Positions 1 to 64,000 of a DNA stretch of 64,000 bases are shown here, piece after piece. The DNA is from Polynucleobacter antarcticus (GTDB taxonomy: Bacteria; Pseudomonadota; Gammaproteobacteria; Burkholderiales; Burkholderiaceae). Position 1 is the stretch's first letter. Every line of letters begins with the position of its first letter. The position numbers and the translations under genes are program-made. The notes under the pieces were generated by a model, which saw only the letters and a list, made by a program, of their open reading frames with translations, searched no databases and was not told the origin of the DNA. The DNA is taken from contig NZ_CP028941.1 in the NCBI RefSeq assembly GCF_013307245.1, positions 1,178,001 to 1,242,000 of the forward strand, written 5' to 3'.

Positions 1-1205
1 TCAATAAATAGCACTTCACCCCTACGCTTGGTTTTTTGTTTAACCAAGAACCACAAACAGGCTGGAATTTGAGTGTTGAAGAACAACTGGTTTGGCAATG
101 CAACCATCACTTCCACTACGTCAGCTTCAACCATTGCAGCTCGAATAGAGCCTTCGTTATTAGTGTTACTACTCATACTTCCATTAGCTAGAACGATGCC
201 AGCACGTCCAGTCGGCTTGAGGTGATACAGCATATGCTGCAACCAAGCATAGTTAGCATTACCCTGTGGAGGCTCGCCATAGACCCAGCGAGGATCACCC
301 ATTAAGCTACCGTGCCACCAATCACTTATATTAAAAGGTGGATTGGCAAGGATGAAATCTGCTCGTAAATCTGGGTGTTGATTCTTGGTAAAGGTGTCGT
401 CAGGCTCCCGACCTAAATTAAAGTCGATTCCACGAATAGCTAGATTCATTGCAGCTAAACGCCAAGTAGTTGGATTAGCCTCTTGTCCATAGATAGCTAC
501 GTCACCGATCTTGCCACCACGAGCCTCAATGAACTTTTCCGACTGAACAAACATTCCACCAGAACCACAGCAAGGGTCATAGACCTTGCCTTCGTGCGGC
601 GAGAGAACTGCAACTAGAGTCTTAACAATAGAAGCTGGCGTATAGAACTGTCCGCCACGCTTACCTTCAGCGTTAGCAAACATTCCTAAGAAGTACTCAT
701 AAACCTGCCCCAATATGTCACGAGCAGTACTTGGGTTATCGCCAAAGCCAATAGTAGAGATTAAATCTACCAACTCACCCATTTTTCCATCAGGCAATTG
801 AGCGCGGGCATACCGTTTATCTAAAATTCCCTTTAGCTTAGGGTTTTCAGTTTCAATAACCGTTAAGGCTTCATCAATACGCTTGCCAATATCCGTAGAC
901 TTAGCTGCCGCTCTGAGGGTTTCCCAACGAGCGGATTCAGGAACCCAAAATACGTTTGCTTCGGTGAAATAGTCTCGCTGTTCTAATTCAGCTTTAATTT
1001 GTGCATCATTTGCCTCGCCAAAGAAATACTCATCCTTGGGATCGCGTAATCGAAGATTAAGTTCTTGCTGTTTTGCTGCAAAAGTATCCGAGATATACTT
1101 AACAAATATCAAGCCAAGAACAAGATGCTTATATTCAGCTGCATCCATATTGGCACGTAGCTTGTCTGCCGTTGCCCAAAGGGTCTTTTTAATGTCGTCC
1201 AGCAT
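1..1205 (-). CDS. hsdM: Type I restriction-modification methylase subunit, partial (3' end beyond window)
   Basis: Modification subunit of a type I restriction-modification system, an N6-adenine DNA methylase that works in a complex with HsdS and HsdR. The frame is open from the ATG at 1205 to the left edge (about 401 residues). I see the HsdM N-terminal helical region, the SAM-binding motif DPCCGSGGMFV (codons around 581-550) and the catalytic NPPF motif (codons around 344-333). Both motifs are in frame with the start, so the visible part is intact. The C-terminus and any hsdS/hsdR would lie left of the window. Its neighbours on the right are Zorya genes, which fits a defence island. Family assignment is secure; subtype is unknown. 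Confidence 0.93.
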   Translation of the reverse strand, partial: MLDDIKKTLWATADKLRANMDAAEYKHLVLGLIFVKYISDTFAAKQQELNLRLRDPKDEYFFGEANDAQIKAELEQRDYFTEANVFWVPESARWETLRAAAKSTDIGKRIDEALTVIETENPKLKGILDKRYARAQLPDGKMGELVDLISTIGFGDNPSTARDILGQVYEYFLGMFANAEGKRGGQFYTPASIVKTLVAVLSPHEGKVYDPCCGSGGMFVQSEKFIEARGGKIGDVAIYGQEANPTTWRLAAMNLAIRGIDFNLGREPDDTFTKNQHPDLRADFILANPPFNISDWWHGSLMGDPRWVYGEPPQGNANYAWLQHMLYHLKPTGRAGIVLANGSMSSNTNNEGSIRAAMVEADVVEVMVALPNQLFFNTQIPACLWFLVKQKTKRRGEVLFI

Positions 1206-1283
1206 AATTTGATTTCTTTTTAGGGGTATTGTCTATGAGACATTATCACCTAAATTACTATCAAATTTAATACTACCTACGCA

Positions 1284-1724
1284 CTACATAAGCTTTGCTA
1301 GCTCTCTATTCTTCTTAGCCTGCTTGGCGGACTTGTAGTTTTCCTCATCCTTGGTATCTACTTCAATCAGCTTTCTGGTGGCGCTACCCCTTAGCTGCTC
1401 AATAGCCTGTATTACCTGTAAGTGGCTATAGTGACGCTCAATCATTAATACACTAGTACCCATTTGCTTAGCCAGCGTATGAATGGGTACGCCATCATGC
1501 GTAAGAGACAAAGTAGCGTAGGTATGCCGTAGGCTATAGAACACCCGCTTTTGATTGGTCTTGGTATCAATTAACAAGCCATGGTCTGATAAGTAGTTAT
1601 CAAACATATGGTTTAGTACATCACCTAAGTTTCTACACTCTTTGTTTCTAAAGATATAGTCATCATTAGTGGGTTTAATTAAGACAAAATTCCTTATAAA
1701 AGCATCTACCTGATTTGAAAGAAA
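1284..1724 (-). pseudogene. C-terminal remnant of a tyrosine recombinase (integrase)
   Basis: The frame is open from 1724 down to the stop at 1284, but only about 147 codons remain, against 350-400 for a full phage-type integrase. The catalytic C-terminus is visible: YSLRHTYATL (the RHxxAT box) and MIERHYSHL, where the tyrosine after RH would be the nucleophile. The N-terminal arm-binding and core-binding domains and the first catalytic Arg are missing. An in-frame TGA at 1725-1727 closes the frame upstream. A start at ATG 1607 would leave only 107 residues. I read this as a decayed mobility gene marking past integration. It is unlikely to be active. Confidence 0.72.
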
Positions 1725-1788
1725 TCAATCGTTACTTAAAGAACTTAAACCCTCAAATCACCGATACAAATTGTAACGGTGCAGACTC

Positions 1789-2171
1789 TTATTTGTAGAG
1801 CTTATATAAAGTATCTTCAAAGCTTTTCGCTAATATTGGTGCTACCTTATTTTCCTGCAACCACTCCAACATAGTCATTCTTGCCATCATCTGGGCATTG
1901 CCTAATGAGGAAATATTTTGAGCATCCTTAAAGAAATTTAGGGCGATAGATAAAGCCAAATCTTCAGTTGAATAGGGAATGGGACCACTCTCTAGCTTTG
2001 CACCAAGAATTGCAATCTCTTTTTCAGGCACTTCCCCCATTAATAATTCAACAGCTAAATCGATCGCTTTTGATAAATTTGCTCATTTAGCTGGAGGGGG
2101 ATCTCCATAGAATGCATTGATAAATCCGTCCATCGCGGTTTCTTCTTTTTCTTACCAAATAATCCAAACAT
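1789..2171 (-). pseudogene. Decayed small hypothetical gene (one frameshift, one in-frame TGA)
   Basis: The intact 83-codon 3' part starts at 2040, but the same reading frame continues upstream through FINAFYGDPPPAK, a TGA at 2083-2085, then ANLSKAIDLAVELLMGE. Still further up, a start ATG at 2171 (MFGLFGKKK) lies in another frame. Adding one A to the A-run near 2150 would join the two frames. A repaired protein would be about 127 residues: a short lysine-rich N-terminus followed by a helical region. I do not recognise the family. Two independent lesions make a pseudogene more likely than sequencing error, although translation from the ATG at 2040 cannot be excluded. Confidence 0.6.
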
Positions 2172-2240
2172 ATATAGTCACCCCGGTTTTATTAATTTAT
2201 TTAAATAAACATTTACAGCATAAATTGCAACTGCAACTTA

Positions 2241-5200
2241 CTAGTTAAATGTATGCTTGGAAGAATTCATATAAAACTTAAAGATCACTTCATCCAAAAC
2301 TAACTGCTTCAGTTTTGCTCTAGACAATAATTCAATCAGACTTGCTCGATCTATTAATTTTACGCCCAGGGTGTTTGCCTGTTGTATTGCAGTTGTATTG
2401 AAACGTTGATTTGTAATGGCTACCTTTTCAAAAAGTACTCCTGGATGTCTTGCTTGATATGCAGGGCTACCAGCAGCCACCTCTTTGACGGCATCCCAAC
2501 CAAGCTCTGATTGAGTACTGTGCTTACATTGACCTATAAGGCCCTTGCCATCAATACCAATCACAACTATGTCGATACCTCCGTCGCCTCTTTGCTTTGG
2601 AGTGATGTAAGCCTTGTTTGGATATGCACCAAACAGTAGCTGACAAAACACCTCGAATGTAGCGCCATCAAGCGTATCAACGCGGTTTATATCAACCAAC
2701 TTTTCAGAATCCACTTTAATACCACCGGGACCGCCATCAGGCATCAATGAAGCACCAGAAATATCAGACCCAACTCCATCCAACATATCTCCGGCAAGAT
2801 CCATTTTTAGAGTCATTAAACGGTCTAATTTAGCATCAAAAGTAACAAAATCTTGAGCCGTAATCGTTGGGCAATAAACATGTACATCTTTCGTTTGACC
2901 AATTCGATACGCCCTATCTGTTGCCTGACCCTCTTTAGCTGGATTCCAAGTTCTTGTGAAATGAATGACATGGTTAGCTGAAACTATATTTACGCCAAAA
3001 CCCACAGCAAGTGGCGACAAAATAATCACGCCAAAACCTTCACGTGACTGAAAAGCATCAATTAAATCCTGACGATCATCAATATCACCATTAATAATTT
3101 GTGCGGAGAAGTCAAAGCGCTTGCGTATAAACAAAACTAGAGATCTTTGAATCTCCTTGATATCGGTAAAAATAATTACTTTTTCATGTTTTCGAGAAAT
3201 AGCTTCTAATGTATTGAGGAGCCATTTTAATTTCGGCGCATTATTTAAGTGAGCATCTACCCCGGCTACATCCATTGCAAATGTAGTCTTTGGAAGACAA
3301 TAAGGCTCTGAGCATAGAGCTCTAACAAAATGAAGCACGGCAAAAGATATATTTGATCTTTTTTTAGCGTCTTTTTCCTGCGCAGAAGCTGTAATTTGAT
3401 GAAGACCTTGCACATACAAATTTCTTTGATGATTAGAAATTGGGATGCCTAGCCTTTTCCTTGGTGACCCATCGAACTCATACTCCTCATTTGACTCAAT
3501 CATCTTTTTAGGGAGCTCATCAGCTATTTCATACTTCATTCGCCTCAAAATCTGAGGCGTAATCTTTGCCCGTAATTGCTCAATAGCCTCGGTTGCTTTT
3601 CCGTCTCCAGCTTCCCTAGCTTCAATTGGCTTACGATACGCTCTACCAAATTCATCTAATGCACCCAGCAGCCCCGGCTGAATAAAATCAAATAAACACC
3701 AAAGATCTGCCAGACTATTTTCTACAGGCGTCCCGGTACAAGCAATTCTAAATTTAGCTTTTTGTTTTTTAGCTGCTTTTGTAGATTGTGCATTCGGTGT
3801 TTTAATTTTCTGCGCTTCATCGCAAATCATGAATGTAAATTCTTGCCTACCCAAACTAAACTCATAATCGCGAACTGTCTCATAAGTTGTTAAAACTACT
3901 TTTGCAGATCCAATCCAATTCGGTATTAGAAAATTTGTAATCTTTTTTTCAAGTAATGCTTGATCAATAAACTTCTTAGGCTGCTTTCTTACTGTTAATC
4001 CATCAGCATGAAGTAATAATATTTCTGGGAAATTATTAAAGAAGTTTTTTGCTTCATTCTTCCAGTTTTGCATTAAAACAGGAGGGGCAACAATTAAAGA
4101 TGGCGCCGCGGTAGGATGACGCTCATAAAACCAAGAAAGCAAAGATAAAAGCTGTAGTGTTTTACCTAAACCCATATCGTCTGCAAGTAGGGCCCCTCTA
4201 CAGTACTCGGGGGCCTTTGAGTACAGGTATTGCATCCAAGCCAAGCCTTCTAACTGGTGTTTCTTAAGCTTGATATTGTCTTTCAAATCACTAGGAAGCT
4301 GAGGAGAAAATCCTTCTGGTACTTTTAAAATTGACTCACGCAAAGCCTCTGAATCAGTTTCAGTGTAATCAAGCTGTGTGATATTGACCTTCACTAAAAG
4401 GGTAGGCTTTAGCCCCTTACTTGTTGTTATAGGTGGATTGGGTCCATCCGGCCCAATTGGTGGATCGCCACCGGGGGGCTGTGGTCCTGGCCCAGGCGGT
4501 AATGGTGGCTGCGGAACTGGCCCAGGAGGCACTGGGTTTGGTCCAGGAGGCACTGGGTTTGGATCAATACTTGGGTCAATAATGCCAAGCAATATCTTTA
4601 ATTCCTTAATTAGTCCAATTGCATCTGTAATTGATAGCGGCATTGGCAAGACTGGATCAACCACTTTATCAACTTCAGAAGCTTGAGCCTGGGCAACTTT
4701 AATTTCAAAGGCTTTAATCCACTCGCCATCGACTGCAATACAAACTGGAGGTGTGCCTGGAACTAAAGGAACACATATAAGAGGATTAGGTGCCCATGAG
4801 GAATCATCGCCACCTTCTTTTTTAATATAAACAGAATAGATTGGCTTGGCAAAGCCTATGCCATCAACTCGATCTGAATACTTAAACTCATATACATCAT
4901 TAAAGTCTATAAAGTTTTTAACTTGCTCCTTCCAAACATTGAGCCAGCATTTAGCCATATCTAATGTTTGATACAAAGCGCCATCTACATCAATGACAAA
5001 ATTACGCCAGGTAAAAAATTGTCGGTCATCTGATAAAGCCCCGTCTATTTCATTTATGAGAATACCAAGCTCATATGCTGTTGAAATAACGCTACGATCT
5101 ACTTTTGACATTCCATCGTTCAAATTTTGATAAATGGCTGCCGTAATACCTTCAATCGCAGCCCCAACAACATTGGGGTGCAGGGAAATACGTGTTGAAA

Positions 5201-6233
5201 ATAATCCAGCCTCTTCTTTTGCCTCTTGTATTTGATTTTCATCAAGCGCTTTAGATGCGGCCTCACCTAAATAGGCAAATGGATTTCGTAAAAATGCTTC
5301 AGCTCGGCTACCAGCAACTTTTCTACCTTCAAACTGAGTCTTAATCACCGTCAACACATCTCTGATTGCCTCTGGAAAAATGATGCGGGTTCTACCCGCC
5401 GATGTTTTAAAATCAATATGCTCAGGAATGAAGTTAAAGGCATCAAATTTGGGCATCCAATCTTCTGGCGCACCATCAAAGTAAGGCTCTATTGTCACAA
5501 CACTAGTACCAAGAGCTTGAGCTCTTATGTAACGCATTTTCAATAAGTCTGGAACTAAAACAATGGTCGATATTAAGTAAGGGGAAAGCTCTGCATTAGC
5601 TAATAGAGCAAATTTGCGCACCTCACCCCACAGAGACTCATTCTTCGATTGAGTTCGAGCCCCATCTGAAAAGCCATCGTTGCGACCAATGAGGTCTAAT
5701 AGTTGCCATACCTCTTTTGTTTGAAGCAAAAATCCAGAGCTCTCAATAAATGCCCCACCACTATACTTTTTAAGACCCACACCTTTACCTTTACGATCAG
5801 GATCACGCCATCCATCGACCCTTAATCTAAAAAAACTATCTGAAACTGTCCCAACCTCACCTAAAACTGGGACCGAATAGTCAAACCCTGGAAGTGCAAG
5901 TAAATACAAAGAGTCTTCATGCTCAACATCACTAAGAATCTGGTAAAGACTAGTCCAAGGTATCTGTAATTCTGATTCGTTAATTGAAGCCAACCTGTCA
6001 GAAACAAGTTGAGTGAAGTAGATAAGCTGCTGACTTCCAGTGGTGGGATCAGTTGCAAAATCCATTAACTTAGAAGATGTACTAACTCCCTCATTTAATC
6101 CGAATGAGTATGAAACTGTATCCTGGGAGAAGCTAGGCTGTGTTAATTTCTGAGAGGATACTTGGGTACCCATACCCTCAAAGACATTTTGCACGTCAGG
6201 ACGTAAATTAAATAGCCTACTTAAAAAATTCAT
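2241..6233 (-). CDS. zorD: Zorya type I protein ZorD: SNF2-family helicase with Mrr-like nuclease
   Basis: Effector of the Zorya type I anti-phage system, 1330 residues. Residues 1-540 form an N-terminal region I cannot assign. About residues 550-605 are a proline/glycine-rich linker with repeated NPVPPGP units. The SNF2 helicase follows: Walker A MGLGKT near 685-691, the DEAQ box at 805-808, and helicase motif VI RAYRIGQT near 1104-1111. The C-terminus (about 1180-1300) is an Mrr-type restriction endonuclease fold with D1221 in GGID and Q1235-x-K1237. It is the last gene of the zorABCD operon and overlaps zorC by one base (6233). In studied type I systems the ZorAB motor is thought to sense infection and ZorC/ZorD act on invading DNA. 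The long linker is the unusual part. Confidence 0.92.
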   Translation of the reverse strand: MNFLSRLFNLRPDVQNVFEGMGTQVSSQKLTQPSFSQDTVSYSFGLNEGVSTSSKLMDFATDPTTGSQQLIYFTQLVSDRLASINESELQIPWTSLYQILSDVEHEDSLYLLALPGFDYSVPVLGEVGTVSDSFFRLRVDGWRDPDRKGKGVGLKKYSGGAFIESSGFLLQTKEVWQLLDLIGRNDGFSDGARTQSKNESLWGEVRKFALLANAELSPYLISTIVLVPDLLKMRYIRAQALGTSVVTIEPYFDGAPEDWMPKFDAFNFIPEHIDFKTSAGRTRIIFPEAIRDVLTVIKTQFEGRKVAGSRAEAFLRNPFAYLGEAASKALDENQIQEAKEEAGLFSTRISLHPNVVGAAIEGITAAIYQNLNDGMSKVDRSVISTAYELGILINEIDGALSDDRQFFTWRNFVIDVDGALYQTLDMAKCWLNVWKEQVKNFIDFNDVYEFKYSDRVDGIGFAKPIYSVYIKKEGGDDSSWAPNPLICVPLVPGTPPVCIAVDGEWIKAFEIKVAQAQASEVDKVVDPVLPMPLSITDAIGLIKELKILLGIIDPSIDPNPVPPGPNPVPPGPVPQPPLPPGPGPQPPGGDPPIGPDGPNPPITTSKGLKPTLLVKVNITQLDYTETDSEALRESILKVPEGFSPQLPSDLKDNIKLKKHQLEGLAWMQYLYSKAPEYCRGALLADDMGLGKTLQLLSLLSWFYERHPTAAPSLIVAPPVLMQNWKNEAKNFFNNFPEILLLHADGLTVRKQPKKFIDQALLEKKITNFLIPNWIGSAKVVLTTYETVRDYEFSLGRQEFTFMICDEAQKIKTPNAQSTKAAKKQKAKFRIACTGTPVENSLADLWCLFDFIQPGLLGALDEFGRAYRKPIEAREAGDGKATEAIEQLRAKITPQILRRMKYEIADELPKKMIESNEEYEFDGSPRKRLGIPISNHQRNLYVQGLHQITASAQEKDAKKRSNISFAVLHFVRALCSEPYCLPKTTFAMDVAGVDAHLNNAPKLKWLLNTLEAISRKHEKVIIFTDIKEIQRSLVLFIRKRFDFSAQIINGDIDDRQDLIDAFQSREGFGVIILSPLAVGFGVNIVSANHVIHFTRTWNPAKEGQATDRAYRIGQTKDVHVYCPTITAQDFVTFDAKLDRLMTLKMDLAGDMLDGVGSDISGASLMPDGGPGGIKVDSEKLVDINRVDTLDGATFEVFCQLLFGAYPNKAYITPKQRGDGGIDIVVIGIDGKGLIGQCKHSTQSELGWDAVKEVAAGSPAYQARHPGVLFEKVAITNQRFNTTAIQQANTLGVKLIDRASLIELLSRAKLKQLVLDEVIFKFYMNSSKHTFN

Positions 6234-7714
6234 TAGAAATATTTATCGATAGAAAAACTTGTTGTTGTTGAGGTTAGCTTACCAGCTCTAGCATCATCAA
6301 ATATACCAAATGCAGGAAGTTGATAAGTTCTAGCATTAAATTGCCAACCTTCTCTGTGAACAATATCAGGCCCCCTTGAGCTACCACTGTAATAACGCTC
6401 CTTAAGGCCTCTTTCACTAGTAGATGCATCTAAGCTTGATGCATTTACATTAAATGTATTTTCCGATTTTTTATAAACATAACAACCACCATGAGGATTA
6501 AACTCAACAATCAAATGTCCGTTAATTTCCATAATAAAAGCATCTAATCCAGATTCGCCATTAGCTCCTGAAAGATTTGCATATGATTCAACATCATTTT
6601 TAAAATGCTCTTTTAATTCAGGATGTGAGTTTAAATATCGACGCATATCATCTCCCAATACAAGCCTAGTAAAAGTAATCTGGTTAATATATTGCATCCA
6701 AAAATTTAATCTTCCATGAGGATCAGGAACACCACGTCTCTTCAAAAGCTCAAAAAATAAGCGAAGATTTGCTTCTTGTACCCAAGTTAGAACCATACGC
6801 CATGTTGGATCTGCTACATGAATCCACTTTGATGCGCCTGTACTTCTCAGTTTTGGATTTTTCCATACTACTAGAGCAAAGTCTTTTAACTCAATATGCT
6901 CTCGGATATCAGATGAGGCTCTATAGCGATCAAGTAGTGCCCGTAATCCATTATCGAGATAAGAGGGGTGTCTATTCAAGAGTGAAATAATTAAGGGTAT
7001 TGATTCCTTAAACTTCGCATCTGACTGAGATAAAGAGGTTTTCAGGCAAGATTTAAAAAACTCATCCCAAAACCAACTAGCATCTGGAATTTGTAATTCA
7101 AGCTTAATTTGCTTTACTCTAGCTTCACTGCCAGACAGCCACTCAGCGCCGTACATATCGCATGGAGATTCAGATAACAGATGCAAATTTGCATCAATAC
7201 TCTTCATCCAATTAGTGGAGAAAGAAGCGTTTTTCATTACGTATGGCCAAGACTTAGAAAGAAAGTTTCTGATTAATCTTTGTGAACTAAAAAAACTATC
7301 GCCTTGATAATATGATTTTTGAGCCTGAAAGTAGGATTGAAACACTCCAAACCAAAATATTCCATCAATTAAATCATTTTCAAACTCTTGCGCGTAGCGA
7401 TTAAGCAATGCTCTAAGTTTTTCATTATCTGTGGCTACAGAAACACCACCTAATTCAGCTATTGGCTTAGTAAGGACAAATGAAATAATTTCATATTCTC
7501 CGGGATTACCTGCTAGAGAGCCATTGAGATAGTCTCTAGCAGCAGCATACGCAACCTCATCTTTTGGTTTTAAGATAAAAGTAAATTCATCTGTTATTTT
7601 TTTATGGACTTTTGCTAGCCTTGGATGTGACTCACCGTGATCTCTCCTCAGCTCATACTGAAAAGAGTTATTTAGGTTCGCTAGTGAATGTTTTAATAAG
7701 TCAGTGAAGGACAT
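6233..7714 (-). CDS. zorC: Zorya type I protein ZorC (EH-signature family)
   Basis: A 493-residue soluble protein with no membrane segment, assigned as ZorC by position between zorB and zorD, by length, and by an EH-signature-like C-terminal core (EINGHLIVEFNPHGGCYVY, about residues 400-420). ZorC is specific to type I Zorya and is thought to bind DNA together with ZorD. It starts 22 bases inside the end of zorB and ends in a one-base overlap with zorD, so the operon is translationally coupled. I see no frameshift or missing segment. Confidence rests more on context than on motif recognition. Confidence 0.87.
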   Translation of the reverse strand: MSFTDLLKHSLANLNNSFQYELRRDHGESHPRLAKVHKKITDEFTFILKPKDEVAYAAARDYLNGSLAGNPGEYEIISFVLTKPIAELGGVSVATDNEKLRALLNRYAQEFENDLIDGIFWFGVFQSYFQAQKSYYQGDSFFSSQRLIRNFLSKSWPYVMKNASFSTNWMKSIDANLHLLSESPCDMYGAEWLSGSEARVKQIKLELQIPDASWFWDEFFKSCLKTSLSQSDAKFKESIPLIISLLNRHPSYLDNGLRALLDRYRASSDIREHIELKDFALVVWKNPKLRSTGASKWIHVADPTWRMVLTWVQEANLRLFFELLKRRGVPDPHGRLNFWMQYINQITFTRLVLGDDMRRYLNSHPELKEHFKNDVESYANLSGANGESGLDAFIMEINGHLIVEFNPHGGCYVYKKSENTFNVNASSLDASTSERGLKERYYSGSSRGPDIVHREGWQFNARTYQLPAFGIFDDARAGKLTSTTTSFSIDKYF

Positions 7715-8442
7715 ACGCCAAAGTCTTTTCCTGATAAATTAATCGAGGACTCTTCTCGTCTTTTTTTATCATCACCTAACTGCCAAAATTCAAGCTTTAA
7801 CTCAGCTCTCCTGCTTTCCTCATCACTTCTTTTCTGTGAGTTAAATGAGAATCCACCAACAAGGAAAAGACTTTTAACCTGATTTTTATCATCTAGAGAT
7901 AATCCACCAGTGCCATCAGCATCTGTTTTGGCAAGCTCACAGACAACCTCTTTACTTCTTTTTAAAGAAAGATCAAGATTGGTCATATAGTTACCTGTTT
8001 TGCTGGTGTACCCTTCAACGATAACTCGCCTGAAAAACTGCTTACATTGATTATTCTTAACTGTACTAAGTACAGTTGGTATGTAATCCCTTAGAAATTT
8101 TGATGCTTCAGAGTTAATGCGATGTTTACCATCTTCAAATTTAACAATTGATCCCAAATCAATTCGAATAGCATCGCCTTTACTATACTCAATACGTGCC
8201 TGCCCAGAAAAACGTTGATCGGCAATACTTTGTAAGTCTTTTGCGCAAGCAGAAATAGTTGCTTCCCGAGCTTTTACAGCGGTATCTTGAGTCTCATATT
8301 TCTTTTTGAGCATCACAATAGTCACGGCCATTACAACCAAGAATAGAGTCATGCATGCAGTCATTAAGTCAGCATAAGAAATCCAAAAGGGCTTCTCCCC
8401 TTCATCTTTATTAGATTTTTTAATAGGTCTCGGGTTAAACAT
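7693..8442 (-). CDS. zorB: Zorya type I protein ZorB (MotB/OmpA-like stator)
   Basis: Peptidoglycan-anchored half of the ZorAB proton-driven motor, 249 residues. A single membrane segment lies at about residues 21-45 (SYADLMTACMTLFLVVMAV). Asp25 stands at the position of the proton-carrying aspartate of MotB/ExbD-type stators. After a linker, an OmpA-like domain (about 100-225) shows VEGYTSKTG followed by a NLDLSLKRSKEV helix. The ATG shares one base with the zorA stop (TAATG at 8442), which sets the start and indicates coupling. Confidence 0.92.
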   Translation of the reverse strand: MFNPRPIKKSNKDEGEKPFWISYADLMTACMTLFLVVMAVTIVMLKKKYETQDTAVKAREATISACAKDLQSIADQRFSGQARIEYSKGDAIRIDLGSIVKFEDGKHRINSEASKFLRDYIPTVLSTVKNNQCKQFFRRVIVEGYTSKTGNYMTNLDLSLKRSKEVVCELAKTDADGTGGLSLDDKNQVKSLFLVGGFSFNSQKRSDEESRRAELKLEFWQLGDDKKRREESSINLSGKDFGVCPSLTY

Positions 8443-10403
8443 TACTCAGACTTCTTAAGCTTAGCGACTGACATGAGCATTGACTGGACAGCGCCCTCTA
8501 AGGCGCTTAGTGAACCAGTCAATAAGGTATCGGATGAAACCTTTAAATTCTCGACCTGAGCAACCATCTCCTGTCCAAATTGTTTGAAAGAGCCCTCAAG
8601 AACTGCGTTAACTTGATTTAAATAATCTACGCTCTGCTTTTCAGCAGTTTTTAATGAACCTAAAATTCTCTCAAGATCAGATAACATTTGACTACTCAAA
8701 CCCACTTCTTTTTTGGCGTTATCAACTAAATTCTGAAGTTGTAACACATAGCCTTGAACTGATTCTCGAGACTCATCATATTTCTCAAAGGCTGTTCTCA
8801 CGGAGGATGAGGCTAGTTGTAAAGTGGAAGCAGTTTGCTCTAGTTGATCAGTAACAACGCGACTCTTATCAAATACCCCACCAATACTATCCCCTGCCTT
8901 TGTAAAGCGTTCTGCTGCTTCACGCATAACTAACGCCCCATCATTCATTCCAGAAATAGCGCCAGTAGCAGCATTCTGTATCGCCCGTATATTTTCTTCG
9001 GTTTTGAACGCTGCAGTCTTAACATCATCCATCAATTGAACGACGTTATCTGTCAATCCACTATACAACCCCTCAGTTTCAGCTACCATACGCTCAGTCC
9101 GTGCTTTATCAGCAACAGCTTGATTTTCTCTTTCTGTAGATATTACAGAAATTGATTTTTCGAGCTCAGAAAGTATTTTTTGCATGGTCTCATCCATGGC
9201 TTCTTTAGTTTGGCTTTGCTGCTCAAGAATTAACTTTCTTAATTCCTCAACAAAACTTCGCAATTGCACATTCATTTGCTCCTGTGCTAAGGCTGCTTTT
9301 GACATTGACTCTTCCATCTTCGCTGACATTTCCGATGTAGCTTTTTGACCAGCTCCAGAAATATCTGTGATTAAACGAGTCATGGCTTCTTGAACCATAG
9401 TCATAGAGTCTGATGATTTTTGAATTGCTGAATTAATATTTTGAATCTGAGATCCAAAGGTTTCATCAATTTTTGCCATAAAGGCACTGAGCAAGTTTTC
9501 AAGCATGCCAGTAACAGCGCCCCCTTGCTCTCCAGATGCTTTGGCCACGACATCCATCAAATCTTTCATTGGGGCATCTAAGCTATCCTTTATTGCTCCT
9601 GAAATTTGAGATGATATATTTTGAGCTGACTGAAGTTGCGCATTTATTTGCTTATCTGCTACTTCATGCATCAATAACTTTAAATCATCTATTAATGCGT
9701 CCTTTAGACTTGCTGTATTTGCTGAACTTTTCTCAGATGCACTTACCAATCTATACAGGTATTCTTCACCAACACCTTTAGAGAATAAATCATCTATTCG
9801 GTTATTTACAGTCTCTAATAACCGGTAACATTTATTTAATGTCTTCTTTTCAAAGTATGTAAGAAAGATAGCTGCAAAAATTGCAAGTCCAGATCCAATA
9901 AATGCTGAGGTTACCTCATGTAGTAAAAATTCAAGCGTTCTATCAGGTTCTGCGGGATTAAATTGAAACAGTCCTACTACAAGACCACTAAATGTTCCAA
10001 TAATCCCAACGCCAGTTAAGATTCCTGGCAAGTGTCGATAGAAATCTGCGTCAATCTGGGTGTCAACTACCGACTCTTTTGAAAAATAAATTTCCGAGGT
10101 TGACGTAGCACGTATTGATATCGGCTCACCATCTGGAGCCCTCACTAAATGCAAGGTATCTTCATACTCAGCCCACAAATGCTTGAATGGCTCTGCGGAA
10201 AATATAGGCTTTAAATTTGATATTTCTAGTATTTGATTATTTTCTTTTTTATACCTCTGCAACCCATCTGCAATCTTTACCAATTCAAGCTGAATTTTTT
10301 TTGCTGGATTTTGATATTGGGTAATAAAACGAGATAAAAGAAATCCAATTACAGCGAAAACTGGCACTAATATTAGCCAATTCAAATTTGCTAGCAGGCT
10401 CAT
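8442..10403 (-). CDS. zorA: Zorya type I protein ZorA (MotA/TolQ/ExbB-like, long helical tail)
   Basis: Inner-membrane motor subunit, 653 residues. Membrane segments lie at about residues 7-25, 128-150 and 168-190, the middle pair matching the MotA/TolQ-ExbB core. From about 200 to the end the protein is predicted helical and coiled-coil, rich in A, E, S, K and Q, the long intracellular tail typical of type I ZorA. It is the first gene of a four-gene operon. The start at 10403 is followed directly by the first membrane helix. A 17-bp inverted repeat with a -10-like hexamer lies 62-94 bases upstream, so the operon probably belongs to the island regulon described at 23553. Confidence 0.92.
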   Translation of the reverse strand: MSLLANLNWLILVPVFAVIGFLLSRFITQYQNPAKKIQLELVKIADGLQRYKKENNQILEISNLKPIFSAEPFKHLWAEYEDTLHLVRAPDGEPISIRATSTSEIYFSKESVVDTQIDADFYRHLPGILTGVGIIGTFSGLVVGLFQFNPAEPDRTLEFLLHEVTSAFIGSGLAIFAAIFLTYFEKKTLNKCYRLLETVNNRIDDLFSKGVGEEYLYRLVSASEKSSANTASLKDALIDDLKLLMHEVADKQINAQLQSAQNISSQISGAIKDSLDAPMKDLMDVVAKASGEQGGAVTGMLENLLSAFMAKIDETFGSQIQNINSAIQKSSDSMTMVQEAMTRLITDISGAGQKATSEMSAKMEESMSKAALAQEQMNVQLRSFVEELRKLILEQQSQTKEAMDETMQKILSELEKSISVISTERENQAVADKARTERMVAETEGLYSGLTDNVVQLMDDVKTAAFKTEENIRAIQNAATGAISGMNDGALVMREAAERFTKAGDSIGGVFDKSRVVTDQLEQTASTLQLASSSVRTAFEKYDESRESVQGYVLQLQNLVDNAKKEVGLSSQMLSDLERILGSLKTAEKQSVDYLNQVNAVLEGSFKQFGQEMVAQVENLKVSSDTLLTGSLSALEGAVQSMLMSVAKLKKSE

Positions 10404-10464
10404 TGTTTACTTCTTTCTTTACTATAGACTCATATATTGGGAGTTATCTATACATTTTATATTG

Positions 10465-10497
10465 AGATTTACCTTAGAGTGGCTCAGTTTGTGAGCT
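10465..10497 (-). promoter_or_regulatory. Operator (inverted repeat) and -10 for zorABCD
   Basis: The 17-bp inverted repeat GGCTCAGTTTGTGAGCT (10481-10497) reads AGCTCA-N5-TGAGCC on the minus strand. Ten bases downstream sits the -10-like hexamer AAATCT (10470-10465), one of the weaker ones in the set. The same layout recurs at seven other sites in the window. No TTGACA-like -35 is present: its place falls inside the repeat. Confidence 0.65.
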
Positions 10498-10650
10498 TTA
10501 ATTTATACATCCCGCAATTGCTATTTTATTCGTTTATCAATCAAATAAGTTAATCGAGCATAAGATTACTTAAAACTTATTGAGTATATTTTTCCTAAAC
10601 TTTATTTAATGCAGTTAGCAAATTAACTGACCTCTGAGCATGTGATGAGG

Positions 10651-10863
10651 CTAGGGTAAGTGTGGCTCTTTAAATATTAAGTTAATGCCATCGATAGCTG
10701 ATTTTGACGACCAGCACTGTCCAAGGTGTCTTCCTTGACTTCCCGTACTGGGAAATCCAACCGACACCTTAACTGGCGGAATGGAGTAACCCATTCTTTC
10801 AAATAAGGGCTTGATGTGGGCTACTGCTTGATTTAGCCATTGTTCGCGAATGATTTCTGTCAT
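10651..10863 (-). pseudogene. Truncated SprT-like protein gene
   Basis: Only 70 residues remain. The start resembles SprT-like metallopeptidase-fold proteins common on plasmids and islands (REQWLNQAVAHIKPLFERMG, then VKVSVGFPSTGS and GRHLGQCW). The reading frame then runs out after INLIF into an unrelated KEPHLP tail and a stop. The HExxH-containing half that should follow is absent. The break lies on the side of the zorABCD operon, so the gene was probably cut when that module was inserted or rearranged. It is preceded by two intact small genes at short spacing. The family call is from memory of similar proteins. Confidence 0.6.
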
Positions 10864-10873
10864 TAGCTACTTT

Positions 10874-11071
10874 CTAATGATCTAAATAACTACGCTTTTC
10901 AGACATGCGCATGAAGTCTAAACTCAACGCCTTTGACTTTTTACGCTCCCAGTCTTCAGGAAAAGCAATATCTTGTTTAATTAGTAGTCCTAAGCGTATT
11001 TCCTCCCTATCCTCCATCTCATCATCAGTTGCAACGACAGTGATCTTTTCTCTAAAGTTATTGGTATCCAC
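10874..11071 (-). CDS. Small hypothetical protein
   Basis: A 65-residue, highly charged protein with no signal peptide or membrane segment (motifs ATDDEMEDREEIRLG and KSKALSLDFMRMSEKRSYLDH). I do not recognise a family. It starts 9 bases after the 11081-11416 gene and ends 10 bases before the truncated SprT-like gene, so the three form one operon driven by the operator at 11466. Support for being real comes from the tight spacing. Confidence 0.55.
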   Translation of the reverse strand: MDTNNFREKITVVATDDEMEDREEIRLGLLIKQDIAFPEDWERKKSKALSLDFMRMSEKRSYLDH

Positions 11072-11080
11072 GGGGAGTCT

Positions 11081-11416
11081 TTAACGATCGGCTTTAGCTG
11101 CATGGTCAAGGGAGATGTAATTGAGCCAATAGACCTTCATGCTTGGTCCAAAGATTTGATCAATCAAAATAGCGTCCACCTTAGCTGGGTCATCCTCATT
11201 CATTAAGGCGACCTTTAAGCCCTTCTCAATCAGAATCCGTTGATAGGCTCTTGCACTGTCATGGTCTTCAAAGGAAATCCGCACCAGATCATCGCCAATA
11301 GCTAGCGTACTCAGATCTTGTAAATCATAGATAAATTGACCGTAACCGCCTTTGTAGCGCTCAAATAAGGCGCCCTTCTTAATTAGTACCGTTACACCAT
11401 CTATTAATACAGGCAT
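11081..11416 (-). CDS. Hypothetical protein, first gene of a small regulated operon
   Basis: A soluble acidic protein of 111 residues, of unknown family. It has an alternating strand/helix pattern with a visible ISFEDHDSARAYQRILIEKGL segment reminiscent of small alpha/beta folds; I cannot assign a function. A good ribosome-binding site (GCGGAGGATC) lies just before the ATG at 11416. The inverted-repeat operator with its TAATCT hexamer sits about 35-66 bases upstream, giving a leader of roughly 27 bases. Two small genes follow at 9-10 base spacing. Confidence 0.62.
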   Translation of the reverse strand: MPVLIDGVTVLIKKGALFERYKGGYGQFIYDLQDLSTLAIGDDLVRISFEDHDSARAYQRILIEKGLKVALMNEDDPAKVDAILIDQIFGPSMKVYWLNYISLDHAAKADR

Positions 11417-11449
11417 AGATCCTCCGCGGGGTTGGCTATCAGAGGATTC

Positions 11450-11482
11450 AGATTAGGGGTTGGCTAGCTCACCTATCGAGCT
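11450..11482 (-). promoter_or_regulatory. Operator (inverted repeat) and -10 for the 11416 operon
   Basis: Inverted repeat AGCTCACCTATCGAGCT at 11466-11482, extended outward by TAG/CTA. Ten bases downstream on the minus strand is TAATCT (11455-11450). This is the most diverged of the eight copies (CGAGCT in one half) yet keeps the same spacing. Confidence 0.62.
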
Positions 11483-11625
11483 AGTTAGAGATCAAAAATG
11501 TATTTTTACCTCCTCCCTGAAGAAGAGAGGTGTGAAAATACTTAAAAAAATATGCCTAAACGAGCTACCCTTGCAAAAAAATATCGTTAGGAACTTCAAA
11601 CCAGTCTAAATCAAGGGTAATGGCA

Positions 11626-12498
11626 TTAGAAATTAGCTGAAGACTGAAATTTAGAAACAAAAGTTTTATATTCCGGTAAGCTTTTTATATGGCTATGATT
11701 CGGCTGATTGGCGTGACACCCAATGCAAAGACAGACCAAATTTTCAGGTCGGCAGTCATTTTTAAGGGCATTTTTATGGTGAACATGAAGGAAGTTTTTT
11801 AATTCTTCACTTAATTCAATACCACATCCAGGCTGTTGGCAACGATATCGAAGCTGACGCTTTAACTCCCTTGATATTTGATCCCAGTTTTCAGGGTAGT
11901 CATTAATAGGGGCAGTAGCAGATGTATAGACAGGAACTACGGGATGCAAAGACTTTGGATACTTTTCAAAAAATCGCTTTGGGGAAAATTTAGAAACTAT
12001 TGCGGACCTAGAATTTTTCGACATTTGATTGAAAAAACCATCCCAAGCTAGATTCTCTAAACAGTTTTGACATACATCTAATTTTGTAATTTTTAAGGGC
12101 CCAGTGTTGTAGCGTATATAAAAATTTCCATCCTCGGCTTCGGCTACAACATATTTTTCGAATCTACCTGATGATTTCATCTCAATAAGAGTTCTACAAT
12201 TTGAAATATGGAACCTCGGTATATGAGTGCGCCCACCATGGTCAGCTACATCACGAATATGTATTAAAACTCGCCTACCGTCAAAAATAAGAGTGCCATC
12301 GGGATAAGCCGATATTGAACCGAAATCAACATCTAAACCTTGTACCGGTATTAATACAGGCGGGGGCGGCGGTGGATCGCGTCTTTTAAATTGAGGGGCA
12401 GGCAAAACAATAGAAAGCTTATAAAAAGAGAGGGGGGCCTTGATTCTAGATCTCAAGCTATTTAATGAAGCGCTTTCAATAAAGTCAGGAAGTTTCAT
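11626..12498 (-). CDS. zorE: Zorya type II protein ZorE (HNH endonuclease)
   Basis: Nuclease effector of a type II Zorya system, 290 residues. An N-terminal run of six prolines (about residues 42-47) precedes a beta-rich region, then a CQNC pair. The C-terminal HNH nuclease (about 215-268) shows zinc ligands CQQPGC and CLCIGC, the catalytic VHH followed by KN, and the closing CHAN. It starts 8 bases after the zorB stop of the same operon. Type II Zorya consists of zorA, zorB and zorE, which is exactly the arrangement here. Because the adjacent zorB is frameshifted, the activity of this copy is uncertain. Confidence 0.88.
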   Translation of the reverse strand: MKLPDFIESASLNSLRSRIKAPLSFYKLSIVLPAPQFKRRDPPPPPPVLIPVQGLDVDFGSISAYPDGTLIFDGRRVLIHIRDVADHGGRTHIPRFHISNCRTLIEMKSSGRFEKYVVAEAEDGNFYIRYNTGPLKITKLDVCQNCLENLAWDGFFNQMSKNSRSAIVSKFSPKRFFEKYPKSLHPVVPVYTSATAPINDYPENWDQISRELKRQLRYRCQQPGCGIELSEELKNFLHVHHKNALKNDCRPENLVCLCIGCHANQPNHSHIKSLPEYKTFVSKFQSSANF

Positions 12499-12506
12499 TT
12501 TGCAGC

Positions 12507-13170
12507 CTACTTTATTGCAATGAGTTGATCGAGTCGATCGGAAGCATTAGTTACGATCCGAAATTCAACGCGTTGGTTGAGCTCAGGCTTAGGATTATTG
12601 GGGATAGGCTGGGAAGAAGAAAGTCCATTTGCCGTAATGTGTTTTTGAAACCATATCTCCTCATCTATAAATACTGGCAAAGACATAATAAACCTTAGAG
12701 TAGACCTCGTTCTTTCTTGAGATAAGCTCATATTTAAAAAATATGCCTCACTAGAAGAAACATCTTTCCAAGCTTTACTTGTGTGCCCTTCAATTCTAAT
12801 TTCTTTAATTGCACTCTTAAATTTATCACTACGAATAATTTTTATGTACCGAGGGAAAAAATCTCGTAACATATTTTGAAATTCAGGCCTCAGTTCAGAC
12901 GATTGAGTTGCAAACTGAACACTTGGATTATTAAATCGAATCGTCATATCTCCAAGTAATTCTGCGTCCCATTGCTTGAAGCTTTCTTTAAATTCATTTT
13001 GAAGCGCTAGCTGCATATTGCTTTTTACATCCTTAAATTCGTCAAGAACTAAAGTGGTTGTTTTTTCTAACATACTGAATGTAGACAGCTGTAATGAGCA
13101 TAAAAACCATCATTAGCCCTGTCATTAAATCAGCTAGGGGTATCCAATGAGCCTGTCTTGATCCCTCCAT
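12507..13170 (-). pseudogene. zorB: Zorya type II zorB, split by a one-base frameshift
   Basis: The start is ATG 13170, 4 bases after the zorA stop, with an AAAGGTG Shine-Dalgarno. The first frame encodes HWIPLADLMTGLMMVFMLIT, a stator membrane helix with Asp14, and ends at a TGA at 13044-13042. The OmpA-like part (188 codons, with EGHTSKAW and NQRVEFRI motifs) is in the next frame, open from an ATG at 13073. Dropping one A from the A6 run at 13066-13061 fuses them into a normal ZorB of about 220 residues. As it stands, the peptidoglycan domain is not tethered to the membrane. The cause could be true mutation, assembly error, or +1 recoding. Confidence 0.82.
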
Positions 13171-13174
13171 TTAA

Positions 13175-14443
13175 TTAAACACCTTTCGTCATGTTAACAA
13201 CATCACGAAGTCTTTCAGTTAAGGGCGTATAGTCCTGAACAAATTTTTCAGATAATGAGGCTAATTGCTGCCCCAAACTGACGAGAGCTTTTTCAAGCTC
13301 AGCTTCTAAATTTTTATCAAGAGTTTCAAAATTCTTTTTAAGTAACTCATTTGTATTTGAAATTTGATCGTTTACTTTATTTTGTATCTCGGGGACTGTT
13401 TTATTGAGCATTTCCCCAAATGTCTGAATCTGCTTCTTTGTCTCTTCTGTAAGAGAAATAGTTGAAGACTTAAAAGTTTCCGTCAGATCTTCTAGCTTAG
13501 AGGTAAAGGACGGCTCAACCGCTTTCATATCAATGAGGACTTTGGCTAAGGACTCCTGAGATTGAGACATGATTTCATATTGCGATTGAAACTGGGTCAG
13601 CAAATCACGAAGCTTAACTGCTGACTCAGTATATGCATCTGCATTATTAACAACAATCTTGAATGAATCGGATGACATCTTTAAACTTTCAGCACCATCT
13701 CTTTGGACAGCCTGAAGCTTATCCAGCTCTTCCTTATACTGCTGCTGCCAAGTAACAAGTTTTTCAACTGCGTAGTTGAGTTGTTTAAAATTTTCTCCAA
13801 ATTGTTCTTTGAGTTGAGTATTGAATTCATTTATTACTTTTTCAAGAGCAGCTATTAATGCTTTGGAACCCAATTCACTGACCTTATCAGCAAAATCATC
13901 AAGTGATTTACGCAAGCCAATTGCGTGATCATTTTGCTCTTGCCTCATTAATTTTATTTGACTGATTAAGCTAGAGTCATTTTCGCCTGCAATTGTTTTT
14001 CTCAATAAACTAATACCTGTTACTACATCATCCAAGCTTGCAGATTGAGGCTCATCACTACTACTCTGAATTGGAGCTGCCCCAAACCTTTGCCGCAGCT
14101 TGATTGCTAAGGCGCCAAATACTCCGCATACTGAGGCCCAAAAAGCAGTTTTTACCCCATTGAGTAACTGAGGTACTGAATTTGTAACATCCTTAGGATC
14201 AAAGCTTAATAAGGCAAGTGCAATCCCAACAAAGCACCCAAATATTCCCATAGTAGTAAGAATCTCTGGTCCATGAGTAGCCGCAAACCGATCATACTTA
14301 TAAACTAAAAGATAAAAGGTTGACCCCAAAATAGCTACCATAAAAAATACAGTGACTGGATCCTTAAGGATTTCTACAAATCCAATAGCCATCACCGTCG
14401 ATGAATAAGTTACTAAAAACAGAATAAAGGGCAGAATCTTCAT
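13175..14443 (-). CDS. zorA: Zorya type II protein ZorA (MotA/TolQ/ExbB-like)
   Basis: Motor subunit of the second Zorya system, 422 residues, shorter-tailed than the 653-residue type I ZorA at 8442. Predicted membrane segments lie at about residues 4-22, 30-48, 62-80 and 98-116. The motif GPEILTTMGIFGCFVGIALAL matches the TolQ/MotA core. The rest (about 145-422) is a helical coiled-coil tail. The C-terminal stop is 4 bases from the zorB ATG. The 290-bp region upstream (14444-14733) holds the operator of the divergent gene 14734. I see no clear promoter of its own for zorA. Confidence 0.88.
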   Translation of the reverse strand: MKILPFILFLVTYSSTVMAIGFVEILKDPVTVFFMVAILGSTFYLLVYKYDRFAATHGPEILTTMGIFGCFVGIALALLSFDPKDVTNSVPQLLNGVKTAFWASVCGVFGALAIKLRQRFGAAPIQSSSDEPQSASLDDVVTGISLLRKTIAGENDSSLISQIKLMRQEQNDHAIGLRKSLDDFADKVSELGSKALIAALEKVINEFNTQLKEQFGENFKQLNYAVEKLVTWQQQYKEELDKLQAVQRDGAESLKMSSDSFKIVVNNADAYTESAVKLRDLLTQFQSQYEIMSQSQESLAKVLIDMKAVEPSFTSKLEDLTETFKSSTISLTEETKKQIQTFGEMLNKTVPEIQNKVNDQISNTNELLKKNFETLDKNLEAELEKALVSLGQQLASLSEKFVQDYTPLTERLRDVVNMTKGV

Positions 14444-14678
14444 TAGTATTTAAATTCTTATTAAAAATAGAAGTTCCAATAATAACAAATACATTGAGAA
14501 ACTCTTATCTTTATACCCAATACTCACTAGCAAATTGTTTTTGAATGGCCCTTCGTCCGCCTCATATTTACGGCCTCAGAATATTAATAGATTGTGTTTG
14601 CCAATAAATGAGAATTTAAGAATTAAAGTATCAGCCCATGTATAGTTTTCTAATAAAAGCCTTCAATAGCTCTCATTA

Positions 14679-14711
14679 AGCTCATCTCTTGAGCCTTTAA
14701 TGCTCTATAAA
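14679..14711 (+). promoter_or_regulatory. Operator (inverted repeat) and -10 for the 14734 operon
   Basis: Inverted repeat AGCTCATCTCTTGAGCC at 14679-14695, ten bases, then TATAAA at 14706-14711. The predicted transcript would start about 16 bases before the ATG at 14734. The repeat also lies between this gene and the divergent Zorya type II operon, so it could influence both. Confidence 0.65.
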
Positions 14712-14733
14712 AGCTTTTTGCACAGGAGACTTC

Positions 14734-15171
14734 ATGACAGCTCAAGCATCAGAACGCCTCAAACGTGGCGATAAAGAATTGCGGATGTGTACTACCCCAC
14801 TAGATACTTACTTGCGCCAGTCCAATATTGAGTTCGAATCGTCTAATACTGCTAATTGGCGTGGGTATGTAGGCACCTGGGAAATTAAAGGTGCTGACGG
14901 CGTAGAGCGTCTTTACTTGGTGGGGCTTTCTGCTAATAAGTCTTATGAAGAAATTTTAAGCTTATCTGATCTTTTTCCAGATCATCCTAATGGTGTATTT
15001 GCTCACTGGTTTACTGGAGAAGTTCGCTGCCCTACTGGCAATCTAATCGACTATGTTCATGGGGGCTATGCCAGCAAGTATGAGTACGACTATTTCTTTG
15101 AATTTAAGAAAGGTGTTCTAGTAAATCAAAGGGCTGTTCACAACACGCTAGATGAGGATAAAGGTGCTTAA
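14734..15171 (+). CDS. Hypothetical protein
   Basis: A soluble protein of 145 residues, of unknown function. The C-terminal half has a distinctive set of aromatic residues and motifs (GVFAHWFTGEVRCPTGNL, then YVHGGYASKYEYDYFFEF). That pattern resembles a conserved hypothetical family in Proteobacteria which I cannot name. A strong Shine-Dalgarno (CAGGAG) precedes the ATG. It is followed by a membrane-protein gene overlapping its end by 20 bases, and it is under the shared operator at 14679. Confidence 0.65.
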   Translation: MTAQASERLKRGDKELRMCTTPLDTYLRQSNIEFESSNTANWRGYVGTWEIKGADGVERLYLVGLSANKSYEEILSLSDLFPDHPNGVFAHWFTGEVRCPTGNLIDYVHGGYASKYEYDYFFEFKKGVLVNQRAVHNTLDEDKGA

Positions 15172-15787
15172 TAACTTCGATCTACGTAACTTCAATCTAC
15201 TTAGCTTTGATTTAAACAACCTATGGCACTTAGCTGTCCTCTATGCTGGCTTGGGTTTATTGATTGCGCTCACTTTCTTTTTGTTGAGCCTTAAGGATAG
15301 GCCGTCTAGATCAGCCAGGCAGCTCATTCAAGCTATCCGCCCTAGAAAGGATCCTTTTTATTATTTAAAGGAGATCCTAGTTCAAGGGGTTGCCATCATG
15401 GCGATTGTTGTTGGATGGCCAGCATTCTTGGTATGGGCTGCATTACATAAGCGGAGTGAAGCTAGAGCCAAGATTGAGGCTGATGAGCCCAAATTTGATT
15501 GCCAACCTAGTCATTTACTTTATGCAGTAAGTATTAAGGAAGCTGAAGCAGAGAATTTCTATACAGATCCATTAGGAGGAACACCTGCTATTCCTTTTGG
15601 TCATCTCAATAAAGCTTGGCATATTTTTCTAGGGCAAAGAATCGATGGTGATCAATTGCGTGCTTATCGTATTCCCAAAGGTAGTCCCTTTGGTCGTCAT
15701 CTCTGGATGTCTGAAGGGGATGTGAGTGGCTATGCCCTGCTGCGTAATGGCGCTATCGTGGCTGAGTTTGTTTGCGAGGAGTCTTAG
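15152..15787 (+). CDS. Hypothetical membrane protein
   Basis: A protein of 211 residues with two predicted membrane helices: about 25-45 (WHLAVLYAGLGLLIALTFFLL) and 75-97 (VAIMAIVVGWPAFLVW). They are joined by a basic loop and followed by a soluble C-terminal region of about 110 residues. I do not recognise the family. The start is uncertain: ATG 15152 lies inside the upstream gene and GTG 15163 is an alternative. The overlap with 14734-15171 suggests coupled translation in a two-gene operon. Confidence 0.62.
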   Translation: MRIKVLNNFDLRNFNLLSFDLNNLWHLAVLYAGLGLLIALTFFLLSLKDRPSRSARQLIQAIRPRKDPFYYLKEILVQGVAIMAIVVGWPAFLVWAALHKRSEARAKIEADEPKFDCQPSHLLYAVSIKEAEAENFYTDPLGGTPAIPFGHLNKAWHIFLGQRIDGDQLRAYRIPKGSPFGRHLWMSEGDVSGYALLRNGAIVAEFVCEES

Positions 15788-15884
15788 AGCTCTTGTTGCT
15801 TAGCTTCATTTCTTAACTTTATTCCTACAAGACTTTCAGTAATATCTGATGTAATATGTGTATCATTATTGGTACGCTATTGGG

Positions 15885-16232
15885 ATGAGAACACCCATCC
15901 TAAATGTGCACTTTTATGAATCGGAACAAGGTCAAGAACCTGTAAAGCAGTGGTTGAGGCTTCTACCTCAAGGTGACAAGAAGTCAATTGGAGAGGATAT
16001 CAAAACAGTTCAGTTTGGTTGGCCTCTTGGAATGCCGCTCGTTAGGCATATGGGTGACCGTATTTGGGAAGTGAGAAGCAAAGTGGGTAACGGCATAGCT
16101 AGGGTGATGTTTGTACTTGATGGCAATTCCATGATCTTGATACATGGCTTTATCAAGAAGCAACAAAAGACGCCTAAACCGGATTTAGATTTAGCTAAGG
16201 AAAGAATTAAAAAGTTAAGGAATCGCTCATGA
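15885..16232 (+). CDS. higB: HigB/RelE-type toxin (Gp49-like)
   Basis: Probable mRNA interferase toxin of the RelE/HigB superfamily. I prefer the ATG at 15885 (115 residues, MRTPILNVHFYESEQG) to the upstream GTG at 15858. Visible family features are the YESEQGQEPVKQWL start, the basic core EVRSKVGNGIARVMFVLDG, and the HGFIKKQQKTP motif followed by a DLAKERIKKL helix. It overlaps the antitoxin gene by 4 bases (ATGA), the usual toxin-first HigBA order. The target and activity are inferred from family only. Confidence 0.85.
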   Translation: MRTPILNVHFYESEQGQEPVKQWLRLLPQGDKKSIGEDIKTVQFGWPLGMPLVRHMGDRIWEVRSKVGNGIARVMFVLDGNSMILIHGFIKKQQKTPKPDLDLAKERIKKLRNRS

Positions 16233-16516
16233 AGAAAAAACATATCGGCAGTAATTTTGATGACTTTTTAAAGGAAGAATCTCAATTTGAGAATGCTACT
16301 GCTGTTGCAGTTAAACGCGTCATTGCTTGGCAGATTGAACAAGAGATGGAAAAGCAAAAACTGACAAAGACACTCATGGCCAAGAAAATGCACACTAGCC
16401 GAGCAGCTTTAAATCGACTACTCGATGAAAGTGATACCAGCTTGACTCTAGTAACCCTAGCTAGTGCAGCAGCAGCTCTTGGTAAGAGCATTCAATTTAA
16501 GCTAAAGGCAGCCTAA
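16229..16516 (+). CDS. higA: HigA-type antitoxin (XRE-family HTH)
   Basis: Antitoxin partner of the preceding toxin, 95 residues. A helix-turn-helix is visible at about residues 45-85 (KLTKTLMAKKMHTSRAALNRL, then LDES and LVTLASAAAALGK). Antitoxins of this type neutralise the toxin by binding and repress their own operon. The ATGA overlap with the toxin ensures coupled expression. The neighbouring gene on the right is convergent and ends 25 bases away. Confidence 0.86.
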   Translation: MKKKHIGSNFDDFLKEESQFENATAVAVKRVIAWQIEQEMEKQKLTKTLMAKKMHTSRAALNRLLDESDTSLTLVTLASAAAALGKSIQFKLKAA

Positions 16517-16540
16517 GCCTCCTAAGTGGCTTTTCTTTTC

Positions 16541-18445
16541 TTACTCATAAAAAATCTGCCCACGTATATCTTTAATGAATACCTGGTAGAAGTCTCTCCA
16601 CTTTTGCAGCTCTTCTGGTGGGCATACCGCGCCCGGTCTTTGGACCTCTAATAGGCGGACTATGGTGACTAGGTTGTTTTTAAGTACGTAGGCTGATTCA
16701 TATTCAATATTGCCTTTTTTGTAATTGACGTCCTTGGGGATCTTGGTGACTTTTACATTCTTAGGGAACTGTATTTGATAGGCCTCTCTAACGATTCTGC
16801 TGCTGCAGGTATAGGGATTCTCAAACTTTTCTGGGGGTCTACTGTAGGCTATTTTCATCAGCTCACCTGGCGCTAGTCCTACAGGTACAGTTATCGCTCC
16901 ACGTCCTGGTACATTAGCGATTGCGTCTAAAGCGAACTCCGTACTAGAAGTAAACGGCTTATCAAGGTCATAGACATCACTGGTCTTGATGCTGCCCTCT
17001 CCTGTTTGCCTAAATTTAGAGAGTGCGTTTTTTACCATTCCCTCGGAGAGACTGCTATCTACACCCTCATATCGATATCGGGCTTCAATTGCTGCACTGC
17101 CTAAATACATAGTATGAGATTTGCCTATGATCTCTCCATTAGGCATCACTCCCATAGTGACGCCTGTGACGATGTAATCGTCTTCTTTTTTAGGTTTTGG
17201 CGTATGCCCTATTTTTGCTAATGCAGTCAGTAAGGTGGGCTTATCTAGCTCGTCATCTGGTAGCACTCCAAATGGGGCCATCTCTGCCGTAGAGTCTACA
17301 TATAGATCCCATTGAGGAATATAGGTAATCACATGATTAAAGGGGCTTATAACGGGGTATTGAGGTAGCGTGTAGGCTTGGCCTGAATTAATTAATGCAC
17401 TGCTAGCTCTTATACCTTTGGCAGCTAATAGGGAGATAAGTAGCGCATTGTGGTCTTTGCAATCTCCATAGCGGTTTGCAATGATTGAATTGACGTCATG
17501 CGGAATGATGCCGCCATCTCCAAGATAAATCGCTACATAGCGAATATTGCGTGTGACCCAGTTATAGATAGCCCTTGCTTGTGCTTTCTGGGTATCTTGA
17601 GAGCTTTCTTTTTTAATTCCCTGTGTTATCTCATCTGCTAGCTTTTGCACTTCTGGGGTTACCAGCATTTTTCCTTGTATACGCTCCTCATAGGCTTTTG
17701 CAAACTCTATTTGATTGGCAAAACTGGAGATATGAATATAAGGAGCGAAGTCTCCAATCGATACTTGTAATTGCTCTTTTTTCTTAATTTGAAGATTTTG
17801 ATAGTTGTACCCCACATGACGAGTGCCATCAATCACTTCATCACGTACTTGCTTGACACCCTTGGTTTCGGTATAGAGCTTTAGGCTTTCTGGATAGCTT
17901 AAGTTGTACTCATAAGAGAGTGCCTCAAGACTGGGTGAGAAATTGAGTCTCGCAAAAAAGTACCCCGGCATCAGTGGGGTATGGGTTATTAGCTTTGTTT
18001 TGTAATACGTTCTAGCGCCCGGGGTCACTTTAGGAAAAATAATGATCTTGTGCTTTTGGTCTGAAAACATCGCAGCGCCCTTGCTATTGTCATCTTCTAC
18101 TGTTCTGATGGCATTCGCTGCTACAGGAATCTTTTCACCTGCTGGGGTAATGGTGTACGCCTCTAATACCTCTAAGGTAGATAGTGTTGAGTTGTAGGGT
18201 AAATCTGCTTGTGATTCTGATTCAACGGCTAATTGAGATTTAACGAGGATTGTCAGCTCATTAATTTCTACGACGGTGCCGTTGGGGTAGATAGTTTCAT
18301 TAACAACTGCCCTTTCCGTTACAGAAAAAGATGTAAGGGGCTTTGGTTCCTCTTTAACTGCACTTGTTATGCTGGTATTGGTTAGCAATACTAAGCCAAC
18401 AAAAAAAGTAGCTAGTTTGCTAGCGGGTTGAAGGCAAACTTTCAT
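16541..18445 (-). CDS. Exported transglutaminase-like protein (DUF3857 plus transglutaminase core)
   Basis: A protein of 634 residues with an N-terminal signal peptide (about 1-29). A DUF3857-like region covers about 45-210. A transglutaminase-like core covers about 270-390, with the catalytic Cys in RYGDCKDHNALLISLL, His in PFNHVITYI and Asp in YVDST. A beta-rich C-terminal domain follows. Proteins of this layout are periplasmic and are often of unknown substrate. It is the last gene of a three-gene operon under the operator at 19218, and its start overlaps the preceding gene by 4 bases. Confidence 0.85.
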   Translation of the reverse strand: MKVCLQPASKLATFFVGLVLLTNTSITSAVKEEPKPLTSFSVTERAVVNETIYPNGTVVEINELTILVKSQLAVESESQADLPYNSTLSTLEVLEAYTITPAGEKIPVAANAIRTVEDDNSKGAAMFSDQKHKIIIFPKVTPGARTYYKTKLITHTPLMPGYFFARLNFSPSLEALSYEYNLSYPESLKLYTETKGVKQVRDEVIDGTRHVGYNYQNLQIKKKEQLQVSIGDFAPYIHISSFANQIEFAKAYEERIQGKMLVTPEVQKLADEITQGIKKESSQDTQKAQARAIYNWVTRNIRYVAIYLGDGGIIPHDVNSIIANRYGDCKDHNALLISLLAAKGIRASSALINSGQAYTLPQYPVISPFNHVITYIPQWDLYVDSTAEMAPFGVLPDDELDKPTLLTALAKIGHTPKPKKEDDYIVTGVTMGVMPNGEIIGKSHTMYLGSAAIEARYRYEGVDSSLSEGMVKNALSKFRQTGEGSIKTSDVYDLDKPFTSSTEFALDAIANVPGRGAITVPVGLAPGELMKIAYSRPPEKFENPYTCSSRIVREAYQIQFPKNVKVTKIPKDVNYKKGNIEYESAYVLKNNLVTIVRLLEVQRPGAVCPPEELQKWRDFYQVFIKDIRGQIFYE

Positions 18446-18837
18446 CTAAATTCCTCATCATTAAACGGTGGATACACAATCTCCCCCATCGCCGTCCCCT
18501 TTAAATAAACCGATTGAGTTTTTCGATCAACTTCAAGCCAATCGCATGGCAAGGTTGTACTACCAAAGCCACTTGCAAATACGCAGGCCTCTTTCCAGTA
18601 TTGTTTATCGTCTTTTTGAGCAAGGCACTCAAAGCCCATCGCCTCCCAATGCTTTAGGATATCTTCCATATCCATACCATTCATTGCGCCGTCTCGAAAT
18701 AAGTGGTCGTCATACCAAACACGGCCATTAAGCAACTCCTCATGATCCTTTAAGCATTGCTCCCAACCCCCAGGATATTTTTCATGAATTTTTTTAATTG
18801 GCACAATAAAATTGAGAAAGTCGGTAGTGATAGCCAT
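18442..18837 (-). CDS. Hypothetical protein
   Basis: A soluble acidic protein of 131 residues, with no signal peptide and no recognised domain. Visible segments are EKYPGGWEQCLKDHEELLNG, DDHLFRDGAMNGMDMEDIL and FASGFGSTTLPCDWLEVD. It resembles small cytosolic proteins of undefined role. It overlaps the transglutaminase-like gene by 4 bases (ATGA) and lies 45 bases after the 18883 gene, so the three are likely co-transcribed. A ribosome-binding site AGAGGAAAA precedes the ATG. Confidence 0.65.
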   Translation of the reverse strand: MAITTDFLNFIVPIKKIHEKYPGGWEQCLKDHEELLNGRVWYDDHLFRDGAMNGMDMEDILKHWEAMGFECLAQKDDKQYWKEACVFASGFGSTTLPCDWLEVDRKTQSVYLKGTAMGEIVYPPFNDEEFR

Positions 18838-18882
18838 AAGATTTTCCTCTAGGGTTAATTAGTAAATACTCTCTAATGCCAA

Positions 18883-19170
18883 CTATCTGCGCACGTAGGA
18901 TTGAATGAAAGCCTTACGTCTAGCTTGATTACTGACGATCAATACGCCGGCGTCACGATTGAGCACAAAAGCAGACTCATAAAGGACTGATTGATTGGCG
19001 ATGTAAGGATTGCCCCTAGAGTCTCTCAAACGAAGTTTAGGCAAACCCAAAATCTGAGCGCTATCCACCACTGCAGCAACTGCTAGGGGTCTATTGAGTA
19101 CAGTGGCGTAATCCCCACTGGGCGATATCTGCAGTGGCATAAGGGCGATGATGATAAGGCTACTTAGCAT
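18883..19170 (-). CDS. Small exported hypothetical protein
   Basis: I place the start at the ATG 19170, giving 95 residues that begin MLSSLIIIALMPLQISPSGD, a short signal peptide. A TTG at 19185 is also in frame but would lie only about 11 bases after the predicted transcription start. The rest is beta-rich with no recognised domain. It leads the 19170-18442-16541 operon, so it may share a periplasmic role with the transglutaminase-like protein. Confidence 0.58.
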   Translation of the reverse strand: MLSSLIIIALMPLQISPSGDYATVLNRPLAVAAVVDSAQILGLPKLRLRDSRGNPYIANQSVLYESAFVLNRDAGVLIVSNQARRKAFIQSYVRR

Positions 19171-19201
19171 GGGCTCTTTAATCAATGTAGTGGGTTATTT
19201 G

Positions 19202-19234
19202 ATTGTCTTGAGCCATAGGCTCATGAGATGAGCC
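19202..19234 (-). promoter_or_regulatory. Operator (inverted repeat) and -10 for the 19170 operon
   Basis: Perfect inverted repeat GGCTCATGAGATGAGCC at 19218-19234, then ten bases and GACAAT (19207-19202) on the minus strand. An extra TGAGCC half-site at 19209-19214 makes a second, tighter inverted pair with the first half. Confidence 0.68.
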
Positions 19235-19411
19235 TAATACTTGAATTCTCATGCTTAGATCAAAGCTACTCCCTGATCGAAAAGAAACGTTTGTTACGGG
19301 TAAAGGTTGATGGTGCCACCCTCTTTCAGGAAGGCAGCAGATCGCATCCAGAAAGCCCGCTATGGCGCGCTGTGTAGGGTAAGTGGATAAAACTATTAAT
19401 TTAGACTAAAA
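19235..19411. other. Intergenic region, nothing assigned
   Basis: The segment lies between the 19170 operon promoter and the downstream antitoxin gene. It contains a GC-richer stretch (about 19310-19370) with some stem potential but no promoter-terminator pair. I looked for signal-recognition-particle RNA features and did not find them. Confidence 0.3.
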
Positions 19412-19765
19412 CTAGGCCGCCTTAGCCAGCTTTTTATTTTCTGCTCTGATCTTTTGATTTTTTTGCTTCTCTAAAGCGTCTTGTGCAATCATTTTGTATT
19501 CACCATCCACAAAACGATTTAAGACCTCACGTATCAATGTTTGATAACCCAGCTCATGTTTGATACCAAGGAGTTTTAATGACTCAATCAAATCTTTGTT
19601 AAGTCGAATGGAGATCATTTGCATCCCAAGAGCGTCATCTATCTCTGTGGCAAGCTGAGAGGGCGCTAACACTGCATGCTCTGGGCTTTGTCCTAAGTCA
19701 CCATTTTCCCAATCCTCGGAAGAATCCACAAATTGGCTCATCAATTTTTTCTTAGTCATATTCAT
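19412..19765 (-). CDS. CopG/BrnA-type antitoxin
   Basis: A ribbon-helix-helix antitoxin of 117 residues. The DNA-binding core MQMISIRLNKDLIESLKLLG plus a GYQTLIREVLNRFVD helix is visible at about residues 48-90, preceded by an acidic, disordered region and followed by a lysine-rich tail. It starts 28 bases after the end of the toxin-like gene, giving toxin-antitoxin order as in BrnTA. The family assignment comes from the RHH core; the exact subfamily is unsure. Confidence 0.78.
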   Translation of the reverse strand: MNMTKKKLMSQFVDSSEDWENGDLGQSPEHAVLAPSQLATEIDDALGMQMISIRLNKDLIESLKLLGIKHELGYQTLIREVLNRFVDGEYKMIAQDALEKQKNQKIRAENKKLAKAA

Positions 19766-19793
19766 CCTTAATTAATCTAGATCTCTGCTCTGT

Positions 19794-20081
19794 TTATTTA
19801 GCATTTTTGTATATACACAATTCTACCATATTTGGTGGATATATAGTTTTTAAGTAGATAAAGCCCTCCTTAAATACACATACAATCTTCAAAGTCAGAT
19901 TTTGGTGGTTTTTAGATATAAACCAATAGGTAGGTGGTGTTGTTTTGTTTTTTGCCCTTCTATCCTCTAAATATCGAGCTTCCAGATGATTGTAAAAGCA
20001 CTCCTCAACATCAACTCGACTTAATTGGTGCTTATCCCAGATATGCTTTAGTACTGCTGGACTTGTAATAAGCTTGTTCAT
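19794..20081 (-). CDS. BrnT-like toxin
   Basis: A small protein of 95 residues resembling BrnT/RelE-fold toxins. Segments include an N-terminal VLKHIWDKHQLSRVDVEECF helix pair, a central YWFISKNHQNLTLKIVCVF strand region and a terminal YLKTIYPPNMVEL. The pattern of a helical start followed by beta strands and a KT.YPPN end is common in this family. It pairs with the RHH antitoxin immediately downstream. An AT-rich promoter region lies at 20082-20150. The activity is inferred. Confidence 0.68.
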   Translation of the reverse strand: MNKLITSPAVLKHIWDKHQLSRVDVEECFYNHLEARYLEDRRAKNKTTPPTYWFISKNHQNLTLKIVCVFKEGFIYLKTIYPPNMVELCIYKNAK

Positions 20082-20192
20082 ATTTTCTAAAATTTGTATT
20101 TACAGTTTACTATTTTAAAGATGTTTAAAACAATACATGAAGTGTGGATATGCTTATAAATAGTGTTGGGGGCTCTGCAGGTAGTCACTTCG

Positions 20193-20225
20193 GGCTCACT
20201 TCCTGAGCCACTGCCCTCCTATCCT
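20193..20225 (+). promoter_or_regulatory. Operator (inverted repeat) and -10 for the NNF-repeat gene operon
   Basis: Perfect inverted repeat GGCTCACTTCCTGAGCC at 20193-20209, ten bases, then TATCCT at 20220-20225. The predicted transcript starts about 20 bases before the ATG at 20252, just ahead of an AAAGGAG ribosome-binding site. Confidence 0.68.
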
Positions 20226-20251
20226 GAAATATCTATACAAAGGAGATTGAT

Positions 20252-20563
20252 ATGAAACAGCTAGCCACCCTACTTATTTGTCTTGGTCTTTTTGGCAAAT
20301 ATGCTTTAGCACAACAAGCCTTAAATTTTGAGAGCTCGCCTTACAACTTTCAAAATAGCATCAACAACTTTCAAAATAGCCCGAACAACTTCAATAACAG
20401 CCCCAATAACTTCAACAATAGTGCGAATAACTTTAACGCTACTAATGGGGTCTATAACAACGAAGGCAATCGCATAGGTTATGAGGTCACTGCACCGTCT
20501 GGTGTGACTAATGTCTTTGATAACCAGGGCAATCGAATTGGCTACTCCCCTAGCAAGAGATAG
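20252..20563 (+). CDS. Small exported protein with Asn/Phe tandem repeats
   Basis: A protein of 103 residues with a signal peptide (about 1-20, cleavage after ALA). Residues 24-70 are six tandem copies of a seven-residue unit of the type NNFQNSP or NNFNNSA. The C-terminus carries two copies of an 8-residue motif, EGNRIGYE and QGNRIGYS. The design suggests a secreted or surface-exposed repeat protein; I do not know a function. It is first in a two-gene operon under the shared operator and ends directly before the next gene (TAG then TTG). Confidence 0.72.
   Translation: MKQLATLLICLGLFGKYALAQQALNFESSPYNFQNSINNFQNSPNNFNNSPNNFNNSANNFNATNGVYNNEGNRIGYEVTAPSGVTNVFDNQGNRIGYSPSKR
20344..20455 (+). 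repeat. Tandem 21-bp coding repeats
   Basis: Roughly 21-bp imperfect direct repeats with the core AACTT(C/T)AA(T/A)A encode the NNF units of the exported protein. Copies at about 20344, 20365, 20386, 20407 and 20428 differ by a few bases each, so the array is not freshly amplified. Confidence 0.7.
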
Positions 20564-21178
20564 TTGATCGTGGCTAATGAGATAAGTAGTCAGAAAGATG
20601 GCGATATGCAGGGTGAAATGCAGATTGATACCGAAGAGTTTTTAGCGGTATTAAAACGGTTAAAGCCTAAGAAGATCACCAAAGCCTCGTTAGCAGAGGA
20701 TCTGTATATCGCCCTATTTAATGGTGAGGCTATCTTTTGTGTTCGGGGTATACAAACAAAGTGCCTGATTGAAAAAGGTCATTGGGATGGTTACATTACT
20801 GTAAATGCGGGGGTGGTTCAGTCTTTCTTGACAGCCAGGCCTAAAGGTCTAGTAGTGACTCTTAAGGTCAAAGGTAATCTGTTTCAGATTGAGAATCTGA
20901 AGGTTCCTTGTAAGACGATGCAGTCACCGGAGTGGATTACAGCGATGAGCTTTGAAGCCCATCTGCATGATGATTTACAAAAATCACCCGCTAAGATTGA
21001 TCGCTACTGCCCCAAGTGCGGAAAAAAGCGTGGAGAATATTTAAAGCTTAAGCTGGCTCAGAAGACCTTAATTGATGACCCGCTGCCCTCAAAGCGCCCG
21101 CCGAAGTATCCTAGCACCAGAAAATGCTCAGCTTGTTCTTATGAGTGGCTGGAATGTGATGACTTAGTGGATGAATGA
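20564..21178 (+). CDS. Hypothetical protein with C-terminal zinc ribbon
   Basis: A protein of up to 204 residues. The N-terminal two thirds have no domain I recognise (IDTEEFLAVLKRLKPKKI and VNAGVVQSFLTARPKG segments). The C-terminus has two cysteine pairs, CPKCGKKRGEY and CSACSYEW, 40 residues apart, forming a likely zinc ribbon. The start is uncertain: TTG 20564 directly abuts the previous stop and GTG 20570 is an alternative. It is co-transcribed with the NNF-repeat gene. A 12-bp direct duplication (ATGAATGAGTAG) covers the end of the gene and gives tandem stop codons. Confidence 0.62.
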   Translation: MIVANEISSQKDGDMQGEMQIDTEEFLAVLKRLKPKKITKASLAEDLYIALFNGEAIFCVRGIQTKCLIEKGHWDGYITVNAGVVQSFLTARPKGLVVTLKVKGNLFQIENLKVPCKTMQSPEWITAMSFEAHLHDDLQKSPAKIDRYCPKCGKKRGEYLKLKLAQKTLIDDPLPSKRPPKYPSTRKCSACSYEWLECDDLVDE

Positions 21179-21198
21179 GTAGATGAATGAGTAGATAA

Positions 21199-21219
21199 CT
21201 GGGCGGATACCTTGCCCAG
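21199..21219. terminator. Hairpin between convergent genes
   Basis: CTGGGC (21199-21204) pairs with GCCCAG (21214-21219) around a 9-base loop, between the ends of two convergent genes. There is no long U-run on either side, so it may act only as a weak or bidirectional terminator. Confidence 0.4.
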
Positions 21220-21234
21220 CATCAATCTCATCAT

Positions 21235-21564
21235 TTAAGGGTTATTGCTAAATAAGTCTGCTTGGATTGGCTCTGAATCTTCAAATTCATCAAGTAAGTA
21301 ATCTTTAGGCGGAGTTAATCTTCTCAAATATTTATCAGGAACGGGCCCCACTTTTTTGCTCTCTAAATAACCATCAAAGTCATAGACAAGCCAACCGTTA
21401 TCAGATGCGATTTCGCATTCCCATGTAAATATAGGTTTTTCAAAGCCTGCCCACTCATTCAAGCCAACAGCTGATGTGACGCGGACAATATTGCCATTGT
21501 TCTCTGGCAAATTACAAAATACGGTAATAGCTAAATCACCAATGCTGCAATTGAGCTTACTCAT
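21235..21564 (-). CDS. Hypothetical protein, paralogue of 22515-22859
   Basis: A soluble protein of 109 residues, unknown function. It aligns along most of its length with the 114-residue product of 22515-22859: shared positions include GDLA.TV, LP.N.GN.V, W..F, W..E.AS, and VPD.YLR...P. Both look like small beta-rich proteins. Its ATG overlaps the end of a frameshifted small membrane-protein gene (ATGA), so it belongs to the 22175 operon. Confidence 0.62.
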   Translation of the reverse strand: MSKLNCSIGDLAITVFCNLPENNGNIVRVTSAVGLNEWAGFEKPIFTWECEIASDNGWLVYDFDGYLESKKVGPVPDKYLRRLTPPKDYLLDEFEDSEPIQADLFSNNP

Positions 21565-21750
21565 CTGCGTCTCCGATAGTAGAATCTGGTTTTCTCTCGC
21601 TGAACAAACATGAGATGCGTAATCAATGTTTCAGCAAAAAATAAGGTAATCCCTGTGAGCAGTTGCATGAATGAGCTAATACTCAAACCATATTGCTCAA
21701 AATTAAATAATACCAAAAAATGTAATTATTAGTCCAAGTGCTTTTAACAT
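21561..21750 (-). pseudogene. Small membrane protein gene with a one-base frameshift
   Basis: A start ATG at 21750 with an AAAGGATAG ribosome-binding site gives MLKALGLIITFF and then stops. Removing one T from the T6 run near 21728 continues into FNFEQYGLSISSFMQLLTG, a second hydrophobic stretch and a basic tail, ending in TGA that overlaps the next ATG by 4 bases. The repaired product would be about 62 residues with two membrane helices. The neat ATGA junction shows that a real gene was here. Either it is decayed or the run is misassembled. Confidence 0.62.
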
Positions 21751-21812
21751 CACGCTATCCTTTTTATAACTTTTTAAGATTCAACTAGTAGACATTCTTA
21801 GTAACATCTGTC

Positions 21813-22175
21813 TCAGTGCACTACGGCCTCCGCTACTTTAGGCTTTCCCTCAGGATCTTTCTTTTGGCTTGTGACTAAAAATTCTTTTGTTTCAAGGGCT
21901 ACCTTGAGGTACTCATCTATGGCCACTCTAAAAGCATCATGGGTATCTTCTTGACCAAAGATATAGGTCAGGCTATAGATGAGGTTGTCAGCATCTACAC
22001 CGTCTACGGTAACAGTATTGCTCTCTTCGTTATCTACTACTCTTAAGCCTCTACAGAACTCAGGCTTTTCACTATCAACCCAACTCATATCGAGTCGATC
22101 AATATCAAAGCGCAGGCTTCTAAATAGGTTATTGATGGTAAAACGAGATCCATTGATAAAGGTGTAGTCACGCAT
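21813..22175 (-). CDS. Hypothetical protein, first gene of a regulated operon
   Basis: An acidic soluble protein of 120 residues, of unknown family. Features are a beta-rich N-terminus (YTFINGSRFTINNLFRSLRF) and a helical second half (IYSLTYIFGQEDTHDAFRVA). A strong AGGAGG ribosome-binding site precedes the ATG. The shared operator with a good TACAAT hexamer lies 30-62 bases upstream. The downstream genes are the broken membrane protein and the 21235-21564 paralogue. Confidence 0.63.
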   Translation of the reverse strand: MRDYTFINGSRFTINNLFRSLRFDIDRLDMSWVDSEKPEFCRGLRVVDNEESNTVTVDGVDADNLIYSLTYIFGQEDTHDAFRVAIDEYLKVALETKEFLVTSQKKDPEGKPKVAEAVVH

Positions 22176-22204
22176 GATGCCTCCTAAGTAGATTTGTTAA
22201 ATTA

Positions 22205-22237
22205 ATTGTAAAAAATAACTGGCTCATATATTGAGCC
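22205..22237 (-). promoter_or_regulatory. Operator (inverted repeat) and -10 for the 22175 operon
   Basis: Perfect inverted repeat GGCTCATATATTGAGCC at 22221-22237, ten bases, then TACAAT (22210-22205) on the minus strand. The repeat abuts the stop codon of the upstream gene at 22238, so the promoter sits directly at the end of another operon. Confidence 0.7.
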
Positions 22238-22522
22238 TCATGGTTTTTGGGTGCTGTGATTTGGCTTTTTGGGAGGTTTAGAGACTAGATCATGACGATA
22301 GGAGGCCTTGGTACTCCAAACACTCCCTAACCCTTCATGCAGCTCTGTCATGGTTAAGACTTCGGGATGCAATTTGAATCCCAACCTACAGCAGATATTT
22401 AATAACGTCCTAGAGGAATCACGATCAAGTGTTAATACCCACTGAGGCACCTTTCTACGAAAGCGCTCCTCATATTTTTTTCTACTTAAACCCCAAATGT
22501 ATTCCGGTGGTGGCCTAAACAT
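22238..22522 (-). CDS. Small basic hypothetical protein
   Basis: I place the start at the ATG 22522 (94 residues, MFRPPPEYIWGLSRKK), because it is preceded by an excellent AGGAGGTGG site and overlaps the previous gene by only 8 bases. The longer frame from 22600 would overlap by 86 bases. The protein is basic, with two Cys (ICC) and a histidine/lysine/proline-rich tail. I do not recognise a family. It is the last gene of the 23200-22859-22522 operon. Confidence 0.6.
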   Translation of the reverse strand: MFRPPPEYIWGLSRKKYEERFRRKVPQWVLTLDRDSSRTLLNICCRLGFKLHPEVLTMTELHEGLGSVWSTKASYRHDLVSKPPKKPNHSTQKP

Positions 22523-22859
22523 ATTCCACCTCCTGCTCTTTAGCTTCATCCGTTGGTAAGGGCTCATCGTGCGAGGCACTCTGATCCCACTCCAATTCAT
22601 CTGGCCGAATAGGCCTTAAGTAGCAATCAGGAACTCGTCCGCTAAATGCCTCCTCAATTGAACCATCAGCGTTCTCATAAATAAGAGGTCTTTCTGAAGA
22701 TGCGACCTCCACTTTCCATAAAAAAGTCTCAGCAGTAAAGGTAGACCATTGTCGATATCCAATACCTCCGATGATTTTGACTACATTGCCAATATTAATC
22801 GGCAACTCTGCCTCTACGGTTACCGCGAGATCACCGACCTTGCAAAATAATTGATTCAT
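22515..22859 (-). CDS. Hypothetical protein, paralogue of 21235-21564
   Basis: A protein of 114 residues paralogous to the 21235-21564 product: GDLAVTVEAELP near the start, a W-rich middle (RQWSTFTAETFLWKVEVAS), and VPDCYLRPIRP near the end, followed by an acidic tail. Its function is unknown. A conserved 60-nt leader (22865-22924) sits directly upstream of its start, matching the leader of the next gene at 50 of 60 positions. Confidence 0.62.
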   Translation of the reverse strand: MNQLFCKVGDLAVTVEAELPINIGNVVKIIGGIGYRQWSTFTAETFLWKVEVASSERPLIYENADGSIEEAFSGRVPDCYLRPIRPDELEWDQSASHDEPLPTDEAKEQEVEYV

Positions 22860-22864
22860 TTTCT

Positions 22865-22924
22865 TCTCCTATTTAGCCAGTTCGACAAGGTGTCAGGCCT
22901 AGCAATTGGGAATAACTCCGCCCT
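22865..22924 (-). promoter_or_regulatory. Conserved 60-nt leader, copy A
   Basis: The 60 bases ending at the Shine-Dalgarno (AGGAGA) of the 22859 gene match the leader at 23208-23267 at 50 of 60 positions without gaps. Conserved blocks include AGGGCGGA, TTATTCC, AATTGC, AGGCC and TGGCTAAA. A small GACA/TGTC stem and a GCUA/UGGC outer stem are possible in the RNA. Confidence 0.55.
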
Positions 22925-22930
22925 AATAAA

Positions 22931-23200
22931 TTATTTCTTAATTTCTTGAATATTTAAAAACCTATTCTTTACAGCATGATAAAAAACATAACCCGCATAC
23001 TCTTTATAGTTACGCCCATCTTGTTTTTGGACATTAAGCCACTCAAGAATAATTTCATCTAATAGGCTTACAGTTTCAGAGCTCGACAGATTTAATTGGT
23101 TAGATTTAGCTCGAATAGCATTACTGCCAATCAGCTGCTGTTTGACGCTAATCGAGATCTTGGTTAAAAAATCCCAATTTTCAGGTGTTGTATTGTTCAT
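22931..23200 (-). CDS. Hypothetical protein
   Basis: A soluble helical protein of 89 residues with unknown function (WDFLTKISISVKQQLIGSNA, then LNLSSSETVSLLDEIILEWL). It is the first gene of a three-gene unit (23200, 22859, 22522). The conserved 60-nt leader copy B lies immediately upstream, itself preceded by a structured RNA that ends in a terminator. Expression may therefore depend on read-through of that terminator. Confidence 0.6.
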   Translation of the reverse strand: MNNTTPENWDFLTKISISVKQQLIGSNAIRAKSNQLNLSSSETVSLLDEIILEWLNVQKQDGRNYKEYAGYVFYHAVKNRFLNIQEIKK

Positions 23201-23207
23201 TACGCCC

Positions 23208-23267
23208 TCTCCTCTTTAGCCAATTTGACGATCTGTCGGGCCTGGCAATTTGGAATAAATCCGCCCT
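23208..23267 (-). promoter_or_regulatory. Conserved 60-nt leader, copy B
   Basis: This is the second copy of the 60-nt leader, ending at the AGGAGA of the 23200 gene. Its stem regions differ from copy A mainly in loop positions (GAC-AGATC-GTC here, GACA-CCT-TGTC in A), and the outer pair changes from C-G to U-G. The copies lie 343 bases apart in front of two unrelated coding sequences. Confidence 0.55.
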
Positions 23268-23272
23268 GAAAA

Positions 23273-23297
23273 CAAAAAAGCCCACCAATGGTGGGCT
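23273..23297 (-). terminator. Intrinsic terminator with shared antiterminator arm
   Basis: AGCCCACC (minus strand, 23297-23290) pairs with GGTGGGCT (23286-23279) around a 3-base loop, followed by six T. The eight-base GC-rich stem and U-run are typical of a rho-independent terminator on the minus strand. Confidence 0.82.
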
Positions 23298-23398
23298 TGT
23301 CGCTTTGATTACCCACTTGGTATGACTTGGGGTCTCATCTTTTTAGCACCTTACTGCGTTAGCAGGTTGCTGTGGCGACAAAGCCATCTCTTGATGTA
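23273..23398 (-). ncRNA. Candidate structured RNA or attenuator leader
   Basis: On the minus strand a strong promoter (23434-23405) gives a start near 23398, and an intrinsic terminator ends at about 23273, leaving a 125-nt transcript without a convincing ORF. Inside it, GGCTTTGTCGC (23385-23375) can pair with GCGACAAGCC (23303-23294), enclosing a GCAACC...GGTGC hairpin. The AAGCC end of that long stem is shared with the terminator's left arm, so the two structures exclude each other, as in attenuators or riboswitches. I do not recognise a known RNA family. The downstream gene (23200) is 73 bases beyond the terminator. Confidence 0.55.
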
Positions 23399-23404
23399 GA
23401 TTTG

Positions 23405-23434
23405 ATTATGCAGACTTTTTATTTTGGTCGTCAA
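23405..23434 (-). promoter_or_regulatory. Sigma-70 promoter for the structured RNA
   Basis: TTGACG (23434-23429), an 18-base spacer, then CATAAT (23410-23405) preceded by TG one base upstream (extended -10). This is the best consensus promoter I noticed in the accessory region, and unlike the operator-linked promoters it has a proper -35. Confidence 0.7.
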
Positions 23435-23487
23435 GCTATTTATAGTTTTTGTCATTAATTCGTGCTAAAAATACAATATATGCCAAA

Positions 23488-23520
23488 AGCTCAAAATATG
23501 AGCCTATGGCAAGGCAGAAT
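23488..23520 (+). promoter_or_regulatory. Operator (inverted repeat) and -10 for the WYL gene
   Basis: Inverted repeat AGCTCAAAATATGAGCC at 23488-23504, ten bases, then CAGAAT at 23515-23520. The position in front of the WYL regulator suggests autoregulation. The divergent RNA promoter lies about 55 bases away, so both could be affected. Confidence 0.66.
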
Positions 23521-23552
23521 TAAGCAGTTCGAAAAACCGACCAAAGGTAATC

Positions 23553-24524
23553 ATGAGTGACCTAGAGCGACTACACCGCATCAAATACATGATCCAAGCA
23601 CGTAAATGTGTGCCGATTGATGACTTTCTCTCTGAGCTAGAGATCTCTAAAGCAACCTTTAAACGTGATCTGGAATACCTACGCGATCGTATGAATGCCT
23701 CTATCGTTTTTGATCGTGCCGATGGGGGTTATCGCTTTGACAAACCTAATCTTGGTGAGAAGTTTGAATTACCTGGGCTGTGGTTTAACGAAAAGGAAGC
23801 CACTGCCCTAGTGCTCATGCAACACATGCTCTCGAACTTAGATCAAGGCGGCTTAATTGGCCCCCACATTGATCCCTTAATGGAAATTATTGATGGGATC
23901 ATGGGTCAGACTGAAACCTCCGCTAAAGAGCTGCGTAAGCGGATTAAGGTCTTTGGCATGTCTGCCCGCAAGAATTCTTTAGAGAGCTTTGAAGAGATTG
24001 GTGTTGGCTTGCTAAAGCGTAACCGCTTAAATATTTCGTATTACTCTAAAGGTAAGGATGAGGCTACTGAGCGCGATGTGTCCCCTCAACGCCTCATCTT
24101 CTACCGTGATAACTGGTACCTTGATGCCTTTTGCCATCTGCGTAATGACTTGCGGAGCTTTGCAGTAGACGGGATCAAAAAGGCCACAGTACTTAATACA
24201 AAGGCACAAGAAATCGCTGAGAAGACCTTGCAAGAGAATTTTGCCGAGAGCTATGGCATCTTCTCTGGAAAGGCTACCCAAAGAGCCAAGCTCCAATTTA
24301 CGCCAGAAAAAGCACGGTGGGTCTCTTCAGAAACTTGGCATGGTCAACAAGTCAGTAGCTTTGATAAGGAAGGTAATTACCTTCTAGAGTTTGATTACAA
24401 CCAAGATCCTGAGTTAGTGATGGAAATTTTAAAGCACGGTAATGGCGTCCAGGTATTAGCTCCAGCCGCTCTTCGAAATAAAGTCATTAGCGAACTTAAG
24501 AAAACCATTTCAGTCTATGAGTAA
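23553..24524 (+). CDS. WYL-domain transcriptional regulator
   Basis: A protein of 323 residues. An N-terminal winged helix-turn-helix (about 1-65: LERLHRIKYMIQARKCVPID, then ISKATFKRDLEYLRDRM) is followed by a WYL domain (about 145-220: LNISYYSKGKDEATERDVSP, RLIFYRDNWYLDAFCHLRND with the WYL-equivalent WYLDA) and a WCX-like C-terminal domain. WYL proteins such as BrxR and CapW are known regulators of phage-defence loci and often bind inverted repeats. The shared 17-bp operator lies in front of its own promoter and seven others in the island, so I infer it is the regulator. It overlaps the following alarmone hydrolase gene by 8 bases. Confidence 0.9.
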   Translation: MSDLERLHRIKYMIQARKCVPIDDFLSELEISKATFKRDLEYLRDRMNASIVFDRADGGYRFDKPNLGEKFELPGLWFNEKEATALVLMQHMLSNLDQGGLIGPHIDPLMEIIDGIMGQTETSAKELRKRIKVFGMSARKNSLESFEEIGVGLLKRNRLNISYYSKGKDEATERDVSPQRLIFYRDNWYLDAFCHLRNDLRSFAVDGIKKATVLNTKAQEIAEKTLQENFAESYGIFSGKATQRAKLQFTPEKARWVSSETWHGQQVSSFDKEGNYLLEFDYNQDPELVMEILKHGNGVQVLAPAALRNKVISELKKTISVYE

Positions 24525-25080
24525 TACATCATCTTCACCCTCTCCTTCAGTTGGTAAGCTTGTCAATGCCATTGCATTTGCTGCGGATAAACATAAGTCT
24601 CAGCGTAGAAAGGATGCTGAGGCATCACCGTATATCAATCACCCAATTGGCCTTGTAAACGTCTTGGTCAATGAAGGCGGAATTATTAACAATGATGTGC
24701 TGTGTGCTGCCGTCCTACATGACACCATTGAAGATACCGAGACTACTGCACAAGAACTCAGTTCGCACTTTGGTGAAAAGATTGCCTCTATCGTGATGGA
24801 GGTAACTGATGATAAGAATCTGCCAAAGGCTGAGCGTAAGCTTCAACAAATTGCACATGCAGTGCATAGCTCTCATGAAGCCAAGTTAGTCAAACTTGCA
24901 GATAAGATCTGCAACCTTCGGGATATGCTTGCTTCTCCCCCAGCAGGGTGGGATTTAGTTAGAAGAAAAGCCTATTTTGATTGGGCTGATCAAGTCAGCA
25001 ATGGACTTAAGGGCACCAACTCTAAACTTGAGAATATCTTGAAATCGTTAATTGCACGTAGCTCAGAACTCAAGCAGTAA
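24517..25080 (+). CDS. Small alarmone hydrolase (MESH1-like HD domain)
   Basis: A single-domain HD phosphohydrolase of the RelA/SpoT hydrolase type, 187 residues. Visible metal-binding motifs are YINHPIGLV, the HDTIEDTET box (HD plus ED), and a later KLADKICNLRDM. There is no synthetase, TGS or ACT domain, so it should remove (p)ppGpp or a related nucleotide rather than make it. The start ATG overlaps the WYL stop by 8 bases, which implies a coupled two-gene operon under the WYL-linked operator. It may be a signalling or housekeeping partner of a defence island; that role is inferred. Confidence 0.86.
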   Translation: MSNTSSSPSPSVGKLVNAIAFAADKHKSQRRKDAEASPYINHPIGLVNVLVNEGGIINNDVLCAAVLHDTIEDTETTAQELSSHFGEKIASIVMEVTDDKNLPKAERKLQQIAHAVHSSHEAKLVKLADKICNLRDMLASPPAGWDLVRRKAYFDWADQVSNGLKGTNSKLENILKSLIARSSELKQ

Positions 25081-25100
25081 TAGGATCGTTACTTTAAGTA

Positions 25101-25128
25101 AGAGTAAGGGTCAGCTTCGTCTTACTCT
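25101..25128. terminator. Hairpin between convergent genes
   Basis: AGAGTAAG (25101-25108) pairs with CTTACTCT (25121-25128) around a 12-base loop, between the alarmone hydrolase gene and the end of the minus-strand operon. No clear U-run follows, so the terminator role is tentative. It overlaps the last codons of the 25111-25284 gene. Confidence 0.42.
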
Positions 25129-25284
25129 ACGATTACGCTGCTCAAACTCGATAGCTTCCTCTAGCAGAGCCTTCTGCTCTACTTTCTCTATATTCCGCTT
25201 GATGATGTCTTTACCAGTGGCGATGGATTGATCTGCCAATAAAGACTCTAGCGTAGGCTTAGGTTTCTTCTGGGTCTCGTTCAT
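25111..25284 (-). CDS. Small hypothetical protein
   Basis: A 57-codon frame from ATG 25284 to TGA at 25111-25113 (MNETQKKPKPTLESLLADQS, a helical middle and an arginine-rich end). It overlaps the end of the 25259-25450 gene by 26 bases and is the last gene of the large minus-strand operon. It has no recognised domain. The charged, helical composition and the overlap resemble its neighbour and make it a plausible real gene. Confidence 0.45.
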   Translation of the reverse strand: MNETQKKPKPTLESLLADQSIATGKDIIKRNIEKVEQKALLEEAIEFEQRNRRVRRS

Positions 25285-25450
25285 AGGTAGTTTCTACAGG
25301 CTCAACAACAAGTTTCCCAGCACGTCTTAATGCTCTGTCTAATTCATCTTTTTGAAATTGCTCACGATCACGCTTGAAGTCCTCCTCTAAGGAGGTTAAA
25401 CGCCGGGGCTTCATTTGCCCTACAAAAATTACGTCTGTTTCTACGCTCAT
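25259..25450 (-). CDS. Small hypothetical protein
   Basis: A charged protein of 63 residues with no recognised family. A short N-terminus (MSVETDVIFVGQMKPRRLTS) precedes a helical segment of the LEEDFKRDREQFQKDELD type. It overlaps the DUF1810 gene start by 4 bases (ATGA-type coupling) and is followed by the overlapping 57-codon gene. Confidence 0.5.
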   Translation of the reverse strand: MSVETDVIFVGQMKPRRLTSLEEDFKRDREQFQKDELDRALRRAGKLVVEPVETTYERDPEET

Positions 25451-25887
25451 ACTGCCCTTATTAATTTAGTAGTGTCTGGATCTTTTTTACCAAGGAAGAA
25501 CTTATCCAGCAGACTAGCTATCAGTGGTGACTCTGGCTCAGCTGCTAAGAACAGGGTTAAGGAAGACTTCAGCTTCTTGGCATCAATATCTCCAAATATC
25601 TGCTCAGCATCACTTTTGGCCGTTTCAAGCAACTGCAAACACTCTTCATATCTTAGACCTAAAACCGGGTGGCTTAAATAGGCTTTAGCTTCATCCAGAT
25701 CATAGATTCCATAGTATTGAGCATACTCACTATGACCAAGTCCTTTTAGCTGTGGAAATATGAACCACATCCAATGCGATCTTTTTTGCTCATGACGTAA
25801 TTCTTCAACGACCTGCTCATAGCAGGGCTTTTGTGCAATCACAAAGCGCTCCAGTGAATGCTCAAGTTCTTGTTTTCTATTAATCAT
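25447..25887 (-). CDS. DUF1810 family protein
   Basis: A soluble helical protein of 146 residues. The family signature is clear: an N-terminal LERFVIAQ, the HWMWFIFPQLKGLGHSEYAQ motif, YYGIYDLDEAKAYLSHPVLG and the late FGDIDAKKLKSSLTLF. DUF1810 proteins have no established function and are scattered among bacteria, often in variable regions. It sits in the operon 29648 to 25111, 14 bases after the zinc-ribbon gene. Confidence 0.87.
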   Translation of the reverse strand: MINRKQELEHSLERFVIAQKPCYEQVVEELRHEQKRSHWMWFIFPQLKGLGHSEYAQYYGIYDLDEAKAYLSHPVLGLRYEECLQLLETAKSDAEQIFGDIDAKKLKSSLTLFLAAEPESPLIASLLDKFFLGKKDPDTTKLIRAV

Positions 25888-25901
25888 TTCAGAGCAAAGA
25901 G

Positions 25902-26222
25902 TTAATCAATCATCATATACAAATTAAAGCTTAAAGTTTGCTGTTTACAGGATGGGCATAAGTGGTCTTTTTGGCCACAGTTATAGTTACCCCACTGCAA
26001 GGATTGATTAAATTGAGTCGGAATCGAAACTCTGTCATCCCCATACTGAATAATATCTTGGCTTTGACATTTCGGGCATTCATGCACACCTTCTGTGGCT
26101 ACATTCACGTCTACGACGCCACAGCTAGAGCAATAGAAGGGAAATGTGGAGTACTTCAAAAAGTCTCTCATGGTGCCTCCAACTTTCACTTTTTGTGAAA
26201 ATCCACAAGGGCACTTAGCCAT
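25902..26222 (-). CDS. Cysteine-rich zinc-ribbon protein
   Basis: I use the ATG at 26222 (106 residues, MAKCPCGFSQKVKVGG); a start at 26237 would add five residues. Four cysteine clusters, CPCG, CSSCG, CPKC and CPSC, suggest two or three small zinc ribbons. No other domain is visible. Such proteins may bind nucleic acid or protein partners, but I cannot specify. The gene is part of the operon led by the DUF4407-like gene. Confidence 0.65.
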   Translation of the reverse strand: MAKCPCGFSQKVKVGGTMRDFLKYSTFPFYCSSCGVVDVNVATEGVHECPKCQSQDIIQYGDDRVSIPTQFNQSLQWGNYNCGQKDHLCPSCKQQTLSFNLYMMID

Positions 26223-26279
26223 ACTTAATGAACCCATAATTTACCTTTTTGATCTTTATTAGATTTGTAGCATCACTTA

Positions 26280-27299
26280 TTACTCAATTGATACTTGCCC
26301 AATCACTGCTCCTGGCTTATTAAGGGCTTCAGCACGCTTGGCAATGTACTCTGGATTTCTTGACCCAAGCAGACCCAACTGCTTTTGGGTTCCATCGGCT
26401 GATTCCACTATTACCGTGTCTGGTCCTACTGCTCTTACTGAGTCCATCATGCTGCCATCCATCTTGGTAGCAGGACGCACATTCATCTTAAGGGTGGGCG
26501 CTTCTGGTGGAACGAGTGCCTTTTCTACTGATGAGCCACTTTGACTAAGCGGTGGGATCGCAGCAGGTTCAGGTCTCAGATTGGTACTTGGTGCAATGGG
26601 AGGCATTGTTTGCGCTGGGGCTACTAATGCAGGCGCTGATTGTTCCTTGGCCTGCTCTCTCGTTTGATCTTTATTTTGATCCTTAGCTTGATCCTTGGTG
26701 ACATTGTCTAGCTCTTTAAATGCTTCGCCAGATCGATTCTGAATCTCTTTGCCTGATTTGACTGCATTCTTTTGTCCCATTGGTAATGCTACGAGGACAT
26801 AGGTCCGAATACGATTACCTTCTGCCACGTGTTTCATCTCTACTGTCTCGACACCAGAGATATCTACATCAGGGCATAGACTACGCACTGTCAGTTCAGA
26901 CTGCTCTACTGAAGCGGCATCATTATCAGCGCGGTACATCTTCATTTGGCTTCTTACTTTTCCACCAGCGCCAGTGCAAATCTTCACATAGGCCATCGTC
27001 TTGGCTTTTAAGTCCGCCATTGAAAAGTCACTACTAATAGCAGTACCGTTCTCGTAGATCACACCTGCCTCTTTGGGTAACTTGTACATCCAGGCTGGCG
27101 CTTCGCTAATAGCCTGTTTAGCTACTTTAGATTGTGCTCGGTACTCGTCTTGCTGATTGGATTGCGCCTGCTGTGCTGGGTTGGTGCCGCAAGCACTTAA
27201 TAAAAGACCCAATACACTACTCACTGCGATTAATCTCAATTGGGATTGAGAATGTTTCTGAAGTTGCTGCTGCTGTTGCTGCTGAAGTTGCTGTTTCAT
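26280..27299 (-). CDS. Lipoprotein with glutamine-rich N-terminus (LPP20-like)
   Basis: A protein of 339 residues. The first 20 are glutamine-rich (a run of seven Q), then a hydrophobic segment and a lipobox LLSAC with Cys37. After cleavage the protein would be a lipoprotein. About residues 65-180 resemble LPP20-family lipoproteins (an APAWMYKLPKE start and a YVLVALPMG end); this is tentative. The rest is low-complexity, with repeated DQ/KEQ and proline-rich segments. It is the third gene of the operon beginning at 29648. Confidence 0.66.
   Translation of the reverse strand: MKQQLQQQQQQQLQKHSQSQLRLIAVSSVLGLLLSACGTNPAQQAQSNQQDEYRAQSKVAKQAISEAPAWMYKLPKEAGVIYENGTAISSDFSMADLKAKTMAYVKICTGAGGKVRSQMKMYRADNDAASVEQSELTVRSLCPDVDISGVETVEMKHVAEGNRIRTYVLVALPMGQKNAVKSGKEIQNRSGEAFKELDNVTKDQAKDQNKDQTREQAKEQSAPALVAPAQTMPPIAPSTNLRPEPAAIPPLSQSGSSVEKALVPPEAPTLKMNVRPATKMDGSMMDSVRAVGPDTVIVESADGTQKQLGLLGSRNPEYIAKRAEALNKPGAVIGQVSIE
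27249..27299 (-). repeat. CAG-rich low-complexity coding repeat
   Basis: Repeated CAG/CAA codons encode the glutamine-rich start of the lipoprotein. Such a run could slip during replication and move the start in or out of frame, but within this one sequence the frame is intact. Confidence 0.6.
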
Positions 27300-27333
27300 A
27301 ATAGTTACTCCTTAAATAAAATTAAAAATATGG

Positions 27334-28182
27334 TCAAAACTTATCGACTACAGTCCACTGGTTTATTCCTGAACGTACTGCTACTAAGGTAAAACGCACT
27401 GCTTGGTTTTGATGAATCTCTGTTTTTGATGCCAATTGATAAATGTTTCCTCGCCACCTACGTAAACTAGATTTAGCTTGGCCATCACTCATCTCTTTTG
27501 GGGTAAAGCTAATGTGCTCACCAACCCGAATAAAGGGCTTATCAGCTACATAAGGAAAATTGGTACAGATCTCTCTTCTCGTAGAGGTTTGGTCATTACT
27601 CAGATCGCTATTGCGATAGCCCACCTGTTTAACCGCTATCTTTGCTTCTGTGATCTCTTCAAAGTAACAACGCGGTGTGGACTGAGGGGCAGCGTTAGGG
27701 ACCGCTTGAAGATCTGCTTTGATCACTTCTCTACTGACTTCTGTTCCCTGACAAGCAAAGCGCAATGACCAAATACGGTATTTGGCGAGCGAGTAATAGC
27801 TTTTGCTAATCTTGTCTGGATAGCTATTCCCTTCCACCCCGCTCACCATATAAAAACGGTTACGCTTGAGTTGCTCTTCTAATAGCGCTACTTGTTCGGT
27901 ACGTTTCTCACAATTGGGCTCAAACCGGACAAGATCTTCATAACTAAGGCGTTCAAAGTTAGATACGGCAATAGGTGGGCTAGTGATCGGTCTTGCCGGA
28001 GTCGTTGATATGACTCTTTGAGCAGGCCTTTGGTAGATGTTTTGGTTGGTATAGCTGTAAGTAGGCGTACTGTAGGTCCGCGCTGGAGCACTATAGGTGG
28101 GCGTGCTGTACGACTGATAGCGCGGCTTACTAGCGCACGCTACCAGTGTTAATGCAGATATTAGGCAAAGCAGCAGTTTCAT
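27334..28182 (-). CDS. Hypothetical lipoprotein with Ser/Thr/Tyr/Pro-rich segment
   Basis: A protein of 282 residues with a signal peptide and a lipobox LVACA (Cys16). Residues 20-65 are rich in Y, S, T and P with repeated YSTPTYS units, probably an extended linker. The rest is a folded region of unknown family with several cysteines (FEPNCEKR, FACQG, PRCYFEE, REICTNF), which may form disulfides. The ATG overlaps the 28179 gene end by 4 bases, so the two are coupled. Confidence 0.64.
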   Translation of the reverse strand: MKLLLCLISALTLVACASKPRYQSYSTPTYSAPARTYSTPTYSYTNQNIYQRPAQRVISTTPARPITSPPIAVSNFERLSYEDLVRFEPNCEKRTEQVALLEEQLKRNRFYMVSGVEGNSYPDKISKSYYSLAKYRIWSLRFACQGTEVSREVIKADLQAVPNAAPQSTPRCYFEEITEAKIAVKQVGYRNSDLSNDQTSTRREICTNFPYVADKPFIRVGEHISFTPKEMSDGQAKSSLRRWRGNIYQLASKTEIHQNQAVRFTLVAVRSGINQWTVVDKF

Positions 28183-29648
28183 GATGCGGCTTTAGCTCCC
28201 CCATCAAAACCCATTCCATAATTACCACCAAGGTCTACTACCTTTGTAGTGTGTGTTGGAGCACTTGAAGTCTCATTGGCACTTTGTACGCTTGCTGAGA
28301 ATGGCTTGCTCGCCATTGCAGTGGCTGGCGTCACCACTCGATTTACAAACTGGGTTGATGCCTGATTAAAGCCGTTGCTAAATTGCTGTTGCATACGGCC
28401 ATAGGTGCTATTTTTTCGCTTGAGCTCTTCTAGTTCAGCTTTGAGCTTTTCTTTTTCTAAATCTTGAGCTACTTTTTGATAGCCAATCTTGGACTCATAC
28501 TCTTGCTCTGTAGAGTATTGCCTCTTTCTGACCATCTCTTTTTCATGTTGAGCAAGTTCAAGCTCTGCCTCTGAAGCTATTCTCTTGCTTGAGCTTTGGT
28601 TCATTTGCGCAAATGTTTTGGTCTTGGTTTCGTAAGCAAAGAGTGCCATGCGATGGCCTAGACCTGATTGCCCTGCTTGTAGTTTGAGCAAAATTGGCAT
28701 GAGCTCTAAACACAACTGCAACAAGGTAATTAATAAATATTTGAAGAACACCCCTGGGCTATGCGTAACGAGGGATGAGAGCACATCAGCTGAAGCCACG
28801 TTGATATAGGCTTCATCGATTTGACTAGATTTATTGAGATCAACTACGATTTCTTTTTTAGCACTCTCCACTTCAGCCTGTGCTGTAGTAATAGCCGCGC
28901 CCATTTGAGCTAGTTCAGCTTCTCTAGGGTTGACATAAGCTCTATAGGCTGCTCGATAGGCGCCATCAATCCGCTCACACTCCCGCTTATCTTTAGCATA
29001 GAGGTTAAGAATTTCATTCTCATCAAGATCGGGTGCAAATGTCGTTCTGGTTTTTCTGTTGTAATCAGCAAAGCAATAATTGACTTGATTACGCTGACGA
29101 ATAATCTCCGGCGTTAATACCTGGATTTCTTTTTTGAGCCTAGTCTCACGTTGCTCAAGACTTGTTACGTTATTGGCCTTATCTTTTAACTCGTGCTTTT
29201 CTTGATAGCGCTCTTTAGCGTCGCTATAACGTCCATTTTTCATATCTTGGGCATGAATCGCTAACTCGGACTTTAAAAACAAAGGCATCGTGAATTGACT
29301 ACTGAGTGAACCAATCACCGTAATCAGAAAGATACGAATACCTAGATAGACATAGGTGAGCTTTTTATCGGTTTCATAACGTGTATCGGCTAGATAGATA
29401 AAGTTACGATCCAGCACGAGGACAATGCCCGCACCGATCATGGCAAACGTGCAGGCCATCAAGATTTGCAGGGATGTATGCAAATCCATCGCCAGGAACC
29501 AACCGGCTATGCCAAATTGCAATGCTGCTAGAAAGCTGGCAAAGGCAATGGCCACTCCGATTTTGCTTAGGCTACCCACTTCTTCTGCAGTGGCATTAGC
29601 AGCAATGCGGTGACCAGTTAAAAAAACGAGTTGTTGCCTGATAGTCAT
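28179..29648 (-). CDS. Membrane protein, DUF4407-like
   Basis: I place the start at ATG 29648 (MTIRQQLVFLTGHRIAAN, 489 residues), because the longer frame from 29690 would begin upstream of the predicted transcription start. Three membrane segments lie near the N-terminus (about 29-50, 57-78, 93-112) and one after a long coiled-coil loop (about 300-325), followed by an alanine/glutamate-rich coiled coil and a glycine-rich tail. This resembles DUF4407 membrane proteins of unknown role. It is the first of seven co-oriented genes ending at 25111, which include two lipoproteins, so an envelope-associated complex is plausible. Confidence 0.7.
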   Translation of the reverse strand: MTIRQQLVFLTGHRIAANATAEEVGSLSKIGVAIAFASFLAALQFGIAGWFLAMDLHTSLQILMACTFAMIGAGIVLVLDRNFIYLADTRYETDKKLTYVYLGIRIFLITVIGSLSSQFTMPLFLKSELAIHAQDMKNGRYSDAKERYQEKHELKDKANNVTSLEQRETRLKKEIQVLTPEIIRQRNQVNYCFADYNRKTRTTFAPDLDENEILNLYAKDKRECERIDGAYRAAYRAYVNPREAELAQMGAAITTAQAEVESAKKEIVVDLNKSSQIDEAYINVASADVLSSLVTHSPGVFFKYLLITLLQLCLELMPILLKLQAGQSGLGHRMALFAYETKTKTFAQMNQSSSKRIASEAELELAQHEKEMVRKRQYSTEQEYESKIGYQKVAQDLEKEKLKAELEELKRKNSTYGRMQQQFSNGFNQASTQFVNRVVTPATAMASKPFSASVQSANETSSAPTHTTKVVDLGGNYGMGFDGGAKAAS

Positions 29649-29680
29649 ATACCCACCCACTTGGTTATCTTGATGAGTGG

Positions 29681-29713
29681 AGTATTTCAAGTGAGAGGCT
29701 CATAGATTGAGCT
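29681..29713 (-). promoter_or_regulatory. Operator (inverted repeat) and -10 for the DUF4407-like operon
   Basis: Inverted repeat GGCTCATAGATTGAGCT at 29697-29713, ten bases, then AATACT (29686-29681) on the minus strand. The predicted start of transcription near 29675 argues for ATG 29648 as the first start codon. Confidence 0.66.
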
Positions 29714-29755
29714 TCAATTAATTAGGTAAGAATTTCCCTATTTAATCAGAATTAG

Positions 29756-29775
29756 TACTGTATAAATATACAGTA
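29756..29775 (+). promoter_or_regulatory. LexA (SOS) box
   Basis: TACTGTATAAATATACAGTA is a near-perfect match (19 of 20) to the canonical proteobacterial SOS box, CTGT-N8-ACAG with extended flanks. On the plus strand it is followed by an AAGGAG site and a tiny ATG-AAT-TAA frame (29794-29802), then about 100 bases to the sigma-region-4 gene at 29902. It also stands about 80 bases upstream of the divergent operon's -10. Confidence 0.8.
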
Positions 29776-29901
29776 ATTAAGGAGACATCGCAGATGAATT
29801 AAAAACTATTTTTATAAATTACCTGACTATCTCATGATGCGAAATCCAAGTATGTCATGCTAGTTATGTAGCTTTTTAAATAGTAAAGGGGGAAATTCAA
29901 G

Positions 29902-30090
29902 ATGGAAATAAATAAGACAGCTGCCTCAAATGTGAAGACCAATGCCAATCAATGTCATCTCACCCTAAATGAAATTGCAGACATACTTAATCTTACGCGT
30001 GAGCGAGTCAGGCAGATTGAAGCAAAAGCAATTCACAAGCTTAGAAAGAAAATGCAGGCTCAAGGAATAAAACTTACTGATCTGATCTGA
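29902..30090 (+). CDS. Stand-alone sigma-70 region 4-like protein
   Basis: A protein of 62 residues made almost entirely of a sigma-70 region 4.2 helix-turn-helix. The motif LTLNEIADILNLTRERVRQI followed by EAKAIHKLRKKMQ closely parallels the C-terminus of RpoD. There is no region 2, 3 or core-binding domain, so it cannot act as a full sigma factor. Possible roles are DNA binding at -35-like sites or competition with RpoD region 4. A GGGGG-type ribosome site precedes the ATG. It is probably SOS-regulated through the LexA box 127-146 bases upstream. Confidence 0.72.
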   Translation: MEINKTAASNVKTNANQCHLTLNEIADILNLTRERVRQIEAKAIHKLRKKMQAQGIKLTDLI

Positions 30091-30392
30091 TCGATTTTTG
30101 CATGATTGTGAACAAAGTAGTGTCTGCTAGGTTTGCAGTTATTTGAGCTCCATGACGGTATAAAAAGAGCTTATGGGCCAAAAAACTAAATTATTTTTGA
30201 TTTATCTTAAATTTAATTTGGCATTCTTATAGATAAAATTTCTAGTGAAATCCATAGGAATCCATCTTTAAGCAATGTTTTAGTGGTAAGCGTACTGGTA
30301 AGCGGAGCAATTTTGACGGAAAACAAGGGCACCAGTTAAGTGGCTAAGTCTATGTTATATATGGGGAAAAGCAGATGGGTTGGCAATGTTAT
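30091..30392. other. Intergenic region between island and tRNA-Ser, with short direct repeats
   Basis: About 300 bases without a supported gene. The segment 30283-30305 contains two copies of TGGTAAGCG separated by TAC, and the sequence is AT-rich. It abuts the 3' end of tRNA-Ser, the usual attachment position for integrative elements, so it may be the right junction of the accessory region. I found no copy of the tRNA 3' end elsewhere in the window. The 68-codon frame overlapping the tRNA is spurious. Confidence 0.4.
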
Positions 30393-30487
30393 TGGCGGAG
30401 ACGAGAGGATTCGAACCTCCGATCAGAGTTTTAGCCCCGATGCTCCCTTAGCAGGGGAGTGCCTTCGACCAGCTCGGCCACGTCTCC
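30393..30487 (-). tRNA. serX: tRNA-Ser (GCU anticodon)
   Basis: The minus strand gives a 95-base class II tRNA with acceptor stem GGAGACG/CGTCTCC, discriminator G and encoded CCA, the TTCGAATCC T-loop and a long variable arm. The anticodon loop CTGCTAA has anticodon GCT. The 3' end faces the accessory region, so this gene is a likely integration site. Confidence 0.93.
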
Positions 30488-30592
30488 GTATTGATACTAA
30501 AACCGCTACTACTGCTTCGAACAACCATCCTGCGCCCACAGTTTAACGGATTCCATTAGCCAGCGAGCTTTACAGCTATTTACTTCCCCAAC

Positions 30593-31843
30593 TTACTTCT
30601 GGTCTAGCTCAAAAGCCTTATGCAGCGCCCTTACAGCTAACTCCATATATTTCTCGTCGATTACTACCGAGATTTTTATTTCACTTGTAGAGATCATGAG
30701 GATATTGATGCCCTCCTCCGATAAGGTACGAAACATCTTACTAGCTACGCCTACGTGGGAGCGCATACCTACACCAACAACCGATACCTTAGACACTTTG
30801 GCATCACCCGTAATTTCTTTTGCCTGAATATGTCCTTGAACATTCTTCTTCAATAAATCTAAGGCTTTTTGATAATCAGCACGCGGCACTGTGAAGGTGA
30901 AATCCGTAACACCCTCATTGGATTGATTCTGAATAATCATGTCCACATCAATGTTGGCGTCTGCAATCGGTCCTAGAATTTGATAAGCAATACCTGGGCG
31001 ATCAGGAACCCCCAATACAGTAATTTTGGCTTCATCACGCGCAAACGCGATACCAGAAATAACGGCGGCTTCCATAGTGCTGTCCTCTTCAAATGTAATC
31101 AAGGTACCCGACTTCATCTCAAGATCAAGGGGCATCAACGGATCCGTCAAGGATGACAGAACACGGGTTTTTACTTTGTACTTACCAGCAAACTCCACAG
31201 AACGAATTTGCAATACCTTCGATCCAAGGCTGGCCATCTCTAGCATTTCTTCAAAAGTAATTTTGTCTAAACGACGGGCATCTTCACAAACGCGGGGATC
31301 AGTAGTGTAGACACCGTCCACATCGGTATAAATCAAGCACTCATCGGCTTTTAACGCCGCTGCCATAGCAACGGCAGAAGTATCTGAACCACCACGGCCT
31401 AGGGTTGTGATATTGCCATTTGGATCGACCCCTTGAAATCCCGTCACTACCACTGCACGACCCGCATTAAGATCAGCTAGTAACTTCTGGTCATCAATAC
31501 TTTTAATACGCGCTTTAGTAAAGGATGAGTCTGTGTGTACAGTGACTTGCCATCCAGCATAACTAACTGCATCAACACCTTCTCGAAGAAGTGCTAAGGC
31601 CAATAAGCCGGAACTTACCTGCTCCCCAGTAGAGGCAATTTGGTCTAGCTCACGCGGGCTTGCATCAGGATTTATATCTTTTGCTAAGCCCAGTAAACGG
31701 TTAGTTTCACCAGACATGGCTGAGGGAACCACCACGACTTGATGCCCAGCACGCATCCATTTGGCTACGCGTTTTGCGACATTCTGTATGCGCTCCACTG
31801 AGCCCATTGAGGTGCCACCATATTTATGAACGATTAAAGCCAT
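30593..31843 (-). CDS. lysC: Aspartate kinase
   Basis: Phosphorylates aspartate, the first step toward lysine, threonine, methionine and diaminopimelate. The protein has 416 residues: the KYGGTS motif at 7-12, the kinase core with GRGGSDTSAVA near 150-160, and two ACT domains (about 265-335 and 345-410) that bind feedback inhibitors. Length and layout match the lysine/threonine-sensitive monofunctional type. It is transcribed toward tRNA-Ser and is the last of a minus-strand group with tilS and accA. The dapA gene at 44386 acts later in the same pathway. Confidence 0.95.
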   Translation of the reverse strand: MALIVHKYGGTSMGSVERIQNVAKRVAKWMRAGHQVVVVPSAMSGETNRLLGLAKDINPDASPRELDQIASTGEQVSSGLLALALLREGVDAVSYAGWQVTVHTDSSFTKARIKSIDDQKLLADLNAGRAVVVTGFQGVDPNGNITTLGRGGSDTSAVAMAAALKADECLIYTDVDGVYTTDPRVCEDARRLDKITFEEMLEMASLGSKVLQIRSVEFAGKYKVKTRVLSSLTDPLMPLDLEMKSGTLITFEEDSTMEAAVISGIAFARDEAKITVLGVPDRPGIAYQILGPIADANIDVDMIIQNQSNEGVTDFTFTVPRADYQKALDLLKKNVQGHIQAKEITGDAKVSKVSVVGVGMRSHVGVASKMFRTLSEEGINILMISTSEIKISVVIDEKYMELAVRALHKAFELDQK

Positions 31844-31923
31844 ACAAGCGATCTTTTGTCTATGCTGATTATTCTGCTAAAGCACTAGGAACTTACATTC
31901 TATAGTGCGTTAAAACTAGCATT

Positions 31924-33219
31924 TTACAGGGTTTTTTTACTTGACCATACGGGCAATACTCTCTTGCCACTGTCTAAGAGATGTGGGTAACTGATCCCTA
32001 TCCCTGCAACCGCAATTAACTCGCCAGCAATATATAACAAGGGCGCCTGTCGCTCCCATGGCGGTACATTACCTTCTTGGTAAAGGTTCTTTAATGTTTT
32101 ACGGGGGCTCTTGGCTTGTATTTGAATTTTCTCAGATCCTTTTCTATCCCTGTATTCAATCAAGTCTTGTTTTTTGGCATCAGCTAACCATGGAGCAGAC
32201 AATCCAAATTGCTTGCTATTGACAGGAATCGATTTAAAAATCCATTCTCCTGACTGGGTATGGGCAATTTGTAACATGCCACGCCATAGACGAATGCTGA
32301 CTTCATCATGCAACCACTCTAAGCTAGCATCTGGGCTAACCTTCATGAGATCTTGCCACCAAGAATCTAAACGCTCTTGCGAGGGCATTGCGAGCTTGTT
32401 TAATTTCAGCCAATAGCGCACCACATTATTGGCAGCAGGTAAATCTTGCTGGGCTAATGCTTGCAGTGGAGGCAACTTCAATCCACTTGCTTGCAAAATC
32501 GCTTTACTATCTTGCACTGCTAATCGGTCTAGTAATTGTTGAGACTGCGCTAGAAGTTGCGCGCTACGCGCTAAATTAGCAACTGCCTCGGGCTGAATCT
32601 TGGCAAGCCTTGGAATAATCTGTTTACGAAGGGCATTGCGCCGAAAGCGGGTACTCTGATTGCTAGGGTCCTCAATCCATTGAAGGCGATACATTTTTGC
32701 ATAGGCCTCAAGCTCACCCCTACTCTGATTTAGTAAGGGCCGCCATAGAGTAATTTTTCGATCGCCAGAAAGCAGTGGGCGATGCTCTGGCATTCCTGAA
32801 AGACCTGCAACACCGGCGCCACGCAATAATTGCAGTAGAACCGTTTCTGCCTGATCATTTTGATGGTGGGCTAAGAGTAGATCTTCAATACCATGATCTT
32901 CACAGAGCTCAGTTAAGGCCTCATAACGCGCCGCTCTTGCACGCGCTTCAATATTACCCTCGTTGATATTCTTAAAGTGAAGAAGCCTAAAATCAAAATG
33001 AACCTGATATTTTTTTGCTAGCTTCTCACAAAACTCAAGCCATTGATCTGCAGGCTTTTGTAGACCGTGATGAATATGAAATACCCAAATCTCCGTTTTT
33101 TTATCGGCAGCTTTGCAGACAGTATCAAGCAATACAACCGAATCTAAGCCGCCACTCAGGGCAACTGCAATTCGTTTGGCTAGCTTAGGATTTTGCTTCG
33201 ATTTCCTTGAACTTGCCAT
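31924..33219 (-). CDS. tilS: tRNA(Ile)-lysidine synthase
   Basis: Converts cytidine 34 of tRNA-Ile(CAU) to lysidine so it reads AUA codons. The protein has 431 residues. The PP-loop ATP-binding motif [12 protein letters not shown] lies at about 19-30, the HIHHGL motif near 48-53 and [20 protein letters not shown] around 113-132. The C-terminal part carries the TilS substrate-binding domains. It overlaps the end of accA by 35 bases, an unusually long coupling. An ATG only slightly further in could also serve as the start. Confidence 0.93.
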
Positions 33220-34156
33220 AGCTCATTAAGCGCGCGTGGCGACGCTCAAGAAGAGCATCGACTTTCATGCCATCAAAAGTCTTTAAGGAATCTGCTAAGG
33301 CTTTACGCATAGCATTCATCATAGTTTCGTAGTCACGATGCGCACCACCTGTTGGCTCCATCACAATCTTATCAATCAGACCTAATGTTTTTAGGCGTTG
33401 TGCGGTTAAACCCAATTGCTCAGCAGCCTCTGGTGCTTTTTCAGCTGTCTTCCATAGGATAGATGCGCACCCCTCTGGTGAGATTACCGAGTAAGTTGAA
33501 TTCTGTAACATCAGCACCACATCACCCATTGCAATTGCTAAGGCACCGCCTGAACCACCCTCACCAATAATCGTAGCAATAATAGGCACCTCTAGCTCTG
33601 CTTGAACATACAAATTGCGCCCAATCGCTTCAGATTGATTGCGCTCTTCTGCATCAATACCCGGAAATGCCCCGGGGGTATCTACAAAGGTGAAGACTGG
33701 TAATTTAAATTTCTCCGCAAGACGCATCAAACGCATAGCTTTTCGATAGCCCTCTGGACGACTCATGCCAAAGTTTCGTAAAGCACGCTCTTTCGTATCT
33801 CGGCCCTTTTGATGGCCAATAACCATGCAAGGTTGATTCTCAAAACGGGCTAGGCCCGCAATCATGGATTGATCATCAGCAAAACTGCGGTCGCCATGCA
33901 ATTCATGAAAATCCGTAAATAAGGCGTTGACATAATCTAAGGTGTAAGGACGCTGTGGATGACGTGCTACTTGAGAAACTTGCCAAGGAGTTAAATTGGC
34001 ATAGACATCTTTCGTCAGCTGCTGGCTTTTTTCGGAAAGTGTTTTTATCTCATCAGAAATATCTACAGAGGATTCATCTTGTACAAATTGGAGCTCTTCA
34101 ATCTTTGACTCTAGTTCAGCGATTGACTGTTCAAAATCTAGGAATGTCGTTTTCAT
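33185..34156 (-). CDS. accA: Acetyl-CoA carboxylase carboxyltransferase subunit alpha
   Basis: Together with AccD it transfers carboxyl from biotin to acetyl-CoA, making malonyl-CoA for fatty acid synthesis. The protein has 323 residues, the usual length. An N-terminal coiled coil is followed by ATG-proximal landmarks: [22 protein letters not shown], a [20 protein letters not shown] segment and [15 protein letters not shown]. The neighbours tilS and an AlkA-like glycosylase are in the same orientation, with the glycosylase gene ending 9 bases upstream. Confidence 0.97.
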
Positions 34157-34165
34157 AGTCTGATT

Positions 34166-34822
34166 TTAGTATTCAATGGGCTTGGGGTCGATACTTCTCC
34201 ACATATACCAGGTAGCAACCGTACACCAAGGGGCCCAATTTGCCGCTACCTCACGGGCCTCATGCCTGCTAACAGGCTCTCCGCTGAAATAATTAAGGGA
34301 AATAGCCTTAATTAGGCCAGCGTCATCTAACGGAAGAATATTGGGTCGAACCATATTGAACATGAGGAACATTTCTGCTGTCCAACGCCCAATACCCCGA
34401 ATAGCGCTCAATTCCTTAATAATTACCTCATCGTCCATACCCTTCCATTGATTGGCATGCAATCGGCCGGAATCAAAATGTTCAGCCAAATCTCGGATGT
34501 ACTCCGCTTTGCGGCCAGATAAGCCTGCAGCACGTAACTCCTCAACGCTTACCCCTAGGATATTTTTTGGAGTGACCTTCTTTTTTAGGGCGAGCAGGAC
34601 TTTATTCCAAACGGATTGCGCTGCCGCTACTGAAATCTGTTGGCCGACAATGGATCTTGCCAATGTACTAAAAGCATCTCCACGCGTCACTAAAAAACCT
34701 ACGCCAATCTTCGGGATCAGTTTTTTTAGAATGCGATCATGTTTCATCAACTCTGCGCAAGCCTGCTCCCAATATTCAGGGGCTACTTCGTCGATGATAA
34801 TTAAATCTGCTGTTTTACTCAA
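34166..34822 (-). CDS. alkA: DNA-3-methyladenine glycosylase (AlkA-like, HhH-GPD)
   Basis: Base-excision repair enzyme that removes alkylated purines, 218 residues. The helix-hairpin-helix with Gly/Pro loop is visible (ELSAIRGIGRWTAEMFLMF, about 143-161), and the catalytic aspartate lies in ILPLDDAGLIKA (about 170-181). It lacks the N-terminal AlkA extension and any methyltransferase domain, as in short bacterial AlkA-type enzymes. It shares a transcription direction with cysS and accA. The symbol is by family, not proven orthology. Confidence 0.88.
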   Translation of the reverse strand: MSKTADLIIIDEVAPEYWEQACAELMKHDRILKKLIPKIGVGFLVTRGDAFSTLARSIVGQQISVAAAQSVWNKVLLALKKKVTPKNILGVSVEELRAAGLSGRKAEYIRDLAEHFDSGRLHANQWKGMDDEVIIKELSAIRGIGRWTAEMFLMFNMVRPNILPLDDAGLIKAISLNYFSGEPVSRHEAREVAANWAPWCTVATWYMWRSIDPKPIEY

Positions 34823-34873
34823 AATAAATCCATAAGATACAGTGCTTCTTTATTTAATTTATGCATCATGGGT

Positions 34874-36295
34874 TTAACTTCTACGCCATTCTGTTATTCC
34901 ACCTGGCTTGTCTTCTAATACGATACCCTGTTCGAGCAAATTCTTGCGAATGAGATCGGACTTGGCAAAATCTTTAGCTTGCTTGGCACTTGATCTTGCC
35001 GTAATCTGCTCTTCAATTGCCACGACAGATAAACTCTCATCTAAAGTAGGATTTCCCATTTGCAAAAATTCAATTGGGTCACGTTGTAAGAAATGAAGAT
35101 GGGCAGCCAACACTTTGAGCGTGCTGGATAAATCAGCTTTTTCTAAGCCTTGCGCCCGATTAATCTCGCTTGCTAAGTCAAATAATGCCGCAATCGCCAC
35201 AGGGGTATTGAAATCGTCATTCATTGCCTCTGTAAAGCGCTTCACCCACGGTGAGTGGGGATCTATAGCGTGATCTAATGAAGCTGCTTGGGACAACGCA
35301 GTATAAAGGCGTACTAGACCAGCACGTGCTTCCTCGAGCTGTAGATCGCTGTAATTAATTGGACTACGGTAATGGGCACGCAACATAAAAAAACGCACAA
35401 CTTCAGGATCAAAGCGCTTGAGCACATCTCGAATTAAGAAAAAATTGCCCGAAGACTTGGACATCTTTTCTTCATTCACCCGAATATGGCCGTTGTGCAT
35501 CCAATAATTGACAGAAGGCTGATCAGCAGATGTGTGCTTACGTCCGTACAAAGCACCTTCACTTTGGGCAATCTCATTTTCATGATGCGGAAATTGAAGA
35601 TCAGCACCACCCCCATGGATATCGAAATGCTGACCTAGTAAGTCGCAAGACATCGCTGAGCATTCAATATGCCAACCGGGTCGACCTTCACCCCAAGGTG
35701 ACTTCCAGCGAGTATCATCAGGCTCCTCCGATTTAGCGCTTTTCCAAAGGACAAAATCCAGTGGATCTCTTTTACCACCGCCAATCGCAACCCGCTCACC
35801 CGCATTCAGTTCATCTATGGATTTACCTGACAAACGACCATATTGGGGAAAGAGACGTACGGCAAAGTTCACATCACCATCATCCGCCTGATAAGCCAAC
35901 TCTTGCTCAATCAGTCGACCAATCATGCCTTGCATTTGAGTAATAAAGTCAGTAGCACGGGGCTCTTGATCTGGATGTATTAAGCCCAACTGTTCTGAAT
36001 CGGCGTGCATAGCGTCAATAAAGCGCTGAGTCAGAGCGGCAATGGGCTCGCCATTTTCAATCGCGCGATGGATGATTTTGTCATCAATATCTGTGATATT
36101 TCGAACATAAATGACTTCATACCCACTGGCCCGCAACCAGCGCACCACCATATCAAATACGATCATCACTCGGGCATGGCCAATATGACAATAGTCGTAG
36201 ACCGTCATCCCGCAAACGTACATCTTGACCTTGCCTGGCTCGAGAGGCTTAAAGGGTTGTTTAGACCTACTAAGAGTGTTATAGATTTGCAGCAT
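34874..36295 (-). CDS. cysS: Cysteinyl-tRNA synthetase
   Basis: Charges tRNA-Cys, 473 residues. The zinc site begins with [15 protein letters not shown] (Cys29 plus the HIGH motif near 38-41). Further zinc ligands lie in [13 protein letters not shown] and [13 protein letters not shown], and [11 protein letters not shown] is the KMSKS loop. The C-terminal anticodon-binding part is complete. The start is preceded by a short leader, divergent from the TPR lipoprotein gene at 36382. Confidence 0.97.
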
Positions 36296-36381
36296 AGAAG
36301 CTTTAAAGGGGCAAGGAGCACTAATTTGTTAGACTGAGCGCTGAGTATATCGAATGAGCCCGTTTTTTACCCTTTTCCTCT

Positions 36382-37188
36382 ATGACATATAGCCCTAATG
36401 TACCAAGACATCGCTTCTTGTGGATTCTGAGTGTTGCCTTTGCTCTGTTTATGCTCAGTGGCTGCAGCACGCCCGGTCAGCAACTGGCAAATGCGGAAAT
36501 ACAAGCGCTTAATGCCAGTGCTCAAGCTGGTGGCCAAAACCCACCTGCGCCCTATTTGGGGTCTGATGGGCCTAATGATCCCCCAAAACTTAATAGCAAC
36601 GCATCTGGCTATGACCAATTCAATACCGAGCTATCTGACTCTGTAGCAGTACCCTTTTTATCCTTCCTCATTATTGAGCCAGACCCTGTCACTAAAAATG
36701 CGGTGCCGTCTGAAGTAGAAAGACTTGTTAAAGCTAAAAAATATCCTGAGGCAATAGATCTTATCAATCAACTTCTTAAAAAGACTCCAGGGAATGTGCA
36801 GTTGCGCTATATCAAAGCGCGCATGCAAATAGAAATGCGTCAGTGGGAAGCGGCTAAAAAAACCTTAATTGAAATCACTCAACAATTTCCAGAGCTGCCA
36901 GAACCTTACAATAATTTAGCGGCCTTAGCCTCCAATCAAGGTAATTGGATTGAAGCAAGAGATTACTTAGAGCTAGCCCTCAAGCTACGTCCAACATATG
37001 CCATAGCCTCTGCCAATTTAGGTGAAGTATATATTCGCTTAGGGGCACAGGCATATGACAATGCTGCTAAGGATGCGCGGCTTAATCAACGTCAATACAG
37101 TAACCGAGCAAAAGCCTTACGGGAGATCTTAGACCCTCCTAAGAAAGCACCGCCCGCCTCAACCGCACCACTTAAAAATAGTAAATAA
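36382..37188 (+). CDS. TPR-repeat lipoprotein
   Basis: A protein of 268 residues. The N-terminal signal sequence ends in a lipobox LSGC (Cys about 29), then a proline/asparagine-rich linker. TPR-type repeats cover about 110-245 (KAKKYPEAIDLINQLLKKTP, LRYIKARMQIEMRQWEAAKK and ASNQGNWIEARDYLELALKL), consistent with a protein-binding scaffold in the envelope. It is divergent from cysS and followed by ppiB 46 bases later. A partner is not evident. Confidence 0.84.
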   Translation: MTYSPNVPRHRFLWILSVAFALFMLSGCSTPGQQLANAEIQALNASAQAGGQNPPAPYLGSDGPNDPPKLNSNASGYDQFNTELSDSVAVPFLSFLIIEPDPVTKNAVPSEVERLVKAKKYPEAIDLINQLLKKTPGNVQLRYIKARMQIEMRQWEAAKKTLIEITQQFPELPEPYNNLAALASNQGNWIEARDYLELALKLRPTYAIASANLGEVYIRLGAQAYDNAAKDARLNQRQYSNRAKALREILDPPKKAPPASTAPLKNSK

Positions 37189-37234
37189 TTTAATATAACG
37201 CAGTTCTCCAACCGTTTAGAAAGCGAATTGAATC

Positions 37235-37738
37235 ATGTCAAAAGTTCTACTCAAAACCAATAAAGGCGATATCACTCTCGAACTCGACGCTGCAAAAGCG
37301 CCCAAGACTGTTGCAAACTTTTTGCAATACGTAAAAAGTGGTCACTACGATGGCACGATCTTTCATCGTGTGATTGATAACTTTATGATTCAAGGTGGTG
37401 GCATGGCACCTGGAATGAAGGAAAAGAAATCTGGCGAATCGATTGAGAACGAAGCCAATAATGGCCTAAAAAATGATCGTGGCACTGTTGCTATGGCCCG
37501 TACTAGCGACCCCCACTCAGCCACAGCGCAGTTCTTTATCAACGTCAATGACAATGATTTTCTAAACCATACAGCGCCCAATGCACAAGGCTGGGGATAC
37601 GCCGTCTTTGGTAAAGTCACAGAGGGATCCGATGTGCTTGATGTGATCCGTAAAGTAAAAACTGGCAGTAGTGGATTTCATCAAGACGTACCAGCAGAAG
37701 ATGTTGTGCTTGAAAAGGCTACTGTTCTCGAGGAATGA
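37235..37738 (+). CDS. ppiB: Peptidyl-prolyl cis-trans isomerase (cyclophilin type)
   Basis: Cytoplasmic cyclophilin, 167 residues, with no signal peptide. Typical active-site segments are [14 protein letters not shown] (catalytic Arg), a [20 protein letters not shown] stretch, [11 protein letters not shown] and [16 protein letters not shown]. It overlaps lpxH by 4 bases (ATGA at 37735), so the two are co-translated. Confidence 0.95.
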
Positions 37739-38520
37739 TTCCGCAATACGCGAGCGCCCTGCTCATATCGGACCTCCATCTCACGCCGTCAATGCCCTTG
37801 ACGGCGCAACGATTTTTCGACTTTTGTGAAAAGGAAGCACCCAAAGTAGAGGTTGTATTTATTTTGGGTGACCTCTTTGAGTATTGGGTTGGTGATGATG
37901 CAGCGCTACACTCACCCTTTCATCAAGAAGTTAAACGAGCACTTGCCACCCTTTCCACTAAAGTCAAAACATATTACTTCCACGGTAATCGTGACTTTTT
38001 GATTGGCTCTGATTTCTTAAATAAAACCGGTATGACATTGCTGCCTGATCCTTCTAAGCTAGAGATTGCTGGTCATGACTATGTACTGTGCCATGGTGAT
38101 GGGTTGTGTACTGCCGATGTGGGCTATCAAGCATTTCGGAGTCTAGTACGCAAACCTTGGTTGCAAAGACTCTTTTTGTTGATGCCTTTAGATTGGCGTC
38201 GTGGCATTGCTAATCATTTACGCAGTCAAAGTGCTCAGCAATATCAACATACCCAGCAGCAATCCCCTGCGCTTGCTCAAATTAAAACAAATGTGACATT
38301 AGCAGCGTGTGCTGCAGTACTACGAGGTCAATCGGATAGGTTGATTCATGGCCATACGCATTTACCAGCACATCATCAAGAACAGTTAGGGGATCAAGAG
38401 TGGCAACGATGGGTTTTATCGGACTGGGACATGGATCACCCCGAAAGAGCTCAGCCTAAAGCCAGCGCATTACGTATCGATGCGAGCGGTGTGCACTACA
38501 GCGATTTAATTAAGAGCTAA
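37735..38520 (+). CDS. lpxH: UDP-2,3-diacylglucosamine diphosphatase
   Basis: Hydrolyses UDP-2,3-diacylglucosamine to lipid X in lipid A synthesis, 261 residues. All metallophosphoesterase motifs are present: [36 protein letters not shown] and [11 protein letters not shown]. It is coupled to ppiB. The presence of lipid A synthesis confirms a Gram-negative host. The convergent suhB ends 8 bases downstream. Confidence 0.95.
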
Positions 38521-38528
38521 GCAGATAC

Positions 38529-39317
38529 TTAGCAGCTTGAATATCTAGATAAACACTGCACCATCTGCGCAAAGATACGAGGGTTTGCACACATGACTTC
38601 GCCGCTTTGTAAGAAACCTTCTTCGCCACGGTAGTTACCAATCAAACCGCCAGCCTCAGTGAGCAACAGCGCGCCTGCTGCCATATCCCATGGCTTGAGA
38701 TCACTCTCAAAGAATCCATCGTATCGGCCAGCAGCAACATAAGCCAAATCCAGAGAAGCTGCTCCAGGACGGCGTAATCCAGCACATTGGCGGGTCATGT
38801 CAGCAAAAATCTTTAAGTATTTTTCCAAGTCTTGATCTTCACGATATGGAAAACCTGTGCCCAGTAAACAATTTACTAAGCGATCTTGAGTAGCTACGCG
38901 CAAGCGCCGGCGATCTAAGTACGCACCCGCACCCCGCGTTGCTGTGAAAAGCTCATCACGAGTTGGGTCATAAACTACGGCTTGTTGAGTGACGCCATTC
39001 ACTGCCAATGCAATAGAAACTGCATATTGTGGAAAGCCATGAATGAAATTGGTGGTGCCATCTAAGGGATCTATGATCCAAATATTTTCTGCATCTAGAT
39101 TCTGTGCACCGGTTTCTTCTGCTAAAAATCCGTGCGTGGGGTAGGCATCGCTGAGTGTCTCAATAATCGCCGCTTCAGCCTGTTTATCCACCTCAGTAAC
39201 AAAATCATTATGTTGTTTGCGGTCAACCTGTAGGCGCTCTAAATTCAGAGAGGCTCTATTAATGATGGTACCAGCACGACGGGCGGCCTTGACGGCCACA
39301 TTTAACATGGGATGCAT
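38529..39317 (-). CDS. suhB: Inositol-1-monophosphatase family protein
   Basis: A metal-dependent phosphatase of 262 residues from ATG 39317 ([20 protein letters not shown]). An in-frame ATG at 39440 would add 41 residues without homology and run into the trmJ promoter. The motifs are [27 protein letters not shown] and [17 protein letters not shown]. In Proteobacteria SuhB also joins ribosomal RNA antitermination complexes. It is divergent from trmJ. Confidence 0.93.
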
Positions 39318-39445
39318 AGTTTTGATGGACAAATTAAATAAGAACAAGGGCTTCAGATTGCAAACTGCATGACAATATGAGGCGAACTTACTGATTCTAA
39401 ACGATTCATACTTAAACACCCCACAATCTACGCTTACCAACCATC

Positions 39446-40192
39446 ATGTATAAAGACCAAGCCCAGCTCTTGCGCTGGATCCTTATTCAGACTAGCCACC
39501 CTGGAAATGTGGGCTCAGCAGCACGCGCCCTTAAAACTATGGGGTTTAGCGATCTGCAACTCATCAATCCCAAAACTGCTGGGATAGCACAAGATGATGA
39601 GGCTATTGCCTTAGCTAGTGGTGCAGCGGATATTCTCCAATCTAGCCAAGAATCTGACTCTCTTGAATCGAGTGTGCAGGGATACACCTTAGTTCTCGGA
39701 CTAACAAGCCGTGATCGCGAGTTTGGGCCGCCTGCCATAGATTGGAATGAGGCTCGGAAACTAGTTCAAGCTCATGTGGGCAGAGGTCAGAAGGTGGCAC
39801 TACTATTTGGCCCTGAACGGACTGGCCTTGATAATCAGCACCTCTCCTTATGCACGCATCGCGTTTGGCTAGAGGCTAACCCCCTCTATCCCTCACTGAA
39901 CCTGGCCCAAGCAATCATGGTTTGCGCCTATGGGCTGAGAGAGGCTCTTAGCGTGGATTCAGATGAGGTACTTAATGCATCCTCGGAGCAGATTGATTAT
40001 GCCGACCCTGCAGCTGTAGCAGCGATGCTAGAACATTGGCAAGCGGGCTTAGAGGCCATTGGCTATCTTGATCCTGCCAACCCTAAAAAGCTCATGCCCC
40101 GCTTACAAGCTCTTTTTGCACGAAGTCGGCTCCATAAAGAGGAAATCGACCTATTACGTGGAATAGCCAAACAGATGATGCTCAAAAAGTAA
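39446..40192 (+). CDS. trmJ: tRNA (cytidine/uridine-2'-O-)-methyltransferase TrmJ
   Basis: A SPOUT-family RNA 2'-O-methyltransferase of 248 residues that modifies tRNA position 32. Motifs are an N-terminal TSHPGNVGSAARALKTMGF, a central ALLFGPERTGLDNQHLSLC and the knot-forming YPSLNLAQAIMVCAYGLREA. The C-terminal extension of about 70 residues is typical for TrmJ. It is followed by cysE 44 bases downstream and is divergent from suhB; the TrmJ-before-CysE order is common in this lineage. Confidence 0.93.
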   Translation: MYKDQAQLLRWILIQTSHPGNVGSAARALKTMGFSDLQLINPKTAGIAQDDEAIALASGAADILQSSQESDSLESSVQGYTLVLGLTSRDREFGPPAIDWNEARKLVQAHVGRGQKVALLFGPERTGLDNQHLSLCTHRVWLEANPLYPSLNLAQAIMVCAYGLREALSVDSDEVLNASSEQIDYADPAAVAAMLEHWQAGLEAIGYLDPANPKKLMPRLQALFARSRLHKEEIDLLRGIAKQMMLKK

Positions 40193-40236
40193 CTAGGCAC
40201 CCCTTCCATTACAGCTTTAACCGTTAAAATCTCCAT

Positions 40237-41001
40237 ATGTTTAAAGCGCTTTTCGACCAAGTCGACTCCATCATCGTTCGTGACCCAGCCGCCAGAAATC
40301 GCCTAGAGGTCATTACTTGCTACCCAGGTCTTCATGCAGTCTGGATACATACACTCTCCCACAGTTTATGGAATCTAGGTCTGAAATGGATTGCCCGCCT
40401 GCTCTCAATGTTTGCACGTTTTATCACTGGTATTGAAATTCATCCTGGGGCAAAAATTGGCCGCCGTGTTTTTTTAGATCACGGTCTTGGCATTGTCATT
40501 GGTGAAACTACTGAAATTGGCGATGATTGCACGATCTATCAAGGTGTCACTTTAGGTGGCACCTCACTATATAAAGGCGTTAAACGTCACCCTACCTTAG
40601 GCAAAGGTGTCGTGATTAGCGCTGGAGCAAAAGTACTGGGTGGCTTTACTGTTGGTGATGGCGCACGCGTTGGATCTAATGCTGTCGTACTTAAAGAGAT
40701 TCCTGCTGGCGCGACCGCAGTAGGAATACCGGCCCGCATATTGCATCCTGATTTACCTCAGGCTACAAGTGTGGACAGCAAAGCCAAAGAATACTTTTCT
40801 GCGTACGGAGTGACACCCAATGTCGACGATCCCGTATCGATGGCGCTTAAGGGCCTGATTGATGCTACCTTAGAACAGGAAGCCAAAATTGAAGCGCTTG
40901 AGAAAGCATTGGCAAGACTTAACAACACGCCAGCAGATGCTGGTGTCGGTAGTGGCACTAAACGTGACCTGGATGCTTTAAAGGAATGGCTTAAAGAGTA
41001 G
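40237..41001 (+). CDS. cysE: Serine O-acetyltransferase
   Basis: First step of cysteine synthesis from serine and acetyl-CoA, 254 residues. The left-handed beta-helix is visible as hexapeptide repeats from about 66 to 160 ([69 protein letters not shown]). A helical C-terminus follows. It is convergent with the FKBP gene. Confidence 0.95.
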
Positions 41002-41009
41002 CTTGTTCG

Positions 41010-41600
41010 CTAGTGTAAGGTTGGTGAAGGATGCTCAGGATTTGAAGAGGGGTCAATAGAATTATCATCATCGCCATCTTCTTCATTAGGCATACCAAAA
41101 GTAAAACTCTCGGCTCCCGCGGGATGACGGTTTTCAATTTCTTCATCGCTAGCTGTGCGAATATTCTCTACCTGAACCCAAAAACGCAAGGCCATTCCTG
41201 CAAGCGGATGATTGCCATCTAAAACCACTTGACTATCAGCTACATCAGTCACGGTATAGATAAGGGTCTCATCATCGACATCAGAGCTGTCATCATCTGC
41301 CTCAGAATCTGGAACCCCCTCAAATTGCATCCCAATTTCTAGCGGCTCAGGAAATCGTGCACGTGGTTCAATCTTTAATAGTTCTGGGTCATATTCACCG
41401 AAAGCTTCATTTGGCTCCAATTGAATACTGGCTTCATATCCAATATCCTGTCCATCTAATAAAGACTCAATCTTCGGAAAAGTACCTTCATATCCGCCGT
41501 GCAGGTATACCATCGGAGAATCTGGTTCCTCGATAATATTATTTTGCGCATCAGTTAACTTGTAGCGTAGCGATACAACGGTATTTTTTTCGATCTTCAT
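41010..41600 (-). CDS. slyD: FKBP-type peptidyl-prolyl isomerase (SlyD-like)
   Basis: A protein of 196 residues from ATG 41600 (MKIEKNTVVSLRYKLTDAQN); an ATG at 41618 would add six residues. The SlyD-like FKBP domain has IEEPDSPMVYLHGGYEG, then the inserted chaperone flap (LEPNEAFGEYDPELLKIEPR), and returns with DGNHPLAGMALRFWVQVENI. The C-terminus is acidic and disordered rather than histidine-rich, so metal binding as in E. coli SlyD is doubtful. It is divergent from the cupin gene. Confidence 0.88.
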   Translation of the reverse strand: MKIEKNTVVSLRYKLTDAQNNIIEEPDSPMVYLHGGYEGTFPKIESLLDGQDIGYEASIQLEPNEAFGEYDPELLKIEPRARFPEPLEIGMQFEGVPDSEADDDSSDVDDETLIYTVTDVADSQVVLDGNHPLAGMALRFWVQVENIRTASDEEIENRHPAGAESFTFGMPNEEDGDDDNSIDPSSNPEHPSPTLH

Positions 41601-41644
41601 ACGTAATTCATTCAACATGGTGTTTTAAACAGCTTCTAGCATCT

Positions 41645-42895
41645 ATGACTTCATTTTACTTGAGCAAGCCCTACGAGCCTCCACAGGCACCTCAAAATCT
41701 GCCACTAGACCTGCCTTGGGCTCTATTGGGGGGTATTAGCCCAAATCAGTTTATGAAAACGTATTGGCATAAAAAGCCTTTGATGATCCGTGGCGCCATT
41801 CCGGCATTTCATCTAGCTAAGCAAAGCAATACCTCCTTAGAGAGCCCTATACCGCCTGAGGCCCTATTTAAAATAGCAAGTGAGGCCGATCTGGAATCTC
41901 GCTTAATTGAGGCAAAACCATGGCGCTTTTCAGAAGGCCCTCTTAAGAAAAAGGATATTCCCCAGATCACGAAGCCAGATTGGACGCTTTTATTGCAAGG
42001 GATGGAGGCAAAGCATCCTGCCGCAGCTGCAGTACTCTCTTGGTTTCGGTTTATACCGGATGCACGTCTTGATGATCTCATGGTTAGCATTGCTGGACTG
42101 GGCGGTGGTGTTGGACCCCATTTTGATTCTTACGATGTGTTTTTAATTCAGATGTCTGGCCGTCGTCGTTGGGCCATCTCCCAGCAAAAAGATTTAAGCC
42201 TTACTCCTAGCCTGCCATTAAAAATTTTGCAACGCTTTAAGGCTGAACAAGTATGGGAGCTCGAGCCCGGTGATATGCTGTATCTTCCGCCCCATGTAGC
42301 GCATGATGGCATTGCCTTAGATTCAGGCTGCCAAACTTGGTCTGTAGGTTTTCGGTCTCAAAGCTACAAAGAACTACTCCAAGAGGGCTTATGGCGCCTA
42401 GCGGAATCCCTTGAAGAGATTCCAGATCTAAATGCGCGCTTTGCTGACCCCAAGCAAACTGCTACCCATTCAGCTGAGCAGCTCCCACAAGAGATGATTG
42501 CGCAGTTGGCAAAGCAATTAACTAGATTAAAGCTTGATCAAATCAGTACCTTTCTACCTGGAGTTACCGCCTATCTCAGCGAGCCAAAGTCTCAAGCTAT
42601 TTTTGATGGGCCCGAAAAGATACAGACTACCGAGGAATTTGGGCGATCACTACTGAAAAATCAACTCACGCTCCATCCTCAAACGCGTCTGCTTGCGCTA
42701 GGAAAGACTGTCTATTGCAACGGCGAAGATGTCACTACTGGACAAACTATCCCTACAAAAAGGGCTTGGCGAACATTAGCATCAAAAAAATACCTTAAAA
42801 ATGCGAAAATTGGCAAAATCGATGAGCAGAATAGCCTATATACCTCCTACCAAGGAGGCTGGCTTATTTCCAAGCCCTCTCAAAGATCGCTATAA
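41645..42895 (+). CDS. roxA: Ribosomal oxygenase, JmjC/cupin (RoxA/YcfD-like)
   Basis: An Fe(II)/2-oxoglutarate oxygenase of 416 residues, of the type that hydroxylates an arginine of ribosomal protein L16. The iron ligands are visible in GVGPHFDSYDVFLIQMSG (HxD) and the distal His in YLPPHVAHDG, with a winged C-terminal domain (about 280-410). It is divergent from the slyD-like gene and ends about 88 bases before the small lipoprotein gene. The substrate is inferred from family. Confidence 0.88.
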   Translation: MTSFYLSKPYEPPQAPQNLPLDLPWALLGGISPNQFMKTYWHKKPLMIRGAIPAFHLAKQSNTSLESPIPPEALFKIASEADLESRLIEAKPWRFSEGPLKKKDIPQITKPDWTLLLQGMEAKHPAAAAVLSWFRFIPDARLDDLMVSIAGLGGGVGPHFDSYDVFLIQMSGRRRWAISQQKDLSLTPSLPLKILQRFKAEQVWELEPGDMLYLPPHVAHDGIALDSGCQTWSVGFRSQSYKELLQEGLWRLAESLEEIPDLNARFADPKQTATHSAEQLPQEMIAQLAKQLTRLKLDQISTFLPGVTAYLSEPKSQAIFDGPEKIQTTEEFGRSLLKNQLTLHPQTRLLALGKTVYCNGEDVTTGQTIPTKRAWRTLASKKYLKNAKIGKIDEQNSLYTSYQGGWLISKPSQRSL

Positions 42896-42983
42896 TTCAT
42901 AATGGAAAATACTTAAGGGGTTTCCCTAGGACTTCCATTAACAATGGCAACTAATTAATCATATTTTTAAAAGGGAATTACCA

Positions 42984-43172
42984 ATGAAGAAGTCACTCGC
43001 ACTCGTAGCAATGTTTGCAATCGTTTTAGCCGCTTGCGGTAAAAAAGAAGAAGCTAAGCCTGCTGAAGTAGCTGCTCCAGCTGCTCCTGCTGCTCCAGCT
43101 GCTGATACTGCTGCACCTGCCGCTGCTCCAGCCGCTCCAGCCGCTGCACCTGCTGCTGACGCAAAGAAGTAA
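42984..43172 (+). CDS. Small Ala/Pro-rich lipoprotein
   Basis: A protein of 62 residues. The signal peptide with lipobox VLAACG (Cys19) is followed by KKEEAKPAE and then an alanine/proline repeat (APAAP-type units) to the end. It is probably a surface lipoprotein of low complexity and unknown role, similar to many small betaproteobacterial lipoproteins. A GGGAATT site precedes the ATG, and a strong terminator begins 15 bases after the stop. Confidence 0.82.
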   Translation: MKKSLALVAMFAIVLAACGKKEEAKPAEVAAPAAPAAPAADTAAPAAAPAAPAAAPAADAKK

Positions 43173-43186
43173 TCTTCCCCTTGAAG

Positions 43187-43215
43187 AAAAAAAGCCGCTT
43201 CGCAGCGGCTTTTTT
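43187..43215. terminator. Bidirectional intrinsic terminator
   Basis: AGCCGCT pairs with AGCGGCT around a TCGC loop, flanked by an A-run on the left and a T-run on the right. It serves the small lipoprotein gene from the left and bamC, which ends at 43241, from the right. Confidence 0.9.
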
Positions 43216-43240
43216 AACGTCTAAGATTTCTAAGAATAAT

Positions 43241-44389
43241 CTAGCGAATCAACTGCTCCGTAAGTAAAGTTAACAATTGCAAGCCAGCAGCAGTATTTTC
43301 AGGCTTACCGTCAGCATCTTGTACTGTGACTCTTGAGGAATTATCCCCACTCGCTTTTACAAGCACACTATATTTCTTTGCTTTTAAGCTGGAGTCATCC
43401 TTGCTGCTAAACAGATTGGTAAAGAAACCTTTGGTGTCGCCCAAATCTTTTGGATTGACATAACGGACGTAATAAATGCCATTCGCCCGATTTCGATCTT
43501 CCACAGTAAAGTTGGAGCGGTCTAAGGCCAGACCCGTATCACGCCAGGCACGATCAAAACCAGCAGTAATTTCAATATAGGCTGTATTCACACCCTGCTG
43601 AACTAATTTAGCCTTGGGCGTCTTTGGACCGAGAGGCGCTGCAACCTGAGCTTTAGCTTGTTCTTGGGTCATCCCCAAGCGCTCCATAAGACGCGCCAAA
43701 AAAACAGCCTCAAGCTCAGGATCATTAGGGCGAGATGTCCATATCGTGGATATACATGAACCAGTGCTATCAGTCACACATTTTTCGAGAGCGCCACGCT
43801 GGGTGATATAAATCTCAGTTTCTCCAGGCTTGCTGACTTCTAAGCGAGTTTTATACTTGTCGCGTTCACCCGTGTCATATAGTGAATCTAGGACTCTACC
43901 GAGCGTAGATCGAATAAAATCTTGGGAGATTTTTGCGCGATTCTCAGCCCAATCGGTTTCCATAATGCCCGTTGATGGCGAATCAATGATGAGCAGAAAA
44001 CCATTCTCCTGCCAGAAGTCTTTAATTTGTGGGTAAAGTTCAGGCGCTGGTTTCTCGACTACCAACCAACGACGCTCGCCATCACGTGCAATCCGCATGC
44101 CGGGCATTCCCGTCATGACACTCTTACGAGATTGGACTGATTTTTTTAGTGCTGAGTTGTATTCAGACATGGTGGCAGTACCATCCTGAACGATATAGCG
44201 ACGATCAGCCTGAGCAGTAATTAAATCAGGTGGCACAGATAAGTTTGGCCCACGAACAGCGCCTGAAGTCTTATAGTCGACCGTGTCATTGGAGGTAACG
44301 GATTTACAGCCTATTAAGGTAACTGCAGAAACAGCAAGGAGTAAAACAGTTATGCGATGTTGGCGCAGTGCTTGCAATACATTGATCAT
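43241..44389 (-). CDS. bamC: Outer membrane assembly lipoprotein BamC
   Basis: Lipoprotein of the BAM complex that inserts outer-membrane proteins, 382 residues. The signal ends with a lipobox (LIGC), then an unstructured [20 protein letters not shown] segment characteristic of BamC, and two helix-grip domains (about 100-220 and 265-382). It overlaps dapA by 4 bases; the dapA-bamC pair is conserved in Proteobacteria. Confidence 0.92.
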
Positions 44390-45309
44390 AGTAATCCGGC
44401 CTGTTTCATTGCTGTCTTCAAAGGTTCGCGTAAAGCGACGCTTAATGGGGTTAAAGGTAAGCGAATTCCGGAAGTGATTAAGCCCATCTCATGCAGGGCC
44501 CATTTCACAGGAATGGGATTTGCCTCGGTAAACATAGCTTTATGAACTGCTAATAATTGGTACTGAATCGCTCGGGTTTTCATCACATCATTAGACATGG
44601 CGGCAACGCACAATTCATGCATCAGACGAGGTGCAATATTTGCCGTGACAGAAATGTTGCCATTGCCACCCATCAGCATCAGCGCTGCAGCGCTGAGGTC
44701 ATCGCCAGAGAAGACTAAGAAATCCTCGTATCCCGCTCGCTTCAAGTCTGCAATCAGTAAAGTGCCGCGCTCAATACTGCCCGTAGCATCCTTAATTCCT
44801 ATGATCCCGGAAACGCCCGCTAAACGAACTACGGTATCACCTGCTAAATCTGCCACTGTTCTACCGGGCACGTTATAGAGAATCACCGGCAGGTCTACTG
44901 ATTCAGCAATTTTCTTAAAATGGGCATACATCCCCTCTTGAGTAGGCTTGTTGTAATACGGGACCACTTGAAGGCTCGCATCCGCACCAACCTGCTTGGC
45001 AAATTGGGTTAGCTCAATCGCCTCCGTTGTGGAGTTGCCGCCTGTTCCTGCAATCACAGGAATGCGTCCTGCAATATGATCAACCGTGACTTTAATTAAC
45101 TCACAATGCTCTTCTACCGATACGGTAGGAGACTCACCGCTTGTACCTACAATCACAATCCCATCGGTCCCCTCTGCAACATGCCAATCCAATAAAGAGC
45201 GAAGCGCAGGAAAATCCAGGCTACCATCTTCAAACATCGGAGTCACAATAGCCGGCATACTGCCAGTGATGGGCTTTTTGCTACCGTAGGATTGATTTTT
45301 TTTGGTCAC
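44386..45309 (-). CDS. dapA: 4-hydroxy-tetrahydrodipicolinate synthase
   Basis: Condenses pyruvate with aspartate semialdehyde on the way to diaminopimelate and lysine, 307 residues. Motifs are [42 protein letters not shown] and the Schiff-base lysine in [15 protein letters not shown] (about Lys175). The preceding residues include an unusual short basic N-terminus ([15 protein letters not shown]). It precedes bamC with a 4-base overlap. Confidence 0.97.
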
Positions 45310-45345
45310 CGAATCTATCTAAATTTGTTTGAATTTTATTAGGGA

Positions 45346-45951
45346 TTACTCATTAAATTGTAACGGAATGCACCCATTTAAATGCCCTTTTACGGCACAA
45401 ATCCGCTGAACCATAGCTGGTTTAGGGTGATCCAGGTAAATATCCTCATAGGCAATCACTTTTAGGCAAGATTTAGCAGCTAAAGTAAGTAATTCCCCTG
45501 AATTTAATAGGAAATTTGGGTTTGAAGGTTTGCCAAATTGGGCGTTACCGTGAGCAAAGGTTTCATAAATCAAAATGCCCCCATCAAGCAGCATCCAGGG
45601 CAGCTGATCTAAAAAGGGTCGATAAAGATAATTGGTCACCACAATTGCAGAAAATTTCTCATCCGACAAGGGCCACTGGTCGCTCTCCAAGTCAAATTGC
45701 TGAGCTTGAATCCTGGGATTATGCAAAGCCTGTACAGCACCGATATCCTGATCCACCGCTAGTACTGAATAACCCAAGGATGCCAACAAAACTGAGTGCC
45801 GACCAGATCCACAAGCGAGATCCAAAACTAGTCCTCCCACGGGAATGGAAGAGGCAAAGTGCTTTACCCAAGAAGAGGCATCTGTGATGGTGTCATGCAA
45901 TTGGGGCAAAGGATCTACTCGTTTAGTCGTAAGCCAGGCCCATAGACTCAC
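45346..45951 (-). CDS. SAM-dependent methyltransferase (TehB-like)
   Basis: About 200 residues, with a class I methyltransferase fold. Motif I is GLVLDLACGSGRHSVLLASL, then VLAVDQD, FSAIVVTNYLYRP and LLDGGILIYETF. The substrate is unknown. No ATG is present: GTG at 45951 (or 45960) must serve, overlapping the trpS end by about 30 bases, so translation is probably coupled to trpS. Confidence 0.8.
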   Translation of the reverse strand: MSLWAWLTTKRVDPLPQLHDTITDASSWVKHFASSIPVGGLVLDLACGSGRHSVLLASLGYSVLAVDQDIGAVQALHNPRIQAQQFDLESDQWPLSDEKFSAIVVTNYLYRPFLDQLPWMLLDGGILIYETFAHGNAQFGKPSNPNFLLNSGELLTLAAKSCLKVIAYEDIYLDHPKPAMVQRICAVKGHLNGCIPLQFNE

Positions 45952-47125
45952 GGACCTCACGCATGGTTTCTTGCGCTACCTTGCGAGCCTGATCACCGCC
46001 ATCTGCGATGATGGAACGCAATAAACTAGGGTCATCTAAATACTTCTGGGCGCGCTCGAACATAGGCTGCTGCTCCAATAAAATAGCATCGATAACCGGT
46101 TGCTTGCACTCCAAGCAACCAATACCTGCAGACTGACATTCTTTTTGTACCCAAGTTTTAGTAACTTCATTCGAGTAGACAGCATGTAACTGCCACACCG
46201 GACAACGCGCTGGGTCGCCCGGATCTGTTCTGCGGACACGCGCAGGATCCGTAGGCATTGTGCGTATGGAGCGTGTCACATCTTCAGGCTTCTCGCGAAT
46301 GCTAATCGTATTGCCATAAGATTTAGACATTTTTTGACCATCAATACCAGGCATGCGTGAAGCAGTGGTCAGTAAAGCCTGTGGTTCAGGCAGAATGATT
46401 TTACGAGCACCTTCTAAGAAACCAAATAATCTCTCACGATCCGCCATCGAAAGACTTTGAGCTTCATGCAGTAATGCTTGCGCCTGCTCTAATGCCTCAT
46501 CATCACCCCGCTCCTGATAAGCCACACGTAACTCGGCATACATCTTGGCACGCTTACTGCCTAATTTTTTAACCGCCTCGAGCGCTTTCTCTTCAAATCC
46601 AGGTTCCCGCCCATAGAGGTGATTAAAGCGGCGCGCTACTTCACGTGTCAACTCCACATGCGGCACTTGGTCCTCACCTACTGGAACGAACTGCGCGCGA
46701 TATATCAAAATATCTGCTGCTTGTAACAATGGATAGCCCAAGAATCCATAGGTTTGCAAATCTTTTTCTTTGAGCTTTTCTATTTGATCTTTATAGGTTG
46801 GCACCCGCTCTAACCAACCCAATGGCGTACCCATCGACAAGAGCAAGAATAGCTCTGCATGCTCAGGGACCTTACTCTGAATAAATAAAGTCGCTTGATT
46901 CGGATCAACACCACAGGCCAACCAATCAATCACCATCTCCCACACAGATTGCTCGATGACATCAGGCGTCTCATAGTGAGTGGTCAGGGCATGCCAGTCC
47001 GCGACAAAAAAGAAGCAAGGATACTCAGACTGTAAGCGCACCCAATTCTTTAAAACACCGTGATAGTGACCAAGGTGCAAGCTACCGGTTGGTCGCATGC
47101 CAGAGAGAACACGTTCTGCAAACAT
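45923..47125 (-). CDS. trpS: Tryptophanyl-tRNA synthetase
   Basis: Charges tRNA-Trp, 400 residues. The HIGH-like motif GSLHLGHYHG lies at about 14-23, and GQKMSKSYGN (KMSKS) near 268. It is longer than the roughly 335 residues of enteric TrpS because of an insertion (about 190-245), a form common in betaproteobacteria. The ATG at 47125 has its own short leader after the PHP gene. Confidence 0.96.
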   Translation of the reverse strand: MFAERVLSGMRPTGSLHLGHYHGVLKNWVRLQSEYPCFFFVADWHALTTHYETPDVIEQSVWEMVIDWLACGVDPNQATLFIQSKVPEHAELFLLLSMGTPLGWLERVPTYKDQIEKLKEKDLQTYGFLGYPLLQAADILIYRAQFVPVGEDQVPHVELTREVARRFNHLYGREPGFEEKALEAVKKLGSKRAKMYAELRVAYQERGDDEALEQAQALLHEAQSLSMADRERLFGFLEGARKIILPEPQALLTTASRMPGIDGQKMSKSYGNTISIREKPEDVTRSIRTMPTDPARVRRTDPGDPARCPVWQLHAVYSNEVTKTWVQKECQSAGIGCLECKQPVIDAILLEQQPMFERAQKYLDDPSLLRSIIADGGDQARKVAQETMREVRESMGLAYD

Positions 47126-47171
47126 CTTTATCTTTATTCTTTAGTAATGAAAATGGATTAAAAGTATCGGT

Positions 47172-48020
47172 CTAATGAAAGAGTGACCAGACTGGTGTTA
47201 AATGATCTGGCAGGTGAGGCAAAGTACCCAGGTCAATGTAACTCTCATCGGGATCATGAAAGTCAGATCCCCGAGAAGCTAAAAATCCATAGTGCTCAGC
47301 GATCTTGCCATAAGTTTGATATTGGCTTGGACTATGACTACCGGTAATAACTTCAATAGCTAGCCCACCAATATCTTTAAAGTGCTTATAGAGCTCGTCC
47401 ATCTGCATGGCATTTAATTTATAGCGGCCAGGGTGCGCGATCACGGCAACACCACCGGCCGCTTTAATCCAGGCAACAGCATCATCTAAACTTGCCCAAA
47501 GATGCGGAACATAGCCTGGCTTATCCTGCACGAGGTAATTTTTAAAAACTTGGTTTGTATCTGCGCATACTCCTTGATCCACTAAAAACCGTGCAAAGTG
47601 GGTACGAGAAATCAAATCATGGTTACCAGCAAAACTCAGCGCACCTTCGTAGGCGCCTGGTATACCCGCTTTTAATAATTGCTCTGCCATCAACTTAGCG
47701 CGATTGTAGCGACCATCGCGTGTGCGGCGCAGACCCTCCAAAATACCGATGTGCGCAGCATCAATACCCAAGCCAACAATGTGAATAGTTTGATCCATCC
47801 ATGTCACAGAAATTTCAACACCGGATAGATAATCCATACCAAGAGCAATAGCAGCAGCGCGTGCCCTAACTTGGCCACCTAATTCATCATGGTCAGTGAG
47901 AGCCCACAGATGCACCCCATTAGCATGGGCGCGCTCTGCCAAGGCCTCAGGAGATAAAGTGCCATCTGAGACAACAGAATGGCAATGCAAATCAGCATTT
48001 ATATTGGAATTACGCATCAT
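47172..48020 (-). CDS. rnm: PHP-domain exonuclease (RNase AM/TrpH-like)
   Basis: A PHP phosphoesterase of 282 residues. Metal ligands lie in ADLHCHSVVSDG, WALTDHDELGG, GVEISVTW, AVIAHPGRY and SRGSDFHDP. Members of the YciV/TrpH group trim 5' ends of RNA and act on 3'-phosphoadenosine phosphate. It lies between zapE and trpS in one orientation. The symbol is by similarity. Confidence 0.86.
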   Translation of the reverse strand: MMRNSNINADLHCHSVVSDGTLSPEALAERAHANGVHLWALTDHDELGGQVRARAAAIALGMDYLSGVEISVTWMDQTIHIVGLGIDAAHIGILEGLRRTRDGRYNRAKLMAEQLLKAGIPGAYEGALSFAGNHDLISRTHFARFLVDQGVCADTNQVFKNYLVQDKPGYVPHLWASLDDAVAWIKAAGGVAVIAHPGRYKLNAMQMDELYKHFKDIGGLAIEVITGSHSPSQYQTYGKIAEHYGFLASRGSDFHDPDESYIDLGTLPHLPDHLTPVWSLFH

Positions 48021-48029
48021 GACCCTATT

Positions 48030-49133
48030 TTAGGTCAAGCTAGTATCAATTACCCGGCGCGGTGCATCTAGGTAATCACGGGATTGCATCTCGATTAAGC
48101 GGGAAACAGTCCTAGAAAACTCACTAGTAATCTGGCCTTCGGTGTATAAATCGGTCGCCGGGAGCTCTGCAGAGATGATGAGCTTGATTTTGTGGTCATA
48201 TAAAACGTCGATTAACCAGATAAAACGGCGTGCCTCATTGGTCATTCTAGGGGGCATATAGGGCACTCCAGACAAAATGACCGTATGAAATAGTTTGGCA
48301 ATCTCTAAATAGTCATTTTGAGACCGTGGGCCGCAACAAAGGGTCTCAAAATCAAACCAGACCACTCCTTCTGCCATATGTAGCGGTCTGAGCTCGCGCG
48401 ATTCGATCCGCAAAACAGGGCGTACAGTCTCTTTTTTATTACCAATGAGGGATTGAAAAATTTGACTGAGCCCCATGTGTGCTGCAGCATCTAATGGGGT
48501 TAAATAGGCCTGAACCTGCGCCATCTGCACGCGGCGATAGTCACTACCAGCATCAACATTCAAGATATCTAACTGCTCTTCTAGAAGCTGGATCGCTGGC
48601 AATAAGCGATCTCGATGCAAGCCATTGGGATACAACTGGCTAGGCTGATAATTCGAGGTCATGATGAATTGCACGCGATCTTTAAATAAAGCACTTAAAA
48701 GGCGATACAAAATCATGGCATCAGCAATGTCATTAATATGAAACTCATCAAAACAAATTAAGCGATAACGCATGGCAATTCTTTTAGAAAGCTCATCTAG
48801 CGGATCAGCCATACCAGACAATTCATGGAGTTCGCGATGAACCTCGCGCATAAACTCATGAAAATGAATGCGAATCTTTTTTTCTAAGGGGGAAGCAGCA
48901 TAAAAGCAATCCATGAGAAAGGACTTGCCTCTGCCCACACCACCCCACAGATAAACACCACGGGGTAACTTCGGTTTAAAGAATTTTCTTTTTAAATCAT
49001 TGCTACGGATTTCTTTATAAGCCGTCCACTCATCTTCACACTCTTGCAAGCGCTCAATAGCAGCAAGCTGCGCGGGATCGCTGCGATACCCGCGCGCCTT
49101 TAGCTCTTGATGGTAATAATCAAGTGCTTTCAA
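48030..49133 (-). CDS. zapE: Cell division protein ZapE (AFG1-like ATPase)
   Basis: A P-loop ATPase of 367 residues that acts at the Z-ring during constriction. Walker A is GGVGRGKSFLMD (about 65-76), Walker B with the DEF box is LICFDEFHINDIAD, and the sensor region contains FIMTSNYQPSQLYPNGLHRD. The neighbouring lpd begins directly upstream (lpd stop at 49134), giving the odhA-odhB-lpd-zapE order seen in related betaproteobacteria. Confidence 0.93.
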   Translation of the reverse strand: MKALDYYHQELKARGYRSDPAQLAAIERLQECEDEWTAYKEIRSNDLKRKFFKPKLPRGVYLWGGVGRGKSFLMDCFYAASPLEKKIRIHFHEFMREVHRELHELSGMADPLDELSKRIAMRYRLICFDEFHINDIADAMILYRLLSALFKDRVQFIMTSNYQPSQLYPNGLHRDRLLPAIQLLEEQLDILNVDAGSDYRRVQMAQVQAYLTPLDAAAHMGLSQIFQSLIGNKKETVRPVLRIESRELRPLHMAEGVVWFDFETLCCGPRSQNDYLEIAKLFHTVILSGVPYMPPRMTNEARRFIWLIDVLYDHKIKLIISAELPATDLYTEGQITSEFSRTVSRLIEMQSRDYLDAPRRVIDTSLT

Positions 49134-50573
49134 TTACATATTTAATGCACGTGAGTCCGTTGCTAATGCTGCTTCACGCATCACTTCCGATAAGCTGGGG
49201 TGCGGATGGCAGATGCGGGCAATATCTTCAGCAGCCGCCTTAAACTCCATAGCAACAGCGGCTTCAGCAATTAAATCAGAAGCATTAGGTCCAATAATAT
49301 GCACGCCTAGAATTTCATCAGTCTTAGCATCAGCCAATATTTTCACGAAACCCTCTGACCGACCCATGCCTAAAGCACGACCATTAGCAGCAAATGGAAA
49401 CTGACCTGCTTTATAGGCAATGCCAGCCCCTATGAGCTGTTGCTCTGTTTTGCCAACCCACGCAATTTCAGGATCAGTGTAGATAACCCATGGAATGCAG
49501 TTGTAATCAATGTGCGGTTTTTGACCTGCAATAATCTCTGCAACCAATACGCCCTCATCCTCAGCTTTATGCGCTAACATTGGGCCGCGTACTACATCAC
49601 CAACAGCATAAACACCCGGTGCAGCTGTTGCGCAGGTATGGTCATCCACAGGAATAAAACCGCGCTCATCAACTTTTAGGCCAATCTTATCTAAACCCAA
49701 CTTATCGGTGTTTGGAACGCGGCCTACGGAAACAATTAAGCGATCACAAGCTAATTTTTGGGCTTTACCAGCACTATCGGTGTAGTTCACAACAACACCT
49801 TTTTTATCAGCCTTTACTTCGCCAATCTTGACACCCATCTGAATATCAAGCCCTTGCTTAGTAAAGAGCTTATGCGCTTCTTTTGCAAGGCCTTCATCAA
49901 CGGCGCCCAAGAAGGTCGGAAGACCTTCCAAAATAGTCACCTCAGATCCAACCCGACGCCAAACTGAACCGAGCTCTAAACCAATAACGCCAGCACCGAT
50001 CACGCCTAATTTCTTTGGAATAGAATCAAATTTTAGACCACCGACGTTATCGCTAATAAGCACGTTATCTACTGGGATATTGGGCAAATGGCGCGCTTTA
50101 GATCCTGTAGCAATAATGACATTCTTCGCTGTAACAATTTCCTTATCTTTGCCATCAATTTTGATTTGGTAGCCTTCAGCGCTCTTCCCTTCAAATGAAG
50201 CATGACCCTTTAGCAAGGTAATCTTATTTTTGCGAAATAGAAATTGAATGCCTGAAGTCATCTTGGTCACGATGGCATCTTTTCGAGCAAGCATCTTATT
50301 GGAATCCAGCTTGACAGAGCCTACTGTAATCCCATGATCTGCAAGGTGATGACTTGCTTTTTCAAACTCTTCAGATGAGGCTAGTAAAGCCTTTGAAGGA
50401 ATGCAACCTACGTTCAAGCAAGTGCCTCCTAGGCGTGGCTCACCTTTTGGATCATCATAGGCATTCGATTCTGCACAAGCAACCTTGAAGCCTAGTTGAG
50501 CAGCACGAATAGCCGCAATATAGCCACCGGGGCCACCACCAATAACCAATACATCAAATGACTGACTCATCAT
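49134..50573 (-). CDS. lpdA: Dihydrolipoyl dehydrogenase (E3)
   Basis: Reoxidises dihydrolipoamide in the 2-oxoglutarate dehydrogenase complex, 479 residues. FAD-binding GGGPGGY lies at 12-18, the redox-active pair Cys52/Cys57 in GGTCLNVGCIPSK, and the active-site HPHPSLSE near the C-terminus. It is the third gene of the odh operon and ends flush with zapE. Confidence 0.97.
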   Translation of the reverse strand: MMSQSFDVLVIGGGPGGYIAAIRAAQLGFKVACAESNAYDDPKGEPRLGGTCLNVGCIPSKALLASSEEFEKASHHLADHGITVGSVKLDSNKMLARKDAIVTKMTSGIQFLFRKNKITLLKGHASFEGKSAEGYQIKIDGKDKEIVTAKNVIIATGSKARHLPNIPVDNVLISDNVGGLKFDSIPKKLGVIGAGVIGLELGSVWRRVGSEVTILEGLPTFLGAVDEGLAKEAHKLFTKQGLDIQMGVKIGEVKADKKGVVVNYTDSAGKAQKLACDRLIVSVGRVPNTDKLGLDKIGLKVDERGFIPVDDHTCATAAPGVYAVGDVVRGPMLAHKAEDEGVLVAEIIAGQKPHIDYNCIPWVIYTDPEIAWVGKTEQQLIGAGIAYKAGQFPFAANGRALGMGRSEGFVKILADAKTDEILGVHIIGPNASDLIAEAAVAMEFKAAAEDIARICHPHPSLSEVMREAALATDSRALNM

Positions 50574-50581
50574 CGTCTCGC

Positions 50582-51781
50582 TTATAAATCTAGCAGGAGA
50601 CGTGAAGGATCCTCTAACGCATCCTTCATGGCAACCAAACCGAGCACTGCCTCACGACCATCAATAATGCGATGGTCATAAGACAACGCCAAATAATTAA
50701 TCGGACGAATCACAATCTGACCATTCTCGACTACTGCACGCTCTTTAGTCGCATGTATACCCAAAATAGCAGACTGTGGAGGATTGATAATCGGCGTAGA
50801 TAGCATCGAACCAAATACACCACCATTTGAGATAGAGAATGTGCCGCCAGTTAACTCTTCAATAGATAACTTGCCATCACGCGCTTTTGCACCATACTCC
50901 GCAATTTTTTTCTCGATATCCGCTAAATTCATTTGATCAACATCGCGCAAGATCGGAACCACTAATCCGCGGGGCGAGCTCACAGCAATACCAATATCAA
51001 AGTAGCCATGGTAAACAATATCATTACCATCAACAGAAGCATTCAGTAATGGGAATTTTTTTAAAGCATGCGTAGCCGCTTTAACAAAGAAGGACATGAA
51101 GCCTAACTTGACGCCATGCACTTTCTCAAACTGATCTTTGTACTTATTGCGCATCGCAATCACTGGTGCCATATTAACTTCATTAAAGGTAGTCAAGATC
51201 GCATTATTGGCTTGGGACTCAAGCAAACGCTCAGCAATACGGGCACGCAAACGACTCATTGGCACACGCTCCTCTGGGCGATTACCCATGGGCACCGGCG
51301 CGCTTGGAAGAGGCGCAGATTTTGTAGCACCAGATACCGCACCTATCACATCACCTTTAGTAATGCGACCATCACGACCTGAGCCAGATACTTGAGTAGC
51401 ACTTAAATTATTTTCTGCCATTAATTTTGCAGCAGATGGTGCGGCTGCAATACCAACTGACTTTGCAGCAGGCGCAGCTTTTACTGCAGCTGCCACAGGG
51501 GCAGAAGTAGCTGCGACTACTGGAACATTTGTGGCGACAGCCGTACTATCAATCTTAGCAATCAATTGCTCTGCGAGCACCGTGCCACCATCGGCAATAA
51601 TAATCTCAGTTAACACACCAGCAGAAGGGGCTGGGACTTCTAAGACCACCTTATCGGTTTCAATTTCAATCAAAATTTCATCTTGACCGATGGCATCGCC
51701 CACTTTCTTTTTCCATTGCAATAAAGTAGCTTCGGCCACTGACTCGGAGAGTTGGGGAACTTTAACTTCAAAAATAGCCAT
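50582..51781 (-). CDS. odhB: 2-oxoglutarate dehydrogenase E2 (dihydrolipoyl succinyltransferase)
   Basis: Core of the complex, 399 residues. The single lipoyl domain carries Lys44 in [11 protein letters not shown], followed by an Ala-rich hinge, a peripheral subunit-binding domain (about 118-155) and the catalytic domain ending in [13 protein letters not shown]. It lies between odhA and lpdA. Confidence 0.97.
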
Positions 51782-51823
51782 GATTAATCCTATTGAGTAT
51801 GTATGTTTGAGAGATGTCTACGA

Positions 51824-54691
51824 TTACTTCGTAATGACATAGCCCTTAAGTTTTGCAAAAGCTGATGTGAGGAGTGACTTCTGTTGTTCTTGATGAAGGT
51901 GGGCATAACCACAAGCAGGTGAAGCAGATGCTGGTCGACCTGCATATGCCAGCTTCATACCTTCAGACATATTTTCTAAAATATTGTGCTGAACAAAGAA
52001 CCAAGCGCCTTGATTCTGCGGCTCATCTTGACACCATATAACTTCCGCTACATTAGAGAACTTCTTCAACTCAGCAGCCAATGCTTTATGTGGAAATGGA
52101 TAGAGTTGCTCCAAGCGAATAATGGCAACTTCATCTTGTTTTTTCTCAGTACGCGCTTTCACTAAGTCGTAGTAGACCTTACCGGAACAGATAATTAAAC
52201 GAGTTACCTTCTTGGCATCAATAGTCTCATCTCGTTCGCCAAGGATAGTATGAAAGCCCCCTTTGGTGAACTCACTTAGTGGAGAGGCAGCTTCTTTATT
52301 GCGCAGTAAAGATTTTGGAGTCATCAAAATCAGAGGCTTGCGGAACTGACGAATCATCTGACGTCGCAGTACATGGAAGATTTGCGATGCAGTAGTCGGC
52401 TGAATCACCTGCATATTGGTATCTGCGCATAGTTGCATAAATCGCTCCAATCGAGCAGATGAGTGTTCAGGGCCTTGACCCTCGTAGCCATGGGGCAACA
52501 TCATGACCAAGCCATTGGCGCGACCCCATTTGACTTCACCAGAAGCGATAAATTGGTCAATCACGACTTGAGCACCGTTAGCAAAGTCGCCAAACTGAGC
52601 TTCCCAGATGGTGAGCGTATTTGGTTCTGCAGCAGCGTAGCCATACTCAAAACCAAGTACAGCCTCCTCAGAAAGAATGGAATCAATCACTACAAATGGC
52701 GCTTGATCTTTTGCAATATGGCGTAGTGGAATATAAATGCCAGCATCCCACTTCTCGCGATTCTGATTATGGAAAACAGCATGTCGATGCGTAAAGGTAC
52801 CGCGACCACTATCTTCACCAGATAAGCGAACCGGATAACCGCTCGCCACTAAAGAAGCAAACGCCATATGCTCGCCCATACCCCAGTCGACATTAATCTC
52901 ACCACGACCCATGGCAGAACGATCATTTAATACTTTTTCAACCAACGGGTGAACTTTAAAACCTTCCCGCACGGAAGTGACTCGCTCTGCTAAACGTCTC
53001 CACTCCGTTAAGGGAATGGCAGTATCGGCTTCATCAGTCCATTTCTTATTCAGAAATGGCGACCAATCTACTGCAAACTTACCTTTAAAGTTACTCAACA
53101 CGGGATCTGAAGTTTGCTTACCAGCATCCATTGCAGCGCGATATTCCTTCACCATCAAATCGCCAGTACCCACTGGTAGAACACCTTGGGCCTCTAACTT
53201 ATCCGCATAGAGCTTACGCGTTCCTGGATGGGCTGCAATAATTTTGTACATCAATGGCTGGGTCATCGCTGGCGTATCTTGCTCGTTGTGACCTAGCTTT
53301 CTGAAACAAACAATATCAATCGCAACATCTTTATGAAACTGCGAACGGAACTCGACTGCTAATTTTGTAGCTAGCACTACCGCCTCAGGATCATCGCCAT
53401 TCACATGCAGTACAGGCGCATCAATGACTTTCATAATGTCCGTGCAATACAAGCTTGAACGTAAATCACGTGGATCCGATGTTGTGAAACCAATTTGATT
53501 GTTAATGACTATATGAATAGTGCCGCCAGTAGAATACCCACGCACCTCAGCCATCATCAAGGTCTCTTGCATGACGCCTTGACCTGCTATCGCCGCATCA
53601 CCATGTACCAATACTGGCAACACCTTTTCTCCGAGTAAATCACCACGACGCTCCATACGAGCACGTGCAGAACCCTCCACTACTGGGTTAACAATCTCTA
53701 AATGTGAGGGATTAAATGCTAGTGATAAATGTACGGGACCTGATGGTGTGGAAATATCACTTGAAAAGCCTTGGTGATACTTCACGTCACCGGCTGGCAA
53801 TGTTTCAGGGCCCTTATGCTCAAACTCAGCAAACAAGTCCGTTGGCATTTTCCCTAAAGTATTAATAAGGACATTGAGGCGACCGCGATGGGCCATTCCT
53901 AGCACAATCTCTTGCACTCCTTTGGCGGAAGACTCACGAATTAATTCATCCATACAGGCAATGAAACTTTCACCACCCTCCAAAGAAAATCGTTTTTGAC
54001 CGACATATTTCGCTTGAAGATAACGCTCTAAACCTTCAGCCGCGGTGACGCGGTCTAAAATTTCGCGCTTCTGATCAGCGCTAAAATGAGGAGTGGATCG
54101 AACAGATTCTAATTTTTCTTGCCACCATTTTTTAATCTTTTGGTCGGCAATATACATATACTCAGCACCTAAAGTACCGCAATACGTTTCACGCAAAGCT
54201 TGCAGTAAATCCCGCAAGGTCATCTGATTCTTACCGAAGAAAGTATTGCTCGTATTGAAGACGATATCCATATCGCCATCTGTAAAACCATAAAAAGCAG
54301 GGTCCAGCTCTGGAATATCAGGGCGTTCAGTGCGTTTCAAGGGGTCAATATCAGCCCAACGATTGCCAACGTTACGATACGCCGCAATCAACTGTTGAAC
54401 AGCAACACGCTTGAAGCCCATATCTGAATCTGCTGAATCCGCAGAAACAGTTCTGATAGGGCCTTGTTTTGCACGCTCAGCAAAGGAAGCCACAATCGGC
54501 CCATGAGCTACATCAGATCGAGATGACCCATCGGCTGCAGGAACCTGCTTTACGTTATCAAAATAGTCTCGCCAATGATCCGATACTGAAGCTGGATCGT
54601 GCAAATAAGATTCGTAGAGCTCTTCTACGTAAGGGGCGTTACCGCCGAAGAGATAAGAGGTATCTCTCTGATCCTGCATCATGATGCTCAC
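51824..54691 (-). CDS. odhA: 2-oxoglutarate dehydrogenase E1
   Basis: Thiamine-diphosphate-dependent decarboxylase, 955 residues. The N-terminal YLFGGNAPYVEELYESYL helper motif, a GMAHRGRLNVL segment, the ThDP motif GDAAIAGQGVMQET and NNQIGFTTSDPRD are clear. In the second half, LSGEDSGRGTFTHRHAV and PHGYEGQGPEHSSARLERF are diagnostic. It is the first gene of the odh operon; its 235-bp upstream region (54692-54926) is shared with the divergent 54927 gene. Confidence 0.97.
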   Translation of the reverse strand: MSIMMQDQRDTSYLFGGNAPYVEELYESYLHDPASVSDHWRDYFDNVKQVPAADGSSRSDVAHGPIVASFAERAKQGPIRTVSADSADSDMGFKRVAVQQLIAAYRNVGNRWADIDPLKRTERPDIPELDPAFYGFTDGDMDIVFNTSNTFFGKNQMTLRDLLQALRETYCGTLGAEYMYIADQKIKKWWQEKLESVRSTPHFSADQKREILDRVTAAEGLERYLQAKYVGQKRFSLEGGESFIACMDELIRESSAKGVQEIVLGMAHRGRLNVLINTLGKMPTDLFAEFEHKGPETLPAGDVKYHQGFSSDISTPSGPVHLSLAFNPSHLEIVNPVVEGSARARMERRGDLLGEKVLPVLVHGDAAIAGQGVMQETLMMAEVRGYSTGGTIHIVINNQIGFTTSDPRDLRSSLYCTDIMKVIDAPVLHVNGDDPEAVVLATKLAVEFRSQFHKDVAIDIVCFRKLGHNEQDTPAMTQPLMYKIIAAHPGTRKLYADKLEAQGVLPVGTGDLMVKEYRAAMDAGKQTSDPVLSNFKGKFAVDWSPFLNKKWTDEADTAIPLTEWRRLAERVTSVREGFKVHPLVEKVLNDRSAMGRGEINVDWGMGEHMAFASLVASGYPVRLSGEDSGRGTFTHRHAVFHNQNREKWDAGIYIPLRHIAKDQAPFVVIDSILSEEAVLGFEYGYAAAEPNTLTIWEAQFGDFANGAQVVIDQFIASGEVKWGRANGLVMMLPHGYEGQGPEHSSARLERFMQLCADTNMQVIQPTTASQIFHVLRRQMIRQFRKPLILMTPKSLLRNKEAASPLSEFTKGGFHTILGERDETIDAKKVTRLIICSGKVYYDLVKARTEKKQDEVAIIRLEQLYPFPHKALAAELKKFSNVAEVIWCQDEPQNQGAWFFVQHNILENMSEGMKLAYAGRPASASPACGYAHLHQEQQKSLLTSAFAKLKGYVITK

Positions 54692-54926
54692 CTTTCATCG
54701 GGTATCCCGAATCAAAACTGTGGTTAAAACCATTCGCCCCGCAGCTAAACCGCTTTACGAATTGATCTATGCAAATATTTCACTACAACACTAATTTAAC
54801 ACGATTAATCATTGAATAAGAATTTTCCTACTCAGGTTTAAGGGTCTCCTGACAGATTCAAATAGCATTGGTTCGTATTCTCTAAATCTTCAAATGAATT
54901 AATAAGATTAAGGAAATTACGTATAT

Positions 54927-55628
54927 ATGAAAGCAATTACTCCGGAAATGGAATATTTAAGTACTAGGCAAAGCGCAAAGGTCTTGCAGGTCTCCCTAGG
55001 TACAGTCCAAAAAATGGTTGAATTGGGGGAATTAATAGCTTGGAAGACCCGTGGAGGCCATCGGCGCATCCTTGCAAGCTCACTGGATCAGCAGCTAGCT
55101 CGCCGTAAAAGGGCTATGCGCCAGAAAACCACACAAAATTGCATCGCTATGGGGATTTTCCGAAGAATTGAAAATAGCTATGAATTAATAGAATCCATTC
55201 AAGGTTGGCAGCTTAAAGTGGACATGGAGGTTTCAGTAGATAGCCTTGAGGGCCTCATGAAATCAGTCTCTATAAGCCCTGATTTGATATTTTTAGATGC
55301 CTTGATTCCCCCTGTTGAACAGGTACATTTGATTCATTACCTCAGCAACAATAGCGATACTCAGCGCATTCCAATCCTAGTAGACGAAGGATTTATCAAA
55401 CTACACCCTGGGGTGATGGGGTTAGCAGATGAAAATACGATTGGCGTAATACCGCAATACACTGAAATCCTTCAGACAGAGCTAGATAATGGCTTAATTG
55501 ACAAAAACCCATCACTTATTGCTTATCCCGCAACCAATCCAGAATTAGAGGGTTATTTGGTGGATAAAAATAGATATGAGCTGTTAGAGCCCATCTTTAT
55601 TCAGGCGCTAAATAGAAAATGTAGCTAA
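54927..55628 (+). CDS. HTH protein with receiver-like C-terminal domain
   Basis: A protein of 233 residues. An N-terminal excisionase/MerR-type helix-turn-helix (about 6-55: STRQSAKVLQVSLGTVQKMV, then TRGGHRRI) is followed by a domain with a receiver-like aspartate motif (SPDLIFLDALIPP) but without an obvious full phosphorylation site. It is divergent from odhA; the function is unknown. Similar one-gene regulators occur near odhA in related genomes. Confidence 0.68.
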   Translation: MKAITPEMEYLSTRQSAKVLQVSLGTVQKMVELGELIAWKTRGGHRRILASSLDQQLARRKRAMRQKTTQNCIAMGIFRRIENSYELIESIQGWQLKVDMEVSVDSLEGLMKSVSISPDLIFLDALIPPVEQVHLIHYLSNNSDTQRIPILVDEGFIKLHPGVMGLADENTIGVIPQYTEILQTELDNGLIDKNPSLIAYPATNPELEGYLVDKNRYELLEPIFIQALNRKCS

Positions 55629-55651
55629 AAGACTGGAGCGCTAAAAAATAA

Positions 55652-55677
55652 GGCTGATCATTTAAGAATAATCAGCC
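55652..55677 (-). terminator. Terminator of the H-NS-like gene
   Basis: GGCTGAT (55652-55658) and ATCAGCC (55671-55677) form a seven-base stem. On the minus strand the T-rich TTATTTTTT follows, giving an intrinsic terminator for the gene ending at 55708. It may also stop the convergent 54927 gene. Confidence 0.7.
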
Positions 55678-55707
55678 CTAAATAAAAAACTTATTTAAAT
55701 CAATACT

Positions 55708-55992
55708 TTAAATTAAAAAGCTCGCGCGATCTCTACCATCGATCCACTTAGGAGCCTTACCTCGACCCGTCCAGGTCTCACCACTAGCAGGATTACGATA
55801 CTTTGGAGCAACCTTACCACTAGCACTACGAGCGCCTGATTTACGACTAAATAAATCAGATGCAGATAGACTGTATTGCTCAATAATCAGCTTTGCCTTA
55901 GCAATACCATCGGCTTTTTCATGGGCGATAGCTTCTTTAATCTGTTTATCAAGCTGCTCGCGCTGGGCTAAAAGGTCTTTATATGAAGGCAT
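55708..55992 (-). CDS. H-NS-like nucleoid protein
   Basis: A small H-NS family protein of 94 residues. The N-terminal coiled coil (LLAQREQLDKQIKEAIAHEK) is for oligomerisation. The C-terminal AT-hook-like DNA-binding motif is KYRNPASGETWTGRGKAPKW. Such proteins silence AT-rich foreign DNA. The 191-bp upstream region (55993-56183) is very AT-rich, with many A/T runs, and could be its own target. Confidence 0.9.
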   Translation of the reverse strand: MPSYKDLLAQREQLDKQIKEAIAHEKADGIAKAKLIIEQYSLSASDLFSRKSGARSASGKVAPKYRNPASGETWTGRGKAPKWIDGRDRASFLI

Positions 55993-56183
55993 ATTCTATA
56001 TTCTCCGGATATGAATGTCACAAAATAACTAAACAAGTTATTTATTAATTCTTATTATATATTACTGTTTCTAAAAAAAGTAATATATTAAATATAGACC
56101 TTAATGATCTATGGGCATTTCAAACGAATAGCATTAATCACAAAATCATTATAAATACTATATCTATCAAGTATATATAATGA

Positions 56184-56597
56184 TTATCTTCTAAGCATAA
56201 AAGTACCGCTGGATTTAGCAGTTATTTCTCCAGCCTCATTTAGGGCCACCGCTTCACAGTAATAAATGGTTTTTCCAGACTTCAGCACGCTCCCCTCCAC
56301 CGCTATTTTCCCAATACTTGGGCGCAGGAAGCTGACATTCATATCAACAGTCATAGCTCCTAGAATCTGATTTGTTGTGCTGCGAGCTGCAGCACCCATC
56401 GCAAAATCCAATAATGTCATTAAGATACCGCCATGAGCAATCTGAAAGCTATTTTCAAATTCCGGTTTGATTTCTAAGCTGATCCGAGATTTACCATCTT
56501 GTGCATATTCAGGAACAACACCTAGATGGGATAAGAAGGGGATATTCAGCCCGAAATAGGAGATGGCAGATTGATTTGGCGTCATAGACAGGGACAT
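56184..56597 (-). CDS. PaaI-type thioesterase (hotdog fold)
   Basis: A protein of 137 residues. Hotdog-fold motifs are [20 protein letters not shown] (catalytic region), then [13 protein letters not shown]. The likely substrate is an aryl- or acyl-CoA. It ends in a basic tail (SSGTFMLRR). It lies directly left of tRNA-Pro and is transcribed away from it. Confidence 0.87.
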
Positions 56598-56617
56598 GGA
56601 TTTTTAAATTGAAAGAA

Positions 56618-56694
<77 letters not shown>

Positions 56695-56719
56695 ACGAGA
56701 GAAGAAATTGTAGCAGTAA

Positions 56720-57070
56720 CTATTTGGCTAGAATTTGCAAAACAGCGTGGAGCTCATCCCGAAGGCGCAACTCACCGCGAGCCTCATCCAAACGATTACG
56801 AGCGCCACTAATGGTAAAGCCCTCTTCGTATAAAAGCGCCCTAATTTTACGAATAAGAACAACCTCGTGATGCTGATAATAGCGACGGTTGCCACGGCGC
56901 TTCTGAGGACTTAATTGAGCGAACTCTTGCTCCCAATACCTTAAAACATGGGAACGCACCCCGCAAAGATCGGAAACTTCACCAATAGTAAAGTAGCGCT
57001 TCGCAGGTATAGGCGGCAGCTGCGAACTCAGCAGCACCGACCCTGTATCAAATACTGTTTTGTCGAGCAT
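56720..57070 (-). CDS. MerR-family regulator
   Basis: A protein of about 116 residues (ATG 57070; an in-frame ATG 57079 adds three). The winged HTH shows [20 protein letters not shown] followed by [21 protein letters not shown], and a coiled-coil end. There are no metal-binding cysteines at the C-terminus, so it is not of the CueR or ZntR type. It overlaps the end of ihfA, a conserved pair in betaproteobacteria. Confidence 0.88.
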
Positions 57071-57371
57071 GCGACTCAACTACGTCCTTAAGTTTCTGGC
57101 TAGCGTGAAAAGTGACCACACGGCGTGCTGCAATCGGGATCATTTGACCTGTTTTAGGATTCCTACCTGGCCGAGCCGATTTATTGCGCAATTGGAAATT
57201 ACCAAAACCAGAAATCTTGACTTCAATACCCGCTTCTAGAGACTGGCCAATTCGGTCAAAAAAAGCATCAATCATGTCTTTTGCTTCACGCTTATTGAGG
57301 CCCACCTGATCAAACAAAGCTTCTGATAACTCATTTTTAGTGACGGTATCGTTGGTGGCAAATTCAGTCAT
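57048..57371 (-). CDS. ihfA: Integration host factor subunit alpha
   Basis: DNA-bending protein working as a heterodimer with IhfB, 107 residues. Visible features are the helical N-terminus with [40 protein letters not shown], and the DNA-inserting arm with [12 protein letters not shown], followed by [13 protein letters not shown]. It is the usual neighbour downstream of pheT. Confidence 0.96.
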
Positions 57372-57455
57372 GATGGCATTCTCTTTTTACTATTTTGATC
57401 TCTAATAATGCAAGACTCAATACATCTAATTTTTAAAAGTTTACTTATATTAAAC

Positions 57456-59915
57456 CTAGCGCAAGCGAGCTGCGCATTTTTTTTCAAGTGCTGAAAGCAA
57501 AGCTGTCATCACCGCCTCAATTTGAGGGTCTTGCAATGTTTCATGGGTATTTAATAAGGTAACACGGAAAGCCAGACTCTTTTCATCATCGGCCATACTA
57601 TTAGAGCCAGCCTTTGGCTTAAATTCATCAAATAGCTCGATTCCCTTTACGAAGGCTTGTTTGCTGGCTGCCATAGCATCCATCAAAGACTGTGCTGAGA
57701 CCGCCTGCTTTACCACCACTGCTAAATCTCGCTGCACTGCAGGAAACTTACTCAGTTCCTCAGGCTGCGGAATACTGAGTTTCTGAATGGCCTCTAAATC
57801 TAATTCAAATAAAACTGGTGCTTGTGGCAATTCATAAATTTGTTGAAGGGCTGGATGCAATTCACCAACCGATCCAATGACAACTTTGCCTTGAGGACTG
57901 ATGAGATATATCTGAGCGCTGCGACCAGGATGCAGTGCTGGATGGTTAGCTGACTCAGTTGTAAATTGCAATGGATCCAGGACCCGTGCTAAATCACCCT
58001 TCACGTCAAAAAAATCCACTGGCCTATTAGCACTTGCCCACTGCTCTGGCACGAAGGATCCATAAGCCAAGCCCCCAATTTTCTGTGGCTGATCAAAACC
58101 AGCAACACGGCCAGCGATCTCCTCAACACTGCTGTTACGGTTAAACACACGACCGGTTTCAAATAAACGTACACGCCCAGCGCCACGATTTAAATTGGCC
58201 TTTAGGTTGTTCAATAAGCCGCCCCAGAGATTGCTCCGCATCACGCCATATTGACTTGCAATCGGGTTCAGCACTTTAATAAGGTCTTTTTCAGCTGCAC
58301 CAGCAAGCCCTTGCTCGCTTTCTAAATCAATAAAGCCAAAATTTACCGCCTCTTGATAGCCCTGGAGAGCGCATCGTTGGCGCAATAAATGTATACCCCG
58401 CTTTGCTTCTGCCCTAGCGCTCATCTTCAAAGAAGCTACTGGGGGCACATCGGGAATATTTTCAAAGCCGTACATACGGGCGACTTCTTCAATTAAATCT
58501 TCTTCAATATCAATATCAAAACGATAGCTAGGAGGTGTCACGATAAATACATCCTGAGCCGTCTGTTTAAACTCAAAACCAAGGCGTTTAAATACATCTG
58601 CAACAATTTCCACTGTCAGCGGAATACCGATGACTTTTGTGGCGCGCGCTAAGCGCATCGTGACAGGCTTACGCTCCGGCACTGCAAGCACCTGATCATC
58701 GACTGGACCAGCCTGGCCACCACAAACTTCAATAATTAAAGAAGTCAGGTACTCAAGGCAAGGCACGGTATTTTGTGGATCAACCCCACGCTCAAAGCGA
58801 TGGGCAGCATCCGTGCTGAAATTAAAGCGACGAGCACGACCCTGAATTGCCGAGGGTTGCCAATAAGCTGCTTCAACATAAATATTGGTGGTGTCATCAG
58901 TGACGGCGCAGTGATTCCCGCCCATAATTCCAGCAAGGGCTACTGGACCTGTTTGATCAGCCACTACACCGGCATCCTGCATCTTGCCAGAAGAATCAGA
59001 GCCGACAAGGGTCACAGTTTGACCATTGAGCAACTCAAGACTTTCGCCAGGCCTAGCCCAGCGTACTGATAATGCACCGCTTAATTTATCAATATCAAAC
59101 ACATGGGTGGGCTGCCCCATTTCTAACATGACGTAGTTAGAGAGATCGACTAAAGGAGAAATGCTTCTTTGGCCAGCATGGCAAAGACGCTGAATAATCC
59201 AATCCGGGGTTTGGGCTTTTGGATTCACACCACGAATCACACGACCCGCAAAACGACCACATAGATCTTGATGCTCAACAGTCACTGGTAGCTTATCCTG
59301 AATGGATACGCTCACCTTAGTCCAGTGAGGCGCGCACAAGGTAGCACCCGTGATGGCTGACACTTCACGTGCCATACCCATAATCGATAAGCAATCCGCC
59401 TTATTTGGCGTCAACTTAATGACAAAGATCTGATCATCCAGATCTAAATACTCGCGAATATCTTGACCTACTGGGGCATCTGAAGGTAATTCCAAAATAC
59501 CTTCATGATCATCACCCAGGCCTAGCTCACGACCTGAGCACAACATACCTTGGCTTTCAACGCCACGGAGCTTGCCTACTTTAATTAAAAATGGCTTACC
59601 ACCTACTTCTGCAGAAGGCAGTTCAGCGCCCATTAAGGCACAAGGGATCTTGATGCCAGCACGCGCATTTGGAGCGCCACAGACAATTTGCAATTCTTGA
59701 CCAGTACCTACATCTACTTTACAAACACGCAGACGATCAGCGTCAGGATGCAGTTCAGCAGACAGAATGTGAGCAACAACAATTTTAGTAAATGGTGGCG
59801 CAACAGCATGTTGCTCTTCCACTTCAAGACCCGCCATAGTCATGGCATGACCTAAGGCCTGACTATCTAGATCAGGATTGACGTATTGACGAAGCCAAGA
59901 TTCAGAAAATTGCAT
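57456..59915 (-). CDS. pheT: Phenylalanyl-tRNA synthetase beta subunit
   Basis: A protein of 819 residues. The tRNA-binding (EMAP-like) domain lies at about 40-150 (HILSAELHPDADRLRVCKVD), the B3/B4 editing domain around 210-390 with RFAGRVIRG, then B5 and the ferredoxin-like anticodon-binding domain at the C-terminus. It pairs with pheS, whose stop is 19 bases upstream. Confidence 0.97.
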   Translation of the reverse strand: MQFSESWLRQYVNPDLDSQALGHAMTMAGLEVEEQHAVAPPFTKIVVAHILSAELHPDADRLRVCKVDVGTGQELQIVCGAPNARAGIKIPCALMGAELPSAEVGGKPFLIKVGKLRGVESQGMLCSGRELGLGDDHEGILELPSDAPVGQDIREYLDLDDQIFVIKLTPNKADCLSIMGMAREVSAITGATLCAPHWTKVSVSIQDKLPVTVEHQDLCGRFAGRVIRGVNPKAQTPDWIIQRLCHAGQRSISPLVDLSNYVMLEMGQPTHVFDIDKLSGALSVRWARPGESLELLNGQTVTLVGSDSSGKMQDAGVVADQTGPVALAGIMGGNHCAVTDDTTNIYVEAAYWQPSAIQGRARRFNFSTDAAHRFERGVDPQNTVPCLEYLTSLIIEVCGGQAGPVDDQVLAVPERKPVTMRLARATKVIGIPLTVEIVADVFKRLGFEFKQTAQDVFIVTPPSYRFDIDIEEDLIEEVARMYGFENIPDVPPVASLKMSARAEAKRGIHLLRQRCALQGYQEAVNFGFIDLESEQGLAGAAEKDLIKVLNPIASQYGVMRSNLWGGLLNNLKANLNRGAGRVRLFETGRVFNRNSSVEEIAGRVAGFDQPQKIGGLAYGSFVPEQWASANRPVDFFDVKGDLARVLDPLQFTTESANHPALHPGRSAQIYLISPQGKVVIGSVGELHPALQQIYELPQAPVLFELDLEAIQKLSIPQPEELSKFPAVQRDLAVVVKQAVSAQSLMDAMAASKQAFVKGIELFDEFKPKAGSNSMADDEKSLAFRVTLLNTHETLQDPQIEAVMTALLSALEKKCAARLR

Positions 59916-59934
59916 AGCGTTGTTTTCTTTTTAC

Positions 59935-60981
59935 TTAAGCCGGAAACTGCGCTAAGAAACGCAGATCATTTTCAAAGAAAAGGCGTAGGTCATCGATACC
60001 ATAACGCAACATAGTTAAACGCTCTAAGCCCGACCCGAAAGCAAATCCGGTATAGCGCTCAGGATCAATGCCCATATTACGCAGTACATTTGGGTGAACC
60101 TGCCCCGCTCCAGAAATCTCTAACCAACGGCCAGCGAGCTTGCCACTAGCAAATGCCATATCGATTTCTGCTGAGGGCTCGGTAAATGGAAAATACGATG
60201 GGCGGAAACGAACCTGTAGTTCATTTGTTTCAAAAAAAGTTCTTAAGAAATCGGTATACACCCCTTTGAGGTCAGCAAAGGAAACACTCTCTGCAATCCA
60301 TAGACCTTCCACCTGATGAAACATTGGTGAGTGAGTGGCATCACTATCCACACGATACGTTCTACCTGGTGCAATCACTTTGATTGGCGGCATAACATCG
60401 GCGTTAGCATATTTCTTAACGTGTTCACTAGCGTAACGCACCTGTATTGGACTGGTATGGGTGCGCAACAACAAAGGCTTTCCGTCAGTATCTTTACCAT
60501 CGATATAAAACGTATCTTGCATCGAGCGTGCAGGATGATTTTCGGGGCTATTAAGAGCTGTGAAATTAAACCAATCGGTTTCAATTTCAGGGCCATCAGC
60601 TACATCAAAACCAATCGAGTGAAAGATCTCTTCCACACGCTCCCAAGTTCTCATCACAGGATGCAGACTACCTACGGATTGGCCGCGGCCAGGCAATGAA
60701 ACGTCAATAGACTCTGCTGCCAGTCGTTGCAATAAGACCAAATCAGCTAAAGCTTGTCGTCTTTCAGACAGGGCATTTTCTACTGCAGTTTTAATAATAT
60801 TAATTTGAGCGCCAGCACTCTTACGCTCTTCAGGCGACATACCACCCAGCGCCTTGAGACGCTCAGTCAGAACACCTGATTTACCGAGATACTTGGCTTT
60901 CGCGTCCTCTAGAGCTGCCGCATCGGCAGCTCCGAGGAAATCACGTTTAGCATCCTCGACAATGTGGTCGAGAGAAACCAT
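59935..60981 (-). CDS. pheS: Phenylalanyl-tRNA synthetase alpha subunit
   Basis: A protein of 348 residues with an N-terminal coiled coil and the class II catalytic core. Motif 2 is visible around [13 protein letters not shown] and motif 3 near [18 protein letters not shown]. It forms an alpha2beta2 enzyme with PheT and lies 29 bases after rplT. I see no obvious leader peptide or attenuator in that gap. Confidence 0.97.
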
Positions 60982-61010
60982 TGCAGCTTAGTTTTTAAAT
61001 GAACTAAGAA

Positions 61011-61376
61011 TTAAGCTGCAGCGCTTACTACGGATTTAATCCGAGTAACCAAGGCAGCAAAAGCTGGCTTGTCAGCAATGGCCATATCAGAAAGCACTTT
61101 GCGGTCAAGCTCGATCGCGGCTTTCTTCATACCATTCATGAATACGCTATAGGTCATGTCATGCTCACGCACTGCCGCATTGATACGGGCAATCCATAAG
61201 GCACGGAATACCCGTTTTTTGTTACGACGGTCACGGTATGCATATTGACCAGCACGCATAACTGCTTGCTTAGCAACACGAAATACGTTTTTACGACGTC
61301 CACGATAGCCTGTAGCAGCATCGGTGATTTTCTTATGGCGGGCTCTTGCTGTAACCCCACGTTTGACTCTTGGCAT
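61011..61376 (-). CDS. rplT: Ribosomal protein L20
   Basis: A protein of 121 residues with a basic N-terminus ([20 protein letters not shown]) and the globular C-terminal domain ([20 protein letters not shown]). It is the translational regulator of its own operon in many bacteria. It stands 25 bases after rpmI. Confidence 0.97.
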
Positions 61377-61401
61377 TTAATTCTCCTAATTTAGTCTGAG
61401 G

Positions 61402-61599
61402 TTAAGCGTATGGAAGCATTGAGCGAATAGACTTAACATCTGCCTTCGCAACTTCGGTAGTACCACGCAATTGACGCTTGCTCTTGGTAGTCTTTTTGGT
61501 GAGGATATGGCGTTTGAAAGCCTGGCCTCGTTTGATCGTTCCGCCTGCGCGAACCGTGAAGCGCTTTTTAGCGCTACTCTTGCTCTTCATCTTGGGCAT
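61402..61599 (-). CDS. rpmI: Ribosomal protein L35
   Basis: A protein of 65 residues, strongly basic ([20 protein letters not shown]), the usual length and sequence pattern. It lies between infC and rplT. Confidence 0.97.
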
Positions 61600-61629
61600 A
61601 AAGCACCCCTTCTTCTACATGTGCGACAT

Positions 61630-61745
61630 AGGTGGTAACCGACGGTTACGCTTCCTGTACCCAGAAGCACTTCTTATTGCCAGAGTCTTGCGACTCCTCG
61701 CTACTTAAACCAGCAACACATTCAAAAGAATCTGCTGCTAACTTA
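61630..61745 (-). promoter_or_regulatory. Candidate L20-responsive leader of rpmI-rplT
   Basis: The 150-bp infC-rpmI gap contains three stems: GTAACC-GAC-GGTTAC (61635-61649), AGAAG-TG-CTTCT (near 61665-61676) and GAGTC-TTGC-GACTC (61683-61696). In E. coli this region holds the L20 autoregulatory site, so a similar role is likely but is not shown by a specific motif. Confidence 0.42.
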
Positions 61746-61749
61746 TGGC

Positions 61750-62274
61750 TTACTTGGCCTTACGAATGGGCGTTAACACCATCACCATTTGACGACCTTC
61801 CATCTTTGGAAACTGCTCCACTTGACCAAACTCTAATAAGTCTGCCTTCAAGCGCTCCAACATCCTGACTCCGATTTCTTGATGGGCCATCTCACGACCC
61901 CGAAACCGTAGCGTAATCTTTGTCTTATCGCCATCTTCCAAAAAGCGGATTAGATTGCGTAGCTTCACACCATAATCACCATCATCTGTGCCGGGACGGA
62001 ATTTCACTTCCTTGACCTGAATCACTTTTTGCTTGAGCTTTGCCTCATGCAAACGTTTGGCTTCTTGGTACTTGAATTTACCGAAGTCCATAATCCGGAC
62101 CACAGGTGGCACAGCAGTGGGAGCAATTTCAACCAAATCGGTTTCTTTCTCTTCTGCTAATGCCAAGGCTTCACTCAAACTAACTACACCGATGGGTTCT
62201 CCATCCAGTCCAACCAGACGCACTTCAGGAGCAGTAATCTCCCGATTTATGCGCTGCGATTTATCAGTAGCGAT
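61750..62274 (-). CDS. infC: Translation initiation factor IF-3, likely ATC start
   Basis: IF-3 keeps ribosomal subunits apart and checks start codons. With an ATC start at 62274 the protein has 174 residues, beginning [20 protein letters not shown], which is the expected N-terminus. A GTG at 62223 would delete 17 conserved residues. A good AAAGGA site lies about 12 bases before the ATC. Rare start codons in infC allow IF-3 to repress itself. It lies between thrS and rpmI, the canonical order. Confidence 0.9.
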
Positions 62275-62316
62275 CTTCTTAATTCCTTTAAAAAAACAAT
62301 CAAAACCATTCCACCC

Positions 62317-64000
62317 CTAGCTAGGCTCGGGTCCGACTTTCTGAGAAATATCCTGTTGGAGTCGGGCAACGAAGGCATCAATAGGCATTACACCTAAATC
62401 TACTCCGCCACGGGCACGAACGGCCACAGTATTACTTTCAGCCTCTTTGTCGCCCACTACGAGCAAAAAAGGGATCTTCTGTAATGCATGCTCGCGTATT
62501 TTATACGTAATTTTCTCATTCCGCAAATCAGATTCAACCCTAAACCCTTGTTTTTTCAGCAATTGCTGGACTTTCTGTGCGTACGCAGCAGAATTACCGG
62601 AGATATTCAGGACTACAGCCTGGGTCGGAGCCAGCCAAACTGGCATATTGCCCGCATGATTTTCAATCAAAATACCAATAAATCGCTCTAAAGAGCCCAC
62701 AATGGCTCTGTGTAACATCACAGGGGTCTTGCGAGTGTTCTCTTCGGTGACATATTCCGCACCTAGACGGGCTGGCATGGAGAAATCCACCTGAATGGTG
62801 CCGCACTGCCAAGTACGTCCAATGGAGTCTTTAAGGTGATATTCAATCTTGGGGCCATAAAAAGCCCCCTCGCCTGGTAATTCTTCCCACTCTTGTCCAG
62901 ATGCAGTTAAAGCACCACGTAAAGCTGCCTCCGCTTTATCCCAAATCGCATCATCACCAACCCGCTTAGCTGGGCGCAAGGCTAATTTCACAGCTACTTC
63001 AGTAAAGCCGAAATCCTGATACACGGCACGAACTGCTTTATCAAAAGCAGCTACTTCAGACTGAATTTGATCTTCAGTACAGAAAATATGGCCATCATCT
63101 TGCGTAAAACCACGCACCCGCATTAGTCCGTGCAAGGAGCCTGAGGGCTCATTGCGGTGGCACTGACCAAATTCACCGTAACGCAACGGTAACTCACGAT
63201 AGCTGTGTAAACCAGAGTTAAATATTTGAACGTGTCCTGGGCAATTCATCGGCTTTAAGGCATAAGCGCGATTCTCTGACTCCGTTGTAAACATGTTTTC
63301 TTTATAGTTATCCCAGTGGCCTGATTTTTCCCAGAGACCGCGATCCAGAATCTGGGGAGCCTTCACTTCTTGATAGCCCTCTTGCTGATACACGCGACGC
63401 ATGTATTGCTCTACCTCTTGCCAGATCGACCAGCCTTTGGGATGCCAAAATATTAAGCCAGGTGCTTCAGGCTGAAAATGAAATAAATCCAGGAACTTAC
63501 CTAGGCGACGATGATCGCGCTTCTCTGCCTCTTCCAACATATGCAAATGGGCATCCTGGTCTTCTTTTCTGAGCCAGGCAGTTCCATAAATCCGCTGCAG
63601 CATCTCGTTCTTACTATCGCCCCGCCAATAAGCGCCAGCAACACTCAGCAACTTAAATACTTTGAGCTTACCGGTGGATGGGACATGAGGACCACGACAC
63701 AAATCGGTGAACTTTCCCTCTGCATAAAGCGAAACATCCTCACCCTGAGGAATGCTGGCAATGATTTCAGCTTTGTAATGCTCGCCTTGATCTTTAAAAT
63801 ACTGCACTGCTGCATCCCGTGGCATTACTGTTCGAATGACTGGCTCATCTTTTTTAGCCAGCTCAGTCATTTTCTTTTCTAGCGCAACCAAATCGTCAGG
63901 CGTGAATGGCCGATGGAAAGAAAAGTCATAATAAAAACCGTTTTCAATCACAGGGCCAATGGTGACTTGGGCTTCTGGAAATAGCTCTTTAACAGCATAT
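62317..64000 (-). CDS. thrS: Threonyl-tRNA synthetase, partial (5' end beyond window)
   Basis: The C-terminal 561 residues or so of the roughly 640-residue enzyme are present. The editing domain shows [19 protein letters not shown], the catalytic core [14 protein letters not shown] and [20 protein letters not shown], the class II motif 3 [20 protein letters not shown], and the anticodon-binding domain follows. The frame is open through the right edge ([20 protein letters not shown]). It ends 42 bases before infC. Confidence 0.97.

Follow-up and report, generated by a model that had tools for sequence, protein, structure and literature searches.

A palindromic promoter element shared across a Polynucleobacter antarcticus defence island and its probable regulator, an island-encoded WYL-domain protein

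Genes and candidate operators at the locus

The window analysed here is a 64,000-nt stretch of the genome of Polynucleobacter antarcticus (2,154,412 bases). It contains a type I Zorya operon, a gene for a WYL-domain transcription factor, DUF4407 and transglutaminase operons and several operons without known function, each associated with one copy of the palindrome RGCTCR-N5-YGAGCY. The features are as follows.

2241..10403, minus strand: type I Zorya operon (ZorA, ZorB, ZorC and ZorD models)
10465..10470, minus strand: -10-like hexamer AAATCT, 10 bp from the repeat
10481..10497, minus strand: candidate operator (motif match) of the type I Zorya operon, whose ORFs run from 10403 down to 2241
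11450..11455, minus strand: -10-like hexamer TAATCT
11466..11482, minus strand: candidate operator of an operon of three small ORFs without known function (from 11416 downwards)
14679..14695, plus strand: candidate operator of operon 14734-15787, without known function (present in 3/5 islands)
14706..14711, plus strand: hexamer TATAAA, the sole one of the eight without T at position 6
19202..19207, minus strand: -10-like hexamer GACAAT
19218..19234, minus strand: candidate operator of the operon for a 100-aa protein and a DUF3857-transglutaminase (reaching 16541)
20193..20209, plus strand: candidate operator of operon 20252-21178, without known function
20220..20225, plus strand: -10-like hexamer TATCCT
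22205..22210, minus strand: -10-like hexamer TACAAT
22221..22237, minus strand: candidate operator of the conserved 120-aa gene 21813-22175
23488..23504, plus strand: candidate operator of the WYL gene itself
23515..23520, plus strand: -10-like hexamer CAGAAT
23553..24524, plus strand: WYL-domain transcription factor, 323 aa, the proposed regulator
24517..25080, plus strand: HD_4-domain protein, overlapping the WYL gene and presumably co-transcribed with it
29681..29686, minus strand: -10-like hexamer AATACT
29697..29713, minus strand: candidate operator of the DUF4407 operon (~29648 down to 25447)

An exact search with this pattern recovered the eight sites described in an earlier note at the positions given there, and these are the only exact matches in the window. 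The hexamers are likewise as described, with A at position 2 in 8/8 and T at position 6 in 7/8. Two Zorya systems are encoded in the window; the inclusion of a Zorya operon among the units sharing the site stands for type I, at which the hexamer-bearing flank points, but not for type II, since the flank of site 14679 toward the type II genes reads TATTGA. The TTG starts listed for ORFs 29690 and 19185 probably lie too far upstream; in-frame ATGs at ~29648 and ~19170 agree better with the promoters. Next to site 29697 lies a gene for a stand-alone sigma-region-4 protein. No attachment repeat longer than 14 bp, matching the tRNA-Ser end and its adjoining 60 bp, was found in the 61.5 kb examined, so that integration at this tRNA gains no support.

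Confinement of the sites to one island

The eight exact sites in the window compare with a mean of 0.05 and a maximum of 1 in 100 dinucleotide shuffles, and permitting one mismatch gave 10 matches where 1.74 were expected. A scan of the complete genome, as proposed in the earlier note, found 10 exact sites, every one within C1:1161346-1207713 (46 kb), two of them to the left of the window and beyond its edge; the reversed pattern gave 0 matches in the same scan. The sites are thus concentrated in the island rather than occurring at chance frequency, and the absence of the motif from the housekeeping part of the window extends to the whole genome. At 9/10 of the genome sites a hexamer NANNNT stands at a distance of exactly 10 bp, and the central 5 bp and the flanks vary among the eight sites of the window. 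The set of eight is real and belongs to a wider pattern that recurs in several species.

Across genomes the bare motif has a background of about one match per genome, which is partly explained by recurring matches that are probably conserved coding sequence. One such background match, AGCTCAGCGGACGAGCT, occurs with identical letters in four genomes and probably belongs to this class.

Promoter geometry

The fixed spacing was assessed in five Polynucleobacter islands, four of which were picked for their many sites. Among gene-directed flanks, NANNNT occurred at offset 10 in 39/51 (about 5.5 expected) and the stricter TANNNT in 25/51 (1.7 expected), and no offset other than 10 was enriched, whereas the remaining flanks, not directed at genes, carried NANNNT at offset 10 in 3/19. 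At 8/35 sites the arrangement was two-sided, with a hexamer 10 bp away and a gene beyond it in either direction. Outside the genus the hexamer stood at offset 10 in 33/108 flanks and at offset 11 in 19/108, with 6.1 expected.

A TTGACA-like -35 element was sought at spacings of 15-19. Five or six positions matched in 0/39 promoters and four positions in 4/39; about 2.5% of random windows match TTGACA at five or six positions, so that about 1/39 would be expected. The statement that the -35 position never resembles TTGACA accordingly holds in the sense that such elements are no commoner than in random windows. The earlier note had left undecided whether the repeat serves an activator or a repressor; the single enriched spacing and the lack of any excess of -35 elements favour a putative activator over a repressor.

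Association of the sites with the WYL gene

A genome-wide search for this WYL family gave a single match at E <= 0.001, a threshold that a very distant second WYL protein could escape, and this match sits in the 46-kb site-bearing stretch. Three ORF families of at least 60 aa are common to all five site-rich islands, and only the WYL protein among them has a Pfam family. An exact site lies 42-81 bp before the start in 25/30 genus orthologues of the WYL protein and is missing in 5/30.

The evolutionary link also appears in the species counts for Polynucleobacter, which are not phylogenetically independent: at least three promoter-type sites occurred in 38/49 species with a WYL match and in 6/72 without. 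The 44 genomes with at least three such sites encode the WYL protein in 38 cases, the 120-aa protein in 22 and the 100-aa protein in 21. Among the sites listed for 12 single-contig genomes, 45/52 lie within 50 kb of a WYL gene, where 3.7 were expected. Six genomes have at least three sites and no detected WYL gene, each with 3-4 promoter-type sites; G022, G091 and G107 are drafts 83-85% complete, and G019, G063 and G065 are 99-100% complete. Conversely, 5/49 genomes combine a WYL gene with at most one promoter-type site, including G124 (53% WYL, no such site).

Co-occurrence by itself does not single out the WYL protein, because all 21 genomes encoding the 100-aa protein have at least three sites (21/21). 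The 100-aa and 120-aa proteins were nevertheless set aside as regulators, having no Pfam family and a weaker or narrower co-occurrence. The sigma-region-4 mini-protein was also rejected as reader of the motif, its close relatives being present in few genomes only.

Among 65 relatives of the WYL protein outside Polynucleobacter (46-54% identity, mostly in Betaproteobacteria), a site lies at most 150 bp upstream of the WYL gene in 20, and this upstream site is missing in 45/65; a site just beyond the end of the gene was seen in 16/65, and a site at either position in 29/65. For Polynucleobacter-type loci the survey of sites at WYL relatives gave 11/15. WYL loci numbered 586 in all, of which 80 were retained. 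The site before the WYL gene persists down to about 50% protein identity, and some site-bearing promoters outside the genus point at cas3, recC and ssb. Searches with the WYL protein gave 391 plasmid records, all below 60% identity (best, Variovorax, 43.5%), and one relative in a viral collection (42%).

Confinement to the island and recurrence in the islands of other species support the suggestion of a shared regulatory site for island cargo. Taken with the co-occurrence of the WYL gene and the site before that gene itself, they speak for a regulon whose likely regulator is the WYL protein, named in the earlier note as a possible binder.

The WYL-domain protein

Pfam assigns to the protein encoded at 23553-24524 a WYL domain (73.6 bits, cut-off 21.8) and a WCX domain (59 bits, cut-off 23.9), with no Pfam match in the N-terminal part. 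In the AlphaFold model, residues 1-62 form a predicted winged helix-turn-helix (helices 3-17, 22-29 and 33-45 and a strand pair, pLDDT ~73-91), and the N-terminus aligns with winged-helix regulators, among them NiaR and TtgV. Residues S32, A34, T35 and R38 are unchanged in 34/34 family members. Helices 80-96, 103-118 and 124-130 are predicted between this domain and the WYL domain, where DriD has a three-helix bundle, but in a region of low confidence (pLDDT 53-58). The domain order of the model is that of DriD, which is also the best structural match (Foldseek E 1e-15; BrxR and CapW 1e-9 to 1e-10), with full-length superpositions at an rmsd of 10-17 A.

Alignments with the WYL protein place the RxxR motif of PafBC-type ssDNA binding in the PafC and DriD chains. 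The first arginine is kept in 34/34 members of the present family, while A, S or G replaces the second in 34/34. This half-missing arginine pair raises the question of which signal the WYL domain reads.

Proposed mechanism and alternative explanations

The palindrome is probably the operator, with the proposed consensus RGCTCA-N5-TGAGCY, of an island-encoded homodimeric WYL activator that would switch the island units on together upon a signal. A homodimer is consistent with the palindromic site, and a homodimeric activator is suggested because the geometry, with a site over the -35, a fixed -10 distance and a poor -35, is that of DriD. The WYL homodimer would place one winged helix-turn-helix on each half-site and, centred near -31, cover the -35 region. 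In a DriD-like manner the bound protein would then assist RNA polymerase at promoters with a -10 and no -35. The signal sensed by the WYL domain would probably be of nucleic-acid type, indicating phage attack or DNA damage, and would result in joint expression of the type I Zorya, DUF4407 and transglutaminase operons, several uncharacterised operons and the WYL gene itself. In these freshwater bacteria one promoter design thus serves phage-defence genes and many uncharacterised genes of an island and most likely responds to a single sensor encoded there, which could allow the whole island to be activated together.

It is rather unlikely that the WYL protein acts instead as a repressor of the BrxR and CapW kind, hiding the -35 until a phage or damage signal frees the promoter. 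Both of those proteins are described in the available texts as WYL repressors encoded with defence systems, the BrxR operator as an inverted repeat whose halves are 5 bp apart (PMC9122601), and the palindrome here does overlap the expected seat of sigma region 4. Repression would, however, require a working promoter beneath the operator, yet -35 elements show no excess over random DNA, and it would not require an exact -10 distance, yet offset 10 alone is enriched. The BrxR repeat also lies downstream of the -10 in the same source (PMC9122601), whereas the present one is upstream. DriD is a better structural match than BrxR or CapW, a point of little weight since the fold is common to all.

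Considerably less probable is that another island or host factor, such as a dedicated sigma factor or the 100-aa or 120-aa protein, reads the palindrome, the WYL gene being a mere target. The restriction of the 100-aa protein to genomes with at least three sites and the position of the sigma-region-4 gene beside site 29697 would agree with this; yet the two small proteins lack Pfam matches and are encoded in no more than half of the 44 site-rich genomes (21 and 22, respectively), the site remains beside the WYL gene outside the genus, where the survey covered WYL relatives, and its two-fold symmetry fits a dimeric helix-turn-helix protein better than a sigma -35 element. A reading without any regulatory function, in which the repeats stem from a mobile or RNA element or have clustered by chance, is hardly credible: every site does lie on one island of variable content, but the central 5 bp and the flanks differ, the eight sites far exceed the 0.05 expected, and sites precede genes at one -10 spacing in many species, also outside the genus.

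Implications for defence-island regulation

Joint switching of defence-island systems is a largely open question, BrxR and RptR being, as far as the available texts describe them, repressors of one or two promoters. It can now be tested, because the promoter is conserved and recognisable. If the WYL protein is its activator, the promoter design names a regulator and predicts start sites and targets, and uncharacterised genes could be nominated as defence genes from the promoter alone. More speculatively, an immune regulon may extend across Betaproteobacteria, built on a WYL activator whose ligand pocket is non-standard and on a plug-in promoter, often two-way and made up of the palindrome, a 10-bp gap and the -10, that is carried or acquired by unrelated defence cargo (Zorya, Mza-type and helicase systems, cas3, recC, ssb). 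One sensor would then command a mixed arsenal, and the uncharacterised genes behind the promoter would be candidate new defence systems. A search covering part of the literature found no paper that describes the motif, nor any that deals with a Polynucleobacter WYL regulator.

Comparison with known regulators

The comparisons that follow are with the systems as described in the available portions of the cited papers. The closest parallel is DriD of Caulobacter crescentus, a homodimeric WYL activator (PMC12340889, a preprint). Its sites cover the -35 and keep a single distance to the -10, and its promoters have poor -35s, three features that the present promoters share. The operator sequence of DriD differs from the palindrome, and its own gene is described as not activated (PMC12340889), whereas most orthologues here have a site before their own gene. 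The present system further differs in having numerous targets gathered on a single island together with defence genes, in the two-sided hexamers and genes at 8/35 sites, and in the missing second ligand arginine.

PafBC of mycobacteria is likewise a WYL activator through which the housekeeping polymerase uses promoters without the usual -35 contact, and mutants in its arginine pair lose ssDNA (PMC11804915). It consists, however, of two unlike subunits with a motif at ~-26, in contrast to one gene and a palindrome near -31 here. SiwR of Mycobacterium smegmatis resembles the proposed regulator as a homodimeric WYL activator with a palindrome upstream of the -10 (PMC10693628), but that palindrome is imperfect and 19 bp long and serves one adjacent operon under genotoxic and oxidative stress, and the available text describes no multi-operon island regulon.

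Among regulators encoded with defence genes, BrxR (PMC9122601) and CapW (PMC9122588) belong to the WYL family. BrxR is a repressor with two sites on its island and a repeat downstream of the -10 (PMC9122601), and the placement of the BrxR and CapW operators on a complete promoter is not matched here, where the repeat precedes the -10 and -35 elements show no excess. RptR offers the likeness of a dedicated regulator and operator kept with defence genes, but it is a small repressor acting through a TAGCTA site at a single island promoter (PMC12255303).

A palindrome with a fixed promoter geometry

The 17-bp inverted repeat RGCTCR-N5-YGAGCY had been reported at eight positions in the window, each with a candidate -10 hexamer starting 10 bp away, and a re-scan recovered all eight sites and hexamers as described, against 0.05 sites expected from 100 dinucleotide shuffles. 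The whole genome of Polynucleobacter antarcticus, a single contig (C1) of 2,154,412 bases, contains 10 sites, every one at C1:1161346-1207713, and the reversed pattern, used as a control, gave no match in the same genome. On this contig the window occupies C1:1178001-1242000.

Five islands were compared, the window's own and those of G004, G018, G016 and G010, chosen for their site clusters among 36 other genomes of the genus. They hold 35 exact sites in total, and 51 of the 70 flanks (two per site) face a predicted ORF start at most 300 bp away. NANNNT was found at offset 10 in 39 of these 51 flanks, against 5.5 expected per offset, and TANNNT in 25 (1.7 expected); no other offset from 0 to 35 exceeded threefold enrichment in the same flanks. 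Where no ORF start is faced, NANNNT occurred at offset 10 in 3/19 flanks. This enrichment is not circular, because the site-search pattern left the hexamer out. Both flanks carry hexamer and ORF at 8/35 sites, and a single palindrome can therefore serve two promoters. Taking the hexamer as the -10 element would place the repeat at roughly -39 to -23, centred near -31 and over the -35 position. TTGACA-like hexamers at a spacing of 15-19 were no commoner at the promoters than in random windows. A third half-site within the 10-bp spacer was seen in 3 of the 39 promoters, all of the operon of a conserved 100-aa protein:

19202-19217, third half-site GGCTCA of the 100-aa operon (also at G018 512988 and G016 1322655)

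The WYL protein and the sites

All five islands share three families of ORFs with a length of 60 aa or more: the 100-aa and 120-aa proteins, in which no Pfam family was found, and a protein with WYL and WCX domains (23553-24524, +). Within the genus, 49 of 121 genomes have a match to the WYL protein, mostly at 66-80% identity, including three with partial matches (G077, G096, G099); G024, G030 and G115 were matched solely through a 42-43% paralogue. When promoter-type sites were tallied in the same 121 genomes, the mean was 4.9 per genome with the WYL protein versus 1.0 without, and at least three sites were present in 38/49 versus 6/72 genomes. The 120-aa protein is found in 29 of the 121 and the 100-aa protein in 21; among the 44 genomes with at least three sites, WYL is present in 38, the 120-aa protein in 22 and the 100-aa protein in 21. 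All 21 genomes carrying the 100-aa gene have at least three sites, as a target gene would. Among the sites listed for 12 single-contig genomes, 45 of 52 lie within 50 kb of a WYL gene.

An exact site is located 42-81 bp upstream of the WYL start in 25 of the 30 orthologues fetched. One of the other five, L075, has a one-mismatch site instead, and L060 and L079 carry sites farther upstream on the same contig. Among the best 80 of 586 WYL relatives in a genome collection, a site lies at most 150 bp upstream of WYL in 11/15 loci of the genus and close kin, and in 20/65 other loci. The latter encode proteins 46-54% identical to that of the window; most of these loci bear the label Betaproteobacteria, and a few metagenome bins are labelled otherwise. 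A site 918-1034 bp past the WYL start, just beyond the gene end and ahead of the next gene, is present in 16 of these 65 loci, and 29 have a site in either position; by letter count, about one such site per million positions is expected by chance. At these distant sites, counting both sides of each, NANNNT occurs at offset 10 in 33 and at offset 11 in 19 of 108 flanks (6.1 expected), and 1 to 13 times at each remaining offset from 0 to 29. The promoters outside the genus retain the geometry. Six WYL paralogues of the genus (about 42% identity, L114-L119) have a related but different upstream palindrome, close to AGTCACCCCATGAGACT, and possibly constitute with it a second regulator-operator pair.

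Candidate target genes

Site-bearing units in the window include a type I Zorya system (identified with models from PADLOC and NCBIfam, several of the NCBIfam scores falling under the equivalog cut-offs), the DUF4407 and DUF3857-transglutaminase operons, small uncharacterised operons and a WYL-HD_4 pair. To the left of the window, sites accompany a MarR-like and outer-membrane operon and a MerR-like and von Willebrand operon. A site in G004 points towards an operon matched by MzaB, C, D, E and B models, and one in G018 faces a PDC-S37/Hhe-like helicase across a 278-bp leader. Outside the genus, promoters of this type face cas3 (L166, L169, L170), recC (L195), ssb (L179) and a gene for an RNase H-AAA helicase protein (L204); the remaining targets, listed mechanically, are uncharacterised, HD-type or doubtful ORFs. 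Our impression is that the targets are enriched for defence genes. No site lies directly upstream of the island's type I restriction genes. A second Zorya system, of type II, is found beside type I, without a clear site of the WYL-type regulon:

11626-14443, -, type II Zorya with ZorA2 and ZorE models and an OmpA-domain protein

Other features of the region

Beside the site at 29697 lies the gene of a stand-alone sigma-70 region 4 protein, with a Pfam match at 2.4e-12. The CTGT-N8-ACAG box upstream of this gene, one of two in the window (0.9 expected), resembles a LexA site. Seven of the protein's eight closest relatives in other genomes are in genomes with a WYL match (G018, G134, G090, G067, G096, G062, G100), several beside islands; the eighth genome, G139, has no WYL match. 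Further features are:

29902-30090, +, sigma-70 region 4 protein, 62 aa (Pfam)
29758-29773, CTGT-N8-ACAG box upstream of its gene
15858-16516, +, toxin-antitoxin-like pair, Gp49-type and helix-turn-helix proteins
19412-20081, -, toxin-antitoxin-like pair, CopG/BrnA-like protein beside a 95-aa ORF
1284-1607, -, 107-aa fragment with weak likeness to a phage integrase end (E 0.018)
C1:1161440-1163740, to the left of the window, 766-aa ORF with the appearance of a phage terminase split by an intein-like stretch

Likely mechanism and comparison with known WYL regulators

The structure model of the WYL protein (mean pLDDT 75) contains a wHTH, a linker, three helices, WYL and WCX, the domain order given for DriD of Caulobacter crescentus in a preprint (PMC12340889). 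DriD tops both structure-match lists, followed by BrxR, CapW and PafBC; domain placement in the model is not trusted, because full-length superpositions give high rmsd. According to the same preprint, DriD sites lie over the -35 region at a single distance from the -10 element, the -35s are poor, the activator holds polymerase, and ssDNA triggers activation. The island promoters match this description in site position, fixed -10 distance and poor -35. The site, the spacing, the missing -35 and the tie to the WYL gene were shown here; we infer that a WYL dimer would bind the palindrome over the -35 region and, once activated by a signal, would switch on these -35-less promoters in the manner of DriD.

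PafBC of mycobacteria requires two arginines three apart for ssDNA, as described in PMC11804915. In 34 sequences of the WYL family, the first counterpart is Arg throughout, and at the second position Arg does not occur. A role of ssDNA as the signal is doubtful, since PafBC needs both. Six other arginines tested (Arg 156, 158, 174, 180, 185 and 197) are conserved in 31-34 of the 34, which leaves room for a different mode of ligand binding or for ssDNA bound in another way.

A literature search of partial coverage found no published account of the regulon. The sites and the WYL protein most likely form a real regulon, with a named proposed regulator and a promoter design consistent with a known activator class. 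Compared with the known activators it would represent a new variant, in its operator, many targets, two-sided promoters and changed ligand pocket.
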